Below are positions 1-49,299 of a stretch of DNA of 49,299 nucleotides, piece after piece. Under the pieces are notes generated by a model that worked only from the letters and a program-made list of their open reading frames with translations, did no database searches and had not been told where the DNA came from. Origin of the DNA: a virus; the IMG/VR virus record IMGVR_UViG_3300036944_000737, positions 1-49,299 of that record; one strand, 5' to 3'. The first letter of the stretch is position 1. Each line of letters begins with the position of its first letter. Position numbers and translations under genes: made by a program.

Positions 1-127
1 GCAGTCTGGTTCGTCTAGCTTCACCTCCTTCGTGTCCAACATCACGAACCTGCACGGCTTGGCCGATGGTCTGACGGCCCCGGTCATGGACTTCATCCAA
101 GGGGAAAGTGACACGTCTGATGGCATG
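1..127. repeat. 127-bp terminal direct repeat, left copy (circular join)
   Basis: These bases are identical to the last 127 bases of the window (49173-49299). The reading frame of the tail-fibre gene continues through the repeat without a break. A repeat of exactly 127 bases is the size of a common assembler k-mer, so it most likely marks a circular or circularly permuted assembly, not a biological terminal repeat. The unit genome is then 49,172 bp. Confidence 0.9.
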
Positions 128-835
128 GACGCGGCGACTTGGGCCGGTCACATGGAAGCCCTCCGGTCTGATTTGGAAGCGGCGATCCAAGTGGTGATCG
201 GCGGAACCGACCCGCTGCATGTCGTCCTGACGCAGCCCGCTTATGGGGTGGCCGCGAACCCGGACGTTGTCCTGGCTCAACTCGGCCTCGCCCAAGACAA
301 CCCGCTGTATTTCCTGAACTGCCCAATGTATCGGATGCCGTATTCGAGCGTGGATAACATCCACCTGACAAATGTCGGGTATAAGCTCCTCGGAGCATAC
401 AACGGCATTTGCAACGCAGATATTCTAGCCGGGAGAAAGCCGCAGTGGCTTAATCCCGTCTCCGCCATCATCGACGGGTCAACAATCGTGATCCGGTTTG
501 ACGTTCCGGTCGGCCCTCTTGTGCTGGACCCTGACAGCCTCGGCGTCACGACGAACCACGGTTTCCGCGTCGTGGATGGAGGTGGCACAGTGCCGATCAC
601 CAGCGTCGTCGCTGGCGCCGACACTGTGACCATCGAGTGCGGTTCAGTACCAGCGGGGGCGGTATCGGTGCGCTACGCACTCGACTACCTCGGGGCGGGC
701 TTGGAAATCGGCTCGGGTGCCAGCGGCACGCTTCGGGATAGCGCCCCCGATCTGATTGCAATCGACGGGACGGGGTTCCAGCTTTTCAACCCGGCCCCGC
801 ACTTCCAACTCATCGCATATAGCATCGAGGTCTGA
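1..835 (+). CDS. Tail fibre/tailspike with esterase domain, C-terminal part (gene crosses the circular join)
   Basis: This is the 3' part of the gene that starts at 47857. Joined across the 127-bp overlap it encodes about 716 residues. This part carries two later motifs of an SGNH/sialate-O-acetylesterase-like (SASA) domain: QGESD shortly after the join, and the DNIHLTNVGY block, which looks like the catalytic DxxH region. The first motif, NGQSNS, is in the right-hand part. A roughly 120-residue beta-rich tail follows, probably for trimerisation or receptor binding. Such domains in phage fibres remove acetyl groups from surface polysaccharide. Assignment rests on motifs, so the exact substrate is unknown. 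The next gene starts 3 bases after the stop. Confidence 0.8.
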   Translation, partial: QSGSSSFTSFVSNITNLHGLADGLTAPVMDFIQGESDTSDGMDAATWAGHMEALRSDLEAAIQVVIGGTDPLHVVLTQPAYGVAANPDVVLAQLGLAQDNPLYFLNCPMYRMPYSSVDNIHLTNVGYKLLGAYNGICNADILAGRKPQWLNPVSAIIDGSTIVIRFDVPVGPLVLDPDSLGVTTNHGFRVVDGGGTVPITSVVAGADTVTIECGSVPAGAVSVRYALDYLGAGLEIGSGASGTLRDSAPDLIAIDGTGFQLFNPAPHFQLIAYSIEV

Positions 836-837
836 TC

Positions 838-1584
838 ATGGCTGTTACCCCTCTTAAAATCAAAGTCTCTGGTGCCGACTTCTCGGATAACGCCGTCGGC
901 CGGATGCTCCCCCTCACAAGCAACCGCACCAACTTAATCGGCGAGTATGTGTTCGGCGGCAGCTTGACCAGAAGCCGCTGGAACGGGGCTGACCCGTCGA
1001 AACATCTTACGGTACTTGGCACCCCGACCTATGGCAGCGGATTTGTGACCCTTGCGGCTGCGAATTGGTTCGACACTGTTATTACCGAAAGCCAAGAGTT
1101 TACGGCTCTTGTTATAGCGGATGCCGTCGCAACATCTGCCGCGTATGTGACCAACTTCGATGGCACGAATGGCGGGAACTATATGTCGCTCTACCGCAAC
1201 ACAGGGAGCTTCAATCTTGCGGTATCAGCAACAGACAGCACGGCGCAGAACATCGCATCCGCGGCAACGATCACTGGCTCTGATAGTGGGTTCCGGGGCC
1301 TCGCCATGCGAACGACCGGCTCTGTGGATTACACCTCCAAGCTGGACCAGTTCGAGTCTGGAGTTCGGGCGGGCGGAACCAGCACCACACACACCGGCAA
1401 GACACGGGACGTGCATGTTTCTCCGAGCTTCGCGCTGGGGTCAAGCCGGGGCAATGCGGGGATGACTGGACCGATCAACATGGCCGCTGCGCTGATCTGG
1501 AACGTCGCTCTTTCAGACGCTGCGTTGCTCGCAGCATATCAGGAAGCGCGCGCCGTATTGGCGGGTCGCGGCATCGCTTGCTGA
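838..1584 (+). CDS. Tail-fibre-associated protein, LamG/concanavalin-like fold predicted
   Basis: Protein of 248 residues. The N-terminal 40 residues have no clear family. The rest alternates short beta-like stretches and ends in a segment (IWNVALSDAALLAAYQEAR) that closely resembles the last strand and helix of LamG/concanavalin-like lectin domains in phage fibres. The ATG lies just after the fibre stop, with GAGG 8 bases upstream, so the two genes are co-transcribed and probably form one host-recognition module. Possible roles are an accessory fibre, a carbohydrate-binding subunit or a capping protein. The hairpin downstream ends this plus-strand unit. Confidence 0.6.
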   Translation: MAVTPLKIKVSGADFSDNAVGRMLPLTSNRTNLIGEYVFGGSLTRSRWNGADPSKHLTVLGTPTYGSGFVTLAAANWFDTVITESQEFTALVIADAVATSAAYVTNFDGTNGGNYMSLYRNTGSFNLAVSATDSTAQNIASAATITGSDSGFRGLAMRTTGSVDYTSKLDQFESGVRAGGTSTTHTGKTRDVHVSPSFALGSSRGNAGMTGPINMAAALIWNVALSDAALLAAYQEARAVLAGRGIAC

Positions 1585-1655
1585 TCTGGCCATAGGGGCA
1601 TGGGTGCGCCTGTGCGACGGCATCTGGGCTGCCGGGCGGCCAAAGACTGACGATA

Positions 1656-1678
1656 GGAGGGGCCGTTGAGGCCCCTCC
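1656..1678. terminator. Convergent terminator hairpin between fibre genes and DNA polymerase
   Basis: Perfect 9-bp stem GGAGGGGCC / GGCCCCTCC with a 5-base loop (GTTGA). It sits in the 95-base gap between the plus-strand fibre module and the 3' end of the minus-strand polymerase gene. There is no long T-run on either side, so efficient intrinsic termination is not certain. Position and symmetry suit a bidirectional terminator. Confidence 0.6.
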
Positions 1679-1679
1679 G

Positions 1680-3902
1680 CTAGTCCTTTCGATACCGCTT
1701 GCCGCGCCAGCCGCCCGCAGCGATCGGCATCCCGTCGGCCCATGCCGGCAGATCGCAGATCAGACGCTCGAACTCGGCCAGATCGCCGAAGCCGCGGGGG
1801 ACCTCGCACAGCATTTCGTCGTAGGTGTGGAGAACGATGCGGTAGCCCGCGTCTTCCGCCCGAAACATGCCGTTCACCAGGACGTCTCGGGCAGTTGCCT
1901 GCGTGGCCGACTGCACCAGATCCCCGCCGTAGGTCTTCTTCTTGGTCCATTGCTTCGTCTTGGCGTCGACGCCCCAGAAGGAGATGGCCGGCGATGTGTC
2001 GCCCTGGATGGCGGCCTTGCCGGCGAGCTCCAGCCGCTCGGCGGCTTCGCGTTCCATGACCTCGGCATCCAGCAGATGACCGTTCGCGTCCTTTACCGAC
2101 ACCCACACCTGCGAAGACAGGGACGGCTTGGGGAAGCACAGGGCGCGCCCCGAGGGCAGCAGCACCCACAGATAGCCGAACCGCACCACGAAGCGGCAGC
2201 GGATCGCCTCGGTGACGTAGCCGGGGGCCTCGATCGCCTCGCGCGCGGCGCTCTCTGCATCGCGCCACGATTGAGCAATGGCCGAGTTCTGCGCCCGCCA
2301 ACCGCGCTTGATGGTCTCGCAGGCGATCCACGCATTACGCGAGATCGAGCGGGCACCGGACTGGTTCCGCGCGAAGCAGAACTCGTAACGTTTCGTCGCC
2401 TTTTCCTTGTCCTCGTCGGTGGCCGTCTCCCATACTGGCGCGTAGAGGCTATCCAGATCCACCCGGTAGTTGTGTGCCATCGTGACGAAGGCCGAAGCTC
2501 CACCTCCAAATCCAAGGCTCAATTCCGAGGTTTTGCCAATGGCTTGACGGGCCCAATGCTTTTTCGTCACCTCGCCGAGGGGCAGGCCGAGGATACGGGC
2601 GGCGGTCTGCCGGTAGAGGTCCGGGATGTTGTCCGGGTCGGCGAAGATGTCGCGGATCGCTTCCAGCTTCCATTCTTCCCGGGCGAGCCACGCGATGACC
2701 GAGCCCTCGATGTTGCTGTAGTCGGCCTGCACGAAATCGTGCCCGGGCGCGGCCCAGATGAAGCCCCGCACCGCATCCGACAGCAGATGCATCGGCCGGC
2801 CCAGCTTCGGCCCGTACAGGGCCTGCACGTAAGCCGGGTCAGCGGAGCGGATGGTGTCGAACAGCAGGGCGACGTCCAGCTTCGCGTCGTCGTATTCCTT
2901 TCGGGTTCTCGGCAGGTTCGACACGTTGACGCCGGTCGACGACCAGCGGCCGGTGTTCGCGCCGTGGTAGGTGTAGCAGCCCCGGACACGGCCATCGCAA
3001 CTGGCCCGGTCGAGGAAGCCCGCGATCTTCGTCACGGACGTCTTGCCGCCCTCGGCGCGCAGTTCCAGCACGCGCCGGACGTCCTCGGGCACGTCCTCCT
3101 TTGCCAGGGTGTCGGAGATCGTCGCCTTGTCGAGGCTGTCCAGAAACACGCCTCTGCTCTCGGCCCACGCCTTCAGCTTACCGACCTCGGAAACCCGGCG
3201 GACCTCGCCGTGCGTGGCCTCGCGGACGTCCTGGTCGATAAGGCCCTTGGCGCGCTCTGCCAGCGCCACAGCGGCACGGGCCGACGTGACGTCGATCCGC
3301 AGCCCGCGGTCGTTTATCGTCGCGTCCAGCATGGCGACCCGGCGCTCGGCGTCGGACAGCGGGACCAGCCGGGCGCGCGCCGCCCGCTCCACCTCGACGT
3401 CGGTCTTGCAGTAGGCCGCGAACAGGCCGAAATCGACGGGGTGATCTTCTGGCGCCTGAAAGGTCTTGTCCTTGGTCGGGATCGAGAACTTTCTGATCAG
3501 CCGCATCCCTTCCTTGTTCTTCTGCACGTCGAGCCCGAGCGCCGCCGCAGCCCGCCCCAGAGAGGCAGGGATGGCCATTGCGACGGCCATGTGCATGGTG
3601 TCGGACCATTGCTCCAGACGCGGCACCGGCCAGCCGTAGCGCGGCCCCAGGACGCGGTCGAACGCCAGCCGCTCGAAACCGCTGGCGTTCCAGCCGCTGA
3701 CGACCCCACCGGCGCGGATATGGGCCGCCAGAGCGGCCGGCATCGGATCACCGCGCAGCCAGGTCGACACCGGGCCGTCGCCGATCGCGTAGCAGGCGAT
3801 CAGCACGTCGGTCGACGGGTCTTCCCAATAGGCGTAGGAGCCGTGCTTCGGCAGGTCGATCAGCGATCTGGTCTCCAGATCGACATATGCGATGTCTGTC
3901 AT
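1680..3902 (-). CDS. Family A DNA polymerase with 3'-5' exonuclease domain
   Basis: Protein of 740 residues that replicates phage DNA. The N-terminal exonuclease shows Exo I (YVDLETRS, near residue 8), Exo II (WNASGFER) and Exo III (YCKTDVE). The polymerase half shows motif A (QADYSNIEGS, near 390), motif B (RQAIGKTSELSLGFGGG, near 455) and motif C (HTYDE, near 693, in place of the usual HDE). There is no 5'-3' exonuclease domain, as in many phage polymerases. The start has GAGG upstream and overlaps the dCMP deaminase stop by 4 bases. It is the last gene of the early minus-strand operon. Confidence 0.95.
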   Translation of the reverse strand: MTDIAYVDLETRSLIDLPKHGSYAYWEDPSTDVLIACYAIGDGPVSTWLRGDPMPAALAAHIRAGGVVSGWNASGFERLAFDRVLGPRYGWPVPRLEQWSDTMHMAVAMAIPASLGRAAAALGLDVQKNKEGMRLIRKFSIPTKDKTFQAPEDHPVDFGLFAAYCKTDVEVERAARARLVPLSDAERRVAMLDATINDRGLRIDVTSARAAVALAERAKGLIDQDVREATHGEVRRVSEVGKLKAWAESRGVFLDSLDKATISDTLAKEDVPEDVRRVLELRAEGGKTSVTKIAGFLDRASCDGRVRGCYTYHGANTGRWSSTGVNVSNLPRTRKEYDDAKLDVALLFDTIRSADPAYVQALYGPKLGRPMHLLSDAVRGFIWAAPGHDFVQADYSNIEGSVIAWLAREEWKLEAIRDIFADPDNIPDLYRQTAARILGLPLGEVTKKHWARQAIGKTSELSLGFGGGASAFVTMAHNYRVDLDSLYAPVWETATDEDKEKATKRYEFCFARNQSGARSISRNAWIACETIKRGWRAQNSAIAQSWRDAESAAREAIEAPGYVTEAIRCRFVVRFGYLWVLLPSGRALCFPKPSLSSQVWVSVKDANGHLLDAEVMEREAAERLELAGKAAIQGDTSPAISFWGVDAKTKQWTKKKTYGGDLVQSATQATARDVLVNGMFRAEDAGYRIVLHTYDEMLCEVPRGFGDLAEFERLICDLPAWADGMPIAAGGWRGKRYRKD

Positions 3903-4324
3903 GGCTCAATCCTCGAAACCTGCACGCCGGCCTCGGCTAACATGATGGCCGCCGCCTCGAACTCTTCGGCCGGCATGGATGTCTGGTTGGGGCCGTAGAT
4001 CACGGCCGCGACGCCCGCCTGGATCAGCGTTCGTGCGCAGCCGGAGCAACAGGCGTGCGTCGTGTAGACCGTGCAGCCCGCCGCCCGGATGCCCTCGCGC
4101 GCCGCGAAGGCGACAAGGTTGGCCTCGGCGTGGCTGGCGAACAGATATTTCGCCGGGCGCTCCCGGCGCTCCGGGGTGTCCTCGACGCCGCGCGGCGGCC
4201 CGTTGAAGGCGCAGAGCCGCACCTCCCGGTCGGGCCCGACCAGCACGGCGCCGACCTGCGTGGAGTCCTTGGACTTCAGCGCGGCATGGGCCGCAAAGCC
4301 ATAGAGATATGTCTGCCAATTCAT
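3899..4324 (-). CDS. Deoxycytidylate (dCMP) deaminase family protein
   Basis: Protein of 141 residues. The zinc-dependent deaminase signature is present: SHAEANL near residue 64 and CCSGC near residue 95, supplying one His, two Cys and the catalytic Glu. The family converts dCMP to dUMP and feeds dTMP synthesis. It overlaps the methyltransferase upstream (ATGA) and the polymerase downstream (ATGA), so the three are translationally coupled. No thymidylate synthase was found in the window. A broader cytidine-deaminase role cannot be excluded. Confidence 0.88.
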   Translation of the reverse strand: MNWQTYLYGFAAHAALKSKDSTQVGAVLVGPDREVRLCAFNGPPRGVEDTPERRERPAKYLFASHAEANLVAFAAREGIRAAGCTVYTTHACCSGCARTLIQAGVAAVIYGPNQTSMPAEEFEAAAIMLAEAGVQVSRIEP

Positions 4325-5484
4325 CCGAACGCCCCTGCACTGTCTTGCGCCATTTCCGACATCATCCGAACGCCGCTTGATCGGACGGCGGTTGTGAAGG
4401 CACGGATGAATTGCGCCGCGGCTTCCGGGTTGATGGCATTGCCGTAACCGCGCAGTCGTCCCATTCGGGCGGGTATCCCATGAGCCAACGGGAATGTGCC
4501 GGACTCAACTGGCCGCCATTTACCATCCCGGCAGAACAGCCAGTCAGGATCTCGCCAGAAGCTGTCAGGCGCATCGGCCCCGCGACCGTGCATAATCTGA
4601 CCGTCTGCCTGCTGCTGTCCGTGTTGCCCGCCGGGTTGTTGCCGTTCTGGGCTGGTGTTCCCGCCATTGGCGTCGGCCAACCCGCAAGCCCCGCCACCAG
4701 TCCGATCCGATCCGACCTGTTGCGCTCCGACCCGTCGGGGTTGATCCCGGTCGTGGCCATGCCCGGTGAGTCTTTCCAGTCGCGCGTTGTCGGCATCGGC
4801 CAACCGGCCACCGCAGATGCTTGGCTTAGATCCTGCGGCGACCCTTTGCGGCCTATTTCCGACAGCGACCCCTCGGCCGTTCTCACATTCTTCTCTCCGT
4901 CCGCTGCCCTTGACGTCGGCCAGCCGCTCCGCGGCGATGGCACCGAAGAAGGTTCGCTGTCGGATGTTCGGCGAGCCGACGCCCGCAGCCGGGATATCGC
5001 TCGCCCCGACGGTGTAACGTGCGGCTTCCAGCCGATCTGATAGATCGTCGAACCAAGCCCATGCAGGTTCTGCCGCAGCTCTGTTTCGAGCGCCGCTTGC
5101 AGCTTTTCCGAACACTTCCGCGCTGGCGACCTGTTCGCCAAACAGCATTCCGGGGCGAGCGGCCCCGACCAGGCTCGCAAATTTGGGGGAGAGATGTCTT
5201 GCATCGTTGCGGCCCTCCTGGCGGCCGGCGGGGCTGAAGGGTTGGCAGGGCGGCGACCCGGTCCAGACCGGCCGGTCGTCGGGCCAGCCTGCGCGCCGAA
5301 GCGCCCGCGACCAGCCACCGATCCCCGCGAAGAAATGACATTGCGTGAAGCCGCGAAGGTCGTCCGGCTGCACGTCGAGGATCGAGCGGCGGTCAACGAC
5401 ACCGGCGGCGATGTGGCCGCAGCGGATCAGTTCCTCCAGCCAGTCGCAGACCGCCGGATCGTTGTCGTTATACCAGGCCGTCAT
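4321..5484 (-). CDS. C5 cytosine-specific DNA methyltransferase
   Basis: Protein of 387 residues starting at [10 protein letters not shown]; the ATG overlaps the previous stop (ATGA) and the longer upstream frame is a shadow. Motifs: I (FFAGIGG, near 51), IV with catalytic Cys (PPCQPFS, near 80), VI-like GEQV (near 115), VIII (RQRTFF, near 175), and X-like GYGNAI (near 346). The 190-340 region is low-complexity and probably forms the target-recognition domain. It methylates cytosine in DNA, likely protecting phage DNA from host restriction. It ends in AFG-stop, and its last 12 residues ([12 protein letters not shown]) match those of the second methyltransferase (SEMTQDNKRAFG). A second recognisable frame overlaps it. 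Confidence 0.88.
4341..4361 (-). promoter_or_regulatory. 21-bp repeated element, copy a
   Basis: Read on the minus strand this is TGTCGGAAATGGCGCAAGAC plus a final A. It differs by one base from copies at 6389 and 43020 and shares its right half with one at 11887. The flanks form a TGTC/GACA dyad. Here it lies inside the 3' end of the methyltransferase gene, about 17 bases upstream of the dCMP deaminase start. Promoter element or operator is inference. Confidence 0.5.
4362..5204 (-). CDS. Overlapping second frame in the C5 methyltransferase gene (possible overprinted or frameshift product)
   Basis: A different minus-strand frame is open over the 3' 840 bases of the methyltransferase gene (280 residues from ATG at 5204; it stays open back to 5402). 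It is not random-looking: [32 protein letters not shown], repeated GWPTP/GWPMP units and [19 protein letters not shown] match a tail type I know from phage methylase-like proteins. The repeated LADA units of the main frame are the same DNA as the GWPTP units here. It also ends in AAFG-stop. Whether it is translated separately, by frameshifting, or is a relic is unknown. Confidence 0.4.
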
Positions 5485-5711
5485 CCGAACACGTCCTCCG
5501 GGGCGACCTTCTCGGGGACCGGGTGGATCGCGGCCACGGTTGCTTCGCCGTCGAGGGCGCCCAGAAGCGCCACGACCGGATCGTCCGCGGTGACACAGCG
5601 CCAGCCGCCGTCGGCGGTCTTGCGGTTGCCCTGCCAGCGCCCGTCCGTGGTGCGCCACAGCGTCAGCCCCGTCATGCCGCGCGCTGCGGCGGTGCGGACC
5701 AGGGCGTCCAT
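5481..5711 (-). CDS. Small hypothetical protein, FG C-terminus
   Basis: About 76 residues from ATG at 5711; a GTG at 5714 is an alternative. The ATG fits a GGAGG about 8 bases upstream and overlaps the previous stop (TGATG). The sequence has two W-rich beta-like stretches (LTLWRTTDGRWQ, GGWRCVTADDP). It ends in EDVFG-stop, whose TTCGGATGA also holds the start of the methyltransferase. No family recognised. Gene order suggests a link to the methyltransferase or replication module. Confidence 0.7.
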   Translation of the reverse strand: MDALVRTAAARGMTGLTLWRTTDGRWQGNRKTADGGWRCVTADDPVVALLGALDGEATVAAIHPVPEKVAPEDVFG

Positions 5712-5911
5712 CACACGGGCCTCCCGCAGTCGTCGCAGCGCGCGTACCGGCCCGACGCTTCGTCGATGGCCGTCCCGTGGCCGGCGCGCATCGCCAGGAT
5801 CGTCGCCCAGATCCGGTCCTTGTCGGGGTGCCGGTCGATCTCCAGCACGGAGAACGGCTCCGCGCCATAAGCCCGCGGTGACGGGGCGATCTCTTCATTC
5901 AGCAAAGTCAT
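5711..5911 (-). CDS. Small hypothetical protein with C-terminal CxxC
   Basis: 66 residues starting MTLLNEEIAP. The start lies inside the end of the upstream gene (17-base overlap) and the stop overlaps the next start. The middle resembles a short helical domain (DKDRIWATILAMRAG) and the end carries CDDCG, perhaps half of a metal site. The longer upstream extension in this frame is a shadow. No known function. Confidence 0.6.
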   Translation of the reverse strand: MTLLNEEIAPSPRAYGAEPFSVLEIDRHPDKDRIWATILAMRAGHGTAIDEASGRYARCDDCGRPV

Positions 5912-6092
5912 CTCGTGCTCCCATGCCCAAGGATCGGAAGAATTTGTCGTGGTGGGGTTGTGCGGGTGCCGGGTCGCCTTTCGCCCGGCGCTTGCGGTGC
6001 CACAGCGCAGTTCCGATGCGCCGGTTGTCCGAGTTCCGCTCGGCCTGGGTTGGCCGGGCGGCACGGATGAAGTGCTCGCCCTTCCAGTCCAT
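5895..6092 (-). CDS. Small basic hypothetical protein
   Basis: 65 residues starting MDWKGEHFIR. The ATG shares a base with the stop of the GapR-like gene (TGATG) and the stop overlaps the next gene. Rich in Arg and His, which would suit nucleic-acid binding, but no motif is recognised. Supported by tight operon packing, not homology. Confidence 0.55.
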   Translation of the reverse strand: MDWKGEHFIRAARPTQAERNSDNRRIGTALWHRKRRAKGDPAPAQPHHDKFFRSLGMGARDDFAE

Positions 6093-6334
6093 CAGCCGAA
6101 GACGCCAAGGCGATCCGCGTAGAGGCCGATGGCCTCGCGCGTCTCCGCGTCCTTGGCGCGCAGCGACAGGATCGCGCTGAATGCCTTCATGTCGTAGCCG
6201 AGAGATTTCGCCTCGGCCTTGACATCCTTGATCTGCTCGGCGATCTCCTTCTGCTCTTCCTTCAGGTTCTCGACCCGCGAGAGCAGCTTTTCGAGATCGG
6301 CGTCGCCGCTGTTCGACTTTCCTTCGTCGGCCAT
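6092..6334 (-). CDS. GapR-like (DUF2312) DNA-binding protein
   Basis: 80 residues, close to the length of alphaproteobacterial GapR. Nearly all of it is the two-helix coiled-coil core: LEKLLSRVENLKEEQKEIAEQIKDV, then AEAKSLGYDMKAFSAILSLR, which aligns by eye with the GapR/DUF2312 pattern. In Caulobacter, GapR encircles overtwisted DNA ahead of replication and transcription. A phage copy beside the SSB gene could assist phage replication or compete with the host protein; that is inference. SD GGAGG is 7 bases upstream. Ends GVFG-stop. Confidence 0.78.
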   Translation of the reverse strand: MADEGKSNSGDADLEKLLSRVENLKEEQKEIAEQIKDVKAEAKSLGYDMKAFSAILSLRAKDAETREAIGLYADRLGVFG

Positions 6335-6365
6335 TTGGCCCTCCTGTCTGTGAAAGGGGTTGGTC

Positions 6366-6392
6366 GACAGCGGCCCGGCGTAGGCCGCTGTC
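6366..6392. other. GC-rich stem-loop between SSB and GapR-like genes
   Basis: Perfect 10-bp inverted repeat GACAGCGGCC / GGCCGCTGTC with a 7-base loop, in the 77-base gap upstream of the GapR-like gene and touching repeated element copy b. On the minus strand it is not followed by a T-run, so it looks more like an attenuator, RNA-processing or operator structure than a classic terminator. Confidence 0.55.
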
Positions 6393-6409
6393 TTGCGTCA
6401 TTTCCGACA
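6389..6409 (-). promoter_or_regulatory. 21-bp repeated element, copy b
   Basis: Minus-strand sequence TGTCGGAAATGACGCAAGAC plus A, identical to the copy at 43020-43040. It starts 2 bases after the SSB stop and lies about 55 bases upstream of the GapR-like start. This intergenic copy shows that conservation does not depend on coding. Function unknown. Confidence 0.55.
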
Positions 6410-6411
6410 AA

Positions 6412-7041
6412 TCACCCAAACAAACCCGCGGCGCCGGCGCCCGATTTGGTCTCCGCAGGCGCTCCGCCCTCGTCTTCGATCTTCTCGAAGTGGTCTTCCG
6501 GGGCCGCGCTGCCGCCACCGCCGAGGCTTTCGCCGTCCTTGGCCTTCAGGATCATCGACGTGCCGAAGGTGATGCCCTTGCCGTTCTCCTTGTTCTCCCA
6601 GGTGAAGGCGTTCAGCACCGCGTAGCCGTAGTCGCCGCTCTTCAGTTCGTCCTTGCTGGCGATCGGCAGCAGCTTGCCGTTCAGCAGCTTCGGCCGGTAT
6701 TCTTCGCCGGATGCGCAGCGGATGAAGGTGTGGCCGGGGAAGCCCGCGTGCGGTTCGCCGGTCTTCTTCGACTTGCCCTGCTTGCCATCGCCGTCGAGGA
6801 AGGGCGACTTGATGATCCCGTCCTTGATCATCTGGATGGCCTTGTCGCCCCATTCCTCCTTGGCGGCTTCGGCGGCGAGGTTGTGCAGCGCCGAGAGGTC
6901 GCCGCTCTTCGGGAACAGGATCGTCACGTTCCACTGTTTCTTGCCCGACTGCGTCGTTTGCAGTTCGAACAGGCCCTGGGTGAACGCGAAGCGACCAAGG
7001 AGGCCGACTTTCTGGGTGGAGAGGTCTTGCGATCGAGCCAT
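6412..7041 (-). CDS. ssDNA-binding protein, DUF2815 / gp2.5-like
   Basis: 209 residues. Motifs such as FPGHTFIRC, YRPKLLNGK and GDYGYAVLNAF fit DUF2815 phage proteins, predicted OB-fold ssDNA-binding proteins that travel with DUF2800 and family-A polymerases, as here. The last 45 residues are a disordered acidic and glycine-rich tail (EKIEDEGG...) ending in hydrophobic LFG, analogous to the acidic tip of SSB or T7 gp2.5 that ends in Phe and recruits partners. Start ATG has AGGAG 8 bases upstream. Likely protects ssDNA during replication and recombination. Confidence 0.85.
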   Translation of the reverse strand: MARSQDLSTQKVGLLGRFAFTQGLFELQTTQSGKKQWNVTILFPKSGDLSALHNLAAEAAKEEWGDKAIQMIKDGIIKSPFLDGDGKQGKSKKTGEPHAGFPGHTFIRCASGEEYRPKLLNGKLLPIASKDELKSGDYGYAVLNAFTWENKENGKGITFGTSMILKAKDGESLGGGGSAAPEDHFEKIEDEGGAPAETKSGAGAAGLFG

Positions 7042-7045
7042 GATG

Positions 7046-8443
7046 TTACTCCTGGATGGCTGTGAAATGTTGCTCGACCGGCGTGATCGCCGGGCGAATG
7101 GACCCGTCCAATCGGACGAGGTTCGTGCTGCTGCTCTCTTGCGAGGACAGCCCTGCCAGTGCCGACGCATCGGCCTTGGCTTTCTTCAGCGCGTCCCGAA
7201 CCTGTTTCGGGGTGCGGATCTTGGGGGCGTTCAGCAGCTTGTCGTCTGCCAGCCCCGCCGCGCGGGCCGCCGCGATGGCCTTCTTCTCAGCCTCCGCGTC
7301 GATCCATTTCTCCCGCCCGACCTTGTCGACGAGGCCATAGCCCGGTGCGGGCTGGCCCATCTCGGCCATGCGGTGTTCATGCGCCCTGACCTGCTTGATC
7401 CAGTCCTCGACCATGTCGAGCAGGTCGAGGCGCCGGGCGCGTTCCTCCGGCGAGCCGCTGTCAGGCGCGTTGGCCAGCTTCGCCTCGTCGGTGATCGGGT
7501 CGAAGTGCAGCCCGACCGCGTCCTCGGCACGCTTGCGCAGCGCCGGGCAGGAGCCCGCGGCCTTGCAGAACGTCTCGCGGCAATGGTCGCCCGGCGTCAG
7601 CCAGGTATCGGCCCACGCTTCTTCGGTCAGCGTGCCGGTGATCATGGCGCGGGCCTCGATCGCGGCTTTCGCGCGGCCCATCGCCCGCAGCATCTCCACC
7701 GACCATTCGACGAGATCGCCGACGGTGAAGGTTTCGCTGCGGATCCGGCCTTCCTTGTGAGGGGCGCGGGGCTGGACGATCGTTACCGTGACGCGGTCAA
7801 CGTCCAGCCCCTGATTGGCTAGCATCGCGCCGAGGGCATAGGTGCGCAGCTGCGGATTGCCCATCGCCTCCACCACGACCCCCCGGCCGCCTTTCAGATC
7901 GACGATCTCCAGCCGACGTTCTGCCGGCAAATAGATCACCGCGTCGCCCGTGCCGCCCGCGTCGAAGGGCGGGTCCAGAGCTTCGAGGCTGAAGCGTTGC
8001 TCGATCCACAACGTGTTGACGTGGCCATACTGATCGCCCGTCCCGCCGCAGTAACCGCACGGGCTGCTGTCTGTAGGGCAGTCCTTGGCCACACCGGAGC
8101 CGCGGCACTCGTCACATTTTTCGCCGGCGATCCAATCCTGCTCGCCGAACCCCTTCCGCACATAGTCGACGTATTGCTGCGCCGTGTCGGCCATCTCTTC
8201 GTCGACCTCGAAGGAGAATTTCTTCCCTTTCTCGGTCGTGCCGATGAACCGATCGGCGTCGCCGCCGTCCCGCAAGCACCGCTCACCGAGTTGATGCGCA
8301 CAGGTTCCCCAATCGGCGGCTTCGCCGCTGGTATCGGGCAGGTTCATCGTCAGGGCCAGCGCGCCGGGACAGGCAAAGTTGCGCTTGGCCGCCGACGCGG
8401 ACCACACCGAATGCTCCCGGTCCGCGTGATGTTGCTGTGTCAT
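7046..8443 (-). CDS. DUF2800 protein, PD-(D/E)XK/Cas4-like nuclease predicted
   Basis: 465 residues starting MTQQHHADREH. Early WSASAAKRNFACPGALAL is the typical N-terminal helix of Cas4/RecB-type nucleases. A Cys-rich insert (CDECRGSG...CGYCGGTG) resembles a DnaJ zinc finger. The nuclease core follows: GTGDAVIYLP, then LEIVDLKGGRG (IVDLK is the D-x-K element), then NPQLRTYALGAM. Downstream CRETFCKAAGSCPAL may bind metal. With the SSB and polymerase it forms a common phage recombination/replication set. Exact activity unproven. Confidence 0.78.
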   Translation of the reverse strand: MTQQHHADREHSVWSASAAKRNFACPGALALTMNLPDTSGEAADWGTCAHQLGERCLRDGGDADRFIGTTEKGKKFSFEVDEEMADTAQQYVDYVRKGFGEQDWIAGEKCDECRGSGVAKDCPTDSSPCGYCGGTGDQYGHVNTLWIEQRFSLEALDPPFDAGGTGDAVIYLPAERRLEIVDLKGGRGVVVEAMGNPQLRTYALGAMLANQGLDVDRVTVTIVQPRAPHKEGRIRSETFTVGDLVEWSVEMLRAMGRAKAAIEARAMITGTLTEEAWADTWLTPGDHCRETFCKAAGSCPALRKRAEDAVGLHFDPITDEAKLANAPDSGSPEERARRLDLLDMVEDWIKQVRAHEHRMAEMGQPAPGYGLVDKVGREKWIDAEAEKKAIAAARAAGLADDKLLNAPKIRTPKQVRDALKKAKADASALAGLSSQESSSTNLVRLDGSIRPAITPVEQHFTAIQE

Positions 8444-8937
8444 GGGCGGGCAAACTCCCCGAATATCTCCGAAGCAGCTCGGACGTAGGCCGCGTGTGCT
8501 GCCTCGGGGGTGGAGTGGTAGCCGAGCGAGATTTGCCGGCCTTTGTGCGTGATGCAGGCCCTCCAGGCCCCACCCGCTTTGTGCCACCCGACGCCCTTGA
8601 ACCCGCTGGAGTTGTCGCTACGCAAGCCTTTGTTAGCCTCGTTTTCACCCCTGCTGGCTTCGCGGAGATTGGCCCAACGGTTGTCGCGCTTGTCCCCGCT
8701 CCTGTGGTCGACCTCGACCGGCCAACGCCCTTCTACGATAGCGAAGGCCAAGCGGTGCGCAGCGTAAGGGCGGCGCGCAATCGTCCCGTAGAGGTAGCCG
8801 TTTCCGTTGTCGCGGAGCCGCAGAGGCGATCCCGCGGCCACGCCGCGCGGCGGGACCAACCAGGCAAAGGTCCCGGTCGCGGGGTCGTAGGCCAGTCGGC
8901 GCTGGACCTCGACCGCACTAAGAGGCGATGTCGTCAC
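8440..8937 (-). CDS. HNH endonuclease with C-terminal AP2 DNA-binding domain
   Basis: 165 residues. The middle carries AAHRLAFAIVEGRWPVEVDHRSGDKRDNRWANLREAS, written here as key parts AHRLAF, EVDHRSGDK and NRWANLRE, the HNH core of phage homing-type nucleases. After a short NSSGFKGV linker comes an AP2-like domain (WRACITHKGRQISLGYHSTPEAA). Such genes are often free-standing homing endonucleases. It overlaps both neighbours by 4 bases, so it appears integrated in the operon. Confidence 0.88.
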   Translation of the reverse strand: MTTSPLSAVEVQRRLAYDPATGTFAWLVPPRGVAAGSPLRLRDNGNGYLYGTIARRPYAAHRLAFAIVEGRWPVEVDHRSGDKRDNRWANLREASRGENEANKGLRSDNSSGFKGVGWHKAGGAWRACITHKGRQISLGYHSTPEAAHAAYVRAASEIFGEFARP

Positions 8938-9113
8938 GGCAGCACCTCACTGAAGCTGGTCCACTTGCCCGGCGCGTAGACATGGACAGGCATCCCGGCG
9001 TTCGAGAACACCAGCCAGCCCGTGTCTTGCGAGTAGAAGAACCGCTCGGCTTCGATCTCGACGTCGTCGTACTCGGCCGAGACGCAGACGGTGAAGCGGC
9101 GAAGGGCGCTCAT
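8934..9113 (-). CDS. Small hypothetical protein
   Basis: 59 residues starting MSALRRFTVCVSAEYDDVEIEA. Pattern suggests a small beta-sheet domain. ATGA overlaps on both sides. No family recognised; role probably accessory to the early operon. Confidence 0.65.
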   Translation of the reverse strand: MSALRRFTVCVSAEYDDVEIEAERFFYSQDTGWLVFSNAGMPVHVYAPGKWTSFSEVLP

Positions 9114-9388
9114 TCGACCCACTCCCCGCGCAGCACGCAGTGACGCGCGGGCATCATGGTCTTCGTGGCCGCGTTGAACTGCATCGTGGTTTCGTGCTGG
9201 AGGCAGGGCCCCTTGCGGTCCTCGTTGATGCCCGCCTGGATTACGAGACCGAGGCCGAGCATCAGCCAGACAGCGGCCGGGGCGAAGGCTGGGGCGAAAC
9301 CGAAATTGCGGCTGGCCGCGAAGCTGAACCACCCAAAGAGCACGGCCACGTAGCCGACCACCACCGCGGCAATGACAAAGCCCATCAC
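9110..9388 (-). CDS. Small membrane protein
   Basis: 92 residues (or 91 from the second Met). Two hydrophobic segments, about residues 3-22 (GFVIAAVVVGYVAVLFGWF) and 35-53, predict an inner-membrane hairpin; the last 40 residues are polar. It overlaps the preceding stop. Function unknown; superinfection or membrane-anchoring roles are only guesses. Confidence 0.65.
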   Translation of the reverse strand: MMGFVIAAVVVGYVAVLFGWFSFAASRNFGFAPAFAPAAVWLMLGLGLVIQAGINEDRKGPCLQHETTMQFNAATKTMMPARHCVLRGEWVE

Positions 9389-10296
9389 ACCGCCTCCCGA
9401 CCATAGGGGTTGTTCTCGATCGCGGCCCGGATCGCCGCGACGGCCTTGCCGTAGGCTTCCGGCCGGTCCGGGATCTTCGACAGCCCGTCGATGCCCTTGC
9501 CGAGGGCCGACACGAAGATGGCCGCGCGGTCAGCGATCATGTTGGCCATCTGCGGGGGTGCCAGGCCGGCACCGTCGAACTTCTCGCCGTAGGCGACAAG
9601 CGCGTCGATCACGTCCTGCTTGGTGGCGGTCGGCGCCGGGGCGGGCGCGGCATCTTCTTCCTTCGGGGCCTCGTGGGCTTCCAGCAGCGCGATCGCATCG
9701 ACGATCTTGTCCGCCGGGCAGTCCGGGATGTCGCAGCCGATGATCTTCGGCACCATCTTGACCGTGTAGGCCATGCCGAATTTCTTCTGGAAGACGCCGA
9801 CGGCCTTGCGCAGGTCATCCAGCGTCAGGTCGTCGCCGCGGGTTCCCGCGACCTCGGCGGCCTCGTCAGCAGCATCTTGCGCTGCGTCCTCGGGGCTGGT
9901 CGGGTCGATGCGCTCTTCGCCGGTCGAGATATTGGCCGCTGAGGCGGTCGTCTCCGTCGAGGTCTCGATAGCGTCGGCCGCTTCGTCCTCGGCGATCTCT
10001 TCCTTGGTGCGCCGCGCCTTGCCCGGCGAGGGCTTGCCGCGTTCGCGCTGCGGTGTCTCGGCCTTGGGGGCCGGCTCGGCCGCGCGGGGGTCGAATTCCG
10101 CGTTGGCCGCTTCGACGGCCGTGCTACCGCGGCTGCCGACGGGTGTCACGTCGTTCGGCGTGTCGGGCTGCGCGGCGGCCGGCGCGCTTTCATACCGGCC
10201 AAAGCCAAGGGCCGACATGGCGTTGTCAATGTAGTGCGACACGGCACCAGAGCCGACGTATTCCTCGGGCACGAGGATTTCGATTTTCAGTGTCAT
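9385..10296 (-). CDS. Hypothetical protein, disordered middle with conserved C-terminal domain
   Basis: 303 residues. Residues 1-40 form a small ordered start. About 40-150 are Ala/Glu/Thr-rich, low-complexity and probably disordered. About 150-300 look folded: LDDLRKAVGVFQKKFGMAYTV, IIGCDIPDCPADKIVDAIALLE, then a second helical region. GGAGG precedes the start. The gene lies between a helicase and small genes, suggesting a replication or recombination accessory. No family recognised. Confidence 0.65.
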   Translation of the reverse strand: MTLKIEILVPEEYVGSGAVSHYIDNAMSALGFGRYESAPAAAQPDTPNDVTPVGSRGSTAVEAANAEFDPRAAEPAPKAETPQRERGKPSPGKARRTKEEIAEDEAADAIETSTETTASAANISTGEERIDPTSPEDAAQDAADEAAEVAGTRGDDLTLDDLRKAVGVFQKKFGMAYTVKMVPKIIGCDIPDCPADKIVDAIALLEAHEAPKEEDAAPAPAPTATKQDVIDALVAYGEKFDGAGLAPPQMANMIADRAAIFVSALGKGIDGLSKIPDRPEAYGKAVAAIRAAIENNPYGREAV

Positions 10297-11636
10297 CTGG
10301 GTAGAACCTCCTGGATTGTCTGGACCTTGCGGAGCAGGGTGCTTTGGATCGCTTCGTGGACGGACCCGGCAATCGCAGCGACCCGAACGCGGGGCTGCCG
10401 GGTTTGGCTGTGGTTCGTCACGCGAAGGGCCATCTGGGCGCCGTCTTTTGGCACCCAGGACATTTCGACGAACATCAGCTCCGATGCGGCAGAGAGGTCG
10501 ATTGCCTCCCCGGCCGCCTGGATCTGCGCGAGGAACACCCGCGCCTCCCCATTGTGAAAAGCGAACACCGCGGCTTCGCGGTCTGTCGGCTTTGTAGATC
10601 CGTCAATTCCGACAACGCCGACGTGCGAAAGCCCTTCCGCCAGCTCGCGGCCCACATCCTTGTGCCAGTAGGCGAGGACGATCTTGTCGAGGCCGCAGTC
10701 GAACTCTTCCTTGATGGCCTCCACGACGGCCTTCGCCACGATCCCGCCGGTCAGCCGCAGCAGCGGCCCGAGGTGCATCTCCAACGCCTTGGTGTCGCCC
10801 GCGTCGATCGCAGCGATCACCTCGGCGCCGACCTTGTCGGCTTCGCGCCGGGCGCGCTCCGAGACGATCAGCGGGAAGGTCTCGTAGATGGGCGGCAGGA
10901 TACCCACGGCCTGCTGCGTGCGGCGCAGCATCAGGCCGTCGATCCGGTCGCGCAGCTCCTCGAGATTGCGCCCGCCGGTGATGACTGTGATCGTGCTCCA
11001 CGCCGACAGCTTCTTCGGCCGCGTCGTGCAGTAGCGGTTCAGGAAGGCGTCGGGCGACGACACGTTCGGCCATCCCCTCGCCGGGTCGGCCACCAGCCGC
11101 TCCGGGGAGCCACCGCGCAGCATCGGATAGAGGTCATTCGGCGAATTTGGCATCGGCGTACCTGTCAGGCACCAGACGCGCTCTGCGGTCCCCGCCAGCG
11201 CGTAGCGCGTCAGCAGGTCGTCCTTCTCGCCGAAGGTGCCAAACACCGCCTGTGTGCGCTTGGCGTCAAAGTTCTTGGCGTAGTGGGTCTCGTCGAGGAT
11301 CAGCAGGCCCCAGCGGCGGGACAGAAGTTGCGTCCGTGTCGCGGCTACGGCGATCGTCGGCCAGCCCACGATGGCGACATCCGCATCGGGGGCCAACGTG
11401 TCCTTGGGCGTCAGGATCTGGACCTTGCGCCCAAGAGCCGACCAGTCCGCGAAGCCTTTCCGCCAGACGCCCCGGCCCGAGGCCGTCGTGACGACCAGGA
11501 TCGTTTCGGCCAGGCACATATCGGCGGCCATGATCGCGGCGCCTGTCTTGCCGACCCGCGGCGCGTCGGCGAGGATCGCAAACGATCGCTTCGCCAGGAA
11601 TGTCGCGCCGTCGATCTGGTGGGGCATGGGTTTCAT
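10293..11636 (-). CDS. SNF2/DEAD-type superfamily 2 helicase
   Basis: 447 residues. Motif I ADAPRVGKTGAAI near residue 23 (Walker A), motif II LILDETHYAKN (DETH box) near 113, motif III LTGTPMPNSPNDLYP near 160. The C-terminal RecA-like lobe includes AYWHKDVGRELAEGL, GEARVFLAQIQAAGEAIDLS and QMALRVTNHSQTR (motif VI-like). Phage SNF2-type ATPases remodel or unwind nucleoprotein during replication or recombination. It overlaps both neighbours by 4 bases and does not carry the FG end (VLPR). Confidence 0.88.
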   Translation of the reverse strand: MKPMPHQIDGATFLAKRSFAILADAPRVGKTGAAIMAADMCLAETILVVTTASGRGVWRKGFADWSALGRKVQILTPKDTLAPDADVAIVGWPTIAVAATRTQLLSRRWGLLILDETHYAKNFDAKRTQAVFGTFGEKDDLLTRYALAGTAERVWCLTGTPMPNSPNDLYPMLRGGSPERLVADPARGWPNVSSPDAFLNRYCTTRPKKLSAWSTITVITGGRNLEELRDRIDGLMLRRTQQAVGILPPIYETFPLIVSERARREADKVGAEVIAAIDAGDTKALEMHLGPLLRLTGGIVAKAVVEAIKEEFDCGLDKIVLAYWHKDVGRELAEGLSHVGVVGIDGSTKPTDREAAVFAFHNGEARVFLAQIQAAGEAIDLSAASELMFVEMSWVPKDGAQMALRVTNHSQTRQPRVRVAAIAGSVHEAIQSTLLRKVQTIQEVLPR

Positions 11637-11851
11637 TTGGGCGCCCGGTCTTTCGGCGCGGCGCGCTTGACGCGCAGGTCGGCGACGTCGAGGCAGTAAA
11701 ATCGGGCGTCAGTAGGGCCGTAGCACCCGCCGGTCCATTCCAGATCGCCTAGCAGGCTCCTGATGTCGGGCACCGTTGCGTCGGCGTCGGCGTAGACCGT
11801 CATGGTGATTTCGTAACAGCGAGTGTTCGCTTTGGTTTTGCTGGACATCAT
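11633..11851 (-). CDS. Small hypothetical protein
   Basis: 72 residues from MMSSKTKANTRCYE. SD AGGTG is close upstream. A longer start (MTQDKSRHD...) inside the repeated element at 11887 is possible but lacks an SD. Beta-alpha-beta-like pattern (YEITMTVYADADATV, IRSLLGDLEW). Lys/Arg-rich end. No family recognised. Confidence 0.6.
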   Translation of the reverse strand: MMSSKTKANTRCYEITMTVYADADATVPDIRSLLGDLEWTGGCYGPTDARFYCLDVADLRVKRAAPKDRAPK

Positions 11852-11886
11852 GTTCACCTGAAAATCTTGTTGGTCATGTCGGCTCT

Positions 11887-11907
11887 TGTCTTGCGTCATA
11901 CCAGACA
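11887..11907 (-). promoter_or_regulatory. 21-bp repeated element, copy c (diverged left half)
   Basis: Minus-strand TGTCTGGTATGACGCAAGAC plus A. It shares the core ATGACGCAAGACA and the TGTC/GACA flanks with the copies at 4341, 6389 and 43020. It lies about 35 bases upstream of the gene at 11633-11851 and just after the 11914 gene. Confidence 0.5.
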
Positions 11908-11913
11908 CGGGAG

Positions 11914-12216
11914 TCACGGTTCGTCAAGTGGGATCTTCACGCCGTTCACCTCGGCGCCGGTCAGGGCGTAGCCCACCGTGTCCACCCAGCTGTCGTAATG
12001 GTCGGGGGTCTCGCACAGACGGGCCAGCTTCAGCAGAACCATCATGGGCGACACGTCCTGCGCGGTGATCATCACCTCACGCCCCGTGTTGGCCATGTAG
12101 GCGGTCCAGAACCGGGCGATCCGGTCAAAGTTGTCCTCGGGCGTCCCGTAGGCCCCGCGGCGCGCTCCGTCGACGATGCGCTTGGCCTCGTCGGCGATGT
12201 GGGCCTTGACGTTCAT
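11914..12216 (-). CDS. DUF6378-like phage protein
   Basis: 100 residues starting MNVKAHIADEAKRIV. GARRGAYGTPEDNFDRIARFW, AQDVSPMMVLLKLARL and HYDSWVDTVGYA are characteristic of DUF6378 phage proteins. The fold resembles small all-alpha phage accessory proteins; biochemical role not established. Its ATG sits in the TTCGGATGA end of the RusA-like gene, with GGAGG 7 bases ahead. Confidence 0.75.
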   Translation of the reverse strand: MNVKAHIADEAKRIVDGARRGAYGTPEDNFDRIARFWTAYMANTGREVMITAQDVSPMMVLLKLARLCETPDHYDSWVDTVGYALTGAEVNGVKIPLDEP

Positions 12217-12641
12217 CCGAATGCCTCCTGTTCGGCGCCGATCGGGCGCACCGTGATCCACATGCCCGGCTTGTCGCCGTAGCGTTTCTCGAAGGACGAC
12301 CGCACGACTTGGCCGTCGTCGCCCCACACGACCATGTTCAACGCATCGACGCTCTTCTGAAAATTATCAAAATCGGGCTTTCGCGTCGGCCATTCCGTGC
12401 CTTCTCGGGCCGCTGTCTGGCGCTTCTTCGGCCACGATTGGGCGATCGGCACCACGACAAGCATATCCATCTGCAAGGGCCCCTCCAGCGGCGGGCGGTC
12501 TCCCATGACCTGCATCGCGGCGTATTTCAGCGCGGCCTCGAAGGCCCGCGTCTTCTCGGGCGTGTAGGTGTGGCCGGTGGCCTTGGCGAACCGGGGCCGA
12601 CCTTTGGCCACTGGAACGCCAAGGACAACGATCTCGATCAT
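12213..12641 (-). CDS. RusA-like Holliday junction resolvase
   Basis: 142 residues from MIEIVVLGVPVAKGRPRF. RusA-type signature: N-terminal KGRPRF, YTPEKTRAFE, and the acidic centre KPDFDNFQKSVDALN followed by DDGQVV. The family cuts four-way DNA junctions and debranches DNA before packaging. ATGA overlap with upstream gene. Ends EQEAFG-stop; the codons for its last residues double as the SD and start region of the next gene. Confidence 0.88.
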   Translation of the reverse strand: MIEIVVLGVPVAKGRPRFAKATGHTYTPEKTRAFEAALKYAAMQVMGDRPPLEGPLQMDMLVVVPIAQSWPKKRQTAAREGTEWPTRKPDFDNFQKSVDALNMVVWGDDGQVVRSSFEKRYGDKPGMWITVRPIGAEQEAFG

Positions 12642-12907
12642 CCGAACGCCTCGGGACCTTTCCCGATGCCCGGGTGCCGCGGCCAAGGCCGCCACGCTAT
12701 CGGCGGAACGTCCTTGGTGAACATGCACCAACGGCCTTCCTTGGCCAGCCAGCGCGAGGGCGTCACTGTCGTCCCGTCGGCCCCAGCGACGAATATCGTG
12801 ACCGGGACGTGCTCCTGCACCTCGACCTCGTTCTTGCCGATCTTGCGGGTGATGACGCGGGTCTCGCCACGCGGCGCGGAGGCCATGTCGAAGTTCCAGC
12901 CGGTCAT
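12638..12907 (-). CDS. DUF551-like hypothetical protein, FG C-terminus
   Basis: 89 residues. DMASAPRGETRVI near the start and WRPWP near the end (PPIAWRPWP) match the pattern of DUF551-like phage proteins. Beta-rich. Role unknown. Overlaps both neighbours. Ends GPEAFG-stop, with GAGGCGTTCGGATGA serving as SD and start for the RusA-like gene. Confidence 0.7.
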   Translation of the reverse strand: MTGWNFDMASAPRGETRVITRKIGKNEVEVQEHVPVTIFVAGADGTTVTPSRWLAKEGRWCMFTKDVPPIAWRPWPRHPGIGKGPEAFG

Positions 12908-13128
12908 GCCGCCAGTGCCTCCCGCATCCGCCGCAGGTCCATGATGGCTCGGCCGCAGCGTTTCCGCATGGGCAGGGACTCGGAATAGCGGGCGATCATG
13001 ATCAGCGTCTCGCGGGTGTCGAGCGCCATGTCGGCTGTCAGCGTGCCGTCGGCGTTGGCTGTGCGGGCGTCGCGGACGACTGTCCAGAAAAGCACGGCTT
13101 CGCCCGGCAGCAGGGAGCGGGCCGTCAT
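12904..13128 (-). CDS. Small hypothetical early protein
   Basis: 74 residues from MTARSLLPGEAVLFW. Helical and basic at the C-terminus (MRKRCGRAIMDLRRMREA). The start overlaps the Cro-like stop. Second gene of the early operon. No family recognised. Confidence 0.65.
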   Translation of the reverse strand: MTARSLLPGEAVLFWTVVRDARTANADGTLTADMALDTRETLIMIARYSESLPMRKRCGRAIMDLRRMREALAA

Positions 13129-13358
13129 GCGCCCGCCTCGAAATAGGGAGACAAGGCGACGGGCGCCCCGCGCTCTTTCTCCAGACAGAAGAGGAGGTTC
13201 AGCACCTGGGCGTCCGACACCTTGCCGCGTTTGACCCATTTGCGAACGGTTTCCTCGTCCGGGACATTGGCGACGCCGGCAGCCCGCAGTCGTGCGGAAA
13301 CCCTGCTGGTATCGGAAAAATGCTCGGTGAGGAATTTGACACTGCCGAATGTGGACAT
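13125..13358 (-). CDS. Cro-like early regulator
   Basis: 77 residues. VKFLTEHFSDTSRVSARLRAAG and EETVRKWVKRGKVSDAQVLNLL show a YdaS/Cro-like helix-turn-helix, in which VRKWVKRGKV resembles the recognition region. It is the first gene of the minus-strand early operon and is transcribed away from the repressor at 13511, the classic position of Cro. SD GGGAG precedes ATG, and the leader contains GTATGTCA half-sites. Confidence 0.7.
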   Translation of the reverse strand: MSTFGSVKFLTEHFSDTSRVSARLRAAGVANVPDEETVRKWVKRGKVSDAQVLNLLFCLEKERGAPVALSPYFEAGA

Positions 13359-13374
13359 GCTCGTCTCCCTGTCT

Positions 13375-13500
13375 GCCTACCGTCTGATTTGTATGTCAGG
13401 CATGGCAGACAGGTCAACACCTTTTTTGCCGCCATGGCGGTTGACAAACTGTCTATTTGCGTGGCATACATACGACATACTAAATCCACGTCCCGACAGG
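13375..13500. promoter_or_regulatory. Immunity control region: divergent promoters and operators
   Basis: Plus strand: TTGACA at 13441-13446, 18-base spacer, CATACA at 13465-13470, driving the repressor. Minus strand: TTGACC (13417-13412), 18-base spacer, TACAAA (13393-13388), driving the Cro-like gene. Half-sites GTATGTCA (13391), TGGCATAC (13462) and CGACATAC (13473) overlap the -10 boxes. The same half-sites recur near 38474-38515 and 47743-47761. Promoters assigned by eye. Confidence 0.65.
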
Positions 13501-13510
13501 AGCCTCCCCC

Positions 13511-13948
13511 GTGGCCAGAAAAGTCAGAACTTTCATCAGCGGCGACTCGGCGGCAGACGCCCCGCTGACCCCCAAGCACCTTACGAAACAGGAGTTCGGA
13601 CGACGGTTGTACAAGCTCCTGATCCAGAAAGGCTGGACCCAGAGCGAACTGGCCCGGCAAGCTGGCCTGTCCCGGGACAGCGTGTCAACCTACGTGCGCG
13701 GCTCGTCTCTCCCTGAGCCGCTGAACCTGGAGCGCCTAGCCAAGGCGCTCGACGTGACGACGACCGATCTGCTCCCCAACCACGCAGAGGCGGCCATCGA
13801 CGAAGACGTGCCGAGCCTGGAGCTCAGGGTCAGCACGGTCAACGGCTCGCTCAGCTACCTTCGCGTGAACCGCCTCGTCTCGACCCCGACCGCGATGAAG
13901 GTGCTCGAGATCCTGAACTCCGACGTGCTGCCGGACACCTCTAAATGA
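13511..13948 (+). CDS. CI-like lysogeny repressor (XRE helix-turn-helix)
   Basis: 145 residues from GTG with AGGAG 8 bases upstream. HTH at about 32-86: EFGRRLYKLLIQKGW, TQSELARQAGLSRDSVSTYVRG, LERLAKALDV. The remaining 55 residues are a short dimerisation-like region; there is no S24/LexA-type protease domain, so RecA-triggered self-cleavage is not expected and induction must use another route. It starts a plus-strand lysogeny operon and overlaps the Xis-like gene (ATGA). Confidence 0.82.
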   Translation: MARKVRTFISGDSAADAPLTPKHLTKQEFGRRLYKLLIQKGWTQSELARQAGLSRDSVSTYVRGSSLPEPLNLERLAKALDVTTTDLLPNHAEAAIDEDVPSLELRVSTVNGSLSYLRVNRLVSTPTAMKVLEILNSDVLPDTSK

Positions 13949-14238
13949 CACTCCTGAAGGAGTGCGAGGTCGCGCAGATCCTCCGCTGCTCGACATCCAA
14001 GATCAAGCGCCTCCGGCTCTCGGGTGCGCTGCCCTTCATCCCGGGACGCCCGGTCCTGATCGACGAAACCGATCTGAACGCATATCTGGAGCGTATGAAA
14101 TGTCGACCCCCAAACTCACTAAAGCCGACAACGGCTACTTCTACGCCATCTGGTCGGACAATGGGCGATCCAAACGCAAGAGCATGGGCACGCAAGACCG
14201 TGCTGTTGCGGAAAATCGGTTCGGCCAGTGGCTCCTGA
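13945..14238 (+). CDS. Xis/AlpA-like winged-helix DNA-binding protein
   Basis: 97 residues. First 50 (TLLKECEVAQILRCSTSKIKRLRLSG, LPFIPGRPVLIDETDLNAYLE) are a MerR/excisionase-like HTH. The C-terminal 45 residues overlap the integrase start in another frame and look non-conserved. Position directly before the integrase fits an excisionase (directionality factor) or an integrase activator. Confidence 0.7.
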   Translation: MTLLKECEVAQILRCSTSKIKRLRLSGALPFIPGRPVLIDETDLNAYLERMKCRPPNSLKPTTATSTPSGRTMGDPNARAWARKTVLLRKIGSASGS

Positions 14239-15191
14239 TCCGCAACGAGGCCCCCTCGGCCCCGGGTGAGATCTACAAGGTGGCCGATGTCTGGGAAGTG
14301 TACTGGACCCGCTACGGCAGCACAACAACAGGCGCCGCAACGCTGGCCTTCAACTGGAAGGCGCTGGAGCCGTTCTTCGGTGAGATGGCCGTTGGCCAAG
14401 TCGACCAGGGCGCGGTCGATGCCTACGTGGCCCGCCGGACAACAGGACGGCTCGGGCGCAAGGTGAAGCCGCAGACCTGCCGGAAGGAACTCTCCGCGCT
14501 GTTCGCCGCACTTCGCTTCTGCGCCCGGGCGCCCCACAAGCTCTACGACGCAGCCACGGTCCAGCCCGTCGATCTGCCCGAGGCCGCCGACCCGCGCGAC
14601 CGCTGGCTGCGGACCGAGGAGCTGCAGAAACTGCTGAATGCCGCGGCGCGCCTACGCCGGGGCGACCGGCTGTCGCGCGTCGAGCGGTTCCTCTGGCTGG
14701 CGCTGGAGACGGCCGCCCGCCAGCAGGCCATCCTGGACCTGACATGGGACCGGGTCGACTTCGAGGCCGGCGTGATCCACTACGACGTGCCGGGCCGCAA
14801 GAAGACCAAGAAGCGTCGCGCGGCGGTGGCTATCTCCAAAGCCCTACGGCCGGTGCTGGAGCGCGCCTATACCGAGCGCCGCAACAACCTGGTGCTGGAC
14901 AACGGGGCGCGCTGCTGGACCGCCGTGCAGCTCGTGGCTATCGAGGCGGGCCTCGGCGGCGTCAAGCCAGCGCCCCGCCAGAAGCCCGCCGCGACCGGGA
15001 TCAGCCCGCATGTCCTGCGCCACACGGCGGCTACCCATATGGCCCGTCGGGGCGTCCCGCTCTACGCCATCGCCAAGATCCTCGGGAACACGTCCCAGAT
15101 GGTCGAGAAAGTCTATGCCAAGTGGGCCCCGGACGATCCGGCCGGGACCGTCGACAAGATCAGCAACAGCCTGTTGGAGGCAGCAGAATGA
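14100..15191 (+). CDS. int: Tyrosine recombinase integrase
   Basis: 363 residues from MSTPKLTKADNGYF; upstream residues in this frame are a shadow of the Xis-like gene. N-terminal arm-binding domain, then a core-binding SAM-like domain (about 65-155), then catalytic domain. Catalytic residues: Arg in ALETAARQQAILDLTW, HVLRHTAATHM (HxxR), LGNTSQMVEKVYAKW with Tyr nucleophile; Asn replaces the usual His in LGH. Directs insertion at the tRNA-like attP 500 bases downstream. Confidence 0.93.
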   Translation: MSTPKLTKADNGYFYAIWSDNGRSKRKSMGTQDRAVAENRFGQWLLIRNEAPSAPGEIYKVADVWEVYWTRYGSTTTGAATLAFNWKALEPFFGEMAVGQVDQGAVDAYVARRTTGRLGRKVKPQTCRKELSALFAALRFCARAPHKLYDAATVQPVDLPEAADPRDRWLRTEELQKLLNAAARLRRGDRLSRVERFLWLALETAARQQAILDLTWDRVDFEAGVIHYDVPGRKKTKKRRAAVAISKALRPVLERAYTERRNNLVLDNGARCWTAVQLVAIEAGLGGVKPAPRQKPAATGISPHVLRHTAATHMARRGVPLYAIAKILGNTSQMVEKVYAKWAPDDPAGTVDKISNSLLEAAE

Positions 15192-15514
15192 AGTGCGAGC
15201 ACGTCTATAAGAACGGGTCTCCTTGCAAAGGGAACGCGGTGCGCGGGCTTAACCTGTGCGACGTTCACGGGTTCCGAGTGCGGTACTTCATCAAACTAAC
15301 ATGGCAAGCGCAGCCGGGGGACCACTGGACCAAGAGGCAGAAGGCCGTGTGGCCCGTGCTATTTGACACCACGGAGCAAGCCTTGGATCACCTTCGGAGC
15401 GTAGACGTCTACCGGAACCTGCACGGGCGCCGTAAGCTGACGGCCGCGGTCGAGCCGACCAGAAAGCGGTTCGCGGTCCGACACCTTGCCCGAGTGCAAG
15501 GAGCCGCGGAATGA
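15188..15514 (+). CDS. Small Cys/His-containing hypothetical protein
   Basis: 108 residues. N-terminal CEHVYKNGSPCKGNAV and NLCDVHGF give C-x8-C...C-x2-H, a likely small zinc-binding motif. Basic, helical remainder. Start overlaps the integrase stop. Could be a DNA-binding partner of integration, but no family is recognised. Confidence 0.6.
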   Translation: MKCEHVYKNGSPCKGNAVRGLNLCDVHGFRVRYFIKLTWQAQPGDHWTKRQKAVWPVLFDTTEQALDHLRSVDVYRNLHGRRKLTAAVEPTRKRFAVRHLARVQGAAE

Positions 15515-15603
15515 TGGGCTTGCGTGCGCAAATCGCCCCTGCTATGGAGCACCTGCTTGCGCACAAAACGCTCGACTCGGGCATGTTTGACAGACAGACA
15601 TGA
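15511..15603 (+). CDS. Possible 30-residue peptide
   Basis: ATG overlaps the stop of the previous gene (ATGA); 30 codons to TGA, just upstream of attP. No similarity recognised. Evidence is only coupling and context, so it may be chance. Confidence 0.25.
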   Translation: MMGLRAQIAPAMEHLLAHKTLDSGMFDRQT

Positions 15604-15858
15604 CCTACAACGACCGACAACGCCCCGACAAGGCCGCGTCGATCTGCGAGGAAAACCGGGGAAATCGTTGTAGGGCAAGCTGTAGGGCGCTGTCGGGTGA
15701 CAGTCTTGACATCGTAGTGGTCACAGGTTCGATCCCTGTCGCGCCCACCAACTTTCCCCTCGCAAAATCAACGACATGGCGGGGCGCCCTACACAGGGCG
15801 CTTTGCCCGACAGACAGAAATTTGCGCATATCTTTGCGCACCTTTTGGGGGATTTGAG
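15604..15858. other. Attachment-site region, no convincing gene
   Basis: Non-coding. It holds repeats of TGTAGGGC at 15669 and 15681 with an inverted copy at 15786-15793, likely arm-type integrase sites, the tRNA-like core (15705-15750), and a 7-bp hairpin GCGCCCT/AGGGCGC at 15784-15801. Minus-strand frame reading VGATGIEPVT here is a known artefact of tRNA 3' ends. Confidence 0.6.
15705..15750 (+). other. attP core: 3' half of a tRNA-Val(GAC)-like gene
   Basis: The sequence can be laid out as tRNA: anticodon loop TTGACAT (GAC), 3' anticodon stem CGTAG, variable TGGTC, T-stem ACAGG, T-loop TTCGATC, T-stem CCTGT, acceptor CGCGCCC, ACCA. The 5' half of a tRNA is absent, so it is not a functional gene but the identity block that restores the host tRNA on integration. 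Close to the integrase gene, as usual. Isotype from anticodon is inference. Confidence 0.8.
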
Positions 15859-16095
15859 ATGAGGTGTTTGAACTGCGGCCATGAAAACGACCGCGTGTGG
15901 TACGAACCCCTACGCCAGCCGCTTCGCCCTTACCTTCGCGAAGGCGCGACCCCGGCAAGGGAGAAGGCGTATAGGCGGTGGGCCTGTGCCAAATGCAGGC
16001 GTTACCACTTCCCCGATGGGTCGCTGTACAAGAACCCGTTCCCCGAGACTGCCGAGGCGTTAACCGAACATTCCGGCGATCCCCTCGCCGAATAG
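15859..16095 (+). CDS. Zinc-ribbon hypothetical protein
   Basis: 78 residues with CLNCGHEN near the start and CAKCRRYHF near residue 43, two CxxC knuckles of a small zinc ribbon. It stands alone after attP on the plus strand, with GGGG upstream, and its end overlaps the transglycosylase gene on the other strand by 36 bases. Could be a lysogenic-conversion gene. Function unknown. Confidence 0.55.
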   Translation: MRCLNCGHENDRVWYEPLRQPLRPYLREGATPAREKAYRRWACAKCRRYHFPDGSLYKNPFPETAEALTEHSGDPLAE

Positions 16096-16722
16096 CGCCT
16101 GCTTGCGGCGCTGTGCTTCGGCCTCTCGTTCCTCACCTCGGCGGCGGATCTCCGCGCCGGGGTCTGGAGCCGCCGCGCCGAAGGACGGCATGATCGCGGG
16201 CGTGCCGAGGCCGCCGGCAGCGCCGAACATCCCCGCCAGCCCCATGTTGACCGGCGGCACGGAAGGGCCAAAGGACAGGTTCTCGCCGCCCAGCAACGCG
16301 GCGGCCTTGGCCTGGTGCGGCGCCATCTGGTTGTTCACCTTGTCGGCCACCGTGCCGGGCGCGCCGCCATTGTTCGCGTCGCTGGCGTTGTAGCGCCCCG
16401 GCGCGCCGGCGTTGACAATGCTATAGGCGTCCAGCAGCCCCATGCCTGGCTTGTAGCCGTTCTGCCGCAGGTAGCGCACGACCGCGCCATCCGGGCCCAG
16501 CTGCGACCCGACCGGGTCTTGCCAGTTCACGCCATACTGCCGCGCTTGTGGCTCGCCGAACTGGATCAGTCCGCGGTGTTGGCCCCACTGCGTCGTCGGG
16601 CCTGCCTGCGTGGGCGAGAACGTCCCGCCGGTCTCGTAGGAGATGATCGTGGCCAGATCGGCGGGGTTCATCCCGAGCGACCGCGCCGACGCGATGATCC
16701 CGTCCCGGATACGCGGGTCCAT
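16060..16722 (-). CDS. Virion lytic transglycosylase-like protein
   Basis: 220 residues. NPADLATIISYETGGTF, HRGLIQFGEPQARQYG and LLDAYSIVNAG match lysozyme/transglycosylase-like domains of phage internal virion proteins; the Glu in SYETGG is the likely catalytic acid. The C-terminal 90 residues are Gly/Ala-rich with a charged helix. Probably opens peptidoglycan during DNA entry. Ends AGMFG-TAA; an internal LFGEGIAGMFG doublet is notable. Last gene of the late operon. Confidence 0.75.
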   Translation of the reverse strand: MDPRIRDGIIASARSLGMNPADLATIISYETGGTFSPTQAGPTTQWGQHRGLIQFGEPQARQYGVNWQDPVGSQLGPDGAVVRYLRQNGYKPGMGLLDAYSIVNAGAPGRYNASDANNGGAPGTVADKVNNQMAPHQAKAAALLGGENLSFGPSVPPVNMGLAGMFGAAGGLGTPAIMPSFGAAAPDPGAEIRRRGEEREAEAQRRKQALFGEGIAGMFG

Positions 16723-19533
16723 TCAGCGGCCCTCCTGTATCGCATCCATCAGGGGATCTTCCTCGGTCTCGCCGGCCTCGAGCGCGTTTAGCACGTTCGT
16801 GCCGCGCGCGCCGTATTTCTGCGTCATCATCTGCTTGTAGGCCCCGGCGGTGGCCGGGTTGTACCGCTCCAGCAGATCGGCGGCCATGCCGGGGTTGTTC
16901 ACCACGGCGGCGGTCAGCTGGTCGATCGCCCGGCTCTGCACCTGGGCCGACTTGTTGCGCAGCCAGGTCGACATGACGTCCACCACGGCGATCACCGGCG
17001 ACAGCTGGCCGCGCTGCACCGACCGGGCGCGCGAGGCGATAGAGGACGTCGAGAGCGACGGGTCGAACTTGCCGGTCAGAGCCTGCGCGGTGCCAGACGA
17101 TCCCGGCGCCCGGGCGCGCGTGCTGCCGTCAGCGGCGGCCAGCGCCTCGAAGACCTTGCGGATGTTCGCCAGATCCTCGGGGTTGTCGGACCAGAGCTCG
17201 TCGGCCGCAGCCGCGAATTTGGGGTCGTCGATCAGGTCGCGCAGCACGCGCCCGTTCCAGCGCGCCCCGCCCTCGGTGTTCGCCGCCGAGAACTGGCCGC
17301 GGTTCTTGACCTCTTCCCAGAGCGCCGATTTCAGGTCTTGTCGGGCGGTCGGGGTGTTGGCCCGCTCCGCCAGCTGCTTTGCTGCCGCGCGTGGATCCGG
17401 CGCGTTGATCATCGTGCGCACGCTGTCCGTCACCCGCTCGTTGCTGTAACGCAGGTAGGAGCCTTCCGGCGTGCGCGTCGAGGTCAGCGCGGTTTCCGTC
17501 TCGCGCGCCGTCTTCTCGGCTGCGTTCAGTTGGGCGCGCGTCGTGCCGGCCGTCTCCAGCGCGGCGCGCAGCTCGGGGAACTCGGACAGCAGAATGCCCC
17601 GCTCGCCCACATAGCGGCCTAGTTGTTCGGGCTTGTCCAGCAGGCCGCGCTGCACGACTTCGGAGCGGACCTGATCGGCGAGGCCGTCACGGACCCGCTG
17701 ATCCGACCCGGCTTCCGTCAGCAGCGCCCGCAGATCGGTGACACGGCCCTGGTCGGGCTGCGCGAAGGTCGACGGCACGGCGCTGTCGTCCAGCGCGTAG
17801 CCGCCGCCCTCGCGCGGGCGCAGGACGCTTTCGATCCCGGTGCCGGGGCGCTCGAAACGGTCGGCCACATCACGACGCTGCGCCTTCGCCGCGTCGAACT
17901 TGGCCATTTCTTCCGGCGGCAAGTTCTGCGCGATGAAATCGTCCAAGGGGTCGAGATACTGGCCGCCGACATGCGCGGCGCGGCGCTGACCGGCCGCCCT
18001 ATTCGTGCGGATGTCATCGGTAAGCCCTTGGCGCACCGCCATCACCTCGGACAGCGGAACGCCGTCGGGCGCTGCGGGCGGCTGGCGCATCATGGGCTGC
18101 CCGGAAGCGTCCAGCAGCCCGGTCGGGACCGGATCGGCCGGCGCGGGCGGCGCCAGCTGGGCCGGGACGTTGGCCTCGCTTGGGCGGAAGCGCGCGGCGT
18201 CGTTGACCGGCAGCCGGGCGTCCACCGCGCCGAAAGCTTCGCGCAGCGGGGCTCCCGGCAGGATCACGCCGTCGTTCAGTTGCCCGTAGGCATCGCGGAC
18301 GCCCTGCTGCGCCGTGCCGTAGGCGTCAGCCACGCCGGCGCGCACCGCGGACCCGCGGGCCGTCGCGTCGGCCATGCCGGGCTGCAGCCCTGCGACCTGA
18401 TCGCCGAACATCTGGCGCAGGAAGTCGGCTTCGCTCTGGACCTCGGCGATCCGCGCGTCGACGCCGGCCTGCAGGTCCGCGCGGAACCGGCCGGGCGAGC
18501 CGACCGGGGCCAGTTCGGTCATGCGGGCGCCGATAGCCTCGTCGTTCCCGACGCGGCGCGCATTGGCCGCTCCGGGCGCGACCGCGTCGGCGTTGTAGGC
18601 GAAGGTGGACAAGCCCGGGTCGCTGGCGCGATCCGCCAGGTTGGCCCGGTATCCCGGCACCGCCTGCTCGACCGGCGCGGCGATGCGCAGACCATCCGCG
18701 AGCGGCTGCGTGTCGACGCGGCCCGTGCTGGCGAACTGCTGGCCGAGTCGGGTCGAGGAGTTGATCAGCCGGTCGGCGACGGCCTGCCCGGCCACGTCGT
18801 CCATCATGCCGGGGCTACCGGTGGCGCCCGCCGCGAGGTTGCGCAGAGCGCCCAGCAGGCCAGCGCCCGCGGCGGTGCCCAGCACGCCGCCGAACGAGCC
18901 GAGAGTATCGGACAAAGGGCCGGCGTTCGGGCCGGCGGCCTCGTTCGCGATGCCGGCGCCCGCGCCGGCACCCACGGCGTACGTGCCTTCTCGGGCAGCG
19001 AGACCGCTCGGGTTCACCGCAGCCGGTTGCAGCAAGGCGCCGGTCAGCGCCTCGCCCAGCGTGCGCGGGGAGTTGGCCATGCGGTTCATGGCGCTGACGC
19101 TCTTCCCGCCGGCGTAGGCTAGGCCGCCAGCCATCGGGACCGTCGTCGCGCCGATCTCTTCCCCGATACGGTTGATGACGCGCTCCAGCCCGTTCTGCGG
19201 CTGGTAGTCCGGGATCACCCCGCCCCCGCGCAGGATCGTGTCTATCGTCTCGCGCCCGCCTACCGGACTGTCGGTGATCGGGCCAAAACCCTGCTCGCCC
19301 GGCAATGCGTTCAGCACACGCGGGGCGTTGTTCATCAGATCGACCGGCGCACCGACCGCCATAGCGACGCCCTGCCGTGCGCCATCGCCGAGCGCAGACG
19401 CGGCGCCAGAAAGCGTAGGCATGGCGGGCTTCGGCGGCGCCGGGAGCGGGGCGGGCCGGAAAGCGGCCCACGGATCAACCGTCGGGGCTGGCGCGGCACG
19501 GAAGGCGGCCCAGGGGTCTACTGCGTCGGCCAT
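16723..19533 (-). CDS. Large internal virion / DNA ejection protein
   Basis: 936 residues, placed like the large ejection proteins of podoviruses. Begins with repeats DPWAAFR (two copies in the first 25 residues). A Gly/Ala-rich hydrophobic region occurs around 160-215, followed by long Ala/Arg-rich helical segments. One base separates it from the preceding stop-start overlap. No enzymatic motif seen. Likely released into the host to form the DNA conduit. Confidence 0.65.
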   Translation of the reverse strand: MADAVDPWAAFRAAPAPTVDPWAAFRPAPLPAPPKPAMPTLSGAASALGDGARQGVAMAVGAPVDLMNNAPRVLNALPGEQGFGPITDSPVGGRETIDTILRGGGVIPDYQPQNGLERVINRIGEEIGATTVPMAGGLAYAGGKSVSAMNRMANSPRTLGEALTGALLQPAAVNPSGLAAREGTYAVGAGAGAGIANEAAGPNAGPLSDTLGSFGGVLGTAAGAGLLGALRNLAAGATGSPGMMDDVAGQAVADRLINSSTRLGQQFASTGRVDTQPLADGLRIAAPVEQAVPGYRANLADRASDPGLSTFAYNADAVAPGAANARRVGNDEAIGARMTELAPVGSPGRFRADLQAGVDARIAEVQSEADFLRQMFGDQVAGLQPGMADATARGSAVRAGVADAYGTAQQGVRDAYGQLNDGVILPGAPLREAFGAVDARLPVNDAARFRPSEANVPAQLAPPAPADPVPTGLLDASGQPMMRQPPAAPDGVPLSEVMAVRQGLTDDIRTNRAAGQRRAAHVGGQYLDPLDDFIAQNLPPEEMAKFDAAKAQRRDVADRFERPGTGIESVLRPREGGGYALDDSAVPSTFAQPDQGRVTDLRALLTEAGSDQRVRDGLADQVRSEVVQRGLLDKPEQLGRYVGERGILLSEFPELRAALETAGTTRAQLNAAEKTARETETALTSTRTPEGSYLRYSNERVTDSVRTMINAPDPRAAAKQLAERANTPTARQDLKSALWEEVKNRGQFSAANTEGGARWNGRVLRDLIDDPKFAAAADELWSDNPEDLANIRKVFEALAAADGSTRARAPGSSGTAQALTGKFDPSLSTSSIASRARSVQRGQLSPVIAVVDVMSTWLRNKSAQVQSRAIDQLTAAVVNNPGMAADLLERYNPATAGAYKQMMTQKYGARGTNVLNALEAGETEEDPLMDAIQEGR

Positions 19534-21026
19534 TACGGCACCACTCCCGTCGTCCCGTCAGGCAGCAGGATCGGCGTGCCGGACGGCAGCTGCATGGCCT
19601 CTTCGGGAGAGTTCACACGCCGGGGCGTCGCCGGGGGAGGCGCGGCGCCGGGCAGGTTCTGCAGCATCCCGCCGAGGCCGCCCGGCGCCGCGGGGGCCAT
19701 CGGGGCCGCGGGCGGCGCGCCAGGCGCCGGGGTGCCCGGGCCGAGGCCGTTCGCCATGACGCCGCGCAGGATGCCTTCCTGGTCCTCGATCAGGCTGATC
19801 GCGGTCTCCAGACGGGCGGCGCTGTCGGCCTGGTTGCCCGTGAGGCTGTCCAGCCCGAGAGCCGCGCGTGAGGCCCGCAGCATCTCGTTCGAGAGCCGTT
19901 CGCCCGTCGTGGTCTTGGCGTACTGGAAGGCCAGCAAGTTGGCCATCATTTCGATCGCCGGGATGTTCGGGTCGAAAGCGCCTGCGAGGCTGCTGTCGGC
20001 CGCGCCGCGCTCGATGTCAGCCATTACCTCCTGCATCCCGCCGCCGAAGAACGCGCCGAGCTCGCCGCCGGTCTGCAGGACGTTCTGCGTCGTGCCGCGC
20101 AGCCAGCCAACCGCGCCCTGCGACGCAGGGGCCGAGATGATCAGGTCGCGCAGCCGGACGGCCGTGTTCTTGGCCACCGTGATGTCGATCAGCTGCTGCT
20201 CGATGTTGTTCTGCACCGGCTTGCCGAGGCCCGTCTGATCGGGCGTGCCGACCGTCGAGGGCACATCGTAGGGCATCATGTTCGCGGGCGCGGGCGAGCC
20301 GTCCTCCAGCGTGGAAAGGCCGGTGTTCGGATCGAACACGCCGCGCGCCGACCGGCCCGTGTTCGGGTCGCGCAGGATGACCTGCTTCTTCGCCGCCTGC
20401 GATCCCGAGTTGTTGTAGGGCGTCTGGCCGATGGCATCGGGCCGCAGCACGTTGGTCGGCGCCCCGTCCGCGCCGAGGATCGCCTCGATCGGCGTCGAGC
20501 CAAAGACGATCGCTTCGCGCTGGTCTTGCGGCAGCTGCAGATAGTCGAGCCCTTGCGCTTCGTCCATCGACAGCGGCTTCGGTGCGCCTTGCTCGGGCGG
20601 CAGCGCGGGCAGGCCGAACTGCCCGGCGATGCCCTCGGGCAGCGCGGGCCGGATCTGGCCGGGGTTGAGCGGGCCGAAGGCACCGTTCACGACGGAAGCC
20701 TGCGCGGAAACGTCCTGCCCGCGGCGCGCGGTATCCGCCTCGACGCCGATCCCGTAGCGATCCGTCGCGTCGGTCGTGTCGACCTGATAGGTGAAGCCCT
20801 GCGGCGTCTGGCCGTAGTCCTGCACGCCGATCAGCGACGCCTGCTCCGAGGGCGTCGTGCCGCCCGCGAACAGTTGCGCCAGCTGGTCGTTCTTCTGCTT
20901 GTTGAGCCCCGCGACCGAGTAGGCCGCCACGTCCTGCGCGCTCGGCGGCCCGAAGGCCTGCGCGAGGTTCGTGAACGCCGCGCCCAGATTGGGGTCGTTA
21001 TAAAGGCGATTTTGCGTGAAAGCCAT
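19533..21026 (-). CDS. Internal virion / ejection protein
   Basis: 497 residues from MAFTQNRLYND (the ATG overlaps the preceding stop, TAATG). N-terminal half Gln/Ala-rich; about 280-400 helical (NIEQQLIDITVAKNTAVRLRDL, TTGERLSNEMLRASRAALG); C-terminal Pro/Ala-rich linker and LPSGTPILLPDGTTGVVP. Gene order suggests a structural ejection protein. No family named with certainty. Confidence 0.6.
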   Translation of the reverse strand: MAFTQNRLYNDPNLGAAFTNLAQAFGPPSAQDVAAYSVAGLNKQKNDQLAQLFAGGTTPSEQASLIGVQDYGQTPQGFTYQVDTTDATDRYGIGVEADTARRGQDVSAQASVVNGAFGPLNPGQIRPALPEGIAGQFGLPALPPEQGAPKPLSMDEAQGLDYLQLPQDQREAIVFGSTPIEAILGADGAPTNVLRPDAIGQTPYNNSGSQAAKKQVILRDPNTGRSARGVFDPNTGLSTLEDGSPAPANMMPYDVPSTVGTPDQTGLGKPVQNNIEQQLIDITVAKNTAVRLRDLIISAPASQGAVGWLRGTTQNVLQTGGELGAFFGGGMQEVMADIERGAADSSLAGAFDPNIPAIEMMANLLAFQYAKTTTGERLSNEMLRASRAALGLDSLTGNQADSAARLETAISLIEDQEGILRGVMANGLGPGTPAPGAPPAAPMAPAAPGGLGGMLQNLPGAAPPPATPRRVNSPEEAMQLPSGTPILLPDGTTGVVP

Positions 21027-21691
21027 TACTTCGCCCCGCCCATCCACGAGGGCAGCTTCATGCTGCCATCCAGCACCCCGTTGGTGATCCCGTAGTTCAT
21101 CCCGACGCTGCCGGCGCCGCCCAGCAGGTCCGCCAGAAGCTGCATACCGCCACCGGACTGCGCGGCGGCCTCCAGCTCGTAGGGCAGCACGCCCTGCGAG
21201 CCCTGTTTGAACCCGCCGATCTGGCCGACCAGACCCGCGTTCCGTGCCTGGTCGCGCGACAGCCCGCCCATCGTGTCGCCGAAGGAGCGCAGCGCCCCTC
21301 GGGCGTTGGCCTGTTGGCCCGTGAAGGCTCCGGCCTTGGCCGACTGCTTGGCGATCTCCTGCGTCACGACGTCGTTCGACGCGCTCGGCATCACGGTCCC
21401 AGCGGCCACGTTCGCATCGCCGACGGCGGGGGCGGCGGCCTGCGGCGCGTTGGCGAAATACTGGCCGAGCGAGACGGCCTTCTCGTCCTGCTGGCCGTCA
21501 AAATCGTTGTAGCTGTCGCGCGAGGCGGCGTTCAGCACGGCGGCCTCGCGGTCGAAATCCCTCTGCCGCCGCCGCTCCGCGTCGAGCGCGGCGTCTCGCG
21601 CGTTCTGCTGCTTCTGCGAGGCCATGTAGTTAAGCCCGGTCGAGGCGGCCGTAGCGGCAGCGCCGAAGATCATTGGAAGGGTCCAGAACAT
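21026..21691 (-). CDS. Internal virion protein, gp14-like position
   Basis: 221 residues. Hydrophobic N-terminus (PMIFGAAATAASTGLNYMA), then a charged coiled coil (RDAALDAERRRQRDFDREAAV), Gly-rich end. Resembles the small T7 gp14-like ejection proteins that insert in the outer membrane; similarity is architectural only. Confidence 0.55.
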   Translation of the reverse strand: MFWTLPMIFGAAATAASTGLNYMASQKQQNARDAALDAERRRQRDFDREAAVLNAASRDSYNDFDGQQDEKAVSLGQYFANAPQAAAPAVGDANVAAGTVMPSASNDVVTQEIAKQSAKAGAFTGQQANARGALRSFGDTMGGLSRDQARNAGLVGQIGGFKQGSQGVLPYELEAAAQSGGGMQLLADLLGGAGSVGMNYGITNGVLDGSMKLPSWMGGAK

Positions 21692-21695
21692 GGCC

Positions 21696-22313
21696 TTACC
21701 TCACCGTGACGGAGTTGCTGGAGGGGGAGTAGAGCGTCGCGCTCCCCGACGACGGGTTGGCCCCGCCGTAGCCGTAGGCCCGGGCGCGCTCGGCGGCGAC
21801 GGCCGTTCCGAGGCCGGACGTAAAGTCTGCGAACAGCCCCGTGATCGGGTTGTAGGCCGGGGTGGTCGAAAGCGCGTCGGCGCGGGCCAGCGACGAATTG
21901 GCGGCCCCCGCGGCGTCGCCGGTGGCGTTCAGCGTCAGGATCAGGTCCGACCGCGCGGTCTCGACCCCGTTCCTCGCCTGCGTTTCATAGTCGAGCGCCT
22001 GGTCGGCGATGGACTGCGATTGAAGGTCATACTGCTTTTGGAGTTCGCCGGCGAGCGAAGCCCGCGAAGAGCTTTCCAGCTGCCCGTTCCGCGCCAGCGC
22101 GAAGGTCAGTTCCTTCTGCGCGTCGGTGCGCTGGTCCTCGATCTGCGGCATGGCGAAATTCAGATACGCCTGCCGCTGCTGGTCGTAGAACCCGTCGTCG
22201 AACTGCGAGAACGTGGTGTCGATCGCCGCCGTGCCTTCGCGGATCGCCGCCTGCCGCTCCTCTTCCTGCTTGCGGTAGTAGTCGTCCTGGTCGCCGCCGC
22301 CCTTGCTACCCAT
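21696..22313 (-). CDS. Hypothetical virion-associated protein
   Basis: 205 residues. N-terminal charged helix (DDYYRKQEEERQAAIREG), long Gln/Ala-rich coiled coil through about 130, Gly/Ser-rich tail. Lies in the ejection-protein block, 4 bases before the next gene. Probable internal virion component; not recognised. Confidence 0.55.
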   Translation of the reverse strand: MGSKGGGDQDDYYRKQEEERQAAIREGTAAIDTTFSQFDDGFYDQQRQAYLNFAMPQIEDQRTDAQKELTFALARNGQLESSSRASLAGELQKQYDLQSQSIADQALDYETQARNGVETARSDLILTLNATGDAAGAANSSLARADALSTTPAYNPITGLFADFTSGLGTAVAAERARAYGYGGANPSSGSATLYSPSSNSVTVR

Positions 22314-22314
22314 C

Positions 22315-22758
22315 CTACATCTCCCGTCTCATCGCCAGCCCGACGCACTTGAACCCGAGCTTCGCAAGAAACTTCGCAGTTTGTTCTGTCTGAAAGCTGT
22401 TCTCGTTGCCCCCGATGATCTCGTTCGCGCCGATCGCTTCGGCCCAACGGATCAATTCGTTCATCAGGAGAGCGGCCGCCCGAGTTCCGCGCTTTTCCGG
22501 CTTGACGAACAATACCTCTTGCTGGACGAACAGTCCATCAAAACCGCGATGCACCGCATAGTCGCCCAGCAGGAAGCCAGTCAGCCCCGAGGCGTCCTCC
22601 GTAACCCAAAATACCGGGCTCGCCTTGGTGAGATAGTCCACGAACGTGGCGCGGAACCGAAGCTCGTTGAATACGCGGCTAGGGCGATGCTCCGCCGCGC
22701 CCCTCGCCATTTCCGAGACCTCGGCCATGTCGGCCAAATTTGCGAGGCGCGCCTTCAT
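22315..22758 (-). CDS. GNAT-family acetyltransferase-like protein
   Basis: 147 residues from MKARLANLADMAEV. EVLFVKPEKRGTRAAALLMNELIRWA is the GNAT motif A region (acetyl-CoA binding R-G-T/x-x-A), and AEAIGANEIIGG, FLAKLGFKCVG complete the fold. It lies between the tail nozzle and ejection proteins and overlaps the nozzle stop (ATGA). Such genes occur in podovirus structural clusters; substrate unknown. Confidence 0.75.
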   Translation of the reverse strand: MKARLANLADMAEVSEMARGAAEHRPSRVFNELRFRATFVDYLTKASPVFWVTEDASGLTGFLLGDYAVHRGFDGLFVQQEVLFVKPEKRGTRAAALLMNELIRWAEAIGANEIIGGNENSFQTEQTAKFLAKLGFKCVGLAMRREM

Positions 22759-25700
22759 TGCTCGGGCTCGTCGCCGCGGTAGTGGATCACCGCCGAGGAC
22801 AGGATCGCGGGGCCCTCGCCCTTCGACTTGAACCGCAGCGACAGGTGCGAGCTGGAGTGCATGAAGGGCACCCGCGGCCGGTTGAAGGACGTCTCGTAGA
22901 TCCGCGCCACGACGCTGGCCGTATCGAGGTTGGTCGGCTCCATGCCGGCGCTGATCTCCCAGAGCCCGGTCAGCGCCACGTCGAGCGCCTGCCAGTCCTT
23001 CTTCGCCGTCGGGCGGTTCGCGTCCAGATAGGGCAGCCAGGCTTCGGCCTCGGTGGCGTCGTAAGCCAGCGCGCCGCTGCGCCCGCCATAGCTGTAGATC
23101 GTGTCCTGCGACCGCAGGTAGGGCCGCTGCCGGAAGGTCACGACAGCGTCGGTGTCGAAGGGCAGCGTGTAGGTCGACCACGCGCTGACCTTGGCGTTCT
23201 GGTAGAAGGTGAAGACGTAGATTTCGTCCTTCAGGATCAGCCAGAACCGCTTGTCGATCGGGTTGATCAGGCCGAACACGCGGCGCCGATCCTCGGCGGC
23301 CATGCCTTCCAGCTTCGTGACGATCAGGTCGTCGACCGGCGTGCCGATGTCCGTGGTGGCGGCCGCGTTGGAACTGTCCCGCGCGCGGAGCGACCGGAGC
23401 CCGGACCCATCCAGGTAGAACACGTCGCTGTCGCCAAACTGCGTGACCGAGCGCGGAAACTCCGTGCCGGTGTTCGCCAGAACCTGCGCAAGCGTGTTGT
23501 TGTCGGGGTCCGGGTCGATGAACCAGATCATCGTCACGGTCGGCGCGAAGATGGCCAGCTGGTCCTGGTAGCGCGCGATGGCGGTCAGCCGGTCGGCGTC
23601 CGCGTCCTCCACGGCCATGTTGATGAAGCCCGCCCCGGTCGTGTCGGTCGTCCACTTGGCCGGTTCCTGGATGCCGGAAAAGTGCAGCAGGCTCCCGGCG
23701 ATGGCGTAAACCTTGGACCGGATGGTCTTGACGAAGGTGCCCGGGGTGTAGGCATCGTCGTCCTCGCCGTCGGCCAGCGCGACGCTGTTCTCGACGACAG
23801 GCCCCGTGGCCACTGCCGGGTCCGCCCCGTCCGCGAACGCCGTCGGCGCTCCGACCGTGATCGTCCCCGTCGTCTCCAGCGTCGGCGTGACGCCGTTGTG
23901 GGCGTCGGTGCGAGCGCGGGTGGACAAGACGACTGCCGTGCCCTCCGCACGCGCGCAAAAGGCGCTCCCCGTCTGGTTGACGAACGCCGCGACGAACTCT
24001 GCGGGGCTCGCATAGCCAAAGTCGGCGTAGGCGCCCGCAGCGACCGCCCCGCTGCTGATCGAAACGCCGCCGACCTTGACGTCGACGGTCGCGCTATAAT
24101 CGACGGCGACCAGTGTGAACTGCGCCTCGGCGTAGGCTCCGCCCGAGGGGATCGTGCCGCCCGGGCCGTTGCCGCCGAAGAACGTCTCGGCCACAGTCGC
24201 GTTGAGCCCTCCGCCGGTCGAAAGCGTGACGACACGCCCGTTGGCGGCGGTGCCGACGTCCGCGGCGGTGACGATCACCCGGTTGCCCTCGGCGATGGCC
24301 GTGTAGTTGGGGGTCGATCCGTGCGAAGTGATCGCCGTGGCGACTGCGGCAGCGGTTCTGGCCGCCGAACCGGCCCAGACGACATCCGCCGATGTGACGT
24401 AGACGCCGTCCACCTTCGGACGGACCTTCGCATCTGTGTCGAGAACAACGCCGAAAATGTCCTCTAGCCCGTCGAGGGTATCGTCGCCCCCGAGGCTGCC
24501 GTTGTCCTCGATGATGAAAGACCCGGACGCCTTGGTGCCCTCGGGCGCTGGCGGGGCATCGGTCACAGCGACCTCGATCGCCGTGCCGTTCAGCGCGGCC
24601 GAGTTCACCGTCGCGGAGACAGTCACCGTCCTGCCGTCGACGGTGGCCGTGTAGTTCGGCGTCGAGGTGTGGCTGTTGATCGCGTCGACGATCGCTGCGG
24701 CGGTCGCAGCCGCGTCTGTCACCCAGGCGACGGGCGCGGCGACCAGATCCACGGCGTTGATCGAGGGCAGGAGTGTCGGGCCGAGCACGCCCGCGCCTTC
24801 GACGACGTCGAACGACCCCGAGGCTACGGCCCCGCCATAGGTGCCGCCCCCGGAAAGCGCGGTGCTGGCGCTTATGTCCAGCGACAGGCCCGCGACGACC
24901 GTGGCGGTGACGGGGCGCCCGTTCGGCGCCGCGCCTTGCGTGGTCGCCCGGACCACGACGGTGTCGTTCGAGGCAACCGCCCCGTAGTTCGGGCTCGACG
25001 TGGTCGAGTTGATCTCCGCGGCAATAGCAGCCGCCATCGCCTCGGCGTCGGTAGCCCACACGACCGGGTCGGTGATGATCGACACCCCGGCGACCTCGAG
25101 CCCGGTAAGGGTCGACGCCTGCGCGTCCGTGCCGCCCGCAAAGTTCGTGACGCTGCCGACCGTCACATCGCCCGCGGGCGTCACCAGCAGCACGCGCCCG
25201 TTCGCCGCGGTGCCCGCGACGCCGGCGGTGATCGTGACGACATTGCCGTCGGCAGTGGCCGTGTACTCGGGCGAGGACAGCTCGGAGGTGATCGCGGCGG
25301 CAACAGCGGCGGCGGTCGTGGCGTTGTCGGTATCGAACAGGACCGCGCCGCCAAGGATGTCCACCGCGTTCACGGTGATGGCGCTGATCGAGTTCCCGCC
25401 CCCGACGGTGCCGCCCGTCACCGCGAAGGTGGCCGTTGCCGCGGCGGTGCCGGTCAGGGCCCCGGACAGCACCCGGAAGGCCGCGCGGGCGCGGCCATCA
25501 TACCAGTCCTCGACCCAGACGCCGTCGTAGAAGTGATAGACCGCGCCGTCGTCGAACTCGCCGACGGCGTAGATCAGGCCGGCGTAGAGATCGCTCGACA
25601 GGATCCGCACCAGCGTCGCGCCGGAGTCGGTCGGGTGCTGGAGCCGCTGATAGCCGACGCCCGTCGGCAGGGCCGGTGCTTCGCCGGAGCCGAACACCAC

Positions 25701-25901
25701 GAGGCGCGTCTTGTCATAGGCAAGGCCGACAGTGCCGGCGGGCAGCGTGAACTCGGGCACGAAGGCGGCCCGCTTCTCGAACTCGCCGCCACGGGTGATG
25801 TGGCCGTCGCGCGCCCGGATCAGCACGCCGCCGGGGGTCGTCTCCGGGAGGCGCCGAACATCCAGCCCGCCGGTCATTTCCTTGATGTGGATCGTGCCCA
25901 T
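22755..25901 (-). CDS. Tail nozzle/tail tubular B-like protein with tandem repeat insertion
   Basis: 1048 residues from MGTIHIKEMTGG. N-terminal 145 and C-terminal 330 residues (QDQLAIFAPTVTMIWF, SDVFYLDGSGLRSL, VFGLINPIDKRFWLI, TYTLPFDTDAVVTF) resemble beta-propeller tail nozzle proteins. Residues about 155-690 hold five diverged repeats of about 95-115 residues, each with D/SA-rich helix plus SPNYTAT-like strand, e.g. TSTPNYTATVDGRTVTVSA, STPNYTAIAEGNRVIVTAA. The insertion makes the protein longer than usual nozzle proteins. TGATG overlap with the adaptor. Confidence 0.72.
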   Translation of the reverse strand: MGTIHIKEMTGGLDVRRLPETTPGGVLIRARDGHITRGGEFEKRAAFVPEFTLPAGTVGLAYDKTRLVVFGSGEAPALPTGVGYQRLQHPTDSGATLVRILSSDLYAGLIYAVGEFDDGAVYHFYDGVWVEDWYDGRARAAFRVLSGALTGTAAATATFAVTGGTVGGGNSISAITVNAVDILGGAVLFDTDNATTAAAVAAAITSELSSPEYTATADGNVVTITAGVAGTAANGRVLLVTPAGDVTVGSVTNFAGGTDAQASTLTGLEVAGVSIITDPVVWATDAEAMAAAIAAEINSTTSSPNYGAVASNDTVVVRATTQGAAPNGRPVTATVVAGLSLDISASTALSGGGTYGGAVASGSFDVVEGAGVLGPTLLPSINAVDLVAAPVAWVTDAAATAAAIVDAINSHTSTPNYTATVDGRTVTVSATVNSAALNGTAIEVAVTDAPPAPEGTKASGSFIIEDNGSLGGDDTLDGLEDIFGVVLDTDAKVRPKVDGVYVTSADVVWAGSAARTAAAVATAITSHGSTPNYTAIAEGNRVIVTAADVGTAANGRVVTLSTGGGLNATVAETFFGGNGPGGTIPSGGAYAEAQFTLVAVDYSATVDVKVGGVSISSGAVAAGAYADFGYASPAEFVAAFVNQTGSAFCARAEGTAVVLSTRARTDAHNGVTPTLETTGTITVGAPTAFADGADPAVATGPVVENSVALADGEDDDAYTPGTFVKTIRSKVYAIAGSLLHFSGIQEPAKWTTDTTGAGFINMAVEDADADRLTAIARYQDQLAIFAPTVTMIWFIDPDPDNNTLAQVLANTGTEFPRSVTQFGDSDVFYLDGSGLRSLRARDSSNAAATTDIGTPVDDLIVTKLEGMAAEDRRRVFGLINPIDKRFWLILKDEIYVFTFYQNAKVSAWSTYTLPFDTDAVVTFRQRPYLRSQDTIYSYGGRSGALAYDATEAEAWLPYLDANRPTAKKDWQALDVALTGLWEISAGMEPTNLDTASVVARIYETSFNRPRVPFMHSSSHLSLRFKSKGEGPAILSSAVIHYRGDEPEQ

Positions 25902-26644
25902 CAGCCCACCGGCGGCTTGTAGTGCGCGACGAACGGCCGGCGCGGCAGCGCGCGGCGCCCCACCCCGAACATGCTGAAGCCGGGCGACTTGGACAGCCGC
26001 GCCTTCAGGCGGTTGTAATGCGCCTCGGCCTTGCCGCCCTTCACCCGCGCGTCCTCCGAACCCTGCCCCGCCAGATGGGTCGCAGCAGAGAAGAGCGCGA
26101 GCAGCAGGTCGTCCAGATCGGCGCGGTCGCTTTCGTTGACCAGCGGGCGCAGGTCGCGCACGCCGGTCAGGCGAAGGTAGCCCTCCTGGTCGGCCCCGGC
26201 GTCCACCTCGGGCACCGGCCACACCTCAATCTGTTCGCCCTCGTAGATGCGCCAGCGACGCGCCGGGGAAGCCCGGTCGGTCTCGGCGCTGTCATGGGAG
26301 GCGTAATGCTCGGCGCCGATGCCATTGACCAGCGGCAGCCAGACATCGCTATCCTTGGTGTCGATCTTCTCGATCCGGTCGATGCTGATCGTCTGGGCGG
26401 CGGCCGTGCCATCTTCCGACAGCGCGACGCGCGGATCGTAGAACCGCTGTCCGGCCTGCATCGGCAGGAACCGCTCGACCCGCAGATGCGGCCAGTTGAA
26501 GTCATCCCAGAGCCGGAACTGCTCGCTCTGGATCAGCGCGATCTGGCCGTCGCGCGCGTGGACGTTGTCAGCCGGCGACGGCGAAAGGCGCGCTTCCAGC
26601 CGGAAGTCGGTGAGGATCTTCTCAAGCGTGGAATTGCGCGCCAT
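25901..26644 (-). CDS. Head-tail adaptor / tail tubular A-like protein
   Basis: 247 residues. RDGQIALIQSEQFRLWDDFNWPHL, RFYDPRVALSE, WRIYEGEQIEVWPVPE and LLLALFSAATHLAGQG match the helical adaptor (gp4/gp11-like) proteins between portal and nozzle. Gene directly upstream of the nozzle, as usual. C-terminus Arg-rich. Confidence 0.7.
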   Translation of the reverse strand: MARNSTLEKILTDFRLEARLSPSPADNVHARDGQIALIQSEQFRLWDDFNWPHLRVERFLPMQAGQRFYDPRVALSEDGTAAAQTISIDRIEKIDTKDSDVWLPLVNGIGAEHYASHDSAETDRASPARRWRIYEGEQIEVWPVPEVDAGADQEGYLRLTGVRDLRPLVNESDRADLDDLLLALFSAATHLAGQGSEDARVKGGKAEAHYNRLKARLSKSPGFSMFGVGRRALPRRPFVAHYKPPVG

Positions 26645-26649
26645 TCAGG

Positions 26650-26964
26650 TCAATCCTCTACGATCAGCCAGTCGTCCGCCAGCATGTCCGTCTGAGACGC
26701 CAGCCAGCCGACGCACATCGAGCCGTCGGCTGTTCTCATGTCGATGTGCGGCAGCAACTCGATCATGGTCTTTCCGGGGTTTACCCGCTCCAGCGCCCGC
26801 TGCATTTCTTCAGCGCGGTGCTTCGCCGCGTGCCCCATCTTGGCCTGCGAGAAAGGAAAGACAGAGCCCGGCGTCAGCGCCACCCACATGCCCTTGCCGT
26901 TCCACCCTTCGCGCGCGACCTTCTGCCCGGCCTTCATGGCGCGGATTGCGTCACCAAAATCCAT
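26650..26964 (-). CDS. Tad2-like (DUF2829) Thoeris anti-defence protein
   Basis: 104 residues. DFGDAIRAMKAGQKVAREGWNGKGMWV at the start and MRTADGSMCVGWLASQTDMLADDW at the end (key parts: REGWNGKGM, RTADG, WLASQTDMLADDW) are diagnostic of DUF2829, now known as Tad2. Characterised Tad2 proteins form tetramers that sequester cyclic ADP-ribose-type signals of Thoeris defence. Full length for the family. It lies inside the structural operon between adaptor and a capsid-side gene, so it would be expressed late. Activity against the actual host system is inference. Confidence 0.85.
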   Translation of the reverse strand: MDFGDAIRAMKAGQKVAREGWNGKGMWVALTPGSVFPFSQAKMGHAAKHRAEEMQRALERVNPGKTMIELLPHIDMRTADGSMCVGWLASQTDMLADDWLIVED

Positions 26965-26978
26965 GATCTGTATCTCCC

Positions 26979-27509
26979 TCAGCCCATCACGTTGCCGACT
27001 TCCGGCATGTCGCCGATAGCCGCATCATCCTCGTCTTCTGCTTCCTCTTCCGGCGGAAGAATGGCCTGCAGGATGTCGTCCTTCTTCGATCCCGCATCGA
27101 CCTCGATCCCCTTCGCCTTGGCGTAGGCCAGCAGCTCGGCCTTGGTCATGCCGCCGACGGCCTTGACCGGGGCGGGCGCCTTGCGGGCGCGCGGGGCTTC
27201 CTTGAAGCAGATGTCCTCGAGGCCGAGTTCGTCGAAGGTCTCGAAGACCCGCGCCGCGGCGCCGGGGAACATCTGCACGACGATGGGCTTGTCCTCGCCA
27301 TCCTTCGCGCGGCCGTAGGCGCCGATCAGGCGCTCGCGCTCTTCGCGGTTGGACCGCTTCGTGGTCTCCTCGAGGATCTCGATTTCCGTCACCGCGCCCT
27401 CGCCGTGGATGGCCACCAGAACGGCGACCTCGCCAGGCGTGACGTGGTATTTCGGGACGCTGGACAGCCCGTCCGGGCCGATGGCGACAATGGCGTTGGC
27501 GAGTTGCAT
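26979..27509 (-). CDS. Structural-module protein with C-terminal SAP/HeH-like domain
   Basis: 176 residues. N-terminal beta domain (YHVTPGEVAVLVAIHGEGAVTEIEI), linker rich in Lys/Pro/Ala, then MTKAELLAYAKAKGIEV-x-KKDDILQAIL, a SAP/HeH-type helix-extended-helix often used for nucleic-acid contact. Acidic tail. Common between coat and adaptor genes. Possibly a head-completion factor. Confidence 0.65.
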   Translation of the reverse strand: MQLANAIVAIGPDGLSSVPKYHVTPGEVAVLVAIHGEGAVTEIEILEETTKRSNREERERLIGAYGRAKDGEDKPIVVQMFPGAAARVFETFDELGLEDICFKEAPRARKAPAPVKAVGGMTKAELLAYAKAKGIEVDAGSKKDDILQAILPPEEEAEDEDDAAIGDMPEVGNVMG

Positions 27510-27535
27510 TGGGTGCTCCGGGTGAAGAAAGGAGA

Positions 27536-27555
27536 GGCGGGGCCGAAACCCCGCC
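27536..27555 (-). terminator. Terminator-like hairpin after the decoration gene
   Basis: Stem GGCGGGG / CCCCGCC with 6-base loop, 8 bases beyond the decoration gene stop; on the minus strand it is followed by a pyrimidine tract (TCTCCTTTCTTC). May be a partial terminator or RNA stabiliser that lowers expression downstream. Confidence 0.5.
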
Positions 27556-27562
27556 CCGTTGA

Positions 27563-28030
27563 TCAGCGGGTGATGCCCGCGCTGTCGAGCGCCGCGATCA
27601 CGGCGTTCAGCTTGTCGGCCAGCGACTTGATGTTGTTGTTCAGCGTGGTCTGGCTGAACGACGCGCCGACGTCCGCGATCGTGTCAGATGCGGTGCCGGT
27701 GGCGGCGGTCAGCGCCGCCGGGCCTGCGACCTTCATGCCGGGGTTGTAGGAACCCGACTTGGTGGAGTCGCCGAACGAGATGGTCAGCACAGTGGCCGCC
27801 GGCAAGGAGGCGCCGGTGTTGTTGGTCACGGTGATGTTCGACGCGCCGTAGCTGAAGGCGAAGCCGGGATCCGCCTGATCCCAGATGTCGTTCTCGCCGA
27901 CAGCGACAACGCCGCCGGTCGCGCCGGTAAGCGTGGCCTGCGTGAAGCCGGACGGATAGGAGACGGTGAAGGTGCCTTCATCGGCAACGGCCGATGCCAG
28001 CGTGTGAGTGGTCTTGGCGATCGCGCTCAT
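27563..28030 (-). CDS. Head decoration / head fibre-like protein
   Basis: 155 residues. Beta-rich first 110 residues (GTFTVSYPSGFTQATLTG, NITVTNNTGASLPAATVLTISF) and a C-terminal helix (LNNNIKSLADKLNAVIAALDSAG) typical of trimeric head-fibre or decoration proteins. Immediately after the coat gene and flanked by hairpins. Confidence 0.65.
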   Translation of the reverse strand: MSAIAKTTHTLASAVADEGTFTVSYPSGFTQATLTGATGGVVAVGENDIWDQADPGFAFSYGASNITVTNNTGASLPAATVLTISFGDSTKSGSYNPGMKVAGPAALTAATGTASDTIADVGASFSQTTLNNNIKSLADKLNAVIAALDSAGITR

Positions 28031-28062
28031 GGACCTGTTCCTTTGCTCGTGAGGGGGAAAGG

Positions 28063-28082
28063 CCCGGCGCCGAAGCGCCGGG
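28063..28082 (-). terminator. UUCG-capped hairpin after the coat gene
   Basis: On the minus strand: CCCGGCGC TTCG GCGCCGGG then CCTTTCCCCC. An 8-bp stem closed by a C(UUCG)G tetraloop, which is exceptionally stable as RNA. It separates coat and decoration genes and may protect coat mRNA or terminate part of the transcripts. Confidence 0.55.
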
Positions 28083-28090
28083 TCGGTTCA

Positions 28091-29170
28091 TCAGGCGATG
28101 TCGTAGACGCCGGAGGTGCGGAGCTTGCGCACGGTCAGCACGCCGGTCATGGTGATGCCGTTGTACATGACCATGCGGTCATACGGCCGGGCCGGGTTGT
28201 GCTTCTTCATGCGCTGGCCGTCCATGTAGAGCAGCTTCACGCCATGCCGGCCGATGTCGAGCGTGTAGCACCGCTTGGCCAGCCCCAGATCGTCCAGCGT
28301 CGGATCGTACTGGAGCTTGACGCCCTTGTGCGACACTTCGCCCATCGACCCGTCCTGCGCGCCGTTGAAGCCGGTCTGCGAGTAGTAGCCGTTCGCCCGC
28401 AGCTCGCCCTCGTAGGCTTCGATGAAGTCCGACCCGCAGAGCCGGATGATCTTCGAGCCGACGGTGCCGTACCGGACGCGCTGGCGTTCCTCGTTGTCGA
28501 GGAAGGTGATCAGCGCGCCGCCGGCGGTGGCCGACGAGGTGATGGCGCCCTGGCCGCCCGCGCCCGCATGGGCGGCGGTTGCGGCGCGGTTGCGCCACCA
28601 GGGATAGATCGAGCGCGACAGGCCGCCGGTCGTGCCGGCAAGCGGGTTGTCGAGGATGATCGAACGCACGCCGGCGATCGCCTTCGCATCCGAAGTGCCG
28701 TCGCCCCAGAGCAGGTCGTTCAGCGACGCTGCGTAGTCCTCGGCCATCATCTCGTTCTTTTCGTCGAGGATGTTGGCCAGGGCCTGCGCTTCACGGTCGG
28801 CCATCGGCGAGGTGCGCTGATTGGTGCCGCTCTCGATCACGTCGATGCCGTTCTCTTTCAGCTCGGTCATCGTGATCTGCGTGCCGATGTGGTGCTCTTT
28901 CCAGGTGAAGCGCGCCTTCTTGATCCCGGTCGGATTGTAGAAGGACAGCTGGTCGTCCGCAGTATAGCCCTGCAGCGTGCCGCCGCCCTGACCGGCCTTC
29001 ACGTTGAACGCGACAGTGTCGCGGCCCCCGGCGAAGGAACCCGCGGCGCCATCGAGCGCCTTCATGAGCGGTTTTTCCTGGATGTTCTGGGACAGGACGG
29101 TTCCCTTGTGGAGGAACGTCTCGTAGGTTGCGTTGTTGATGTCGGAGAGTTCTGCAGCCGTCAGCGGCAT
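28091..29170 (-). CDS. Major capsid protein
   Basis: 359 residues. ATYETFLHKGTVLSQNIQEKPLM, GRDTVAFNVKAGQGG, FTWKEHHIGTQITMTELKENG, GSKIIRLCGSDFIEAY and GVKLQYDPTLDDLGLAKRCY fit the P22-coat/N4-gp56-like HK97-fold coat family of podoviruses. Follows the scaffold gene. Expected to form the icosahedral shell. Confidence 0.88.
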   Translation of the reverse strand: MPLTAAELSDINNATYETFLHKGTVLSQNIQEKPLMKALDGAAGSFAGGRDTVAFNVKAGQGGGTLQGYTADDQLSFYNPTGIKKARFTWKEHHIGTQITMTELKENGIDVIESGTNQRTSPMADREAQALANILDEKNEMMAEDYAASLNDLLWGDGTSDAKAIAGVRSIILDNPLAGTTGGLSRSIYPWWRNRAATAAHAGAGGQGAITSSATAGGALITFLDNEERQRVRYGTVGSKIIRLCGSDFIEAYEGELRANGYYSQTGFNGAQDGSMGEVSHKGVKLQYDPTLDDLGLAKRCYTLDIGRHGVKLLYMDGQRMKKHNPARPYDRMVMYNGITMTGVLTVRKLRTSGVYDIA

Positions 29171-29189
29171 GGGGTTCTACCTTGTATCG

Positions 29190-30161
29190 TCAGCTCTGGC
29201 CGACCCGCGCGCGGATGATGTCCAGCGTGCTCTGGGGGGTCGAACGGGGCGTTCCTGCGACCTGGCCACCTGTCACCGGCCTCACTGCGGGCTTCTGGGG
29301 CGGTTGCGGAGCCTTCGCCGGGGCCGCGGCGCTGACGTTGGCGTAAGCCTTGTTCAGCATTGCGACGATCTCGGCGGGGGTCTGCGGTTCGCCTTGCGTG
29401 CCCGTCAGGAAGAACAGTTCCTTCTGGATGGCCTCTGTTTTGGCGGCGAAGTTGGGGTCGCGGATCGCGCGTTCGGCTTTCCACTGGTCGACGGCCGTTG
29501 ACCGGGCCGCTGCGACCTGCTGACGCTGGCTATTCTGAAACTGTTCCGCTTCCCGCTGGCGCTGCGCCGTCGCCGCCTGAACCTGCGCGGTGGCGCGGCT
29601 CAATTCGACTGCGGCCTCGCGGGTCAACTCCCCGCGGGCAACCCGCTGCTGCATCTCGGGGGTCAGAAGAGCCCCGGCCCGCGTGGCGGCCTGCTCAGCA
29701 ATCGGTCGAAGCACCTTCCAGACGTCGGGATCGCCGCGCTTGATGCGGGCCATCATGTCCAACGCCGAAGCGGCATCTTCCGCTGTCAGGCCATTCGTGG
29801 CCAGATAGCTTTCGACCTGCTGGTATCGCTTCGCGTCACCCTCGAAGGCTTTCACCTTGGCGAGGACTTCCTTGAAGCGGGGATGCTTTCCGAAAGGGAC
29901 GTCCGAGTAGTTCTCGTTATCCGGTTCTTTCGGCAGTTCCGGCTCAGCGCCTTCAACTTCGCTTTCACCTTCGGCTGACGAAGCCTGATCCGGTTCGCCT
30001 TCGGCGCGCACGACATCGCGCACGATCGAAAGCGTGTCCTTCTCTACGTCGGCCGCGCTGGACGATTGCGCTTCCTCGGCGGGAGCCGAGGCTACGTCCG
30101 GTTCGATCTCGCTGGACGAGTGCGAGATCAGATCATCTTCTACGTCCTGACCTTCAGGCAT
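29190..30161 (-). CDS. Scaffolding protein
   Basis: 323 residues from MPEGQDVEDD. N-terminal 100 residues very acidic and disordered, then PFGKHPRFKEVLAKVKAFEGD, a long Gln/Ala-rich coiled coil (REAEQFQNSQRQQVAAARS) and a Pro-rich basic C-terminus ending LDIIRARVGQS. This acidic-to-basic layout between portal and coat genes is typical of scaffolds. An upstream extension to 30221 would run over a promoter and is not used. Confidence 0.75.
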   Translation of the reverse strand: MPEGQDVEDDLISHSSSEIEPDVASAPAEEAQSSSAADVEKDTLSIVRDVVRAEGEPDQASSAEGESEVEGAEPELPKEPDNENYSDVPFGKHPRFKEVLAKVKAFEGDAKRYQQVESYLATNGLTAEDAASALDMMARIKRGDPDVWKVLRPIAEQAATRAGALLTPEMQQRVARGELTREAAVELSRATAQVQAATAQRQREAEQFQNSQRQQVAAARSTAVDQWKAERAIRDPNFAAKTEAIQKELFFLTGTQGEPQTPAEIVAMLNKAYANVSAAAPAKAPQPPQKPAVRPVTGGQVAGTPRSTPQSTLDIIRARVGQS

Positions 30162-30187
30162 GGTTGCTCCTGTGGCTTGTGGGTCGC

Positions 30188-30235
30188 AGCATACCCTTTG
30201 TAGGGCGTTGTCGCAATACATTCCCTACATGTAGG
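30188..30235 (-). promoter_or_regulatory. Promoter and palindrome upstream of scaffold gene
   Basis: Minus-strand TTGCGA (30216-30211), 17-base spacer, TATGCT (30193-30188), about 27 bases before the scaffold start. Just upstream lies the perfect 12-bp palindrome CCTACATGTAGG (30224-30235), abutting the portal stop. Suggests separate control of scaffold and coat. Confidence 0.5.
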
Positions 30236-32395
30236 TCAAACCTGATTTGACCCGAAGGCCGGATCGGATCCCGCTTGACGTTCCGGCGGTGGCGCCGGCC
30301 CGTTGTTGGCTCCCTGCGGCCCCTGCTGGTTGGGATCGCCGGCGCCTGGTGCGGTCGGGCCGATCTGGGTGGCGCTGTTCTGCATCATGATCGACGGGAT
30401 GCCCGCGGCGATCGCCTCGGTCAGGTCCAGCTTGTCGTCCAGGCGCTTCAGCGTCTCACGCGCCAGCCACATCGTATTGATGTTCGGCATCTGGAGCAGC
30501 ATCGGGAGCAGCTGGCTCCAGTTCTTGACCGCGACCGCCTGATTGGGCTTGCCGCTGGATCCGGCCTCGATCTCGAGGAACATCTCGGCGGCGATGTCGG
30601 ACAGCGTCATGCCCTCGGGCCAGATCGCACCCGGGCCGACGATCTCCATCACCTTCTGCGTCGACATCTCGCGGATCAACACCTGACCCGACGCGCGGGA
30701 CACGACCGTCAGGAAGGCATCCAGATCGTCGATCGAGGTGCTGTCGGACGAGGCCGTGGAGTTCGCGGCGATCGCGCTCTCGGTGGCCGTCGCCTTGGCC
30801 ACGCCGCCATAGTTCGCCTCCTGCGATCCGCCCACCAGCTGCATGTCGGTGAACAGCTGGCCGGTCTCGTAAAGGTTCGGATCCACGCCGGGAACCGGGA
30901 TGCTTTGCAGCTTGTCGCTGATCTTCTCGCCGGGCCCGAGGTTGATCGGAACGACGGAGAACGCATCGGCGGCTTGCAGCTTGGCGATGTCCTCCGCTTC
31001 CAGCCCGCCGTTCGGGTAGGCCCAACGCGGCCGGGCGGCGTCGCGGTGCTCGCGCATCCCCTGCCGGGCCCTGTTGTATTCCTTCTGCATGTCCAGCAGC
31101 AGCGTCACGTCGCTCGGCGGGAACAGCTCCTTCTCGTTCTCGACCTCGTTGAAGGTCAGCGCGTAGACCGGCCAGAAGTCCTCGACGAAGACGTCCGGGG
31201 CGGCCGGCTCGCGCAGGAAGGACGGATGGCCGTCGGCCACGTAGTAGACCAGCCCCGAGGGCTTGTCGTAGTGCTTCCAGACGCAGACGAGGCCGTCCTG
31301 CTCGCTGTCGGTCGTGACGTCGTCCGGCGCCGAGCTTTCCTCCGCGCCCACGACCAGGTTCGACGTGCCCGTCGAGGTGCCGTCGGGCTGGTAGGGCGTG
31401 TAGGCGCTGGCCAGATCCACGCCGAACATCTCCTGCACCTCGTCGCGGGTGAACAGGTATTCAACGGTCAGGTGCCGGGCGCCGATAAAGCCGACCAGCG
31501 TCTTGCACATCCGGTCGGGGATGACCTTCGTCGACTGCGGGAAGTCGAACACCAGGCCCTCGCGCAGGACGATCTCCGGCTGGGCCGTCAGATCGGCCAC
31601 GGCGCGCTCCAGTTCGGCCATCTCCGCGTCGTCGATGCCGATCTCACCCTCGGCGATCTCTTCCGCCAGGCGGCGAAGATGGTCCAGCCGCGCGCGGGCA
31701 TCGGTCAGCTGCGCGGTGATCTCCTGCGCCTGCCCGAGCTCGCGGTGAAAGCCGATCTCGACATAGCCGACGCCAGTCGTGCAGGCCCGCCGCACCATCT
31801 GCTTCATGGCCGTCTTGAAATCGACCGGCTTTTGGTCCCTCATCGCGTGCGCGAACAGGATCTCCAGCGTCTTGCCGATCTTCTTGATCTGGTCGCGCCG
31901 CTCGTGGCCCTGCATGAAATCGTCCAGCACGGCCTGCGCCTGCATGGCTTCGGGCGGCATCTGCGGCGCCATCGGCATCCCCGACATGGGGTCGATCTGC
32001 GGCTGCATGGCCATCGCCTGCATGGCTTGGACCGTCTGGAAGGCCATCATCAGCGTGTCTGGGTTCTCGTCCCACACCGCGAAGTCCAGCATCTCGCGAC
32101 GGCGCGCGACAGCGGTCGGGTTCTTCGCGTAGAGGCTGGCCGTCTTCTGCTTGACGTGCCGGCCGACGATGTTCGCCGTGTAGAGCGTTTCGTCCCAGGT
32201 CTCGTCGCGCCCATGCGTCGCCACCAGCATGTCCCGCGCCATGCGCTTCATCGCCTTGGCGTGGTGCAGCTTGTCCTGCTTGATCTTCCGCAGGATGTTC
32301 TTCGCCAGGGCGCGATCTCTGACGCGGCTCTCCGCGACTTCGCCATCCGCCTTGTCGCCCCCGAGAGGGCCGCCTTCGATCAGGTCGTCCATCAC
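30236..32395 (-). CDS. Portal protein, P22-like
   Basis: 719 residues, the length of P22-type portals. RMARDMLVATHGRDETWDETLYTANIVGRHV, YVEIGFHRELG, KVIPDRMCKTLVGFIGARHL, PSDVTLLLDMQKEYNRARQGMREH (given as key segments) match podoviral portals. C-terminal Pro/Gly/Gln-rich tail. Forms the dodecameric DNA gate between capsid and tail. ATGA overlap with terL. Confidence 0.9.
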   Translation of the reverse strand: MMDDLIEGGPLGGDKADGEVAESRVRDRALAKNILRKIKQDKLHHAKAMKRMARDMLVATHGRDETWDETLYTANIVGRHVKQKTASLYAKNPTAVARRREMLDFAVWDENPDTLMMAFQTVQAMQAMAMQPQIDPMSGMPMAPQMPPEAMQAQAVLDDFMQGHERRDQIKKIGKTLEILFAHAMRDQKPVDFKTAMKQMVRRACTTGVGYVEIGFHRELGQAQEITAQLTDARARLDHLRRLAEEIAEGEIGIDDAEMAELERAVADLTAQPEIVLREGLVFDFPQSTKVIPDRMCKTLVGFIGARHLTVEYLFTRDEVQEMFGVDLASAYTPYQPDGTSTGTSNLVVGAEESSAPDDVTTDSEQDGLVCVWKHYDKPSGLVYYVADGHPSFLREPAAPDVFVEDFWPVYALTFNEVENEKELFPPSDVTLLLDMQKEYNRARQGMREHRDAARPRWAYPNGGLEAEDIAKLQAADAFSVVPINLGPGEKISDKLQSIPVPGVDPNLYETGQLFTDMQLVGGSQEANYGGVAKATATESAIAANSTASSDSTSIDDLDAFLTVVSRASGQVLIREMSTQKVMEIVGPGAIWPEGMTLSDIAAEMFLEIEAGSSGKPNQAVAVKNWSQLLPMLLQMPNINTMWLARETLKRLDDKLDLTEAIAAGIPSIMMQNSATQIGPTAPGAGDPNQQGPQGANNGPAPPPERQAGSDPAFGSNQV

Positions 32396-34059
32396 CAGCC
32401 CCCTCGCGTGCCGGCACGATGCCGCGACGCCAATTCATCTTGTCGTTTCACCCATGCGAGGGTGCCGAATTTCGGTTCTGTCGGCTTGGCCGTGGCCTTT
32501 CCCGCGCCGAACTGCGATTGCAGCCCGAGGCCGAACAGCGACAGCATGTCGACGCCGTCGTCGTGAATACCGTTCGGGAAGGCCAGCATCTCTTCGACCA
32601 GCCGGTCCCAGATCGGACCCTTCGGGATGAAGACCTTGCCCATTGCCACCCGCGCCGCGATCGACTGCGCACGGGTCTCCTTGTCCTGCACCGGCGTCAC
32701 CTCGACGAGGTTCAGGTAGGTGCCCGTCTCGACCATGCGCTTGCGCAGGAACGGCCCGATCGAGGCCGAGATGTGGCCGCGCTCCGCCCACCACAGCAGC
32801 GGCCGGTTCGTGCCGCCCGCCATCGTCAGCATGGCCTCCACAGCCCGATCGGTCGGCACCCGTTCCCAGAACAGGTCGGTCAGCCACAAATTGTCCTGCC
32901 GATCGACGCCGGCCTTGCCGAAGCAGGACGGGTCGTTGCGCTGCTTCGTCCCGACCGCGTGGTCGGAGGTGCAGTAGAAACGCAGATCGTCCGGCAGATC
33001 CTTCGGATCGTACCGCTGGATGTTCTCCCGGCGGAACATCACGCCGTCGGCCACTGTCGGGCGCTGCTGGTAGAGCGCGGAGAAGCCTAGCGGATCGAGG
33101 CGCTGTTGCGATTGCAGGAAATCGAGCCCGTAATCCTCCGGCCAGAGCGGTTCGCCCGGCGCCCGACCGAGTGGGTCGTTGTCCTCCGCAACCGCCGGCA
33201 GGCGGATGATCATCCAGTTTTTCGCCTCCAGCGCGTCGTAACACGGGTTTTCCGGGTCGGTCAGCCGCCCGACGATGTCGTCGGAGTGCCAGCGCGTCAT
33301 GGTGATCATCACCATCTTGCGGCCCATCCGGCGGGTCATCGCGACCTTCGTGAACCAGTTCCACGCCTGATCCCGGATCGCCTTCGAGCGGGCCTCCTCG
33401 TGGTCCTTGTAGAGGTCGTCGATCAGCAGAACATGGGCGCCGCGGCCCGTGAGGGCGCCGCCGCGACCGACGAACACCATGCGCCCGCCCTTCGTGGTCT
33501 GCAGGTTGTCCTTGGCCGCGCCGCCTTTCATCAGCCGGTGCGCCGGGAATGCCTGCTTGTACTGCGGCGTGGCCATTATCGCACGGGTGTCGGCGCCGAA
33601 GTCGGTGGCCATCACGTCGGAATACGAGGCCACAGCGACGTTCCACTCGGGGTGACGGCCGCTGATCCACGCCGCGTTGCGCTTGGTCGCCAGCTCGGTC
33701 TTGCCGTGGCGCGGCGGCATCGCGAAGATGATCTGGTTGCAAACCGACCCGTCGGCATGGGTCAGCGTGCCCTTTTCGAAGCGCGTCAGCACCTCGGCCA
33801 CCTGCTTGTGGAACGGCTTGGCCCGGTAGGAGGTCTTGTTGATGTCGCCGGGGTCGGAAGGATCCGGCATGGTAAACTCGGTGAAATCGAGCAGATTATC
33901 CTGCGCGCGAACGGCCTTTTCCTGCCGCTCCAGCAGTGCCAATTCCTGTTCGACCTGCTGGCGCTGGAAATCGGCGTCGGCCGCTCTCTTGGCGGCCTGC
34001 TCCTTCTCCCATGCGTATCGCTTGCCGGTGCGCGGGTTGATGTCGTGCGGCCGGGGCAT
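32392..34059 (-). CDS. terL: Terminase large subunit
   Basis: 555 residues from MPRPHDINPRTGKRY. Walker A PPRHGKTELATKR near 115, Walker B HVLLIDDLYKDHEE near 210, coupling motif MTRWHSDDIVGRL near 253. RNase H-like nuclease region includes FYCTSDHAVGTKQRND and the C-terminal NGIHDDGVDMLSLFG. ATP-driven motor and nuclease for packaging; P22-type portal and circular permutation suggest headful mode. TGATG overlap with upstream gene. Confidence 0.93.
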   Translation of the reverse strand: MPRPHDINPRTGKRYAWEKEQAAKRAADADFQRQQVEQELALLERQEKAVRAQDNLLDFTEFTMPDPSDPGDINKTSYRAKPFHKQVAEVLTRFEKGTLTHADGSVCNQIIFAMPPRHGKTELATKRNAAWISGRHPEWNVAVASYSDVMATDFGADTRAIMATPQYKQAFPAHRLMKGGAAKDNLQTTKGGRMVFVGRGGALTGRGAHVLLIDDLYKDHEEARSKAIRDQAWNWFTKVAMTRRMGRKMVMITMTRWHSDDIVGRLTDPENPCYDALEAKNWMIIRLPAVAEDNDPLGRAPGEPLWPEDYGLDFLQSQQRLDPLGFSALYQQRPTVADGVMFRRENIQRYDPKDLPDDLRFYCTSDHAVGTKQRNDPSCFGKAGVDRQDNLWLTDLFWERVPTDRAVEAMLTMAGGTNRPLLWWAERGHISASIGPFLRKRMVETGTYLNLVEVTPVQDKETRAQSIAARVAMGKVFIPKGPIWDRLVEEMLAFPNGIHDDGVDMLSLFGLGLQSQFGAGKATAKPTEPKFGTLAWVKRQDELASRHRAGTRGGW

Positions 34060-34430
34060 CAGGGCCCCCGCGTCGCGGCGTCTTGCCGGGTCAGGATTTC
34101 CTTCATCACCCGGATATCCGCGCCGAGCGTGTTCATCGTGTTCTTCAGCTCTTCGACCGACCGGGACAGCGTCGTCGTACCTTGCTCCTGCACGGCCATC
34201 CGGTAGGCGAGGTTGTCCAGCTGGCGCGTGTCCTGCTCCAGCGCGACGATCTTGGCGTCCCGGTGGGCGTTGCCCGCCACGATGGCCCCGATATCGGACG
34301 CGGCCTGGCCGACGTCGTAGAATACCTTCCCGAACGTGAAGACGAGGCCCACCAACAGCACGAAGGTGTTCAGGTTGAACTCGTTCTTGAGTGTCGGCAC
34401 GCGCATTTGCTGGTCCTCGTTGTCGGTCAT
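34059..34430 (-). CDS. Membrane-anchored coiled-coil protein
   Basis: 123 residues from MTDNEDQQMRVPTL. TM segment at about 20-42 (NTFVLLVGLVFTFGKVFYDVG), then coiled coil (KIVALEQDTRQLDNLAYRMAV, SVEELKNTMNTLGADIRVMKEIL). N-in/C-out inner-membrane topology. Between spanin genes and terL, so it may be a lysis accessory or a spanin-like protein. Confidence 0.6.
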   Translation of the reverse strand: MTDNEDQQMRVPTLKNEFNLNTFVLLVGLVFTFGKVFYDVGQAASDIGAIVAGNAHRDAKIVALEQDTRQLDNLAYRMAVQEQGTTTLSRSVEELKNTMNTLGADIRVMKEILTRQDAATRGP

Positions 34431-34654
34431 CAACGCACCGGGCAGTTGGCCTGGTAGGCTGCGTTGTGGCCCTTGATCTGGCGGATGCTGTCGTCCGTAT
34501 CGAGCACCGACCACGAGATCGGCCGGAACGCGGCACAGGCCGCGTCAGTCCCGCCGGAAACCGTCGTCATCCCGCAGCTGCCCGCCATCAGCAGCATTGC
34601 GCCGGTCAGCCCGGCCCCGAGCCTCGTCAGCCCTCCGCGTGAACGCGTCCGCAT
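34430..34654 (-). CDS. o-spanin (Rz1-like) lipoprotein
   Basis: 74 residues. Basic start, hydrophobic stretch, then lipobox-like LMAGSC, with Cys near residue 27. Downstream FRPISWSVLDTDDSIRQIKGHNAAYQANC is a frequent pattern of phage lysis lipoproteins. Its first third overlaps the i-spanin gene in another frame, a hallmark of Rz/Rz1 pairs. Confidence 0.72.
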   Translation of the reverse strand: MRTRSRGGLTRLGAGLTGAMLLMAGSCGMTTVSGGTDAACAAFRPISWSVLDTDDSIRQIKGHNAAYQANCPVR

Positions 34655-34856
34655 CCTGCTGCTCCTTCAACTCACGGGCGGTCCAGCCCGACTGTCTGTC
34701 CCGTGCGCGCAGCGCCCAGATCCCGAGCGCGGCCAGCGCCCCGAGCGCCGCGCGATACCCGACGACCCGCCACAGCATCCCGGCGACAACCAGGCCGGAC
34801 CCGGCCCAGAACCACCACGGAACGTGCTGGAGCAGCCACTCGATCATGTCGCCCAT
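34545..34856 (-). CDS. i-spanin (Rz-like) protein
   Basis: 103 residues from MGDMIEWLLQH. Hydrophobic segments about 12-50 (WFWAGSGLVVAGMLW, GALAALGIWALRA), then a charged helical domain (ELKEQQDADAFTRRADEARGRADRRN). Overlaps the Rz1-like gene by 110 bases and the holin gene by 13. Spans the periplasm with the lipoprotein to fuse the two membranes at lysis. Confidence 0.68.
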   Translation of the reverse strand: MGDMIEWLLQHVPWWFWAGSGLVVAGMLWRVVGYRAALGALAALGIWALRARDRQSGWTARELKEQQDADAFTRRADEARGRADRRNAADGGQLRDDDGFRRD

Positions 34857-35035
34857 CCGCGCCGCTTGGCGACCTGGTAGACGCGCTCGACGGCCCAACC
34901 GCCGACCGTGCTGGCTACGAGCGTCGCCACGGTCATCAGGTCGGGATCGTTGATGATGGCGTCGGCGACGCCCGCGCCGAAAAGGCCGCCGATCCCGTAC
35001 CGAATTGCAATGCGAACGCTGGGGCCAACGATCAT
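34844..35035 (-). CDS. Holin candidate
   Basis: 63 residues from MIVGPSVRIAIRYG. Two hydrophobic segments (IAIRYGIGGLFGAGVADAII; LMTVATLVASTVGGWAVERVY) and a basic end (KRRGW), as in class II-type holins. ATGA overlap with the endolysin stop. Expected to time inner-membrane permeabilisation. Confidence 0.65.
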   Translation of the reverse strand: MIVGPSVRIAIRYGIGGLFGAGVADAIINDPDLMTVATLVASTVGGWAVERVYQVAKRRGWAT

Positions 35036-35712
35036 TTGGCGCCTCCACTTAACAGCCGCAGGATCGCGGCGATGATTGCCGCCCAACCGCCCTGCGCCGG
35101 CACTTCGACGGCAGGATCGGCCGCCGGGCTGTCGTCAACAGGCGTTGGTGCCAGCGCGGGCGCCTCGACGGTCCGCAGCGCGGCCTCGAACTGCTCGGCG
35201 TATCCGGCGATTTCCGTGGCATCGTCGGTCCCGTTCACGACGCGGCGCATGTTCACGTAGCTGGCGTAATCGGCCAGCTTCTTCCCGGTGAACCAGCCCT
35301 CCGAACAGCCCCGCACGAGGATCCGCGCGGCGACGGTCGGGTTCAGCGCGGCGTCAGGATTGCCGATCAGGTCGACGCCGATCTCTTCGGTGGCCTTCAG
35401 ATAGTTCGAGCGCCCGGTGATCTGCACGTAGCCGCGCCCCCGGAACAGATAGCCGTCGCCCGGCAGCACGTTCCCCAACGTCTTGCCGATCTTCGTGCCG
35501 GGCTCGTATTTCATGAAATAGGACCGCGGGCCGTATTCCGTGATCGGCAGCATGGTCCGCGCCGTCTCGTGGAACGCCGTCGCCAGCAGATAGGCCCGGT
35601 GCGCGACCGGCAGCCCCGATGTGGCCGCGACCAGCGTTTCGCACCCGGCGACCTGCTCCGCTGACATCGTCCCGCCGAACACGGGTCTGATCGTGTCGAA
35701 AAACGCCTTCAT
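35032..35712 (-). CDS. Endolysin, GH19 chitinase-like
   Basis: 226 residues from MKAFFDTIRPVFGG. GH19-type lysozyme motifs: LLATAFHETARTMLPI (His-Glu-Thr, probable catalytic Glu) and FRGRGYVQITGRSNY, then NPTVAARILVRGCSEGWF. C-terminal Pro/Ala linker and hydrophobic GWAAIIAAILRLLSGGAK end, possibly a membrane-interacting tail. No N-terminal signal, so it depends on the holin. Confidence 0.88.
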   Translation of the reverse strand: MKAFFDTIRPVFGGTMSAEQVAGCETLVAATSGLPVAHRAYLLATAFHETARTMLPITEYGPRSYFMKYEPGTKIGKTLGNVLPGDGYLFRGRGYVQITGRSNYLKATEEIGVDLIGNPDAALNPTVAARILVRGCSEGWFTGKKLADYASYVNMRRVVNGTDDATEIAGYAEQFEAALRTVEAPALAPTPVDDSPAADPAVEVPAQGGWAAIIAAILRLLSGGAK

Positions 35713-36743
35713 GTTCGCAGCTCCGCCCAGGCTTCGATCGTGATCGACCCGCCGTCCCGTCGGAACCGATAGAAATGCCCAGTCGGAATTTCCGCGCAGA
35801 ACTGGCCCATCGGACCCTGCACGCTCGATTGCGCGACCGGGACCCATGTCGACCCGTTCGTCGAAGCCTCCAGAAACATTTCGCCCCCGGACGACCCGTT
35901 CCGCGCCGCGACCGACACCGAAATCGTCCGCCCCGTGGTGTTCTGGTAGGCCGTGTCGATCGCGCGGAGCGACGCCATGTTGCGCCACTGCTGGCCAACC
36001 CCGAGCAGCCGCCCGGCAACAACGTCCACCACCAGCTTGAGCTGCGCGGGCGACAGCATCGCCAGAGCCGTATTCGTCCCGGTCGTCCAGACGCTGTCCG
36101 CCCGAGAATAGTCGGCCAGGCTGTCGACCGCCAGATCGCCCAGCCCGAGGTTCGTCCGCGCGGTCGCGGCGTTGGCCACATCGCTCAGATTGTTCGTCGA
36201 CAGCATGTCGCCGCCGCCCGGCCCGGTGCTGCCCTGCTGCGCGAAGACCTCCCAGAGCCCGCCGCTGAAATCGGTCGAAAACGTGCCCGATGTGTGCGCC
36301 GTGACGCAGACGTAGGTCGTCCCGCCCTCCCGCGCGAGGTCCGACGGCGCGTAATCGGTGGCCGTCAGCCACGATCCGGTCCATTCGAGCAAGCTGTTCT
36401 CGGCGGCCTCGGCCCGCGCCGCGGCGTCGTCCGCCCGATCGGCGTCCGCCAGCGCCGCGGCGGCCTTGGTGGTGGCCGTTGCCGCTCCAGCCGTCGCCGT
36501 GGCGGCCGCCGCGGTCAACTGCGCGCCGACCACCGCGTCCAGACCCTCGTAAAGCGTCGGCAGCAGCGCGTCCGGCCCCACGATCCCGTTCTGCAGCTGT
36601 CCATCCGAGCGCCGGACCTGCGCGAGCGCCGTCTGCGTCTCGTCGATGGCCGTCTCGATGTTCTGGAACTCGACGTTGAGCCGCGTGCCCTCATCGAGGG
36701 CCGTGAAATCATAGCCGGGCGTGTAGGGCGTCGGTTCGGCCAA
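35709..36743 (-). CDS. Tail fibre protein 1 (TTG start)
   Basis: 344 residues from TTG at 36743, with GAGGA 7 bases upstream; ATG at 36791 lacks an SD. N-terminal module (EPTPYTPGYDFTALDEG, IDETQTALAQVRRSDGQLQNGIVGPDAL) resembles that of the fibre gene at 47857, likely the virion-docking part. Then an Ala-rich coiled coil, a W-TGSWLTATDYAP/TYVCVTAHTSGTF carbohydrate-binding-like domain and LSTNNLSDVANAATARTNLGL repeat. Overlaps the endolysin start. Confidence 0.75.
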   Translation of the reverse strand: MAEPTPYTPGYDFTALDEGTRLNVEFQNIETAIDETQTALAQVRRSDGQLQNGIVGPDALLPTLYEGLDAVVGAQLTAAAATATAGAATATTKAAAALADADRADDAAARAEAAENSLLEWTGSWLTATDYAPSDLAREGGTTYVCVTAHTSGTFSTDFSGGLWEVFAQQGSTGPGGGDMLSTNNLSDVANAATARTNLGLGDLAVDSLADYSRADSVWTTGTNTALAMLSPAQLKLVVDVVAGRLLGVGQQWRNMASLRAIDTAYQNTTGRTISVSVAARNGSSGGEMFLEASTNGSTWVPVAQSSVQGPMGQFCAEIPTGHFYRFRRDGGSITIEAWAELRT

Positions 36744-36770
36744 TGTCGGATCCTCGCTGCAACTTGCCGG

Positions 36771-36799
36771 ACAATACCCGACAAACGCCATACAGGCAA
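36771..36799 (-). promoter_or_regulatory. Promoter candidate for fibre 1 and lysis genes
   Basis: Minus-strand TTGCCT (36799-36794), 17-base spacer, TATTGT (36776-36771), about 28 bases before the TTG start. Lies between the metalloprotease-like gene and the fibre gene. Confidence 0.45.
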
Positions 36800-36808
36800 G
36801 AACGGCGG

Positions 36809-37174
36809 TCAGCGGCCCAGAACGCGGCAAGCCTCCAGATAGACCTCGGCGGTCAGGAGCGCGCGGATCTCGGTGTTCTCGACGCCGGTCGGGATGCCGA
36901 CCCGCTCCATGATGAAATCGGCCATGTGGACGCATTCATGGACGATAGTCGCGTCCGTCGCCTCATCGGTGATGATCAGGCTCCACCACGTCGTGCCATT
37001 TTCGCACTCGTCCCAGCGAGCCATGCCGATGCTGTGCTTGCTTTCGGCCTCGATGCGGCACCCGACGCGGGCCAGGTGTCCCGCGCAGTCAGCCAGCGAA
37101 CGGAACACGCCGATCTGGATGTTGAACACCCCGATCCGGCAGACACCGACCAGCCGTTTGTCACGTTTCGCCAT
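36809..37174 (-). CDS. Zincin-like metalloprotease-domain protein
   Basis: 121 residues. TIVHECVHMADFIMERVGI near residues 76-94 contains HExxH (HECVH), the zinc-binding signature of zincins. ALLTAEVYLEACRVLGR follows, and a Glu there could be the third ligand. Small proteins of this type occur in phages near lysis or tail genes; the substrate is unknown. The start codon lies just below an RBS-sequestering hairpin. Confidence 0.7.
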   Translation of the reverse strand: MAKRDKRLVGVCRIGVFNIQIGVFRSLADCAGHLARVGCRIEAESKHSIGMARWDECENGTTWWSLIITDEATDATIVHECVHMADFIMERVGIPTGVENTEIRALLTAEVYLEACRVLGR

Positions 37175-37181
37175 GTGCGAT

Positions 37182-37208
37182 GGCCTTCTTCGGGTTGAAA
37201 AGAAGGCC
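37182..37208 (-). promoter_or_regulatory. Hairpin that covers the RBS of the zincin-like gene
   Basis: Perfect 9-bp stem GGCCTTCTT / AAGAAGGCC with 9-base loop. The downstream arm holds AAGAAGG, the only SD-like sequence, 7 bases before ATG. In RNA the SD would be paired, so translation may depend on unfolding (temperature, ribosome passage or a protein). Confidence 0.5.
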
Positions 37209-37339
37209 CCGCCGAAGCGAGGCCCAGTTCAGGGAGAGGCGTTCCGGGGAGGAACAGGTTGAGCGCGGCCTACTTGCGGCCTTACGGGTAGCAACGCCCC
37301 ACCCCTGATCCGCACGAAGCGGGGAGATGGGCTCCTGGG

Positions 37340-37428
37340 AAAACCGCGCTCTGGAGGGTGGAGTGCTGCATCTTGGGGAGCGACCCCAGAACAACAGCGT
37401 TTATCTCCACCCACCAGAGCGCGGTTTT
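37340..37428. ncRNA. Candidate structured RNA: 24-bp imperfect stem with nested hairpins
   Basis: Outer arms AAAACCGCGCTCTGG (37340-37354) and CCAGAGCGCGGTTTT (37414-37428) are perfect complements and continue as AGGGTGGAG / CTCCACCCA with one mismatch. The 41-base inside can fold GCTG/CAGC and TGGGG/CCCCA. Ends in TTTT on the plus strand and AAAA at the other side, so it would also act as a terminator in either direction. Not recognised as a known RNA family. Confidence 0.5.
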
Positions 37429-37560
37429 AGGACCATACGCCCGCCACGGCAGTTCGGTCAAGGGTTTGTATGGCGCTTTCAGCCGATACTTCCGACACGG
37501 CCGGGGCAGGAGCGATATGGGGATTACCATGTCGGAACAAAATCAGAGGCTTAGGGGACA

Positions 37561-37615
37561 TTTTCGGCCCCTTTTCGGCCCTTTTCGGCCGTTTAGCCCC
37601 GGACAAGCTGTCCGG
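37561..37615. repeat. Three tandem TTTTCGGCC repeats and adjoining palindrome
   Basis: TTTTCGGCCCC, TTTTCGGCCC and TTTTCGGCCG in direct succession (37561-37591), then CCGGACA AGC TGTCCGG (37599-37615). Phased at 10-11 bp. Near the small terminase gene, where pac sites or origin-like repeats may lie. Confidence 0.5.
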
Positions 37616-37826
37616 TGGATTTTCAAAACCGAAAATTTGTCCAGCAGTCCGATGCCGCCATTGGGCGCGACGCGGGACTGACCCCCAGGGGGCGGGGCGG
37701 GGCCCAGAGGCGCCCCTGCCGGGCGGCGGATCGCCTCCGAATGCGCGACAACTGTCTAACCTAGACTGTAGTCACGCGTTACAGATCAACAGGTTAGCAG
37801 CCAGAGGTGCGCAAGCGTTGCGCGTT

Positions 37827-38300
37827 TCACCCGAAAGCGTTGGGCTCTGGCCCCTCGATCTGCTCCTCCGCGGGCGTCACGTCTACGGCTTGCCCGGCCA
37901 GCTCCAGCTGGCGCTGGCGTAGCCTGGCGATGCGCCCGGCCAGCTCATCCGCCGTCATCTCATGCGGTTCCTTGGCATCCGCAGCGGCATCCGCGGCGCC
38001 TAGCGTGCGGTCCATCACGATCTTGGCGGCCGTGATGCGGTTGCGCGTGTTTTCCGCGTCATCCAGCAGCACCTTGTGCAAGAGCCCGATCGCCGCCGGC
38101 AGTAGATCCCCGTACAAGCGTTCCGTCTGGATCCGGCGCACCTCGGCCAGCACGCAAGGCCGCTCCACAAGCCGCGGGATTGCCGTTCGCGGCGTGGCGT
38201 ACTCGGCCACCTTCGCCGCCAATTGCGGATCGCCCGACTTGGCCCATGCTTCCGCAAAGGTCTTTTCTTGCTGCGACATGACCGGCCGTCGACCTTGCAC
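37827..38300 (-). CDS. terS: Small terminase subunit-like protein, FG C-terminus
   Basis: 157 residues from GTG at 38300, preceded by AGAGGGGCGG; MSQQEKTF at 38279 is an alternative. EKTFAEAWAKSGDPQLAAKVAEYATPRTAIPRLVERPCVLAEVRRI is an HTH-plus-coil layout typical of phage small terminases (key parts FAEAWAKSGD, AIPRLVERP). C-terminal helices and acidic tail EEQIEGPEPN-AFG. Binds pac DNA and loads TerL. No start codon follows the FG end, so the ending is not an RBS by-product. Confidence 0.72.
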   Translation of the reverse strand: MQGRRPVMSQQEKTFAEAWAKSGDPQLAAKVAEYATPRTAIPRLVERPCVLAEVRRIQTERLYGDLLPAAIGLLHKVLLDDAENTRNRITAAKIVMDRTLGAADAAADAKEPHEMTADELAGRIARLRQRQLELAGQAVDVTPAEEQIEGPEPNAFG

Positions 38301-38556
38301 TTCCCGCCCCTCTGCTAAACGCCTGATATATCTAAGGATTTATCTGCGCTATCCGCTCCCCGACTTCCGGGCTCTTTCGGACGCTACCGCAAACCGCGCA
38401 ATCCGACAACCCGACCTTACAATATGTAGCATCAAATCGGTCATTCTGCCCGTTCTGCCGGTCAATCTGTTTTGTATGTCATTTTCCGCTTGCACCATCA
38501 TACAAACCGACATACACATAAGACATCAGAAGCGAACAACCCGAGGAACCCGACCC
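38301..38556. promoter_or_regulatory. Divergent control region between terS and plus-strand operon
   Basis: 256 bases without a gene. Near the plus-strand operon are half-sites GTATGTCA (38474-38481) and CGACATAC (38508-38515) and a weak promoter, TTGCAC (38490-38495), 17-base spacer, TACACA (38513-38518). The half-sites match those at the immunity region. The terS side has AT-rich GATATATC at about 38329. Confidence 0.5.
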
Positions 38557-38745
38557 ATGGACGCCGAAACACTCTACCTCTCTCGCGTCGACCAGCCCTA
38601 TGGGAAGCACTACGCCGAAACCGTCGGTCGGTTTCAGGAAGGCTTCCTGCGCGACAAGGTCTGCAAGGATCTGGACGCTGCTTTTGAGCGCGCCGTGATG
38701 ACCGCCGAAAAGCTCCTGCCCGCCATCAAGGCTAAAGCCGCCTGA
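38557..38745 (+). CDS. Small hypothetical protein
   Basis: 62 residues, all-helical (YGKHYAETVGRFQEGF, LDAAFERAVMTAEKLLPAIKAK). SD GAGGAA followed by CCCGACCC before ATG; this leader pattern recurs for the next genes. First gene of the plus-strand operon and probably repressor-controlled. Function unknown. Confidence 0.65.
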   Translation: MDAETLYLSRVDQPYGKHYAETVGRFQEGFLRDKVCKDLDAAFERAVMTAEKLLPAIKAKAA

Positions 38746-38818
38746 CATTTCCGATCAGGCGCCGCACCCGTGGCGCCCCTTCCGAACTGTCGCCCACAAC
38801 CCGAAAGGAACCCGAGCC

Positions 38819-39211
38819 GTGAAAGACACCCTGCCCCCTCACGTGATCGACGCGCGCGGCCCGACACGCTGGGACGCCGAAGGCAAGAAACTGCGCAAGC
38901 GGGCCCTCGGCTGGAAAGCGACGCCCTATCGCTACACGCCGGATCAGGACGCGCACCGCTACGCCGAGGCGTTGGGCGTAGACGCAAAAGAGGCCCGCGA
39001 ACGGGCCGCTGCGCAGCGCGCGATATCACAAGAGGTGATCGCCACGACGCGCACCGTGATCGACGCGACCGGCCCGACCGATTGGGCCCGCGATGCCAAG
39101 TCCAAGGCGCTGCGCCAGCGTATCAACACCGCCGTTCACAAGCGTCTGTATGCCTCTTCCGCACATCTGCGCAACCGCTACGCCAAAGACCCCCAAGCCG
39201 CATTCGGTTAG
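38819..39211 (+). CDS. Hypothetical protein, FG C-terminus
   Basis: 130 residues from GTG with AAGGAACCCGAGCC upstream. Two similar segments: PHVIDARGPTRWDAEGKKLRKRAL (8-31) and RTVIDATGPTDWARDAKSKALRQRI (77-101), indicating an internal duplication of a VIDA-x-GPT-x-W unit. Basic. Ends QAAFG-TAG and is followed by 74 non-coding bases, so the FG end is not tied to an overlapping start. Confidence 0.65.
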   Translation: MKDTLPPHVIDARGPTRWDAEGKKLRKRALGWKATPYRYTPDQDAHRYAEALGVDAKEARERAAAQRAISQEVIATTRTVIDATGPTDWARDAKSKALRQRINTAVHKRLYASSAHLRNRYAKDPQAAFG

Positions 39212-39285
39212 CTGCACCCGACATAGCGGCCCAGCCGCGCCTGATCCGTCTTGAATGACGCCCGACAATACAAGGACACCCGACA

Positions 39286-39690
39286 ATGACACAATCTGTA
39301 ACCGCTCTCGAGCCGCACGAAGATCCGCGCAACATCGACCACTACCGCCGCGAAAATTCGTTCTGGAAAAGCCTGACCCTGATCGACCTTGACCGGGGCC
39401 GGGATGTGGCAACCGTCCGGTTCTACGGCTCCGGCGCAACCGTCTATTGCGTGGCGTGGCTGCACTTCTGGAACTACTCGCCCGACAAGGCCGGGCGCGG
39501 CTACGGCAAAGCGGGCGGCGGCGGTTACCACAAGCCCAGCGCGGCCATGCAAGAGGCGCTGGAGCGCGCCGGCGTGTGGCTGGCAGAGCCGATCGCAGGA
39601 CGCGGCGATAGCGCCATGCACGAGGCGATGCACGCAATCGCGGAACGCTTGGGCATCGCGCGCCCCTACGTGAGCATCGCCCATGCGTAG
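39286..39690 (+). CDS. Hypothetical protein
   Basis: 134 residues. RRENSFWKSLTLIDLDRGRDVATVRFYG and TVYCVAWLHFWNYSPDKAGRGYGKAGGGGYHKPSAAMQEAL are common in phage proteins of unknown function (key parts VATVRFYG, GRGYGKAGGGGYHKPS). SD AAGGACACCCGACA precedes ATG. Overlaps the next small gene by 8 bases. Confidence 0.7.
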   Translation: MTQSVTALEPHEDPRNIDHYRRENSFWKSLTLIDLDRGRDVATVRFYGSGATVYCVAWLHFWNYSPDKAGRGYGKAGGGGYHKPSAAMQEALERAGVWLAEPIAGRGDSAMHEAMHAIAERLGIARPYVSIAHA

Positions 39691-39817
39691 CGCCCCCAGA
39701 AGCCGCCCTACAGGCCCGTTGACCATGCCGGGCCGGATACGTACCGCACTGGCCGACACCGCCGCTGCAGCGGCCCTCCTGGGGCTCCTGTGGGGCGCCC
39801 TCATCCTGCTACCTTGA
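39683..39817 (+). CDS. Small single-pass membrane protein
   Basis: 44 residues: basic N-terminus (RSAPRSRPTG, GRIRTALAD) and one hydrophobic segment (AAAAALLGLLWGALILLP). Overlaps the preceding stop. Too short for family recognition; coupling and a clear TM support it. Confidence 0.5.
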   Translation: MRSAPRSRPTGPLTMPGRIRTALADTAAAAALLGLLWGALILLP

Positions 39818-39831
39818 AAGGACACCCGATC

Positions 39832-40179
39832 ATGACCGCGACAACACGCCAAAACATCTCTGTTCCCCGCGGCGCGCCCACGGGCCCCGAAGGCCGGCCG
39901 ATCTACGGCACGAGAACCGTGGTCGCCGACTGTCTGGCCGGGTTGGCCGTCCACAAGGCGCTTGACGCGGGCGGCGCCAAATGGACCGTCACCCACGAGG
40001 CCAGCGGAATGAAGATCGGCCCCTTGTGCGCCGGTACCAAAGCCCGCGCCCTCGAAAACATGCGCGCCGCGGTCGCACTGGAATTTGACTGGACGCGCAA
40101 CGAGGCGGAAACGCTGGCGGCGCTGCGCAACGCCCGTGGCCTCGTCGACGCTGTGCGCAAGATCGGCGGCCAAGCATGA
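39832..40179 (+). CDS. Hypothetical protein
   Basis: 115 residues, mixed alpha/beta (KWTVTHEASGMKIGPLCAG, TKARALENMRAAVALEFDW). SD AAAGGACACCCGATC precedes ATG. Overlaps the next small gene (ATGA). No family recognised. Confidence 0.65.
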   Translation: MTATTRQNISVPRGAPTGPEGRPIYGTRTVVADCLAGLAVHKALDAGGAKWTVTHEASGMKIGPLCAGTKARALENMRAAVALEFDWTRNEAETLAALRNARGLVDAVRKIGGQA

Positions 40180-40289
40180 TCGCAATCGCCGCCATCGTCC
40201 TGTGCGTGATCGCGGGCTTCGCCGTCGTGCCGCTTGTCTTTGGCCGTCTGTGTCGCTGGCTGGTGCGCTACATCACCGGCAAGACATAG
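40176..40289 (+). CDS. Small membrane protein
   Basis: 37 residues; IAIAAIVLCVIAGFAVVPLVF is one TM helix followed by a basic end (RLCRWLVRYITGK). ATGA overlap. Last gene of the plus-strand operon. Confidence 0.55.
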   Translation: MIAIAAIVLCVIAGFAVVPLVFGRLCRWLVRYITGKT

Positions 40290-40304
40290 GGCCGGACCGC
40301 TCTT

Positions 40305-40448
40305 CTACCGATCGACCGGGGCGCCCTTGTGGCGCCCTTTCGCTTTGCGCCGGATCCAGCCCCACGCCCCCAGATACCAGGCCAGCGGCAAGGACAGCAG
40401 CAGGAGCCCCGCCAGATAACCATTCAACACCCACGCCATCCACTCCAT
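40305..40448 (-). CDS. Small membrane protein
   Basis: 47 residues: MEWMAWVLNGYLAGLLLLS then PLAWYLGAWGWI as hydrophobic part, basic end (RRKAKGRHKGAP). Strong SD AGGAGGG 8 bases upstream of ATG. It converges with the plus-strand operon. Confidence 0.6.
   Translation of the reverse strand: MEWMAWVLNGYLAGLLLLSLPLAWYLGAWGWIRRKAKGRHKGAPVDR
40319..40340 (+). terminator. Terminator of the plus-strand small-gene operon
   Basis: Stem GGGCGCC / GGCGCCC with 5-base loop, followed by TTTCGCTTT, about 30 bases past the last stop. Lies within the 3' end of the opposing small gene. Confidence 0.5.
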
Positions 40449-40792
40449 CCGTCGGCCCTCCTATGATCGGGCCCTCAATAGCATACCTTTGGCCCTTGTT
40501 TCCAGTCAGGTCGCGGAACTCTTCAAACAGCCCCATTCCGCTGGGGTGAGGGAGGGCGGCGCGGAAGTCGCCCCCTCTCCCCGTAGGGGAGGGTAACTTC
40601 CGCAAGACTTCCGCAAGCTACTTTCCTTTTAGTTTCAAGGACTTCTGAGGGGACTTCCGCAACTTCCGCAGACTTCCGCGGACTTTCGCAAACCGTTGAT
40701 ATCTAAGGACATTCTCCTGGACTTCCGCAACTTCCGCGGAACTTCCGCGGACTTCCGCGGACTTCCGCGGAAGTCCGCGAGCGTATGTCGCA
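40449..40792. other. Non-coding stretch holding the iteron array
   Basis: 344 bases. The first 110 contain a short GC-rich tract with no clear signal; the rest is the ACTTCCGC array. A possible minus-strand frame across it only translates the repeats (SAEVRGS units) and is not considered a gene. A half-operator-like GTATGTCG occurs at 40783. Confidence 0.6.
40596..40774. repeat. Iteron-like array (candidate replication origin)
   Basis: Ten perfect ACTTCCGC units start at 40596, 40607, 40653, 40662, 40672, 40721, 40730, 40741, 40751 and 40761, with degenerate units at 40641 and 40682. Within clusters they are 9-11 bp apart, one helical turn, and the array ends in palindrome ACTTCCGCGGAAGT (40761-40774). 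AT-richer segments (40620-40640, 40691-40715) lie between clusters and could melt. It adjoins the primase-helicase gene. Origin is inference. Confidence 0.7.
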
Positions 40793-43003
40793 TTACCCAA
40801 ATGCGTTACCGTCATACGATTGCGCCGCGCCCGTGTCGCCCGGTTCGGGCGAAAAATGCGTCTCGACTTCCCCGCCTGCAAGCCGCCCCAGGGCCCCCTC
40901 CAGCACCCGATAGCCGCGCCGTTTGGTGCGGCTGTCCCGGACCTCTTCGGCGATCAGCACCCCGCCCCAGGCCGCCAGCATCTGCGCCGCGGCTGTCGCC
41001 TTCAGCCCGAACTCTGCCGCCATGATGCGCACTGCGTACCGCTTCGATTGAGGGGCCGAAGCCCAAGGCTCGCCTGCCTCCCACGCCGCCTCCATCGCCC
41101 GCAGGATCCGCAGCTTGATCGGCCCCGCGCCGGGCCCGTCACCTCGCCCGGGGCCCTCGGCCGGCCCTGCGTCGGCGCGGGCGATCGACAGGGAGGAGTG
41201 GCCGTCGCCCAGGTCAATCACGCCAAAAGCGATTTGGCTGGCCCAGCCGTCGGGGGCGGCCTTCAGTTTCTCCATCGTCATGGTGCGGATCTCGGACGCG
41301 CCGTTGCGGTCCAGCCTCATGATGAAGTCGGCCGCGCCCCGCAGGACCGTTGAGCCGCGCAGATCGCCGCTCTTGCCCGCGTGGTGGATGCCGACCACGG
41401 CGCACTTGAACGCCTCCCGGACGGCGCCACAGGCTTCCACGAAAAGCGTCATGTCCTGCTGCCCGTTCTCGTCCGCGCCGGGCATGGCGCGCGAGACGGT
41501 ATCGACGAAGACGATGGCCGGGTCGACGGAGGCCGACGCCACGGTGCGCAGCAGCCGGCCGACGTCGTCCTTCTTCATGAAGTCGATGGTCTGCTCGATC
41601 ACAAAAAAGTTTTGGGAGAAATCCTGGATACCCCGGGCCTTGTGCCACGCCGCGATGCGGTGGAACAGATCGAACGATCCTTCGGCGGCGATGTAGATCA
41701 CGGTGCTCTTTTCCGGTCTGACCGTGATCTGGTCGCCCAGCCAGTCGGGCAGTCCGTGGGCGATGGACAGGCCCATGTCGAGCGCTACGAAGGATTTGCC
41801 GATGCCGGGGTCTGAATACAGCAGCCCGAAGGAGACGTCCGGGATGTGGCGGTCGATCAGGAACGTCGGCGGGGGTCTGTTCGCCAGCTCCGCGATCGTC
41901 AGGAGCGGGTAGACGTCGCCCGCCTTGTCATCCTCGCGTTCCTTCGTCGCGGCCTGATCGAAGATCGAGGGTTGTGTCTCGGGGATGGGTTCGAAATGGA
42001 CCTCGGCGGTCGTGAACCTGCCGCCCGAGGCGCGCTCCGCGACATCGTAGAGCCAGGACGCGCCGCGGCGGAATGGCGGCTTCATGCGGCGCCAGTCGGC
42101 CTCCACGACGCCGGGTTCGTTCTCGCCGTCCTGCCACCGGCCGCACCAGTCCGAGAATATCTCGAAGGCCGTCGGCTCGTCGTCGGGGAGCGCCGCCTTG
42201 ATCGCGTAGCCGAAATCCCGGTACGCCTCGCGCGACGGGAAGGTGGCCGACGTGTTGGGCGTGGCGTTGACCGCGGCTCTGACTGCGCGTTCCTCGCCCC
42301 GCAGGCTCTCCTGGTTGACCTCGGCGCCCGAACCCCCTTCCGTGACCAGCGCACGGGCGTTGGGGAGCGCGGAGCGCAGGGCCTCCAGAAACTCTTGCAT
42401 CCGCTCGGGCGTCGTGACCGTCAGCTCGTCCGCCGGGATCAGCGCACGGGGCCAAGTGTAGGGCTGGCGCGTGCCGGGGTGGATGCCGTGGGCGACGAAC
42501 TGCTTGCGCTCGCCCAGGATCTCCACGCGCTCGATCGGGCGGCCTTCGGAATTGAGGGGGCCGAACTCGACGCGGGCGTAGGGCATGTCCGGGGCGACGC
42601 GGATCAGATAGAGGGCCTTCGGGTAGCGGCCGACGCGGATCGGCAGATCGCCAAAAAAGGTTTGGGCGGTATCGCGGATCGTGCGGGCGCTTGCCTCGTC
42701 GAGCGTGTCCGCGTCGATCGCGTAGACGCCATGCCCGGTCTTGATCCCGGTGCCGGCCCCCATCGCGTGCCAGCGCGTCAGATCGGCCTCGTCGGCCTCG
42801 TAGGGCACCCAATCGAACCCGAACCACGCACCAGCACGGCCCTTGACGCCGGGCGTCTTGCCGCGCGCGTCTTGCGAGGTGCCGATGCGCGGGGCCAGCG
42901 CCGAGCCCTCGCTGATCGGCGCGTCGGGCGGGATGATCGGGATCAACCGCTGATAGCCAAGCGCCCACAGCTTCGTGAAGTCACTCATGGTCTGCAACAT
43001 CAC
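40793..43003 (-). CDS. Primase-polymerase / RepA-like helicase fusion
   Basis: 736 residues from GTG (43003); ATG at 43000 is equally possible. N-terminal bifunctional primase-polymerase (AEP) domain: TRWHAMGAGTGIKTG, VYAIDADTLDEAS (DxD, near 95), VGRYPKALYLIR. Middle D5N/PriCT-like region (FSDWCGRWQDGENEPG). RecA-fold helicase: Walker A YSDPGIGKSFVALD near 400, Walker B AIVFVDTVSRAMPG near 500, GIHHAGKSGDLRGSTVLRGAADF. C-terminal winged-helix-like region. Ends GNAFG-TAA with no downstream gene start. Replication initiator candidate acting at the adjacent iterons. Confidence 0.88.
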   Translation of the reverse strand: MMLQTMSDFTKLWALGYQRLIPIIPPDAPISEGSALAPRIGTSQDARGKTPGVKGRAGAWFGFDWVPYEADEADLTRWHAMGAGTGIKTGHGVYAIDADTLDEASARTIRDTAQTFFGDLPIRVGRYPKALYLIRVAPDMPYARVEFGPLNSEGRPIERVEILGERKQFVAHGIHPGTRQPYTWPRALIPADELTVTTPERMQEFLEALRSALPNARALVTEGGSGAEVNQESLRGEERAVRAAVNATPNTSATFPSREAYRDFGYAIKAALPDDEPTAFEIFSDWCGRWQDGENEPGVVEADWRRMKPPFRRGASWLYDVAERASGGRFTTAEVHFEPIPETQPSIFDQAATKEREDDKAGDVYPLLTIAELANRPPPTFLIDRHIPDVSFGLLYSDPGIGKSFVALDMGLSIAHGLPDWLGDQITVRPEKSTVIYIAAEGSFDLFHRIAAWHKARGIQDFSQNFFVIEQTIDFMKKDDVGRLLRTVASASVDPAIVFVDTVSRAMPGADENGQQDMTLFVEACGAVREAFKCAVVGIHHAGKSGDLRGSTVLRGAADFIMRLDRNGASEIRTMTMEKLKAAPDGWASQIAFGVIDLGDGHSSLSIARADAGPAEGPGRGDGPGAGPIKLRILRAMEAAWEAGEPWASAPQSKRYAVRIMAAEFGLKATAAAQMLAAWGGVLIAEEVRDSRTKRRGYRVLEGALGRLAGGEVETHFSPEPGDTGAAQSYDGNAFG

Positions 43004-43782
43004 CCGAACGCCCTCTTGTTGTCTTGCGTCATTTCCGACACGGCGTCCGCGATGCGCTGCTCCGCGATCGCGAAGTAGCCCTCGTCGCGCTCGATCCCGA
43101 TGAATGCTCGGCCGGTATTCACGCAGGCGACGCCGGTCGTGCCGCTGCCCATCGTGAAGTCCAGAACCGTTTCGCCGGGGTTGGTGTAGGTGCGGATCAG
43201 ATATTCCATCAGAGCGACGGGCTTTTGGGTTGGGTGAAGAACTTCGATGTTTGGGTTGGCGAAGTCGAGAATTTGGCGCGGGTAGCCTTCAGCGGTTATC
43301 GTCCTGCTAAGTTTGTGAGACTTTCGGCTCGGACTGACGCCCTTCGTTCCTGCGTAGTTTTCTGGCCGCTTCCATTCCTTCGCGACTGTCCTGACGTCCT
43401 GCGGAAAGTACGGCATGTTCACTTTCGCGCCGTTGGCCGTGGAGCCCGTCGAAAAGACTGTGACGACCTCTACGTCTTTCAGCGGTTTCAGCTTGGCGTT
43501 GGTGAACCCGCTCGGGCGCGACTTGCGCCAGTACCAGTCGTATTTGAACTGTCCGAGGTTACTCGCGCGCATCAGACTGCTGAACGGCTCTTGCCCGAAC
43601 AGTACCGCAGGTGCGGCGGGCTTGAGCACGCGCCGGACCTGCGACCACATCGGCTCGAGCGGGATCACCGCGTCCCAGGAACAGGCCGTCGTACCGTAGG
43701 GCGGATCGGTCAGCACCAGATCGACCGACCCGTCCGGGATCTCGGCCATGCGGTCGAGGCAATCGCCCAAAAGTAGCGTCAC
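43000..43782 (-). CDS. DNA adenine/N4-cytosine methyltransferase, DPPY type
   Basis: 260 residues from GTG (TLLLGDCLDRM), with GGAGG upstream; GTGA overlap with preceding gene. Motif IV LVLTDPPYGTT near 26 and motif I FTMGSGTTGVAC near 211, in the beta-class order; LHPTQKPVALMEYLIR is typical. Most likely N6-adenine. Ends SEMTQDNKRAFG, matching the C5 methyltransferase tail. Protects or marks phage DNA. Confidence 0.9.
   Translation of the reverse strand: MTLLLGDCLDRMAEIPDGSVDLVLTDPPYGTTACSWDAVIPLEPMWSQVRRVLKPAAPAVLFGQEPFSSLMRASNLGQFKYDWYWRKSRPSGFTNAKLKPLKDVEVVTVFSTGSTANGAKVNMPYFPQDVRTVAKEWKRPENYAGTKGVSPSRKSHKLSRTITAEGYPRQILDFANPNIEVLHPTQKPVALMEYLIRTYTNPGETVLDFTMGSGTTGVACVNTGRAFIGIERDEGYFAIAEQRIADAVSEMTQDNKRAFG
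43020..43040 (-). promoter_or_regulatory. 21-bp repeated element, copy d
   Basis: Identical to copy b at 6389. It lies 17 bases upstream of the primase-helicase start, inside the last codons of the methyltransferase gene (SEMTQD). Shares with copy a a following GGGCGTTCGG and start codon. Confidence 0.55.
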
Positions 43783-44051
43783 CGCAGCACCTCCAGCGTC
43801 GGCGCGCCCGGCACCGGGATAAAGGCCACCGGATCGGGCACGGGGTAGACGCGGTAGCCCGCGTTGAAGGTCTCGTGGCACCATTGCGTCCGGTCCCAGA
43901 AGCAATCCGTGTAACGGCGTTGCTCGGTGCCGGACCAGATGTCGCAGCAAAAGCCGAGGTCATCTGTCGGGGCGTCCGACATGGGCCGCCACGGGTCAGG
44001 CACAACATGATGTGTGCCCGCTTGCGCGACGCCGCTATGCGTGGTATCCAT
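43779..44051 (-). CDS. Hypothetical protein
   Basis: 90 residues. WRPMSDAPTDDLGF and aromatic/Cys-rich middle (FCCDIWSGTEQRRYTDCFWD) suggest a small DUF551-like or phage accessory domain. SD AAGGA. Coupled to the methyltransferase. Confidence 0.6.
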   Translation of the reverse strand: MDTTHSGVAQAGTHHVVPDPWRPMSDAPTDDLGFCCDIWSGTEQRRYTDCFWDRTQWCHETFNAGYRVYPVPDPVAFIPVPGAPTLEVLR

Positions 44052-44095
44052 TGGATGATCCTTCTGTCCAAGGGTCTGGGTTGGGTGAGAACTGG

Positions 44096-44127
44096 AACGG
44101 CGGGTCTTGCGGCCCGCCGTTTTTCTT
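44096..44127 (+). terminator. Intrinsic terminator facing the plus strand
   Basis: Perfect 9-bp stem AACGGCGGG / CCCGCCGTT with 8-base loop, followed by TTTTCTT on the plus strand. All neighbours are minus-strand genes, so it would stop antisense transcription; on the minus strand it lies in the 120-base leader of the methyltransferase unit. Confidence 0.65.
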
Positions 44128-44170
44128 GCCGGACCGCCAGCTTACCCGCCTTGTCTGGTCTTGTCAGCCG

Positions 44171-44467
44171 TCATTCAATACACGGCCGACATGGCTTGTA
44201 GAGCCCGGCTTCGTGCCGCCGGACCAGGTGCAGTATCGTGGTGTGGTCACGGCCGCCCAGCAGACGCCCGATCACCGGCAGCGACATGCCGTTGCGGTGC
44301 ATGGCCGTCGCGAGCTCGGCGCGCGGGATGGTCGTGCGGCGGGTGCGGTCGCGGCCCGTGAGATCCGATAGCTTCAGCCCGGCGCGGTCGGCTATGCGAA
44401 GGCCCTCGCGCGCCCAGATGAACCGATCCGGGCGGACGGCGGCGATCAGCCTCGGGCGGGAAGTCAT
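44171..44467 (-). CDS. DnaA domain IV-like DNA-binding protein
   Basis: 98 residues from MTSRPRLIAAVRPD. C-terminal part MSLPVIGRLLGGRDHTTILHLVRRH is the DnaA signature (GGRDHTT), which contacts DnaA boxes. No ATPase domain, so it is a stand-alone DNA-binding module. It could bind an origin or interfere with host DnaA. ATGA overlap with upstream Lar-like gene. Confidence 0.8.
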   Translation of the reverse strand: MTSRPRLIAAVRPDRFIWAREGLRIADRAGLKLSDLTGRDRTRRTTIPRAELATAMHRNGMSLPVIGRLLGGRDHTTILHLVRRHEAGLYKPCRPCIE

Positions 44468-44853
44468 GACTTGGCCCCTTCGGCTGTGCGGTAGGCGCCG
44501 ATCTGCTCGCACGACTTCATCGCCCGGTCCCGTTCCAGCTTGACGATGCGCAGTTCTTGATGCGCCTGCACTAGCTTGACGCGCGCCTCGATCAACTCGT
44601 CTGCCGCCCAATCATCTGCCCGCGTGTTCCAGAACGTGGTGACGCTCACCAGACATGCGGCGTCGTCCTCGTGTTCGTCAGCCTGTTCGGTCCAAGATGG
44701 CGACGGGCATTCGCCGTCCCGCGAACAGGACACGCGCAGGCTCTTGCCCCCATGCCCGTTGTGGATGGCATGGTCACTCAGCACCCATTTCAGGAGCGCA
44801 TCCGCGCCGCAGAACGGGCATAGTTTTAGTTCGATCATGTCGATCATCCCCAT
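44464..44853 (-). CDS. Lar-like zinc-ribbon protein (restriction alleviation family)
   Basis: 129 residues. KLCPFCGADALLKW, RVSCSRDGECPSPSW and VTTFWNTRADDW give the Lar pattern CxxC...C...C...WN-R. The family includes Rac-prophage Lar, which modulates type I restriction. C-terminal helix is extra. AGGAGG before ATG. Confidence 0.72.
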   Translation of the reverse strand: MGMIDMIELKLCPFCGADALLKWVLSDHAIHNGHGGKSLRVSCSRDGECPSPSWTEQADEHEDDAACLVSVTTFWNTRADDWAADELIEARVKLVQAHQELRIVKLERDRAMKSCEQIGAYRTAEGAKS

Positions 44854-45041
44854 GTCGTCGCCTCCTGTGCTGAGCCGGCCATGCTCACCGCCCCATGCAG
44901 CGGGCAATCGCTGTGCTGCCACCAGCCGTATTTGTCGCCATCGCCGCCCATACCGGCGCCGTGGTGGTTGTCCAACACCGGGCATGTGCAGCCGCGCTGG
45001 ACCGCATCGGGTGAGCCGGGGCGCGGGCGGGCGTCACCCAC
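44844..45041 (-). CDS. Small Cys/His-rich phage protein
   Basis: 65 residues from GTG with GGAGG upstream. GCTCPVLDNHHGAGMGG and WWQHSDCPLHG are typical of a frequent phage protein with CxC...CPLH, probably metal-binding. Ends TTWG. Function unknown. Confidence 0.65.
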   Translation of the reverse strand: MGDARPRPGSPDAVQRGCTCPVLDNHHGAGMGGDGDKYGWWQHSDCPLHGAVSMAGSAQEATTWG

Positions 45042-45615
45042 GGGCCGCCTCCTCGGTCTGCGCGGCGAGTTCAGCATCCGCAGCATCGCAAAGCCTTTGC
45101 CACTCCTCCGCATCGCGCCGGGCCGAGTTCTCCGCTATGCGCTTGATGGTCTGCCTGCGCTCATCCTCCCGTATCTGCGCGTCACGGCGGGCTAGGGCTG
45201 CGGAGGCGTCGGCGGGGGTGGCTGCACGAGCCTCGTCCGCAGCAAAGCGCCACTGCTCTATGTCTCTAGGGCAGTCGCAATGCGGAGGCATGTGCCCGCA
45301 AGACCAGTTATCAGCGACGGCGTCCAAGGCCAGCCCAGCCGCCTCATACGCCGCCGCAGTCACGGCTTGCAGCGCGTCGGGCGAGGGGTGGAGGGCGGCG
45401 AGGATGCGGACGTTCCACGCCTCGGCCAGCGCACCACGTAGGTCAATGCCGTGTTCGGCGTATTGGACCCTCGGACCGGCTGCCTCGCATGTCTCACACT
45501 CGATATAATGCCAGTCTTTGCCGTCGCCGGTTTGGCCTAGACTGAAAGATGCCTCTCCACCGCAGAACGGGCACGGCAGCAGCGGCTTCACGATCCCGGC
45601 GATTGCGTCAGTCAT
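45034..45615 (-). CDS. Second Lar-like zinc-ribbon protein with helical extension
   Basis: 193 residues from MTDAIAGIVKPLLP. PCPFCGGEASF, YIECETCEAAGPRV and LAEAWNVRI make the Lar zinc ribbon (about 14-72). A middle CGHMPPHCDCP segment and a long C-terminal helix (RRQTIKRIAENSARRDAEEW) follow. Possibly antirestriction; proven only by motif. Confidence 0.7.
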   Translation of the reverse strand: MTDAIAGIVKPLLPCPFCGGEASFSLGQTGDGKDWHYIECETCEAAGPRVQYAEHGIDLRGALAEAWNVRILAALHPSPDALQAVTAAAYEAAGLALDAVADNWSCGHMPPHCDCPRDIEQWRFAADEARAATPADASAALARRDAQIREDERRQTIKRIAENSARRDAEEWQRLCDAADAELAAQTEEAARG

Positions 45616-46000
45616 GGGGTTGCTCCTGTGTGGGTCGGGAGAGGGCGGCGCGGGCCAGCGCAGCCAGCTCGTTGCACTTATCAATGTGGGCTGACATGTC
45701 CTCGTATTCCGCCCCGCTTTTGCTGGTCCAAGTCGGGCCATTGCGGTCGTAGAATTGCTGCGGAACTTCGGCATCTACGGCAATATTTTCCAACGCCTCC
45801 CGTAGCCGCTCCACCTCGGCGCGCAGGCTGTCACGCTCGCGCTCGGCGGCGGTGATCCTCTTGGCCGCGACGGCAGCACTGACGTATTCACCGCGCGGAT
45901 CATTCTTCATGACCGGGTAGCCGTAATATTTATGGCTACTAAGGTTCTTCCGCCGCATGCCGATCAGGGCCGCGTCTGTTTTCGATAGCTTGCCCATCAT
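45608..46000 (-). CDS. Hypothetical coiled-coil protein
   Basis: 130 residues. RRKNLSSHKYYGYPVMKND, then coiled coil (ITAAERERDSLRAEVERLREAL). Overlaps both neighbours. Similar to ead/Ea22-like accessory proteins in layout only. Confidence 0.6.
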   Translation of the reverse strand: MMGKLSKTDAALIGMRRKNLSSHKYYGYPVMKNDPRGEYVSAAVAAKRITAAERERDSLRAEVERLREALENIAVDAEVPQQFYDRNGPTWTSKSGAEYEDMSAHIDKCNELAALARAALSRPTQEQPHD

Positions 46001-46539
46001 TTGCCCTCCTTCAGCTTGCGGTGAGCGGCGACGACGCCCGCAAAATGCTCCCTGTTGAGAAGGGACATCTCGTATTCATTCGTGCTGGATGCGATAGCTT
46101 TTTCGGCAGCGAGCAGCGCCCCCTCCACCTCGGCAAGCCGGGTGCGGATGCGGGACAGGGCGTCGGCTGCCTCTTTCAGGTGTCCCTGCCCCGGCAACCC
46201 GTATGCAAGCTTCCTTTGCAGCGCGTCCAGTTCCGCATCCCCCGGCGCCGGGGCTCTGGCTGGACACGCTTCGGGCGTGTGGCCAGCCCGGATGCAGCCG
46301 CCGGCAAATCCCTCGTGATCACAACCGTCGTGTGCATTAGGCCCGTCTGCGGCAGGCTGCGGGATGGCGTCAAGCGCGGCGAGAGCGGTGCGGAGCCGCG
46401 TTTCCGCCGGTTCGACATGCCCGATGTATTCCGATGCCATGTCGTCTGCATCGTCGGTGAGTTCGAATGATGAGAGGCGATCAGAAAGGAAGCGCGCGGC
46501 ATCCAGCGCCTCACGCGCCAGCTTGATCGGGTCGGTCAT
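45997..46539 (-). CDS. Hypothetical Ea22-like accessory protein
   Basis: 180 residues. Two helical parts around a Cys/His insert (HDGCDHEGFAGGCIRAGHTPEACP). C-terminal coiled coil (ALSRIRTRLAEVEGALLAAEKA). Layout is typical of accessory phage proteins; role unknown. Confidence 0.6.
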   Translation of the reverse strand: MTDPIKLAREALDAARFLSDRLSSFELTDDADDMASEYIGHVEPAETRLRTALAALDAIPQPAADGPNAHDGCDHEGFAGGCIRAGHTPEACPARAPAPGDAELDALQRKLAYGLPGQGHLKEAADALSRIRTRLAEVEGALLAAEKAIASSTNEYEMSLLNREHFAGVVAAHRKLKEGK

Positions 46540-46766
46540 GGAGTTTCAGCCTTTCCATATTTGGCGACAAGGGCGTCCCATGTCTTGACCGGCACCAGCA
46601 TCGTCGGGCGATCCACCATGTCGTTGGGGATGATGCTGATGCCTGACAGTTGTGCGGCGCGAAGGTCATCAATCTCGGCGCGCTTTAGGTCGCCGTATGC
46701 GGCCCTGATCTGCGCGAGAACGTCGGTCATGGTGGGGGTGTCAGCGGGCATCGGGGTCTCGGTCAT
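46536..46766 (-). CDS. Small hypothetical protein
   Basis: 76 residues from MTETPMPADTP; GGAGG upstream and TGATG overlap. Helical middle (VLAQIRAAYGDLKRAEIDDLRAAQL). No family recognised. Confidence 0.55.
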   Translation of the reverse strand: MTETPMPADTPTMTDVLAQIRAAYGDLKRAEIDDLRAAQLSGISIIPNDMVDRPTMLVPVKTWDALVAKYGKAETP

Positions 46767-47005
46767 CACAGCATCCTCCGAATGAGCGCCGCGGCGCCCG
46801 TTACGATTGCCGCCAGGAAGGGCAGCAGGATCACCGCCCAGACCAGTATGCCACAGAGCGCCGCGGGCGCGACCCACCAGCCCTTCGGGGCGGGCTCTGG
46901 TGCCAGCTCCGCGGCATCGCGGGCCTCGGCGTCGGCCAGCATGCGGGTGCGCTCGGCGGCGATCCAGTCGCCATAGGTCGGCCGTGATGGATCGGGGGCG
47001 GTCAT
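46766..47005 (-). CDS. Small membrane protein
   Basis: 79 residues. Polar N-terminus, then two hydrophobic segments (VAPAALCGILVWAVILLPFLAAIVTGAAAL) near the C-terminus, given here as one region 46-76. Unknown function. Confidence 0.6.
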   Translation of the reverse strand: MTAPDPSRPTYGDWIAAERTRMLADAEARDAAELAPEPAPKGWWVAPAALCGILVWAVILLPFLAAIVTGAAALIRRML

Positions 47006-47208
47006 TGCATCGTTCCTTCAAAGGGGGAGAACAGGGGCCCGTCGAGGATCATCGCCGGGACGGTCTTGTGCTTCGCCGCGGCTTTCATGACGCGGAAGAG
47101 CCGGGCGGCGTCGTCCTCGGCGCGGTCCTTCAGCGGGCCGGGCGGGATGGCGTTCGCAGCGCAGCAGGCGTCGGCCCATCGCTGCGCGGGGGTGCGGGCG
47201 TCCATCAT
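47002..47208 (-). CDS. Small hypothetical protein
   Basis: 68 residues, helical (QRWADACCAANAI, LKDRAEDDAARLFRVMKAAAK). ATGA overlaps on both sides. No family recognised. Confidence 0.55.
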   Translation of the reverse strand: MMDARTPAQRWADACCAANAIPPGPLKDRAEDDAARLFRVMKAAAKHKTVPAMILDGPLFSPFEGTMQ

Positions 47209-47357
47209 TGGAACACCCGCTCGACCGCGCGGGCGCCCCAGATCAGCACCGTGCCGGCACCGATACCGGCCAGCACCGCGATCGTGAGGGTAATGCGGCG
47301 GATGCGGTTCTCGCCCTGCCGCGCGAGTTCGTTGTATCTGCTCCAGTCGAAAGACAT
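47205..47357 (-). CDS. Small single-pass membrane protein
   Basis: 50 residues from MSFDWSRYNELAR. TM segment ITLTIAVLAGIGAGTVLIWG near residues 22-41. Function unknown. Confidence 0.55.
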   Translation of the reverse strand: MSFDWSRYNELARQGENRIRRITLTIAVLAGIGAGTVLIWGARAVERVFQ

Positions 47358-47370
47358 CGGGGGTGATCCT

Positions 47371-47577
47371 CTATCCAAAGGGGTCCGGGGTTTCAGGGAA
47401 GGCAAGGGCCGCTGTCTCGGCCCAGGTGTTGCCCGTGAGGGCCTGAACGGTGCCGTCCGGCAGATGAACTTCGAGCGTGATCGGATCCGCAGGGTCTATC
47501 GCGTAGATCGCGAAGCCGAGCTGCGGGAACCGCGCCCGAAGATCATCCAAAGACGTTTGGCGCGGGCTGTTCGTCAT
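47371..47577 (-). CDS. Small hypothetical protein, FG C-terminus
   Basis: 68 residues. LDDLRARFPQLGFAIYAIDPADPITLEV, TWAETAALAFPE: small beta-rich domain common next to phage regulators. Ends PDPFG-TAG. Overlaps the preceding gene by 35 bases, so that gene's FG end is inside its coding sequence. Confidence 0.65.
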   Translation of the reverse strand: MTNSPRQTSLDDLRARFPQLGFAIYAIDPADPITLEVHLPDGTVQALTGNTWAETAALAFPETPDPFG

Positions 47578-47728
47578 GGCCCAGCTTCTGCCGCACCGCG
47601 TCTTGCAACCATTGCGCCTGGCTGACGCCCTGCGCCTCGGCCGCTGCGGTCATTCCGTCCTTCAGCGCCTCGGGCATCCAGATCGTCGTCCGCTTCACGG
47701 GTTCGTGGTATTTTCGATAAGCTGCCAT
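47543..47728 (-). CDS. Ribbon-helix-helix (CopG/Arc-like) regulator, FG C-terminus
   Basis: 61 residues from MAAYRKYHEPVKRTTIW. VKRTTIWMPEALKDGMTAAAEAQGVSQAQWLQDAVRQKLG is a classical RHH layout (strand TTIWMP, two helices). SD AGGGAGACGCG matches that of the Cro-like gene. First gene of the minus-strand accessory/replication operon; probably regulates it. Ends PNVFG-TGA. Confidence 0.78.
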   Translation of the reverse strand: MAAYRKYHEPVKRTTIWMPEALKDGMTAAAEAQGVSQAQWLQDAVRQKLGHDEQPAPNVFG

Positions 47729-47740
47729 CGCGTCTCCCTT

Positions 47741-47784
47741 TCTGACATACAGTGTATGGCAGAATGGTCGGATGTCTGTCAACC
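47741..47784 (-). promoter_or_regulatory. Early promoter with operator for the 47728 operon
   Basis: Minus-strand TTGACA (47782-47777), 18-base spacer, CATACA (47758-47753), the same hexamers and spacing as the repressor promoter at 13441. The -10 is embedded in the near-perfect palindrome TGACATACAGTGTATGGCA (47743-47761), a likely repressor or RHH operator. Confidence 0.65.
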
Positions 47785-47856
47785 GGCACCAGACACAAGA
47801 CAAGCAGATTGTTCCGTGGTATCGTCCGTTGAATTTCCTTGACACCGGATGTAGCG

Positions 47857-49299
47857 ATGACGGACCCGACCAACTACAAGCGCGGCTACTCGTTCGCGAA
47901 CCAGCAGGCCACGACCCCGAACGCTCCGCTGTCGGGTCCGCGCGTAGACATCGAGCTCGACAATGCCGCGCAGGCGTTGGCGGAAACACAGGCCGCCCTG
48001 GCCGACATCCGGCGCTCCGACGGGGCGTTGAAGAACGGGATCGTGACGGCTGACAGCCTCGGCCCCGATGCGCTGGCCGTCATCTCCGAATACGAGGCGA
48101 CGCAGATCGAAGCGGCCGAGACGGCAGCAGAGACGGCCGCCACAAAGGCCGTGGAAGCCGGGACGTCCGCGAACGAGGCCGCGGCCTCTGCGACCAGCGC
48201 CGCCGGTTCCGTCACGGACGCAGCCACGCAGGTTACGCTGGCCACCACGCAGGCGACCGCGTCGGCCGCGTCCGCCACCGCTGCTGTGACCGCCCAGACC
48301 GGCGCCGAAACCGCGCAGGGGCTGGCTGAGACAGCGCGGGATGCTGCAGGGACGTTTGCGGACGCCGCCGAGGACGCGGTGCAATACGACTACCTTGTTG
48401 ACGACGGCACGGCGCTTGCCGCCCTCACCGGCATGACCACGGGCCAGCGGGCGTTCGTGCGGGCAACGGAGCATGTGTGGAGCTACAGCGGGTCCGCGTG
48501 GGTGGATCTGGGGCTGGGGCCGACCGCGGGGAAGGCGAGCAAAGCTCAATTTGACGCTGCTATCGGCTTCGGGGCGCAAAGCACCGAGTTTGGCGTGGTA
48601 TTCTGCGACGACGACGGTTTTTTCTCGACGGGCATTGACGCAGACGGGCAGTATTTTGGCTTGGCCGCCCTTGACGGTAAGCTGGACGCTTCCGAATACT
48701 ATAGCCGATTTGAGGATGCCCCCGAAAGCACCGAATTTACGGTGGTATTCGTGGACGATGATGGCTTCTATGCCTCAGGCGTCGGCGCTGATGGCCTGCT
48801 GTTCAGCGGCGATGATCTTCCCGCACCGGATGCAGGCGCAACGGCCCAAGTTTACCGCGTGCGCGAGCCACTGGAAAGCGCGGTCTCCGTTGGGACCGTG
48901 ACCGCGATAGCCTATAATGGGCAATCAAACTCTGTATCCGTGTATCAGGCTGGGACACCTAGCGGCGTCCTTTCTGCCACCCAGCCATTCAGCAACGTCA
49001 TGTATTCTGGCGGCGCACTCGTTGATCTGGTCTCAGTGACCACCGAGAAGTCTCACGTCACGGCGGCGAACTATGCGACTGCTCGCCGGGTGCGAGATGC
49101 GGGCGGCGCGCCGGCGGACGAGGTTCTTGCGGCGTTTACTGCGGGGGTCGGCGGCGCGTCGATCACCGAGCTGCAGTCTGGTTCGTCTAGCTTCACCTCC
49201 TTCGTGTCCAACATCACGAACCTGCACGGCTTGGCCGATGGTCTGACGGCCCCGGTCATGGACTTCATCCAAGGGGAAAGTGACACGTCTGATGGCATG
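47857..49299 (+). CDS. Tail fibre/tailspike with esterase domain, N-terminal part (continues at 1-835)
   Basis: 481 codons to the window end; about 716 residues after joining. The N-terminal 65 residues (DPTNYKRGYSF, AQALAETQAALADIRRSDGALKNGIVTADSLG) match fibre 1 at 35709, so both probably dock at the same virion site. Then an Ala/Thr-rich coiled coil, a WSYSGSAWVDLG module, two duplicated segments (STEFGVVFCDDDGFFSTG and STEFTVVFVDDDGFYASG) and the esterase start with NGQSNS, the nucleophile block of SASA/SGNH hydrolases. Confidence 0.82.
   Translation, partial: MTDPTNYKRGYSFANQQATTPNAPLSGPRVDIELDNAAQALAETQAALADIRRSDGALKNGIVTADSLGPDALAVISEYEATQIEAAETAAETAATKAVEAGTSANEAAASATSAAGSVTDAATQVTLATTQATASAASATAAVTAQTGAETAQGLAETARDAAGTFADAAEDAVQYDYLVDDGTALAALTGMTTGQRAFVRATEHVWSYSGSAWVDLGLGPTAGKASKAQFDAAIGFGAQSTEFGVVFCDDDGFFSTGIDADGQYFGLAALDGKLDASEYYSRFEDAPESTEFTVVFVDDDGFYASGVGADGLLFSGDDLPAPDAGATAQVYRVREPLESAVSVGTVTAIAYNGQSNSVSVYQAGTPSGVLSATQPFSNVMYSGGALVDLVSVTTEKSHVTAANYATARRVRDAGGAPADEVLAAFTAGVGGASITELQSGSSSFTSFVSNITNLHGLADGLTAPVMDFIQGESDTSDGM
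49173..49299. repeat. 127-bp terminal direct repeat, right copy (circular join)
   Basis: Exact copy of window bases 1-127. It lies inside the tail-fibre gene that begins at 47857, and joining the ends there keeps that gene in frame. Confidence 0.9.

Follow-up and report, generated by a model that had tools for sequence, protein, structure and literature searches.

Why should a cytosine methyltransferase, a single-stranded DNA-binding protein (SSB), a resolvase and a primase-helicase encoded by one virus all end in the same few residues? In model phages, one or two proteins of the replisome are known to dock through a short C-terminal tail. In the viral DNA analysed here (IMG/VR record IMGVR_UViG_3300036944_000737, positions 1 to 49,299; hereafter the window, 49,299 nucleotides), the initial annotation had listed thirteen unrelated proteins with a nonpolar-Phe-Gly end. 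We asked whether these ends form a functional tag and, if so, what might read it.

Phe-Gly ends in the window

Translation of the window confirmed that all 13 listed frames end in [A/V/L/M/P]-F-G-stop, and so does the frame at 4362-5204 that overlaps the C5 methyltransferase gene (Table 1). Twelve of the 13 lie on the minus strand; the statement that both strands carry the tag depends on a single plus-strand gene, 38819-39211. The excess over chance is clear. Our own gene calling gave 63 genes, 12 of which end in Phe-Gly, compared with 0.34 expected from the frequency of this dipeptide inside proteins. The C5 methyltransferase was missed by the gene caller, as the overlapping frame competes at that position. 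Among uncalled open reading frames of at least 20 amino acids, 4 of 528 end in Phe-Gly, and in a six-frame count of the window the dipeptide precedes 17 of the 1629 stop codons.

The list needs a correction. Judging from its relatives, the end of the structural-region protein at 16060-16722 is probably incidental: only 1 of the 10 members of its family (family 44) carries the tag. The proteins at 12638-12907 and 38819-39211 belong to no family of at least eight members, so that relatives neither support nor deny their tags.

Table 1. Tagged genes and candidate readers in the window, with the number of tagged members of each family
Feature	Position	Strand	C-terminus	Family match or remark	Family comparison	Wider set
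Family A DNA polymerase	1680..3902	-	untagged	PF00476 (E 3.3e-11); candidate reader, on the model of T7 gp5	0/12	0/68
C5 cytosine methyltransferase (frame A)	4321..5484	-	...QDSAGAFG	PF00145 (E 2.4e-8); phrog_363 (E 1.3e-66); relatives tagged
Overlapping gene (frame B)	4362..5204	-	...SDQAAFG	phrog_31772 (E 2.7e-35); start uncertain, frame open from 5402
Small protein, family f25	5481..5711	-	...PEDVFG	no Pfam or PHROG match	9/9	30/32
GapR-like DNA-binding protein	6092..6334	-	...RLGVFG	PF10073 (E 2.1e-15)	11/11	52/64
gp2.5-like SSB	6412..7041	-	...GAAGLFG	phrog_112 (E 4.5e-25)	11/12	52/72
DUF2800 exonuclease	7046..8443	-	mostly untagged	PF10926, phrog_69; candidate reader		5/76 (F at -2)
f18, small helical-domain protein	9385..10296	-	untagged	two domain copies here; candidate reader, weak lead		0/56
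SNF2-type helicase	10293..11636	-	untagged	PF00176; candidate reader		0/61
RusA-like resolvase	12213..12641	-	...AEQEAFG	PF05866 (E 8.5e-34)	12/12	34/43
Uncharacterised protein	12638..12907	-	...GPEAFG	no family match
Structural-region protein	16060..16722	-	...IAGMFG	weak PHROG matches only
Putative TerS (name from the initial annotation)	37827..38300	-	...PNAFG	no family match	14/14	28/28
Uncharacterised protein	38819..39211	+	...PQAAFG	no family match
Primase-helicase	40793..43003	-	...DGNAFG	PF13481, PF09250	12/12	42/78
N6/N4 DNA methyltransferase	43000..43782	-	...NKRAFG	PF01555 (E 1.6e-31)	3/3	20/28
Small protein, family f24	47371..47577	-	...TPDPFG		11/11	40/41
RHH-like protein (name from the initial annotation)	47543..47728	-	...APNVFG	phrog_13890 (E 9.6e-4)

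The tail in related phages

Relatives were gathered from viral contigs with TerL, SSB, the polymerase and an alignment of the primase-helicase (for the last, the best 80 of 329 matches were used); a single primase-helicase protein as query found none in these contigs. The SSB alignment search used a pattern with the SSB's own tail in it, so the SSB tags in loci found by that search are partly selected for. A scan of genome contigs added two loci, one on a Rhodopseudomonas pseudopalustris contig and one on a 3-kb MAG contig. Loci shorter than 9000 bases were dropped.

Related phages are strongly enriched in such ends, in a wider form than the one first described. The tail reads [D/G/S/N]-[I/V/L/A]-F-[G/A/D/E]-stop, or, with the last residue taken more loosely, hydrophobic-F-[G/A/D/E/S...]; Phe-Gly is the spelling of this genome. 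In 46 tag-rich genomes 421 of 1954 genes have Phe as their penultimate residue compared with 64.3 expected, and in the Rhizobium phage RHph_N65 (N65), counted on its GenBank-annotated genes, 14 of 69 do compared with 2.4. The preceding linker is rich in acidic residues and proline, and in many families it cannot be aligned while the Phe after it is invariant. The motif is not Phe-Gly as such. The initial annotation had named two outcomes that would speak against a tag, no enrichment in related phages and tails fixed at nucleotide level; neither was seen, as relatives are enriched and the codons vary.

The tail is retained family by family on DNA-handling proteins (Table 1). In the family comparison it is absent from portal and TerL, as the initial annotation had noted for the window, and from the DNA polymerase (0/12), which is present in 42 of the 46 tag-rich genomes. 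The family and genome comparisons show that the tag goes with one replication module. In a 46-kb record that has the primase-helicase and in which the polymerase, SSB and f18 were not found, the primase-helicase is untagged and only 3 of 44 genes have the tag (1.3 expected). Sister phages with the same module and few tags have RusA and GapR proteins without it, and elsewhere SSB and primase-helicase have ends of other kinds in 16 of 78 clusters. Tagged TerS or primase-helicase also occurs in five records in which neither the polymerase nor SSB was found; four of these (L211, L226, L227 and L249) are contigs of 19 to 31 kb and one (L225) is of 46 kb. The tag probably marks f24, f25, f30 and others as partners of the replication machinery; f30 adjoins f24 in N65, and the RHH-like gene adjoins f24 in the window. 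Our searches of a library of open-access papers listed no report of such a tag.

A signal in DNA or RNA, be it for a start, a stop, an operator or an overlap, could in principle encode such a tail by accident. ATGA overlaps end 45 of 137 tagged genes compared with 159 of 751 untagged ones, and an operator-like repeat lies directly before two tags of the window. However, if a nucleotide signal were responsible, tags should share codons more often than usage predicts, and they do not: pairs of tags with the same residue use the same codon in 128 of 401 cases at -3 (189.6 expected), 412 of 584 at -2 (413.2 expected) and 66 of 139 at -1 (64.9 expected). All three kinds of stop codon follow the tags, in line with the varied codons and stops already noticed in the window. 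At the overlapping locus (4321-5484/4362-5204) both frames are conserved in relatives, and the two different frames are both tagged in 24 of 34 records. Since codons are not shared and this locus is tagged in both frames, the comparisons show that the tail is selected as protein, not as DNA, and a nucleotide by-product is barely credible. We also considered copying of tails between genes, suggested by SEMTxDN residues before some tags; the operator-like DNA repeat overlapping gene ends explains these residues better.

The residue before Phe and the candidate readers

The residue at -3 is homogenised within genomes across unrelated proteins. It agrees in 409 of 592 pairs compared with 213 expected, the maximum of 5000 shuffles being 260; after thinning to polymerase identity below 65%, 212 of 314 pairs agree compared with 136. 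These counts cover tails with Phe at -2 in genomes that have at least two tags; the SSB was excluded because its -3 residue is mostly Leu. These spellings, which we call dialects, are not uniform everywhere: V and I are mixed in G003, G006, L094, L096 and L123, and in L105 the GapR-like protein and the primase-helicase did not follow the switch seen in the other families. Strictly independent pairs on the trees number 4 and 3, too few for statistics. Homogenisation of -3 within genomes across unrelated proteins is a new observation.

This result bears on the idea that each family simply has its own tail, alike by chance or descent and without a common reader. Tags are indeed inherited within families, and the left-arm genes have a common history through recombination, but the tagged families are unrelated by BLAST and their -3 residue is nevertheless homogenised. 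We regard separate tails as very improbable. The proposal of the initial annotation, a functional tag with a single hub as its reader, is well supported by these comparative data: the tail is conserved beyond an unalignable linker, it is selected as protein, and unrelated proteins of one genome change their -3 residue together. Less firm is the placement of the hub, which had been left between phage and host. The dialects point to the phage.

We also considered host readers. If the host sliding clamp were the reader, the tails would be C-terminal versions of its binding motif QLxLF. Both share a hydrophobic-Phe core, and some tails (NQLDIFG, NQIDLFA) fit the motif well. In the tails counted, however, Gln at -6 occurs in 19 of 395 (14.1 expected) and Leu at -5 in 21 (31.6 expected); without enrichment of either, the clamp-motif reading is not supported. 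In addition, -4 is strongly D/G/S/N, while a passage of PMC11139829 describes the third position of the clamp motif as tolerant, and dialects that change 15 times on the polymerase tree are difficult to reconcile with a host protein that is conserved. We consider the clamp very doubtful. Hardly less improbable is another host reader, either a partner of bacterial SSB tips or a protease or adaptor that reads C-termini, with the tag steering or degrading phage proteins. Some outgroup SSBs end in FGDDEIPF, like bacterial SSB tips, and the Mae SSB ends in DDDLPF; Phe-last ends are confined to these. In the tips quoted in part of PMC5928155 (E. coli DDDIPF, HK620 NDYPPF) Phe is last, whereas here it is penultimate. 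Moreover, dialects differ between related phages, and it would, in our judgement, be odd for an abundant SSB and ten other proteins to carry a signal for their own degradation.

Among phage proteins, f18 shows steric co-variation with the dialect. In a first column test the signal came from positions at which different copies of the repeated domain had been aligned with each other; it persisted when the test was confined to the C-terminal domain. The signal follows the number of domains, and is confounded with the one- and two-domain forms of the protein. The predicted f18 model (mean pLDDT 73.4, confident helical part at 124-217) gave no useful match in the PDB (45 matches, best E 3.9). Co-variation of the polymerase with the dialect is weak. 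In a comparison of five protein trees the dialect changes 7 times on the f18 tree, 8 on those of SNF2 and SSB, 9 on that of DUF2800 and 10 on that of the polymerase; these counts differ little and the five trees single out no reader. Pairwise protein identities between sister phages revealed no gene whose replacement alone tracks dialect change. In our judgement f18 is a tentative choice as reader, another protein or the host is rather unlikely, and the polymerase, or equally the SNF2 or DUF2800 protein, is unlikely.

Taken together, we think it probable that the tail serves for docking on the replication complex that the phage itself encodes, with one co-evolving, phage-encoded reader and about a dozen clients, much as the T7 gp2.5 and gp4 tails work. 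Through the motif [D/G/S/N]-[I/V/L/A]-F-[small or acidic]-COOH and the acidic, Pro-rich linker before it, SSB, primase-helicase, resolvase, nuclease, methyltransferases, the GapR-like protein, the putative TerS and several small proteins would be tethered to one component of the phage's replication and recombination complex. The reader would have a pocket that accepts residues -3 and -2, and the tail may have originated on SSB and primase-helicase and then spread to other proteins. Docking itself we infer. The more specific proposal, a phage-wide C-terminal address code with one phage-encoded reader (possibly f18) and private dialects that co-evolve in each lineage, has somewhat less than an even chance in our view. 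If true, private dialects would shield the replication complex of each phage against both the host and rival phages.

Comparison with known C-terminal motifs

The clamp motif QLxLF resembles the tail in its hydrophobic-Phe core and its presence on many unrelated DNA-handling proteins, with one hub that for the tail is proposed; the tail differs in its first two positions, its strictly C-terminal place and its dialects. With the bacterial SSB tip DDDIPF it shares an acidic, Phe-containing C-terminal hub motif, and some outgroup SSBs of the module carry such a tip, but here the motif is found on many clients and not on SSB alone. A further parallel is T7, where gp2.5 ends in DEDGDF and gp4 in SNDTDF, and where, according to a passage in PMC12593628, the gp4 tails bind gp5. 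Both systems combine a gp2.5-like SSB and a primase-helicase with a Phe tail, and a family A polymerase adjoins them; in the present phages docking is a proposal. In T7 Phe is last, here it is second from the end, and here about a dozen further families carry the tail and dialects exist. In each phage, some twelve protein families have the tail in common; their spelling of it shifts jointly, and at one locus both of two overlapping frames terminate in it. It marks phage proteins of unassigned function as likely linked to replication, and co-evolution would offer a route to the reader. If the proposal is true, the virus would run a private localisation code inside the bacterial cell.

A phenylalanine-containing tail in the window and in related phages

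According to the initial annotation, thirteen proteins of the window share a C-terminus made of a nonpolar residue, Phe and Gly, and this end was verified in 13 of 13. With our own gene calls, FG ends were found in 12 of 63 window genes, where the internal FG rate predicts 0.34, and in 4 of 528 uncalled ORFs. The FG end of 16060-16722 is probably incidental, since only one of ten members of its family carries such an end; the family comparison covers the 13 proteins apart from 12638-12907 and 38819-39211. The two ends of the window (1-127 and 49173-49299) are identical over 127 bases, as expected for a complete phage genome.

A TerL search yielded 33 loci, and 14 of the underlying records were used together with RHph_N65, EBPR siphoviruses 2 and 5 (ESV2 being the former) and Mae-Yong1326-1. 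Counting the last residue as -1, Phe at -2 was enriched in 12 of the 13 records of 45-51 kb, as the initial annotation had proposed to check: 11 of them have 11-13 such genes (about 2 expected) and G001 has 7, while Mae-Yong1326-1, with 2, is the only one without enrichment worth naming. Counts at -1 and at -3 to -8 in these records were largely close to expectation. The GenBank annotation of RHph_N65, which is independent of our gene caller, gave 14 of 69 genes (2.4 expected). The claim of a tag stands, but FG is its spelling in the window only. Across 133 distinct tails from 17 records, the motif reads [D/G/S/N] at -4, [I/V/L] at -3, F at -2 and [G/D/A/E] at -1; upstream of it, acidic residues and proline are commoner and basic residues rarer. 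The observation is confirmed, and it extends beyond what the window alone could show. In four less closely related phages that encode a gp2.5-like SSB, Phe at -2 was not enriched (observed vs. expected: Javan630 2 vs. 1.9, BPP-1 1 vs. 1.4, A1432 3 vs. 2.2, TCUEAP1 2 vs. 2.7), although the A1432 primase ends in DAFD.

Distribution among families and selection on the protein

Families were grouped by BLAST, and a wider set of 110 genome clusters was examined.

Tag occurrence by protein family
Family	Tagged, BLAST families	Phe at -2, wider set
Putative TerS	14/14	28/28
RusA	12/12	34/43
Primase-helicase	12/12	42/78
GapR-like	11/11	52/64
f24 (47371-47577)	11/11	40/41
f25 (5481-5711)	9/9	30/32
Rv2179c-like exonuclease	6/6	15/15
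f30 (beside f24)	5/5	11/14
SSB	11/12 (exception ESV2, SLFGNQ)	52/72
Methyltransferase		20/28

The tag was absent from the BLAST families of polymerase (0/12), SNF2 helicase (0/13), f18 (an untagged family, 9385-10296; 0/12), integrase (0/11), repressor (0/11), TerL (0/16) and portal (0/16), and Phe at -2 was likewise absent in the wider set from polymerase (0/68), SNF2 (0/61), f18 (0/56) and TerL (0/17). DUF2800 proteins carry it in 1 of 12. When family members are aligned, the tag Phe never varies and the linker before it cannot be aligned.

Some other ends and domains were also recorded. Many relatives of the DUF2800 protein (7046-8443) have a conserved HF[S/D/N][V/I]L[D/E] end, resembling a Leu version of the tag. 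TerL relatives (32392-34059 in the window) mostly end in GGF, with Phe last, and the window's own in GGW. Two virion-region families have Phe at -2 in 10 of 17 members (26979-27509; last residue K, E, Q or N) and in 1 of 16 (21026-21673), and the former partially matches an endonuclease VII PHROG over 34 residues. EBPR siphovirus 2 encodes two methylases with intein-like Hint and LAGLIDADG domains (19594-22089 and 24334-26694).

The varied codons noted initially were borne out. Among within-genome pairs with the same residue, synonymous codons matched in 128 of 401 at -3 (189.6 expected from codon usage), 412 of 584 at -2 (413.2) and 66 of 139 at -1 (64.9); agreement is no higher than codon usage predicts. 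The overlapping frame ending in AAFG, also pointed out initially, is conserved and tagged in relatives alongside frame A, and is the strongest evidence for protein-level selection. Near the 3' end, identity to eight of the nine relatives examined is 58-76% for frame B and 54-74% for frame A; in the ninth (L114) the values are 74% and 37%. Of 34 locus-bearing records, 24 have the tag on both frames (including near duplicates: L157 of G003, L171 of L170), 6 on neither and 1 on B only; in 3 a frame or stop is missing. Both the tag and selection for it as protein are shown. This long overprinted pair, in which both frames match PHROG methyltransferase families, is conserved in EBPR siphovirus 2 as well.

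The window also contains an operator-like repeat of the form TGTC...GACA, with a core resembling TTGCGTCATTTCC. Two of its copies sit within the ends of methyltransferases, immediately upstream of the side of the polymerase and primase-helicase.

Overprinted frames and DNA elements of the window
Feature	Position	Strand	Description
Frame A	4321-5484	minus	methyltransferase, phrog_363
Frame B	4362-5402	minus	phrog_31772 and phrog_1008
Operator-like repeat	4332-4361
Operator-like repeat	6380-6409
Operator-like repeat	11878-11907
Operator-like repeat	15682-15711
Operator-like repeat	37468-37497
Operator-like repeat	43011-43040
Intergenic gap	40658-40778		beside primase-helicase; short repeats of CGGACTTCCG type, possibly origin or terminator

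Proposed order of acquisition and genome-specific dialects

Some sister phages carry few tags despite the same polymerase module. Their RusA ends in EIYIKKRA or EILVTPLA; GapR lacks the tag in some of them (YLAALGLL) and has it in others (ALGLFD). Their primase-helicase ends in SDLFG, EDLFG, NDLFG or MGLFD and their SSB in GALFGD, GGLFGE or FGDDEIPF. These sequences suggest that the tail may have arisen first on SSB and primase-helicase and been gained later by accessory proteins. Some outgroup SSBs (L135, L142 and that of Mae-Yong1326-1, L038, 18584-19162) end in DDEIPF, EDDISF or DDDLPF, resembling bacterial SSB tips.

In 23 clusters with a primase-helicase relative and no match to polymerase, SSB or DUF2800 in the available sequence, the primase-helicase is untagged in 19. 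Of the four exceptions, L211 belongs to an assembly in which another contig, L141, has polymerase and SSB; L226, L227 and L249 are contigs of 19-27 kb. The largest such record (L225, 46 kb) gave no match to polymerase, SSB or f18 profiles and has Phe at -2 in 3 of 44 genes (1.3 expected); its putative TerS is tagged and its primase-helicase is not. These clusters mostly fit a module-bound tag, apart from a single putative TerS, which can do without the module.

The residue at -3 is shared within genomes across unrelated proteins well above chance (409 of 592 pairs; 257 tags, 54 genomes). Shuffling residues within families gave a mean of 213 and a maximum of 260 in 5000 shuffles; with weighting by genome amino-acid make-up, the mean was 213 and the maximum 285. 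Effects at -1 (143 vs. 128 expected) and -4 (183 vs. 167) were weak. Base composition was rejected as the cause of these dialects, because G008 and G010 have nearly the same GC (0.594 and 0.592) and yet carry V in 8 of 8 and I in 7 of 8 tags, respectively. After thinning to polymerase identities below 75% and 65%, 299 of 433 pairs (vs. 172) and 212 of 314 pairs (vs. 136) agreed, values reached in 0 of 5000 shuffles each. G003, G006, L094, L096 and L123 are mixed. The majority dialect changes 15 times on the polymerase tree. Strictly independent tree pairs are few: in one set of four, agreement averaged 2.2 pairs without any opposed, and in another of three, all agreed. Changes are concerted: in 5 of 7 families L105 carries A against V in L140, and -3 differs in 3 of 4 families between L187 and L115 and in 4 of 5 between L165 and G004. 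In L091, a 24-kb record without a polymerase match, RusA (4602-5078), GapR (10906-11181) and f25 (11380-11610) all end in ALG, a concerted Phe-to-Leu change.

Independent drift of each family fails to explain the homogeneity at -3. A single reader, with a pocket for this residue and co-evolving with the tags, would account for it, and the data strongly suggest one such phage-encoded reader. A host protein other than the sliding clamp is an unlikely reader.

Candidate readers and known systems

As candidates we considered untagged or mostly untagged families present in most of 46 tag-rich genomes: polymerase (42), DUF2800 (42), f18 (40) and SNF2 (39). Profiles recovered divergent f18 in G011, L218, L234 and L237; the L141 and L216 contigs, of 26 and 21 kb, gave no match. 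Dialect changes per tree (33 genomes each) numbered 7 for f18, 8 for SNF2, 8 for SSB, 9 for DUF2800 and 10 for polymerase; the trees do not decide on a single reader. Steric complementarity (bulkier reader residue, smaller tag residue) was assessed on phylogenetic contrasts in six families. Within the f18 C-terminal domain, the strongest column reached r = -0.64 (p printed as 0.000, from 4000 draws), and 5 of its 65 columns fell below -0.4 (0.4 expected, p 0.001). DUF2800 came second (11/304, p 0.001) and SSB third (5/168, p 0.008); the strongest polymerase column had p 0.024, and SNF2 and GapR gave no signal on this measure. We regard f18 as a lead, not a result, because six families were tried, its one- and two-domain forms track dialect (I, 12 vs. 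1; V, 15 vs. 7; A, 0 vs. 4) and the DUF2800 gene adjoins it. Part of the predicted f18 structure is confidently helical, and the model gave no useful match in the PDB.

Searches of open-access literature listed no paper on such a tag at C-termini throughout a phage, nor any on dialects. The host sliding clamp is a very unlikely reader: the tag fails the Gln and Leu positions of the clamp-binding motifs described in PMC11139829. The HK620 SSB tip, NDYPPF, recruits Sak4, according to PMC5928155. T7 gp2.5 ends in DEDGDF and gp4 in SNDTDF, with Phe last, whereas in the tag Phe is second from the end, which sets it apart from the T7 type. By analogy, the docking of T7 gp4 tails onto basic patches of gp5, as described in PMC12593628, would be the nearest mechanism.

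Follow-up and report, generated by a model that had tools for sequence, protein, structure and literature searches.

Two overlapping frames in one methyltransferase gene

Does a viral C5-cytosine methyltransferase gene that is open in two frames encode one protein or two? The gene lies on the minus strand of a 49,299-nucleotide viral sequence, IMG/VR record IMGVR_UViG_3300036944_000737, the whole of which we refer to as the window. Frame A spans 4321..5484 and encodes a protein of 387 residues. Frame B lies on the same strand in the +1 frame relative to A, is open from 4362 to 5402, and has its strongest start at ATG 5204, giving a nested gene of 280 residues (4362..5204). An earlier, sequence-only reading had suggested that the two frames reflect either overprinting or frameshift-generated isoforms with alternative target-recognition ends, and had proposed searching both translations and examining synonymous constraint across homologues. 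Both frames are open as it described, and the B protein strings that it quoted are present in the B translation.

Frame A forms ATGA-type overlaps with both the preceding and the following gene. A dCMP/cytidine deaminase-like gene (3899-4324, minus strand) begins on the last bases of A and is followed by a family A DNA polymerase-like gene (1680-3902). As had been noted, 41 nt separate the stops of A and B and the two proteins share the ending AFG, but this shared ending does not belong to the two-frame signal. It derives from a repeated 9-mer, TTCGGATGA, which occurs on the minus strand at 4321, 4362, 5481, 12213 and 12638, five times in the window against 0.47 expected. Because it coincides with gene ends at 4321 and 5481, where the ATGA-type overlaps lie, and with the end of B at 4362, it may be a recurring gene-junction sequence. 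Further along the window, 44464-44985 (minus strand) weakly resembles the restriction alleviation protein Lar, scoring 23.4 bits where the Pfam cut-off is 28.6.

Frame A encodes a C5-cytosine methyltransferase

Searches with the A translation identify it as a C5-cytosine methyltransferase, and we read it as the catalytic (alpha) subunit. It matches the catalytic domain PF00145 above threshold (E 2.4e-8, 34.2 bits, cut-off 22) and phrog_363 (E 1.3e-66), and its profile aligns with M.HhaI (E 6e-16). Motif I (FFAGIGG, 5314..5334) agrees with the family consensus, and the M.HhaI alignment places motif IV with the catalytic cysteine (GSPPCQPF) at 5236..5259 and the motif VIII region (IRQRT) at 4951..4965. 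Motif VI, at 5128..5139, reads GEQV in place of the usual ENV, so that the glutamate is retained in a motif that otherwise departs from the C5-cytosine methyltransferase pattern. Residues E117, Q118 and V119 (5128-5136) are invariant across the aligned viral relatives, while the Paenibacillus and actinophage relatives keep ENV. Motif X (YGNAI, 4432..4446) contains the invariant residues Y347, G348 and N349. No motif IX block was recognised in A, and the recognition region and motif IX are not found in this same chain.

The AlphaFold2 model of A is mostly confident for residues 1-195, the catalytic core, and for residues 353-385, which form a C-terminal helix just after motif X. Residues 203-313 (4546..4878), which overlie the repeated units of B described below, are predicted to be disordered, with pLDDT values of about 31-36. 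In a Foldseek search with A, the highest-ranked structure is a carboxymethyltransferase (8yf3). The scores of other C5 methyltransferases are about equal and the motif X asparagine is retained, so we claim no altered chemistry for A.

Both frames are under purifying selection

A second open frame in a gene of this kind could be a shadow, an open +1 frame that is matched in databases through the conserved real frame. The region is GC-rich, the second codon base of B is the third of A, and GenBank annotation varies, with several records showing only one of the two frames; others annotate both, so the B open reading frame is not in itself new. We gathered homologous loci in three ways, from viral contigs by B, from viral contigs by A, and from bacterial genomes with a B profile, and compared them with a null model in which A's synonymous codons are permuted and the A protein is kept. 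The third frame served as a control. Because the loci share ancestry, the following counts measure an effect and should not be taken as independent trials: B contains 4 stops against 181 expected across 80 loci (third frame, 713 against 661), none against 163.5 across 58 loci picked by A only (third frame, 553 against 498), and 1 against 132 across 65 bacterial loci (third frame, 514 against 432). Stops are therefore strongly depleted from B, and the third frame shows no depletion in any of the three sets.

The B protein is also better conserved than its position would require, with 47.0% identity between loci compared with 27.5% expected from A alone. The third frame likewise exceeds its own null in this identity test, since its bases are common to B, and it is the stop counts that separate the two. 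At residues shared between A proteins, the same codon is used at a rate of 0.702 within the overlap (0.383 expected) and 0.468 before it (0.411 expected). Synonymous constraint in A stays close to background up to residue 82, starts sharply there, remains strong to about residue 345, and fades thereafter as B comes to its end. Between A residues 181 and 280, identity is 23-24% for A and 29-35% for B, and A therefore looks like the passive frame in this stretch.

Stop depletion in loci selected without reference to B, identity well above the expectation from A, and constraint limited to the overlap all speak against a shadow. So do the identical nesting in Paenibacillus phages at 47% GC and the actinophage relatives of B that lie in frame with a catalytic domain. 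We consider a shadow frame extremely improbable and dual coding of A and B close to certain. There is strong support for purifying selection on both frames, and the outcome that the sequence-only reading had named as its own undoing, in which one frame is selected and matches to the other are mis-annotated shadows, is not what the homologues show. Its suggestion of overprinting holds.

Frame B has its own initiation signals

The other suggestion, of isoforms generated by frameshifting, turns on how B is translated. In this scheme a programmed +1 shift would fuse the N-terminal part of A with B and so give an isoform with an alternative end. A Shine-Dalgarno sequence, AGGAGG (5214..5219, minus strand), lies 9 nt before the B start at ATG 5204, and such pairs of Shine-Dalgarno sequence and start codon in the B frame are enriched across loci at two places. 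The downstream site, at A codons 91-96, is present in 60 of 75 loci, where 26.6 are expected, and in 60 of 76 in a slightly larger count, where 26.5 are expected. The upstream site, at A codons 35-44, is present in 49 of 75 loci (12.1 expected) and often reads GAAAGGAGTATTGAGGATG. Its Shine-Dalgarno sequence draws on a rare arginine codon: AGG encodes A residue Arg33 in 25 of 74 cases, compared with 12 of 352 elsewhere in A residues 1-80. At least one of the two sites is found in 70 of 75 loci; the window has the downstream site only. The remaining 5 of 75 have neither, and initiation of B is therefore not uniform.

Depletion of stops from B begins at about A residue 41. Over A codons 41-80 (about 5245-5364), B is nearly stop-free, though its residues there are unconstrained beyond what A imposes, and the upstream start is the likely reason. 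A frameshift could draw on synonymous constraint that sets in about 12 codons ahead of the downstream B start, on the five loci that lack both sites, and on an alphaproteobacterial metagenome-assembled genome in which the A N-terminus and B share one reading frame (locus L147, 2209-3663). That single frame is either a natural fusion or a sequencing or assembly indel. Enrichment of initiation sites at two places and the AGG codon at Arg33 argue the other way, the open stretch of B up to about A residue 41 fits an upstream start instead, and motifs VI and VIII would be missing from any fusion made at residue 82. Given initiation signals at both sites and an open frame that fits the upstream one, a programmed frameshift is not needed, and we judge it very unlikely. 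The proposed isoforms are accordingly disfavoured, as B has internal ribosome-binding sites of its own.

Searches for regulatory RNA structure gave no candidates that held up. A potential hairpin (CCUUU/AAAGG) that would sequester the Shine-Dalgarno sequence before the downstream B start shows no covariation (mean longest helix 5.30, compared with 5.45 for swapped partners) and no unusual folding (z 0.11). No known RNA element was found in the A/B region at Rfam gathering thresholds.

The nested frame resembles a recognition region with motif IX

The B translation matches phrog_31772 (E 4e-35) and phrog_1008 (E 4.3e-28), both labelled DNA methyltransferase, and has no convincing match in Pfam or the PDB. 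Its conserved N-terminal core (residues 31-82, 4959..5114) contains the invariant columns G51, W59 and L73 and is the best-predicted part of the protein. Modelled alone, B is predicted with low confidence (pLDDT 62, pTM 0.29), which would be expected of an obligate partner but lends no support in itself.

The central part of B is an array of cassettes. Most B proteins carry two to five units that open with GWPTP or a similar sequence, and those of the window occur in the family order 10-1-2. Cassette 1 (4806..4925) belongs to family 10, which has 9 members with differing positions, and the A sequence over it reads LADVKG. Cassette 2 (4683..4805) belongs to family 1 (39 members) beneath LADADN, and cassette 3 (4581..4682) to family 2 (38 members) beneath LADANGG. 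The sequence-only reading had described a repeated DNA that gives LADA in one frame and GWPTP in the other. The exact 12-mer CTGGCCGACGCC is absent from the gene, but three near-variants, at 4669, 4792 and 4912, mark the three cassettes; A reads them as LADA, LADA and LADV, and B as GWPTP, GWPMP and GWPTS. Across 169 B proteins we count 476 units in 145 families and 132 distinct arrangements, with 17 family pairs found in both orders. These counts come from a repeated clustering, a shared C-terminal segment having merged units in the initial run. From their position between motifs VIII and IX, we infer that the cassettes are target readers and that each may read a DNA target.

Beyond the cassettes lies a motif IX-like block (4458..4508), which aligns with LNPAFPEWMMGWPTGWV of single-chain actinophage methyltransferases (hhalign E 1.6e-5); the match to the single-chain profile is restricted to 19 motif IX columns. 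B also matches the nested B of Paenibacillus phages (hhalign 2.8e-14) and Camperdownii gp75 (hhalign 4e-8), which comprises a recognition region followed by motifs IX and X. B is homologous to the recognition and motif IX region of single-chain enzymes, and it is very probably the chain that carries both. The earlier link to target recognition was right, and B is better read as a second, specificity or motif IX (beta) subunit.

Relatives with fused, staggered and nested layouts

In all 80 bacterial loci retrieved with the B profile, A is found overlying B; in one of them, L147, the two share a single ORF. The same nesting occurs in Paenibacillus phage Tadhana (47% GC), where both genes are annotated and B contains no stops against 7.6 expected. 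Among related actinophages, the A and B parts are either fused or encoded by staggered overlapping genes (Camperdownii gp76/gp75 and loci L277, L280 and L281). Mycobacterium phage WillSterrel gp71 is a single chain that matches phrog_363 along its length (2e-72) and phrog_1008 over residues 194-390 (1e-57). In the staggered pairs, motifs I-VIII lie on the first chain, and the recognition region, motif IX and motif X, where detected, on the second. In a human-gut phage fragment (L252, 2-839), A-like and B-like frames overlap in the +1 relation and A stops early.

These layouts bear on whether B, though translated, might be a separate protein derived from a recognition region, such as a methyltransferase competitor or regulator or an antirestriction factor. 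The lack of a convincing Pfam or PDB match for B alone would suit such a protein. A, however, has no recognisable motif IX or ordered recognition region, B has exactly these, and the fused and staggered relatives show both parts as one enzyme. A separate function for B is therefore improbable.

A probable split enzyme encoded by one message

Our preferred reading, to which we assign a probability of roughly 0.83, is that both chains of a split C5-cytosine methyltransferase are translated from a single minus-strand message. The chain made from frame A would be the catalytic one, with the SAM-binding core, the motif IV cysteine, motif VIII and the helix of motif X. Ribosomes that initiate inside A, at the AGGAGG-ATG (5204), would make B, and with it the parts missing from A, namely motif IX and a series of GWPTP-type recognition cassettes. 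Together the chains may then form an obligate heterodimer, a single enzyme whose cytosine methylation of phage DNA is directed to the targets that the B cassettes specify. Such methylation would most simply shield the phage DNA from host restriction.

A wider proposal, which we hold at slightly less than even odds, is that this is a large phage methyltransferase family whose specificity array is encoded wholly within its own catalytic gene, in the +1 frame. Shuffling of the cassettes by recombination would rewrite B specificity, the overlying A would serve as a tolerant disordered linker, and the single-chain, staggered and nested layouts would be states of one evolving system. If this is true, nesting allows target specificity to change while the catalytic chain stays unbroken.

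Long, fully nested same-strand genes are seldom proven in tailed phages. Here, the selection tests show some 270 codons to be double-coded in phages and prophages of Alpha-, Beta- and Gammaproteobacteria, and Paenibacillus phages have the same layout. Phage annotation, which frequently shows only one frame, should call both genes. Where such a 'methylase' is cloned for activity, the B frame must stay intact, since recoding A for expression silently destroys B. The shuffled cassettes offer a natural parts set for studying target choice by C5 methyltransferases.

Comparison with known methyltransferases

The multispecific C5 methyltransferases of Bacillus phages SPR and phi3T carry small recognition units in series between motifs VIII and IX. 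The window likewise has several small units in series between these motifs, but the SPR and phi3T enzymes are single chains, whereas the units here lie in a nested +1 frame and would act as separate target readers. Single-chain enzymes of the WillSterrel gp71 type share both families with the window, a phrog_363 catalytic part and a phrog_1008 recognition and motif IX part, and differ in having every part in one frame and one chain. M.AquI, which methylates CYCGRG, is a C5 methyltransferase naturally split into two polypeptides (PMC3404938). The staggered actinophage pairs match the M.AquI layout; in the window, B is instead fully nested and motif X remains on the catalytic chain.

We found no report of nested methyltransferase subunits in phages in the literature searched, a weak negative given that most subscription papers lay outside the search. 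Within that searchable literature, two things look new: how widely the dual coding extends, and an array of shuffled cassettes located in a nested frame.

A close parallel in layout is M.EcoHK31I, a two-polypeptide C5 methyltransferase for YGGCCR, as is M.EaeI. Lee, Kam and Shaw are said to have found in 1995 that the M.EcoHK31I small-chain gene lies inside the large-chain gene in another frame, and that both proteins are required in vitro. In the window, too, the second gene sits within the catalytic gene and is read in a different frame. The large chain of M.EcoHK31I holds motifs I-VIII and X together with the predicted recognition domain, and the small chain holds motif IX (PMC3404938). Correspondingly, A has motifs I, IV, VI (as EQV), VIII and X and B a IX-like block, but in the window the whole recognition cassette array is apparently in the small chain, B. 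The settings also differ, as M.EcoHK31I belongs to a restriction-modification system and the genes described here are found in phages and prophages. Compared by layout and motif distribution rather than by sequence, the best reading is that the A and B chains of the window would work together as those of M.EcoHK31I do.
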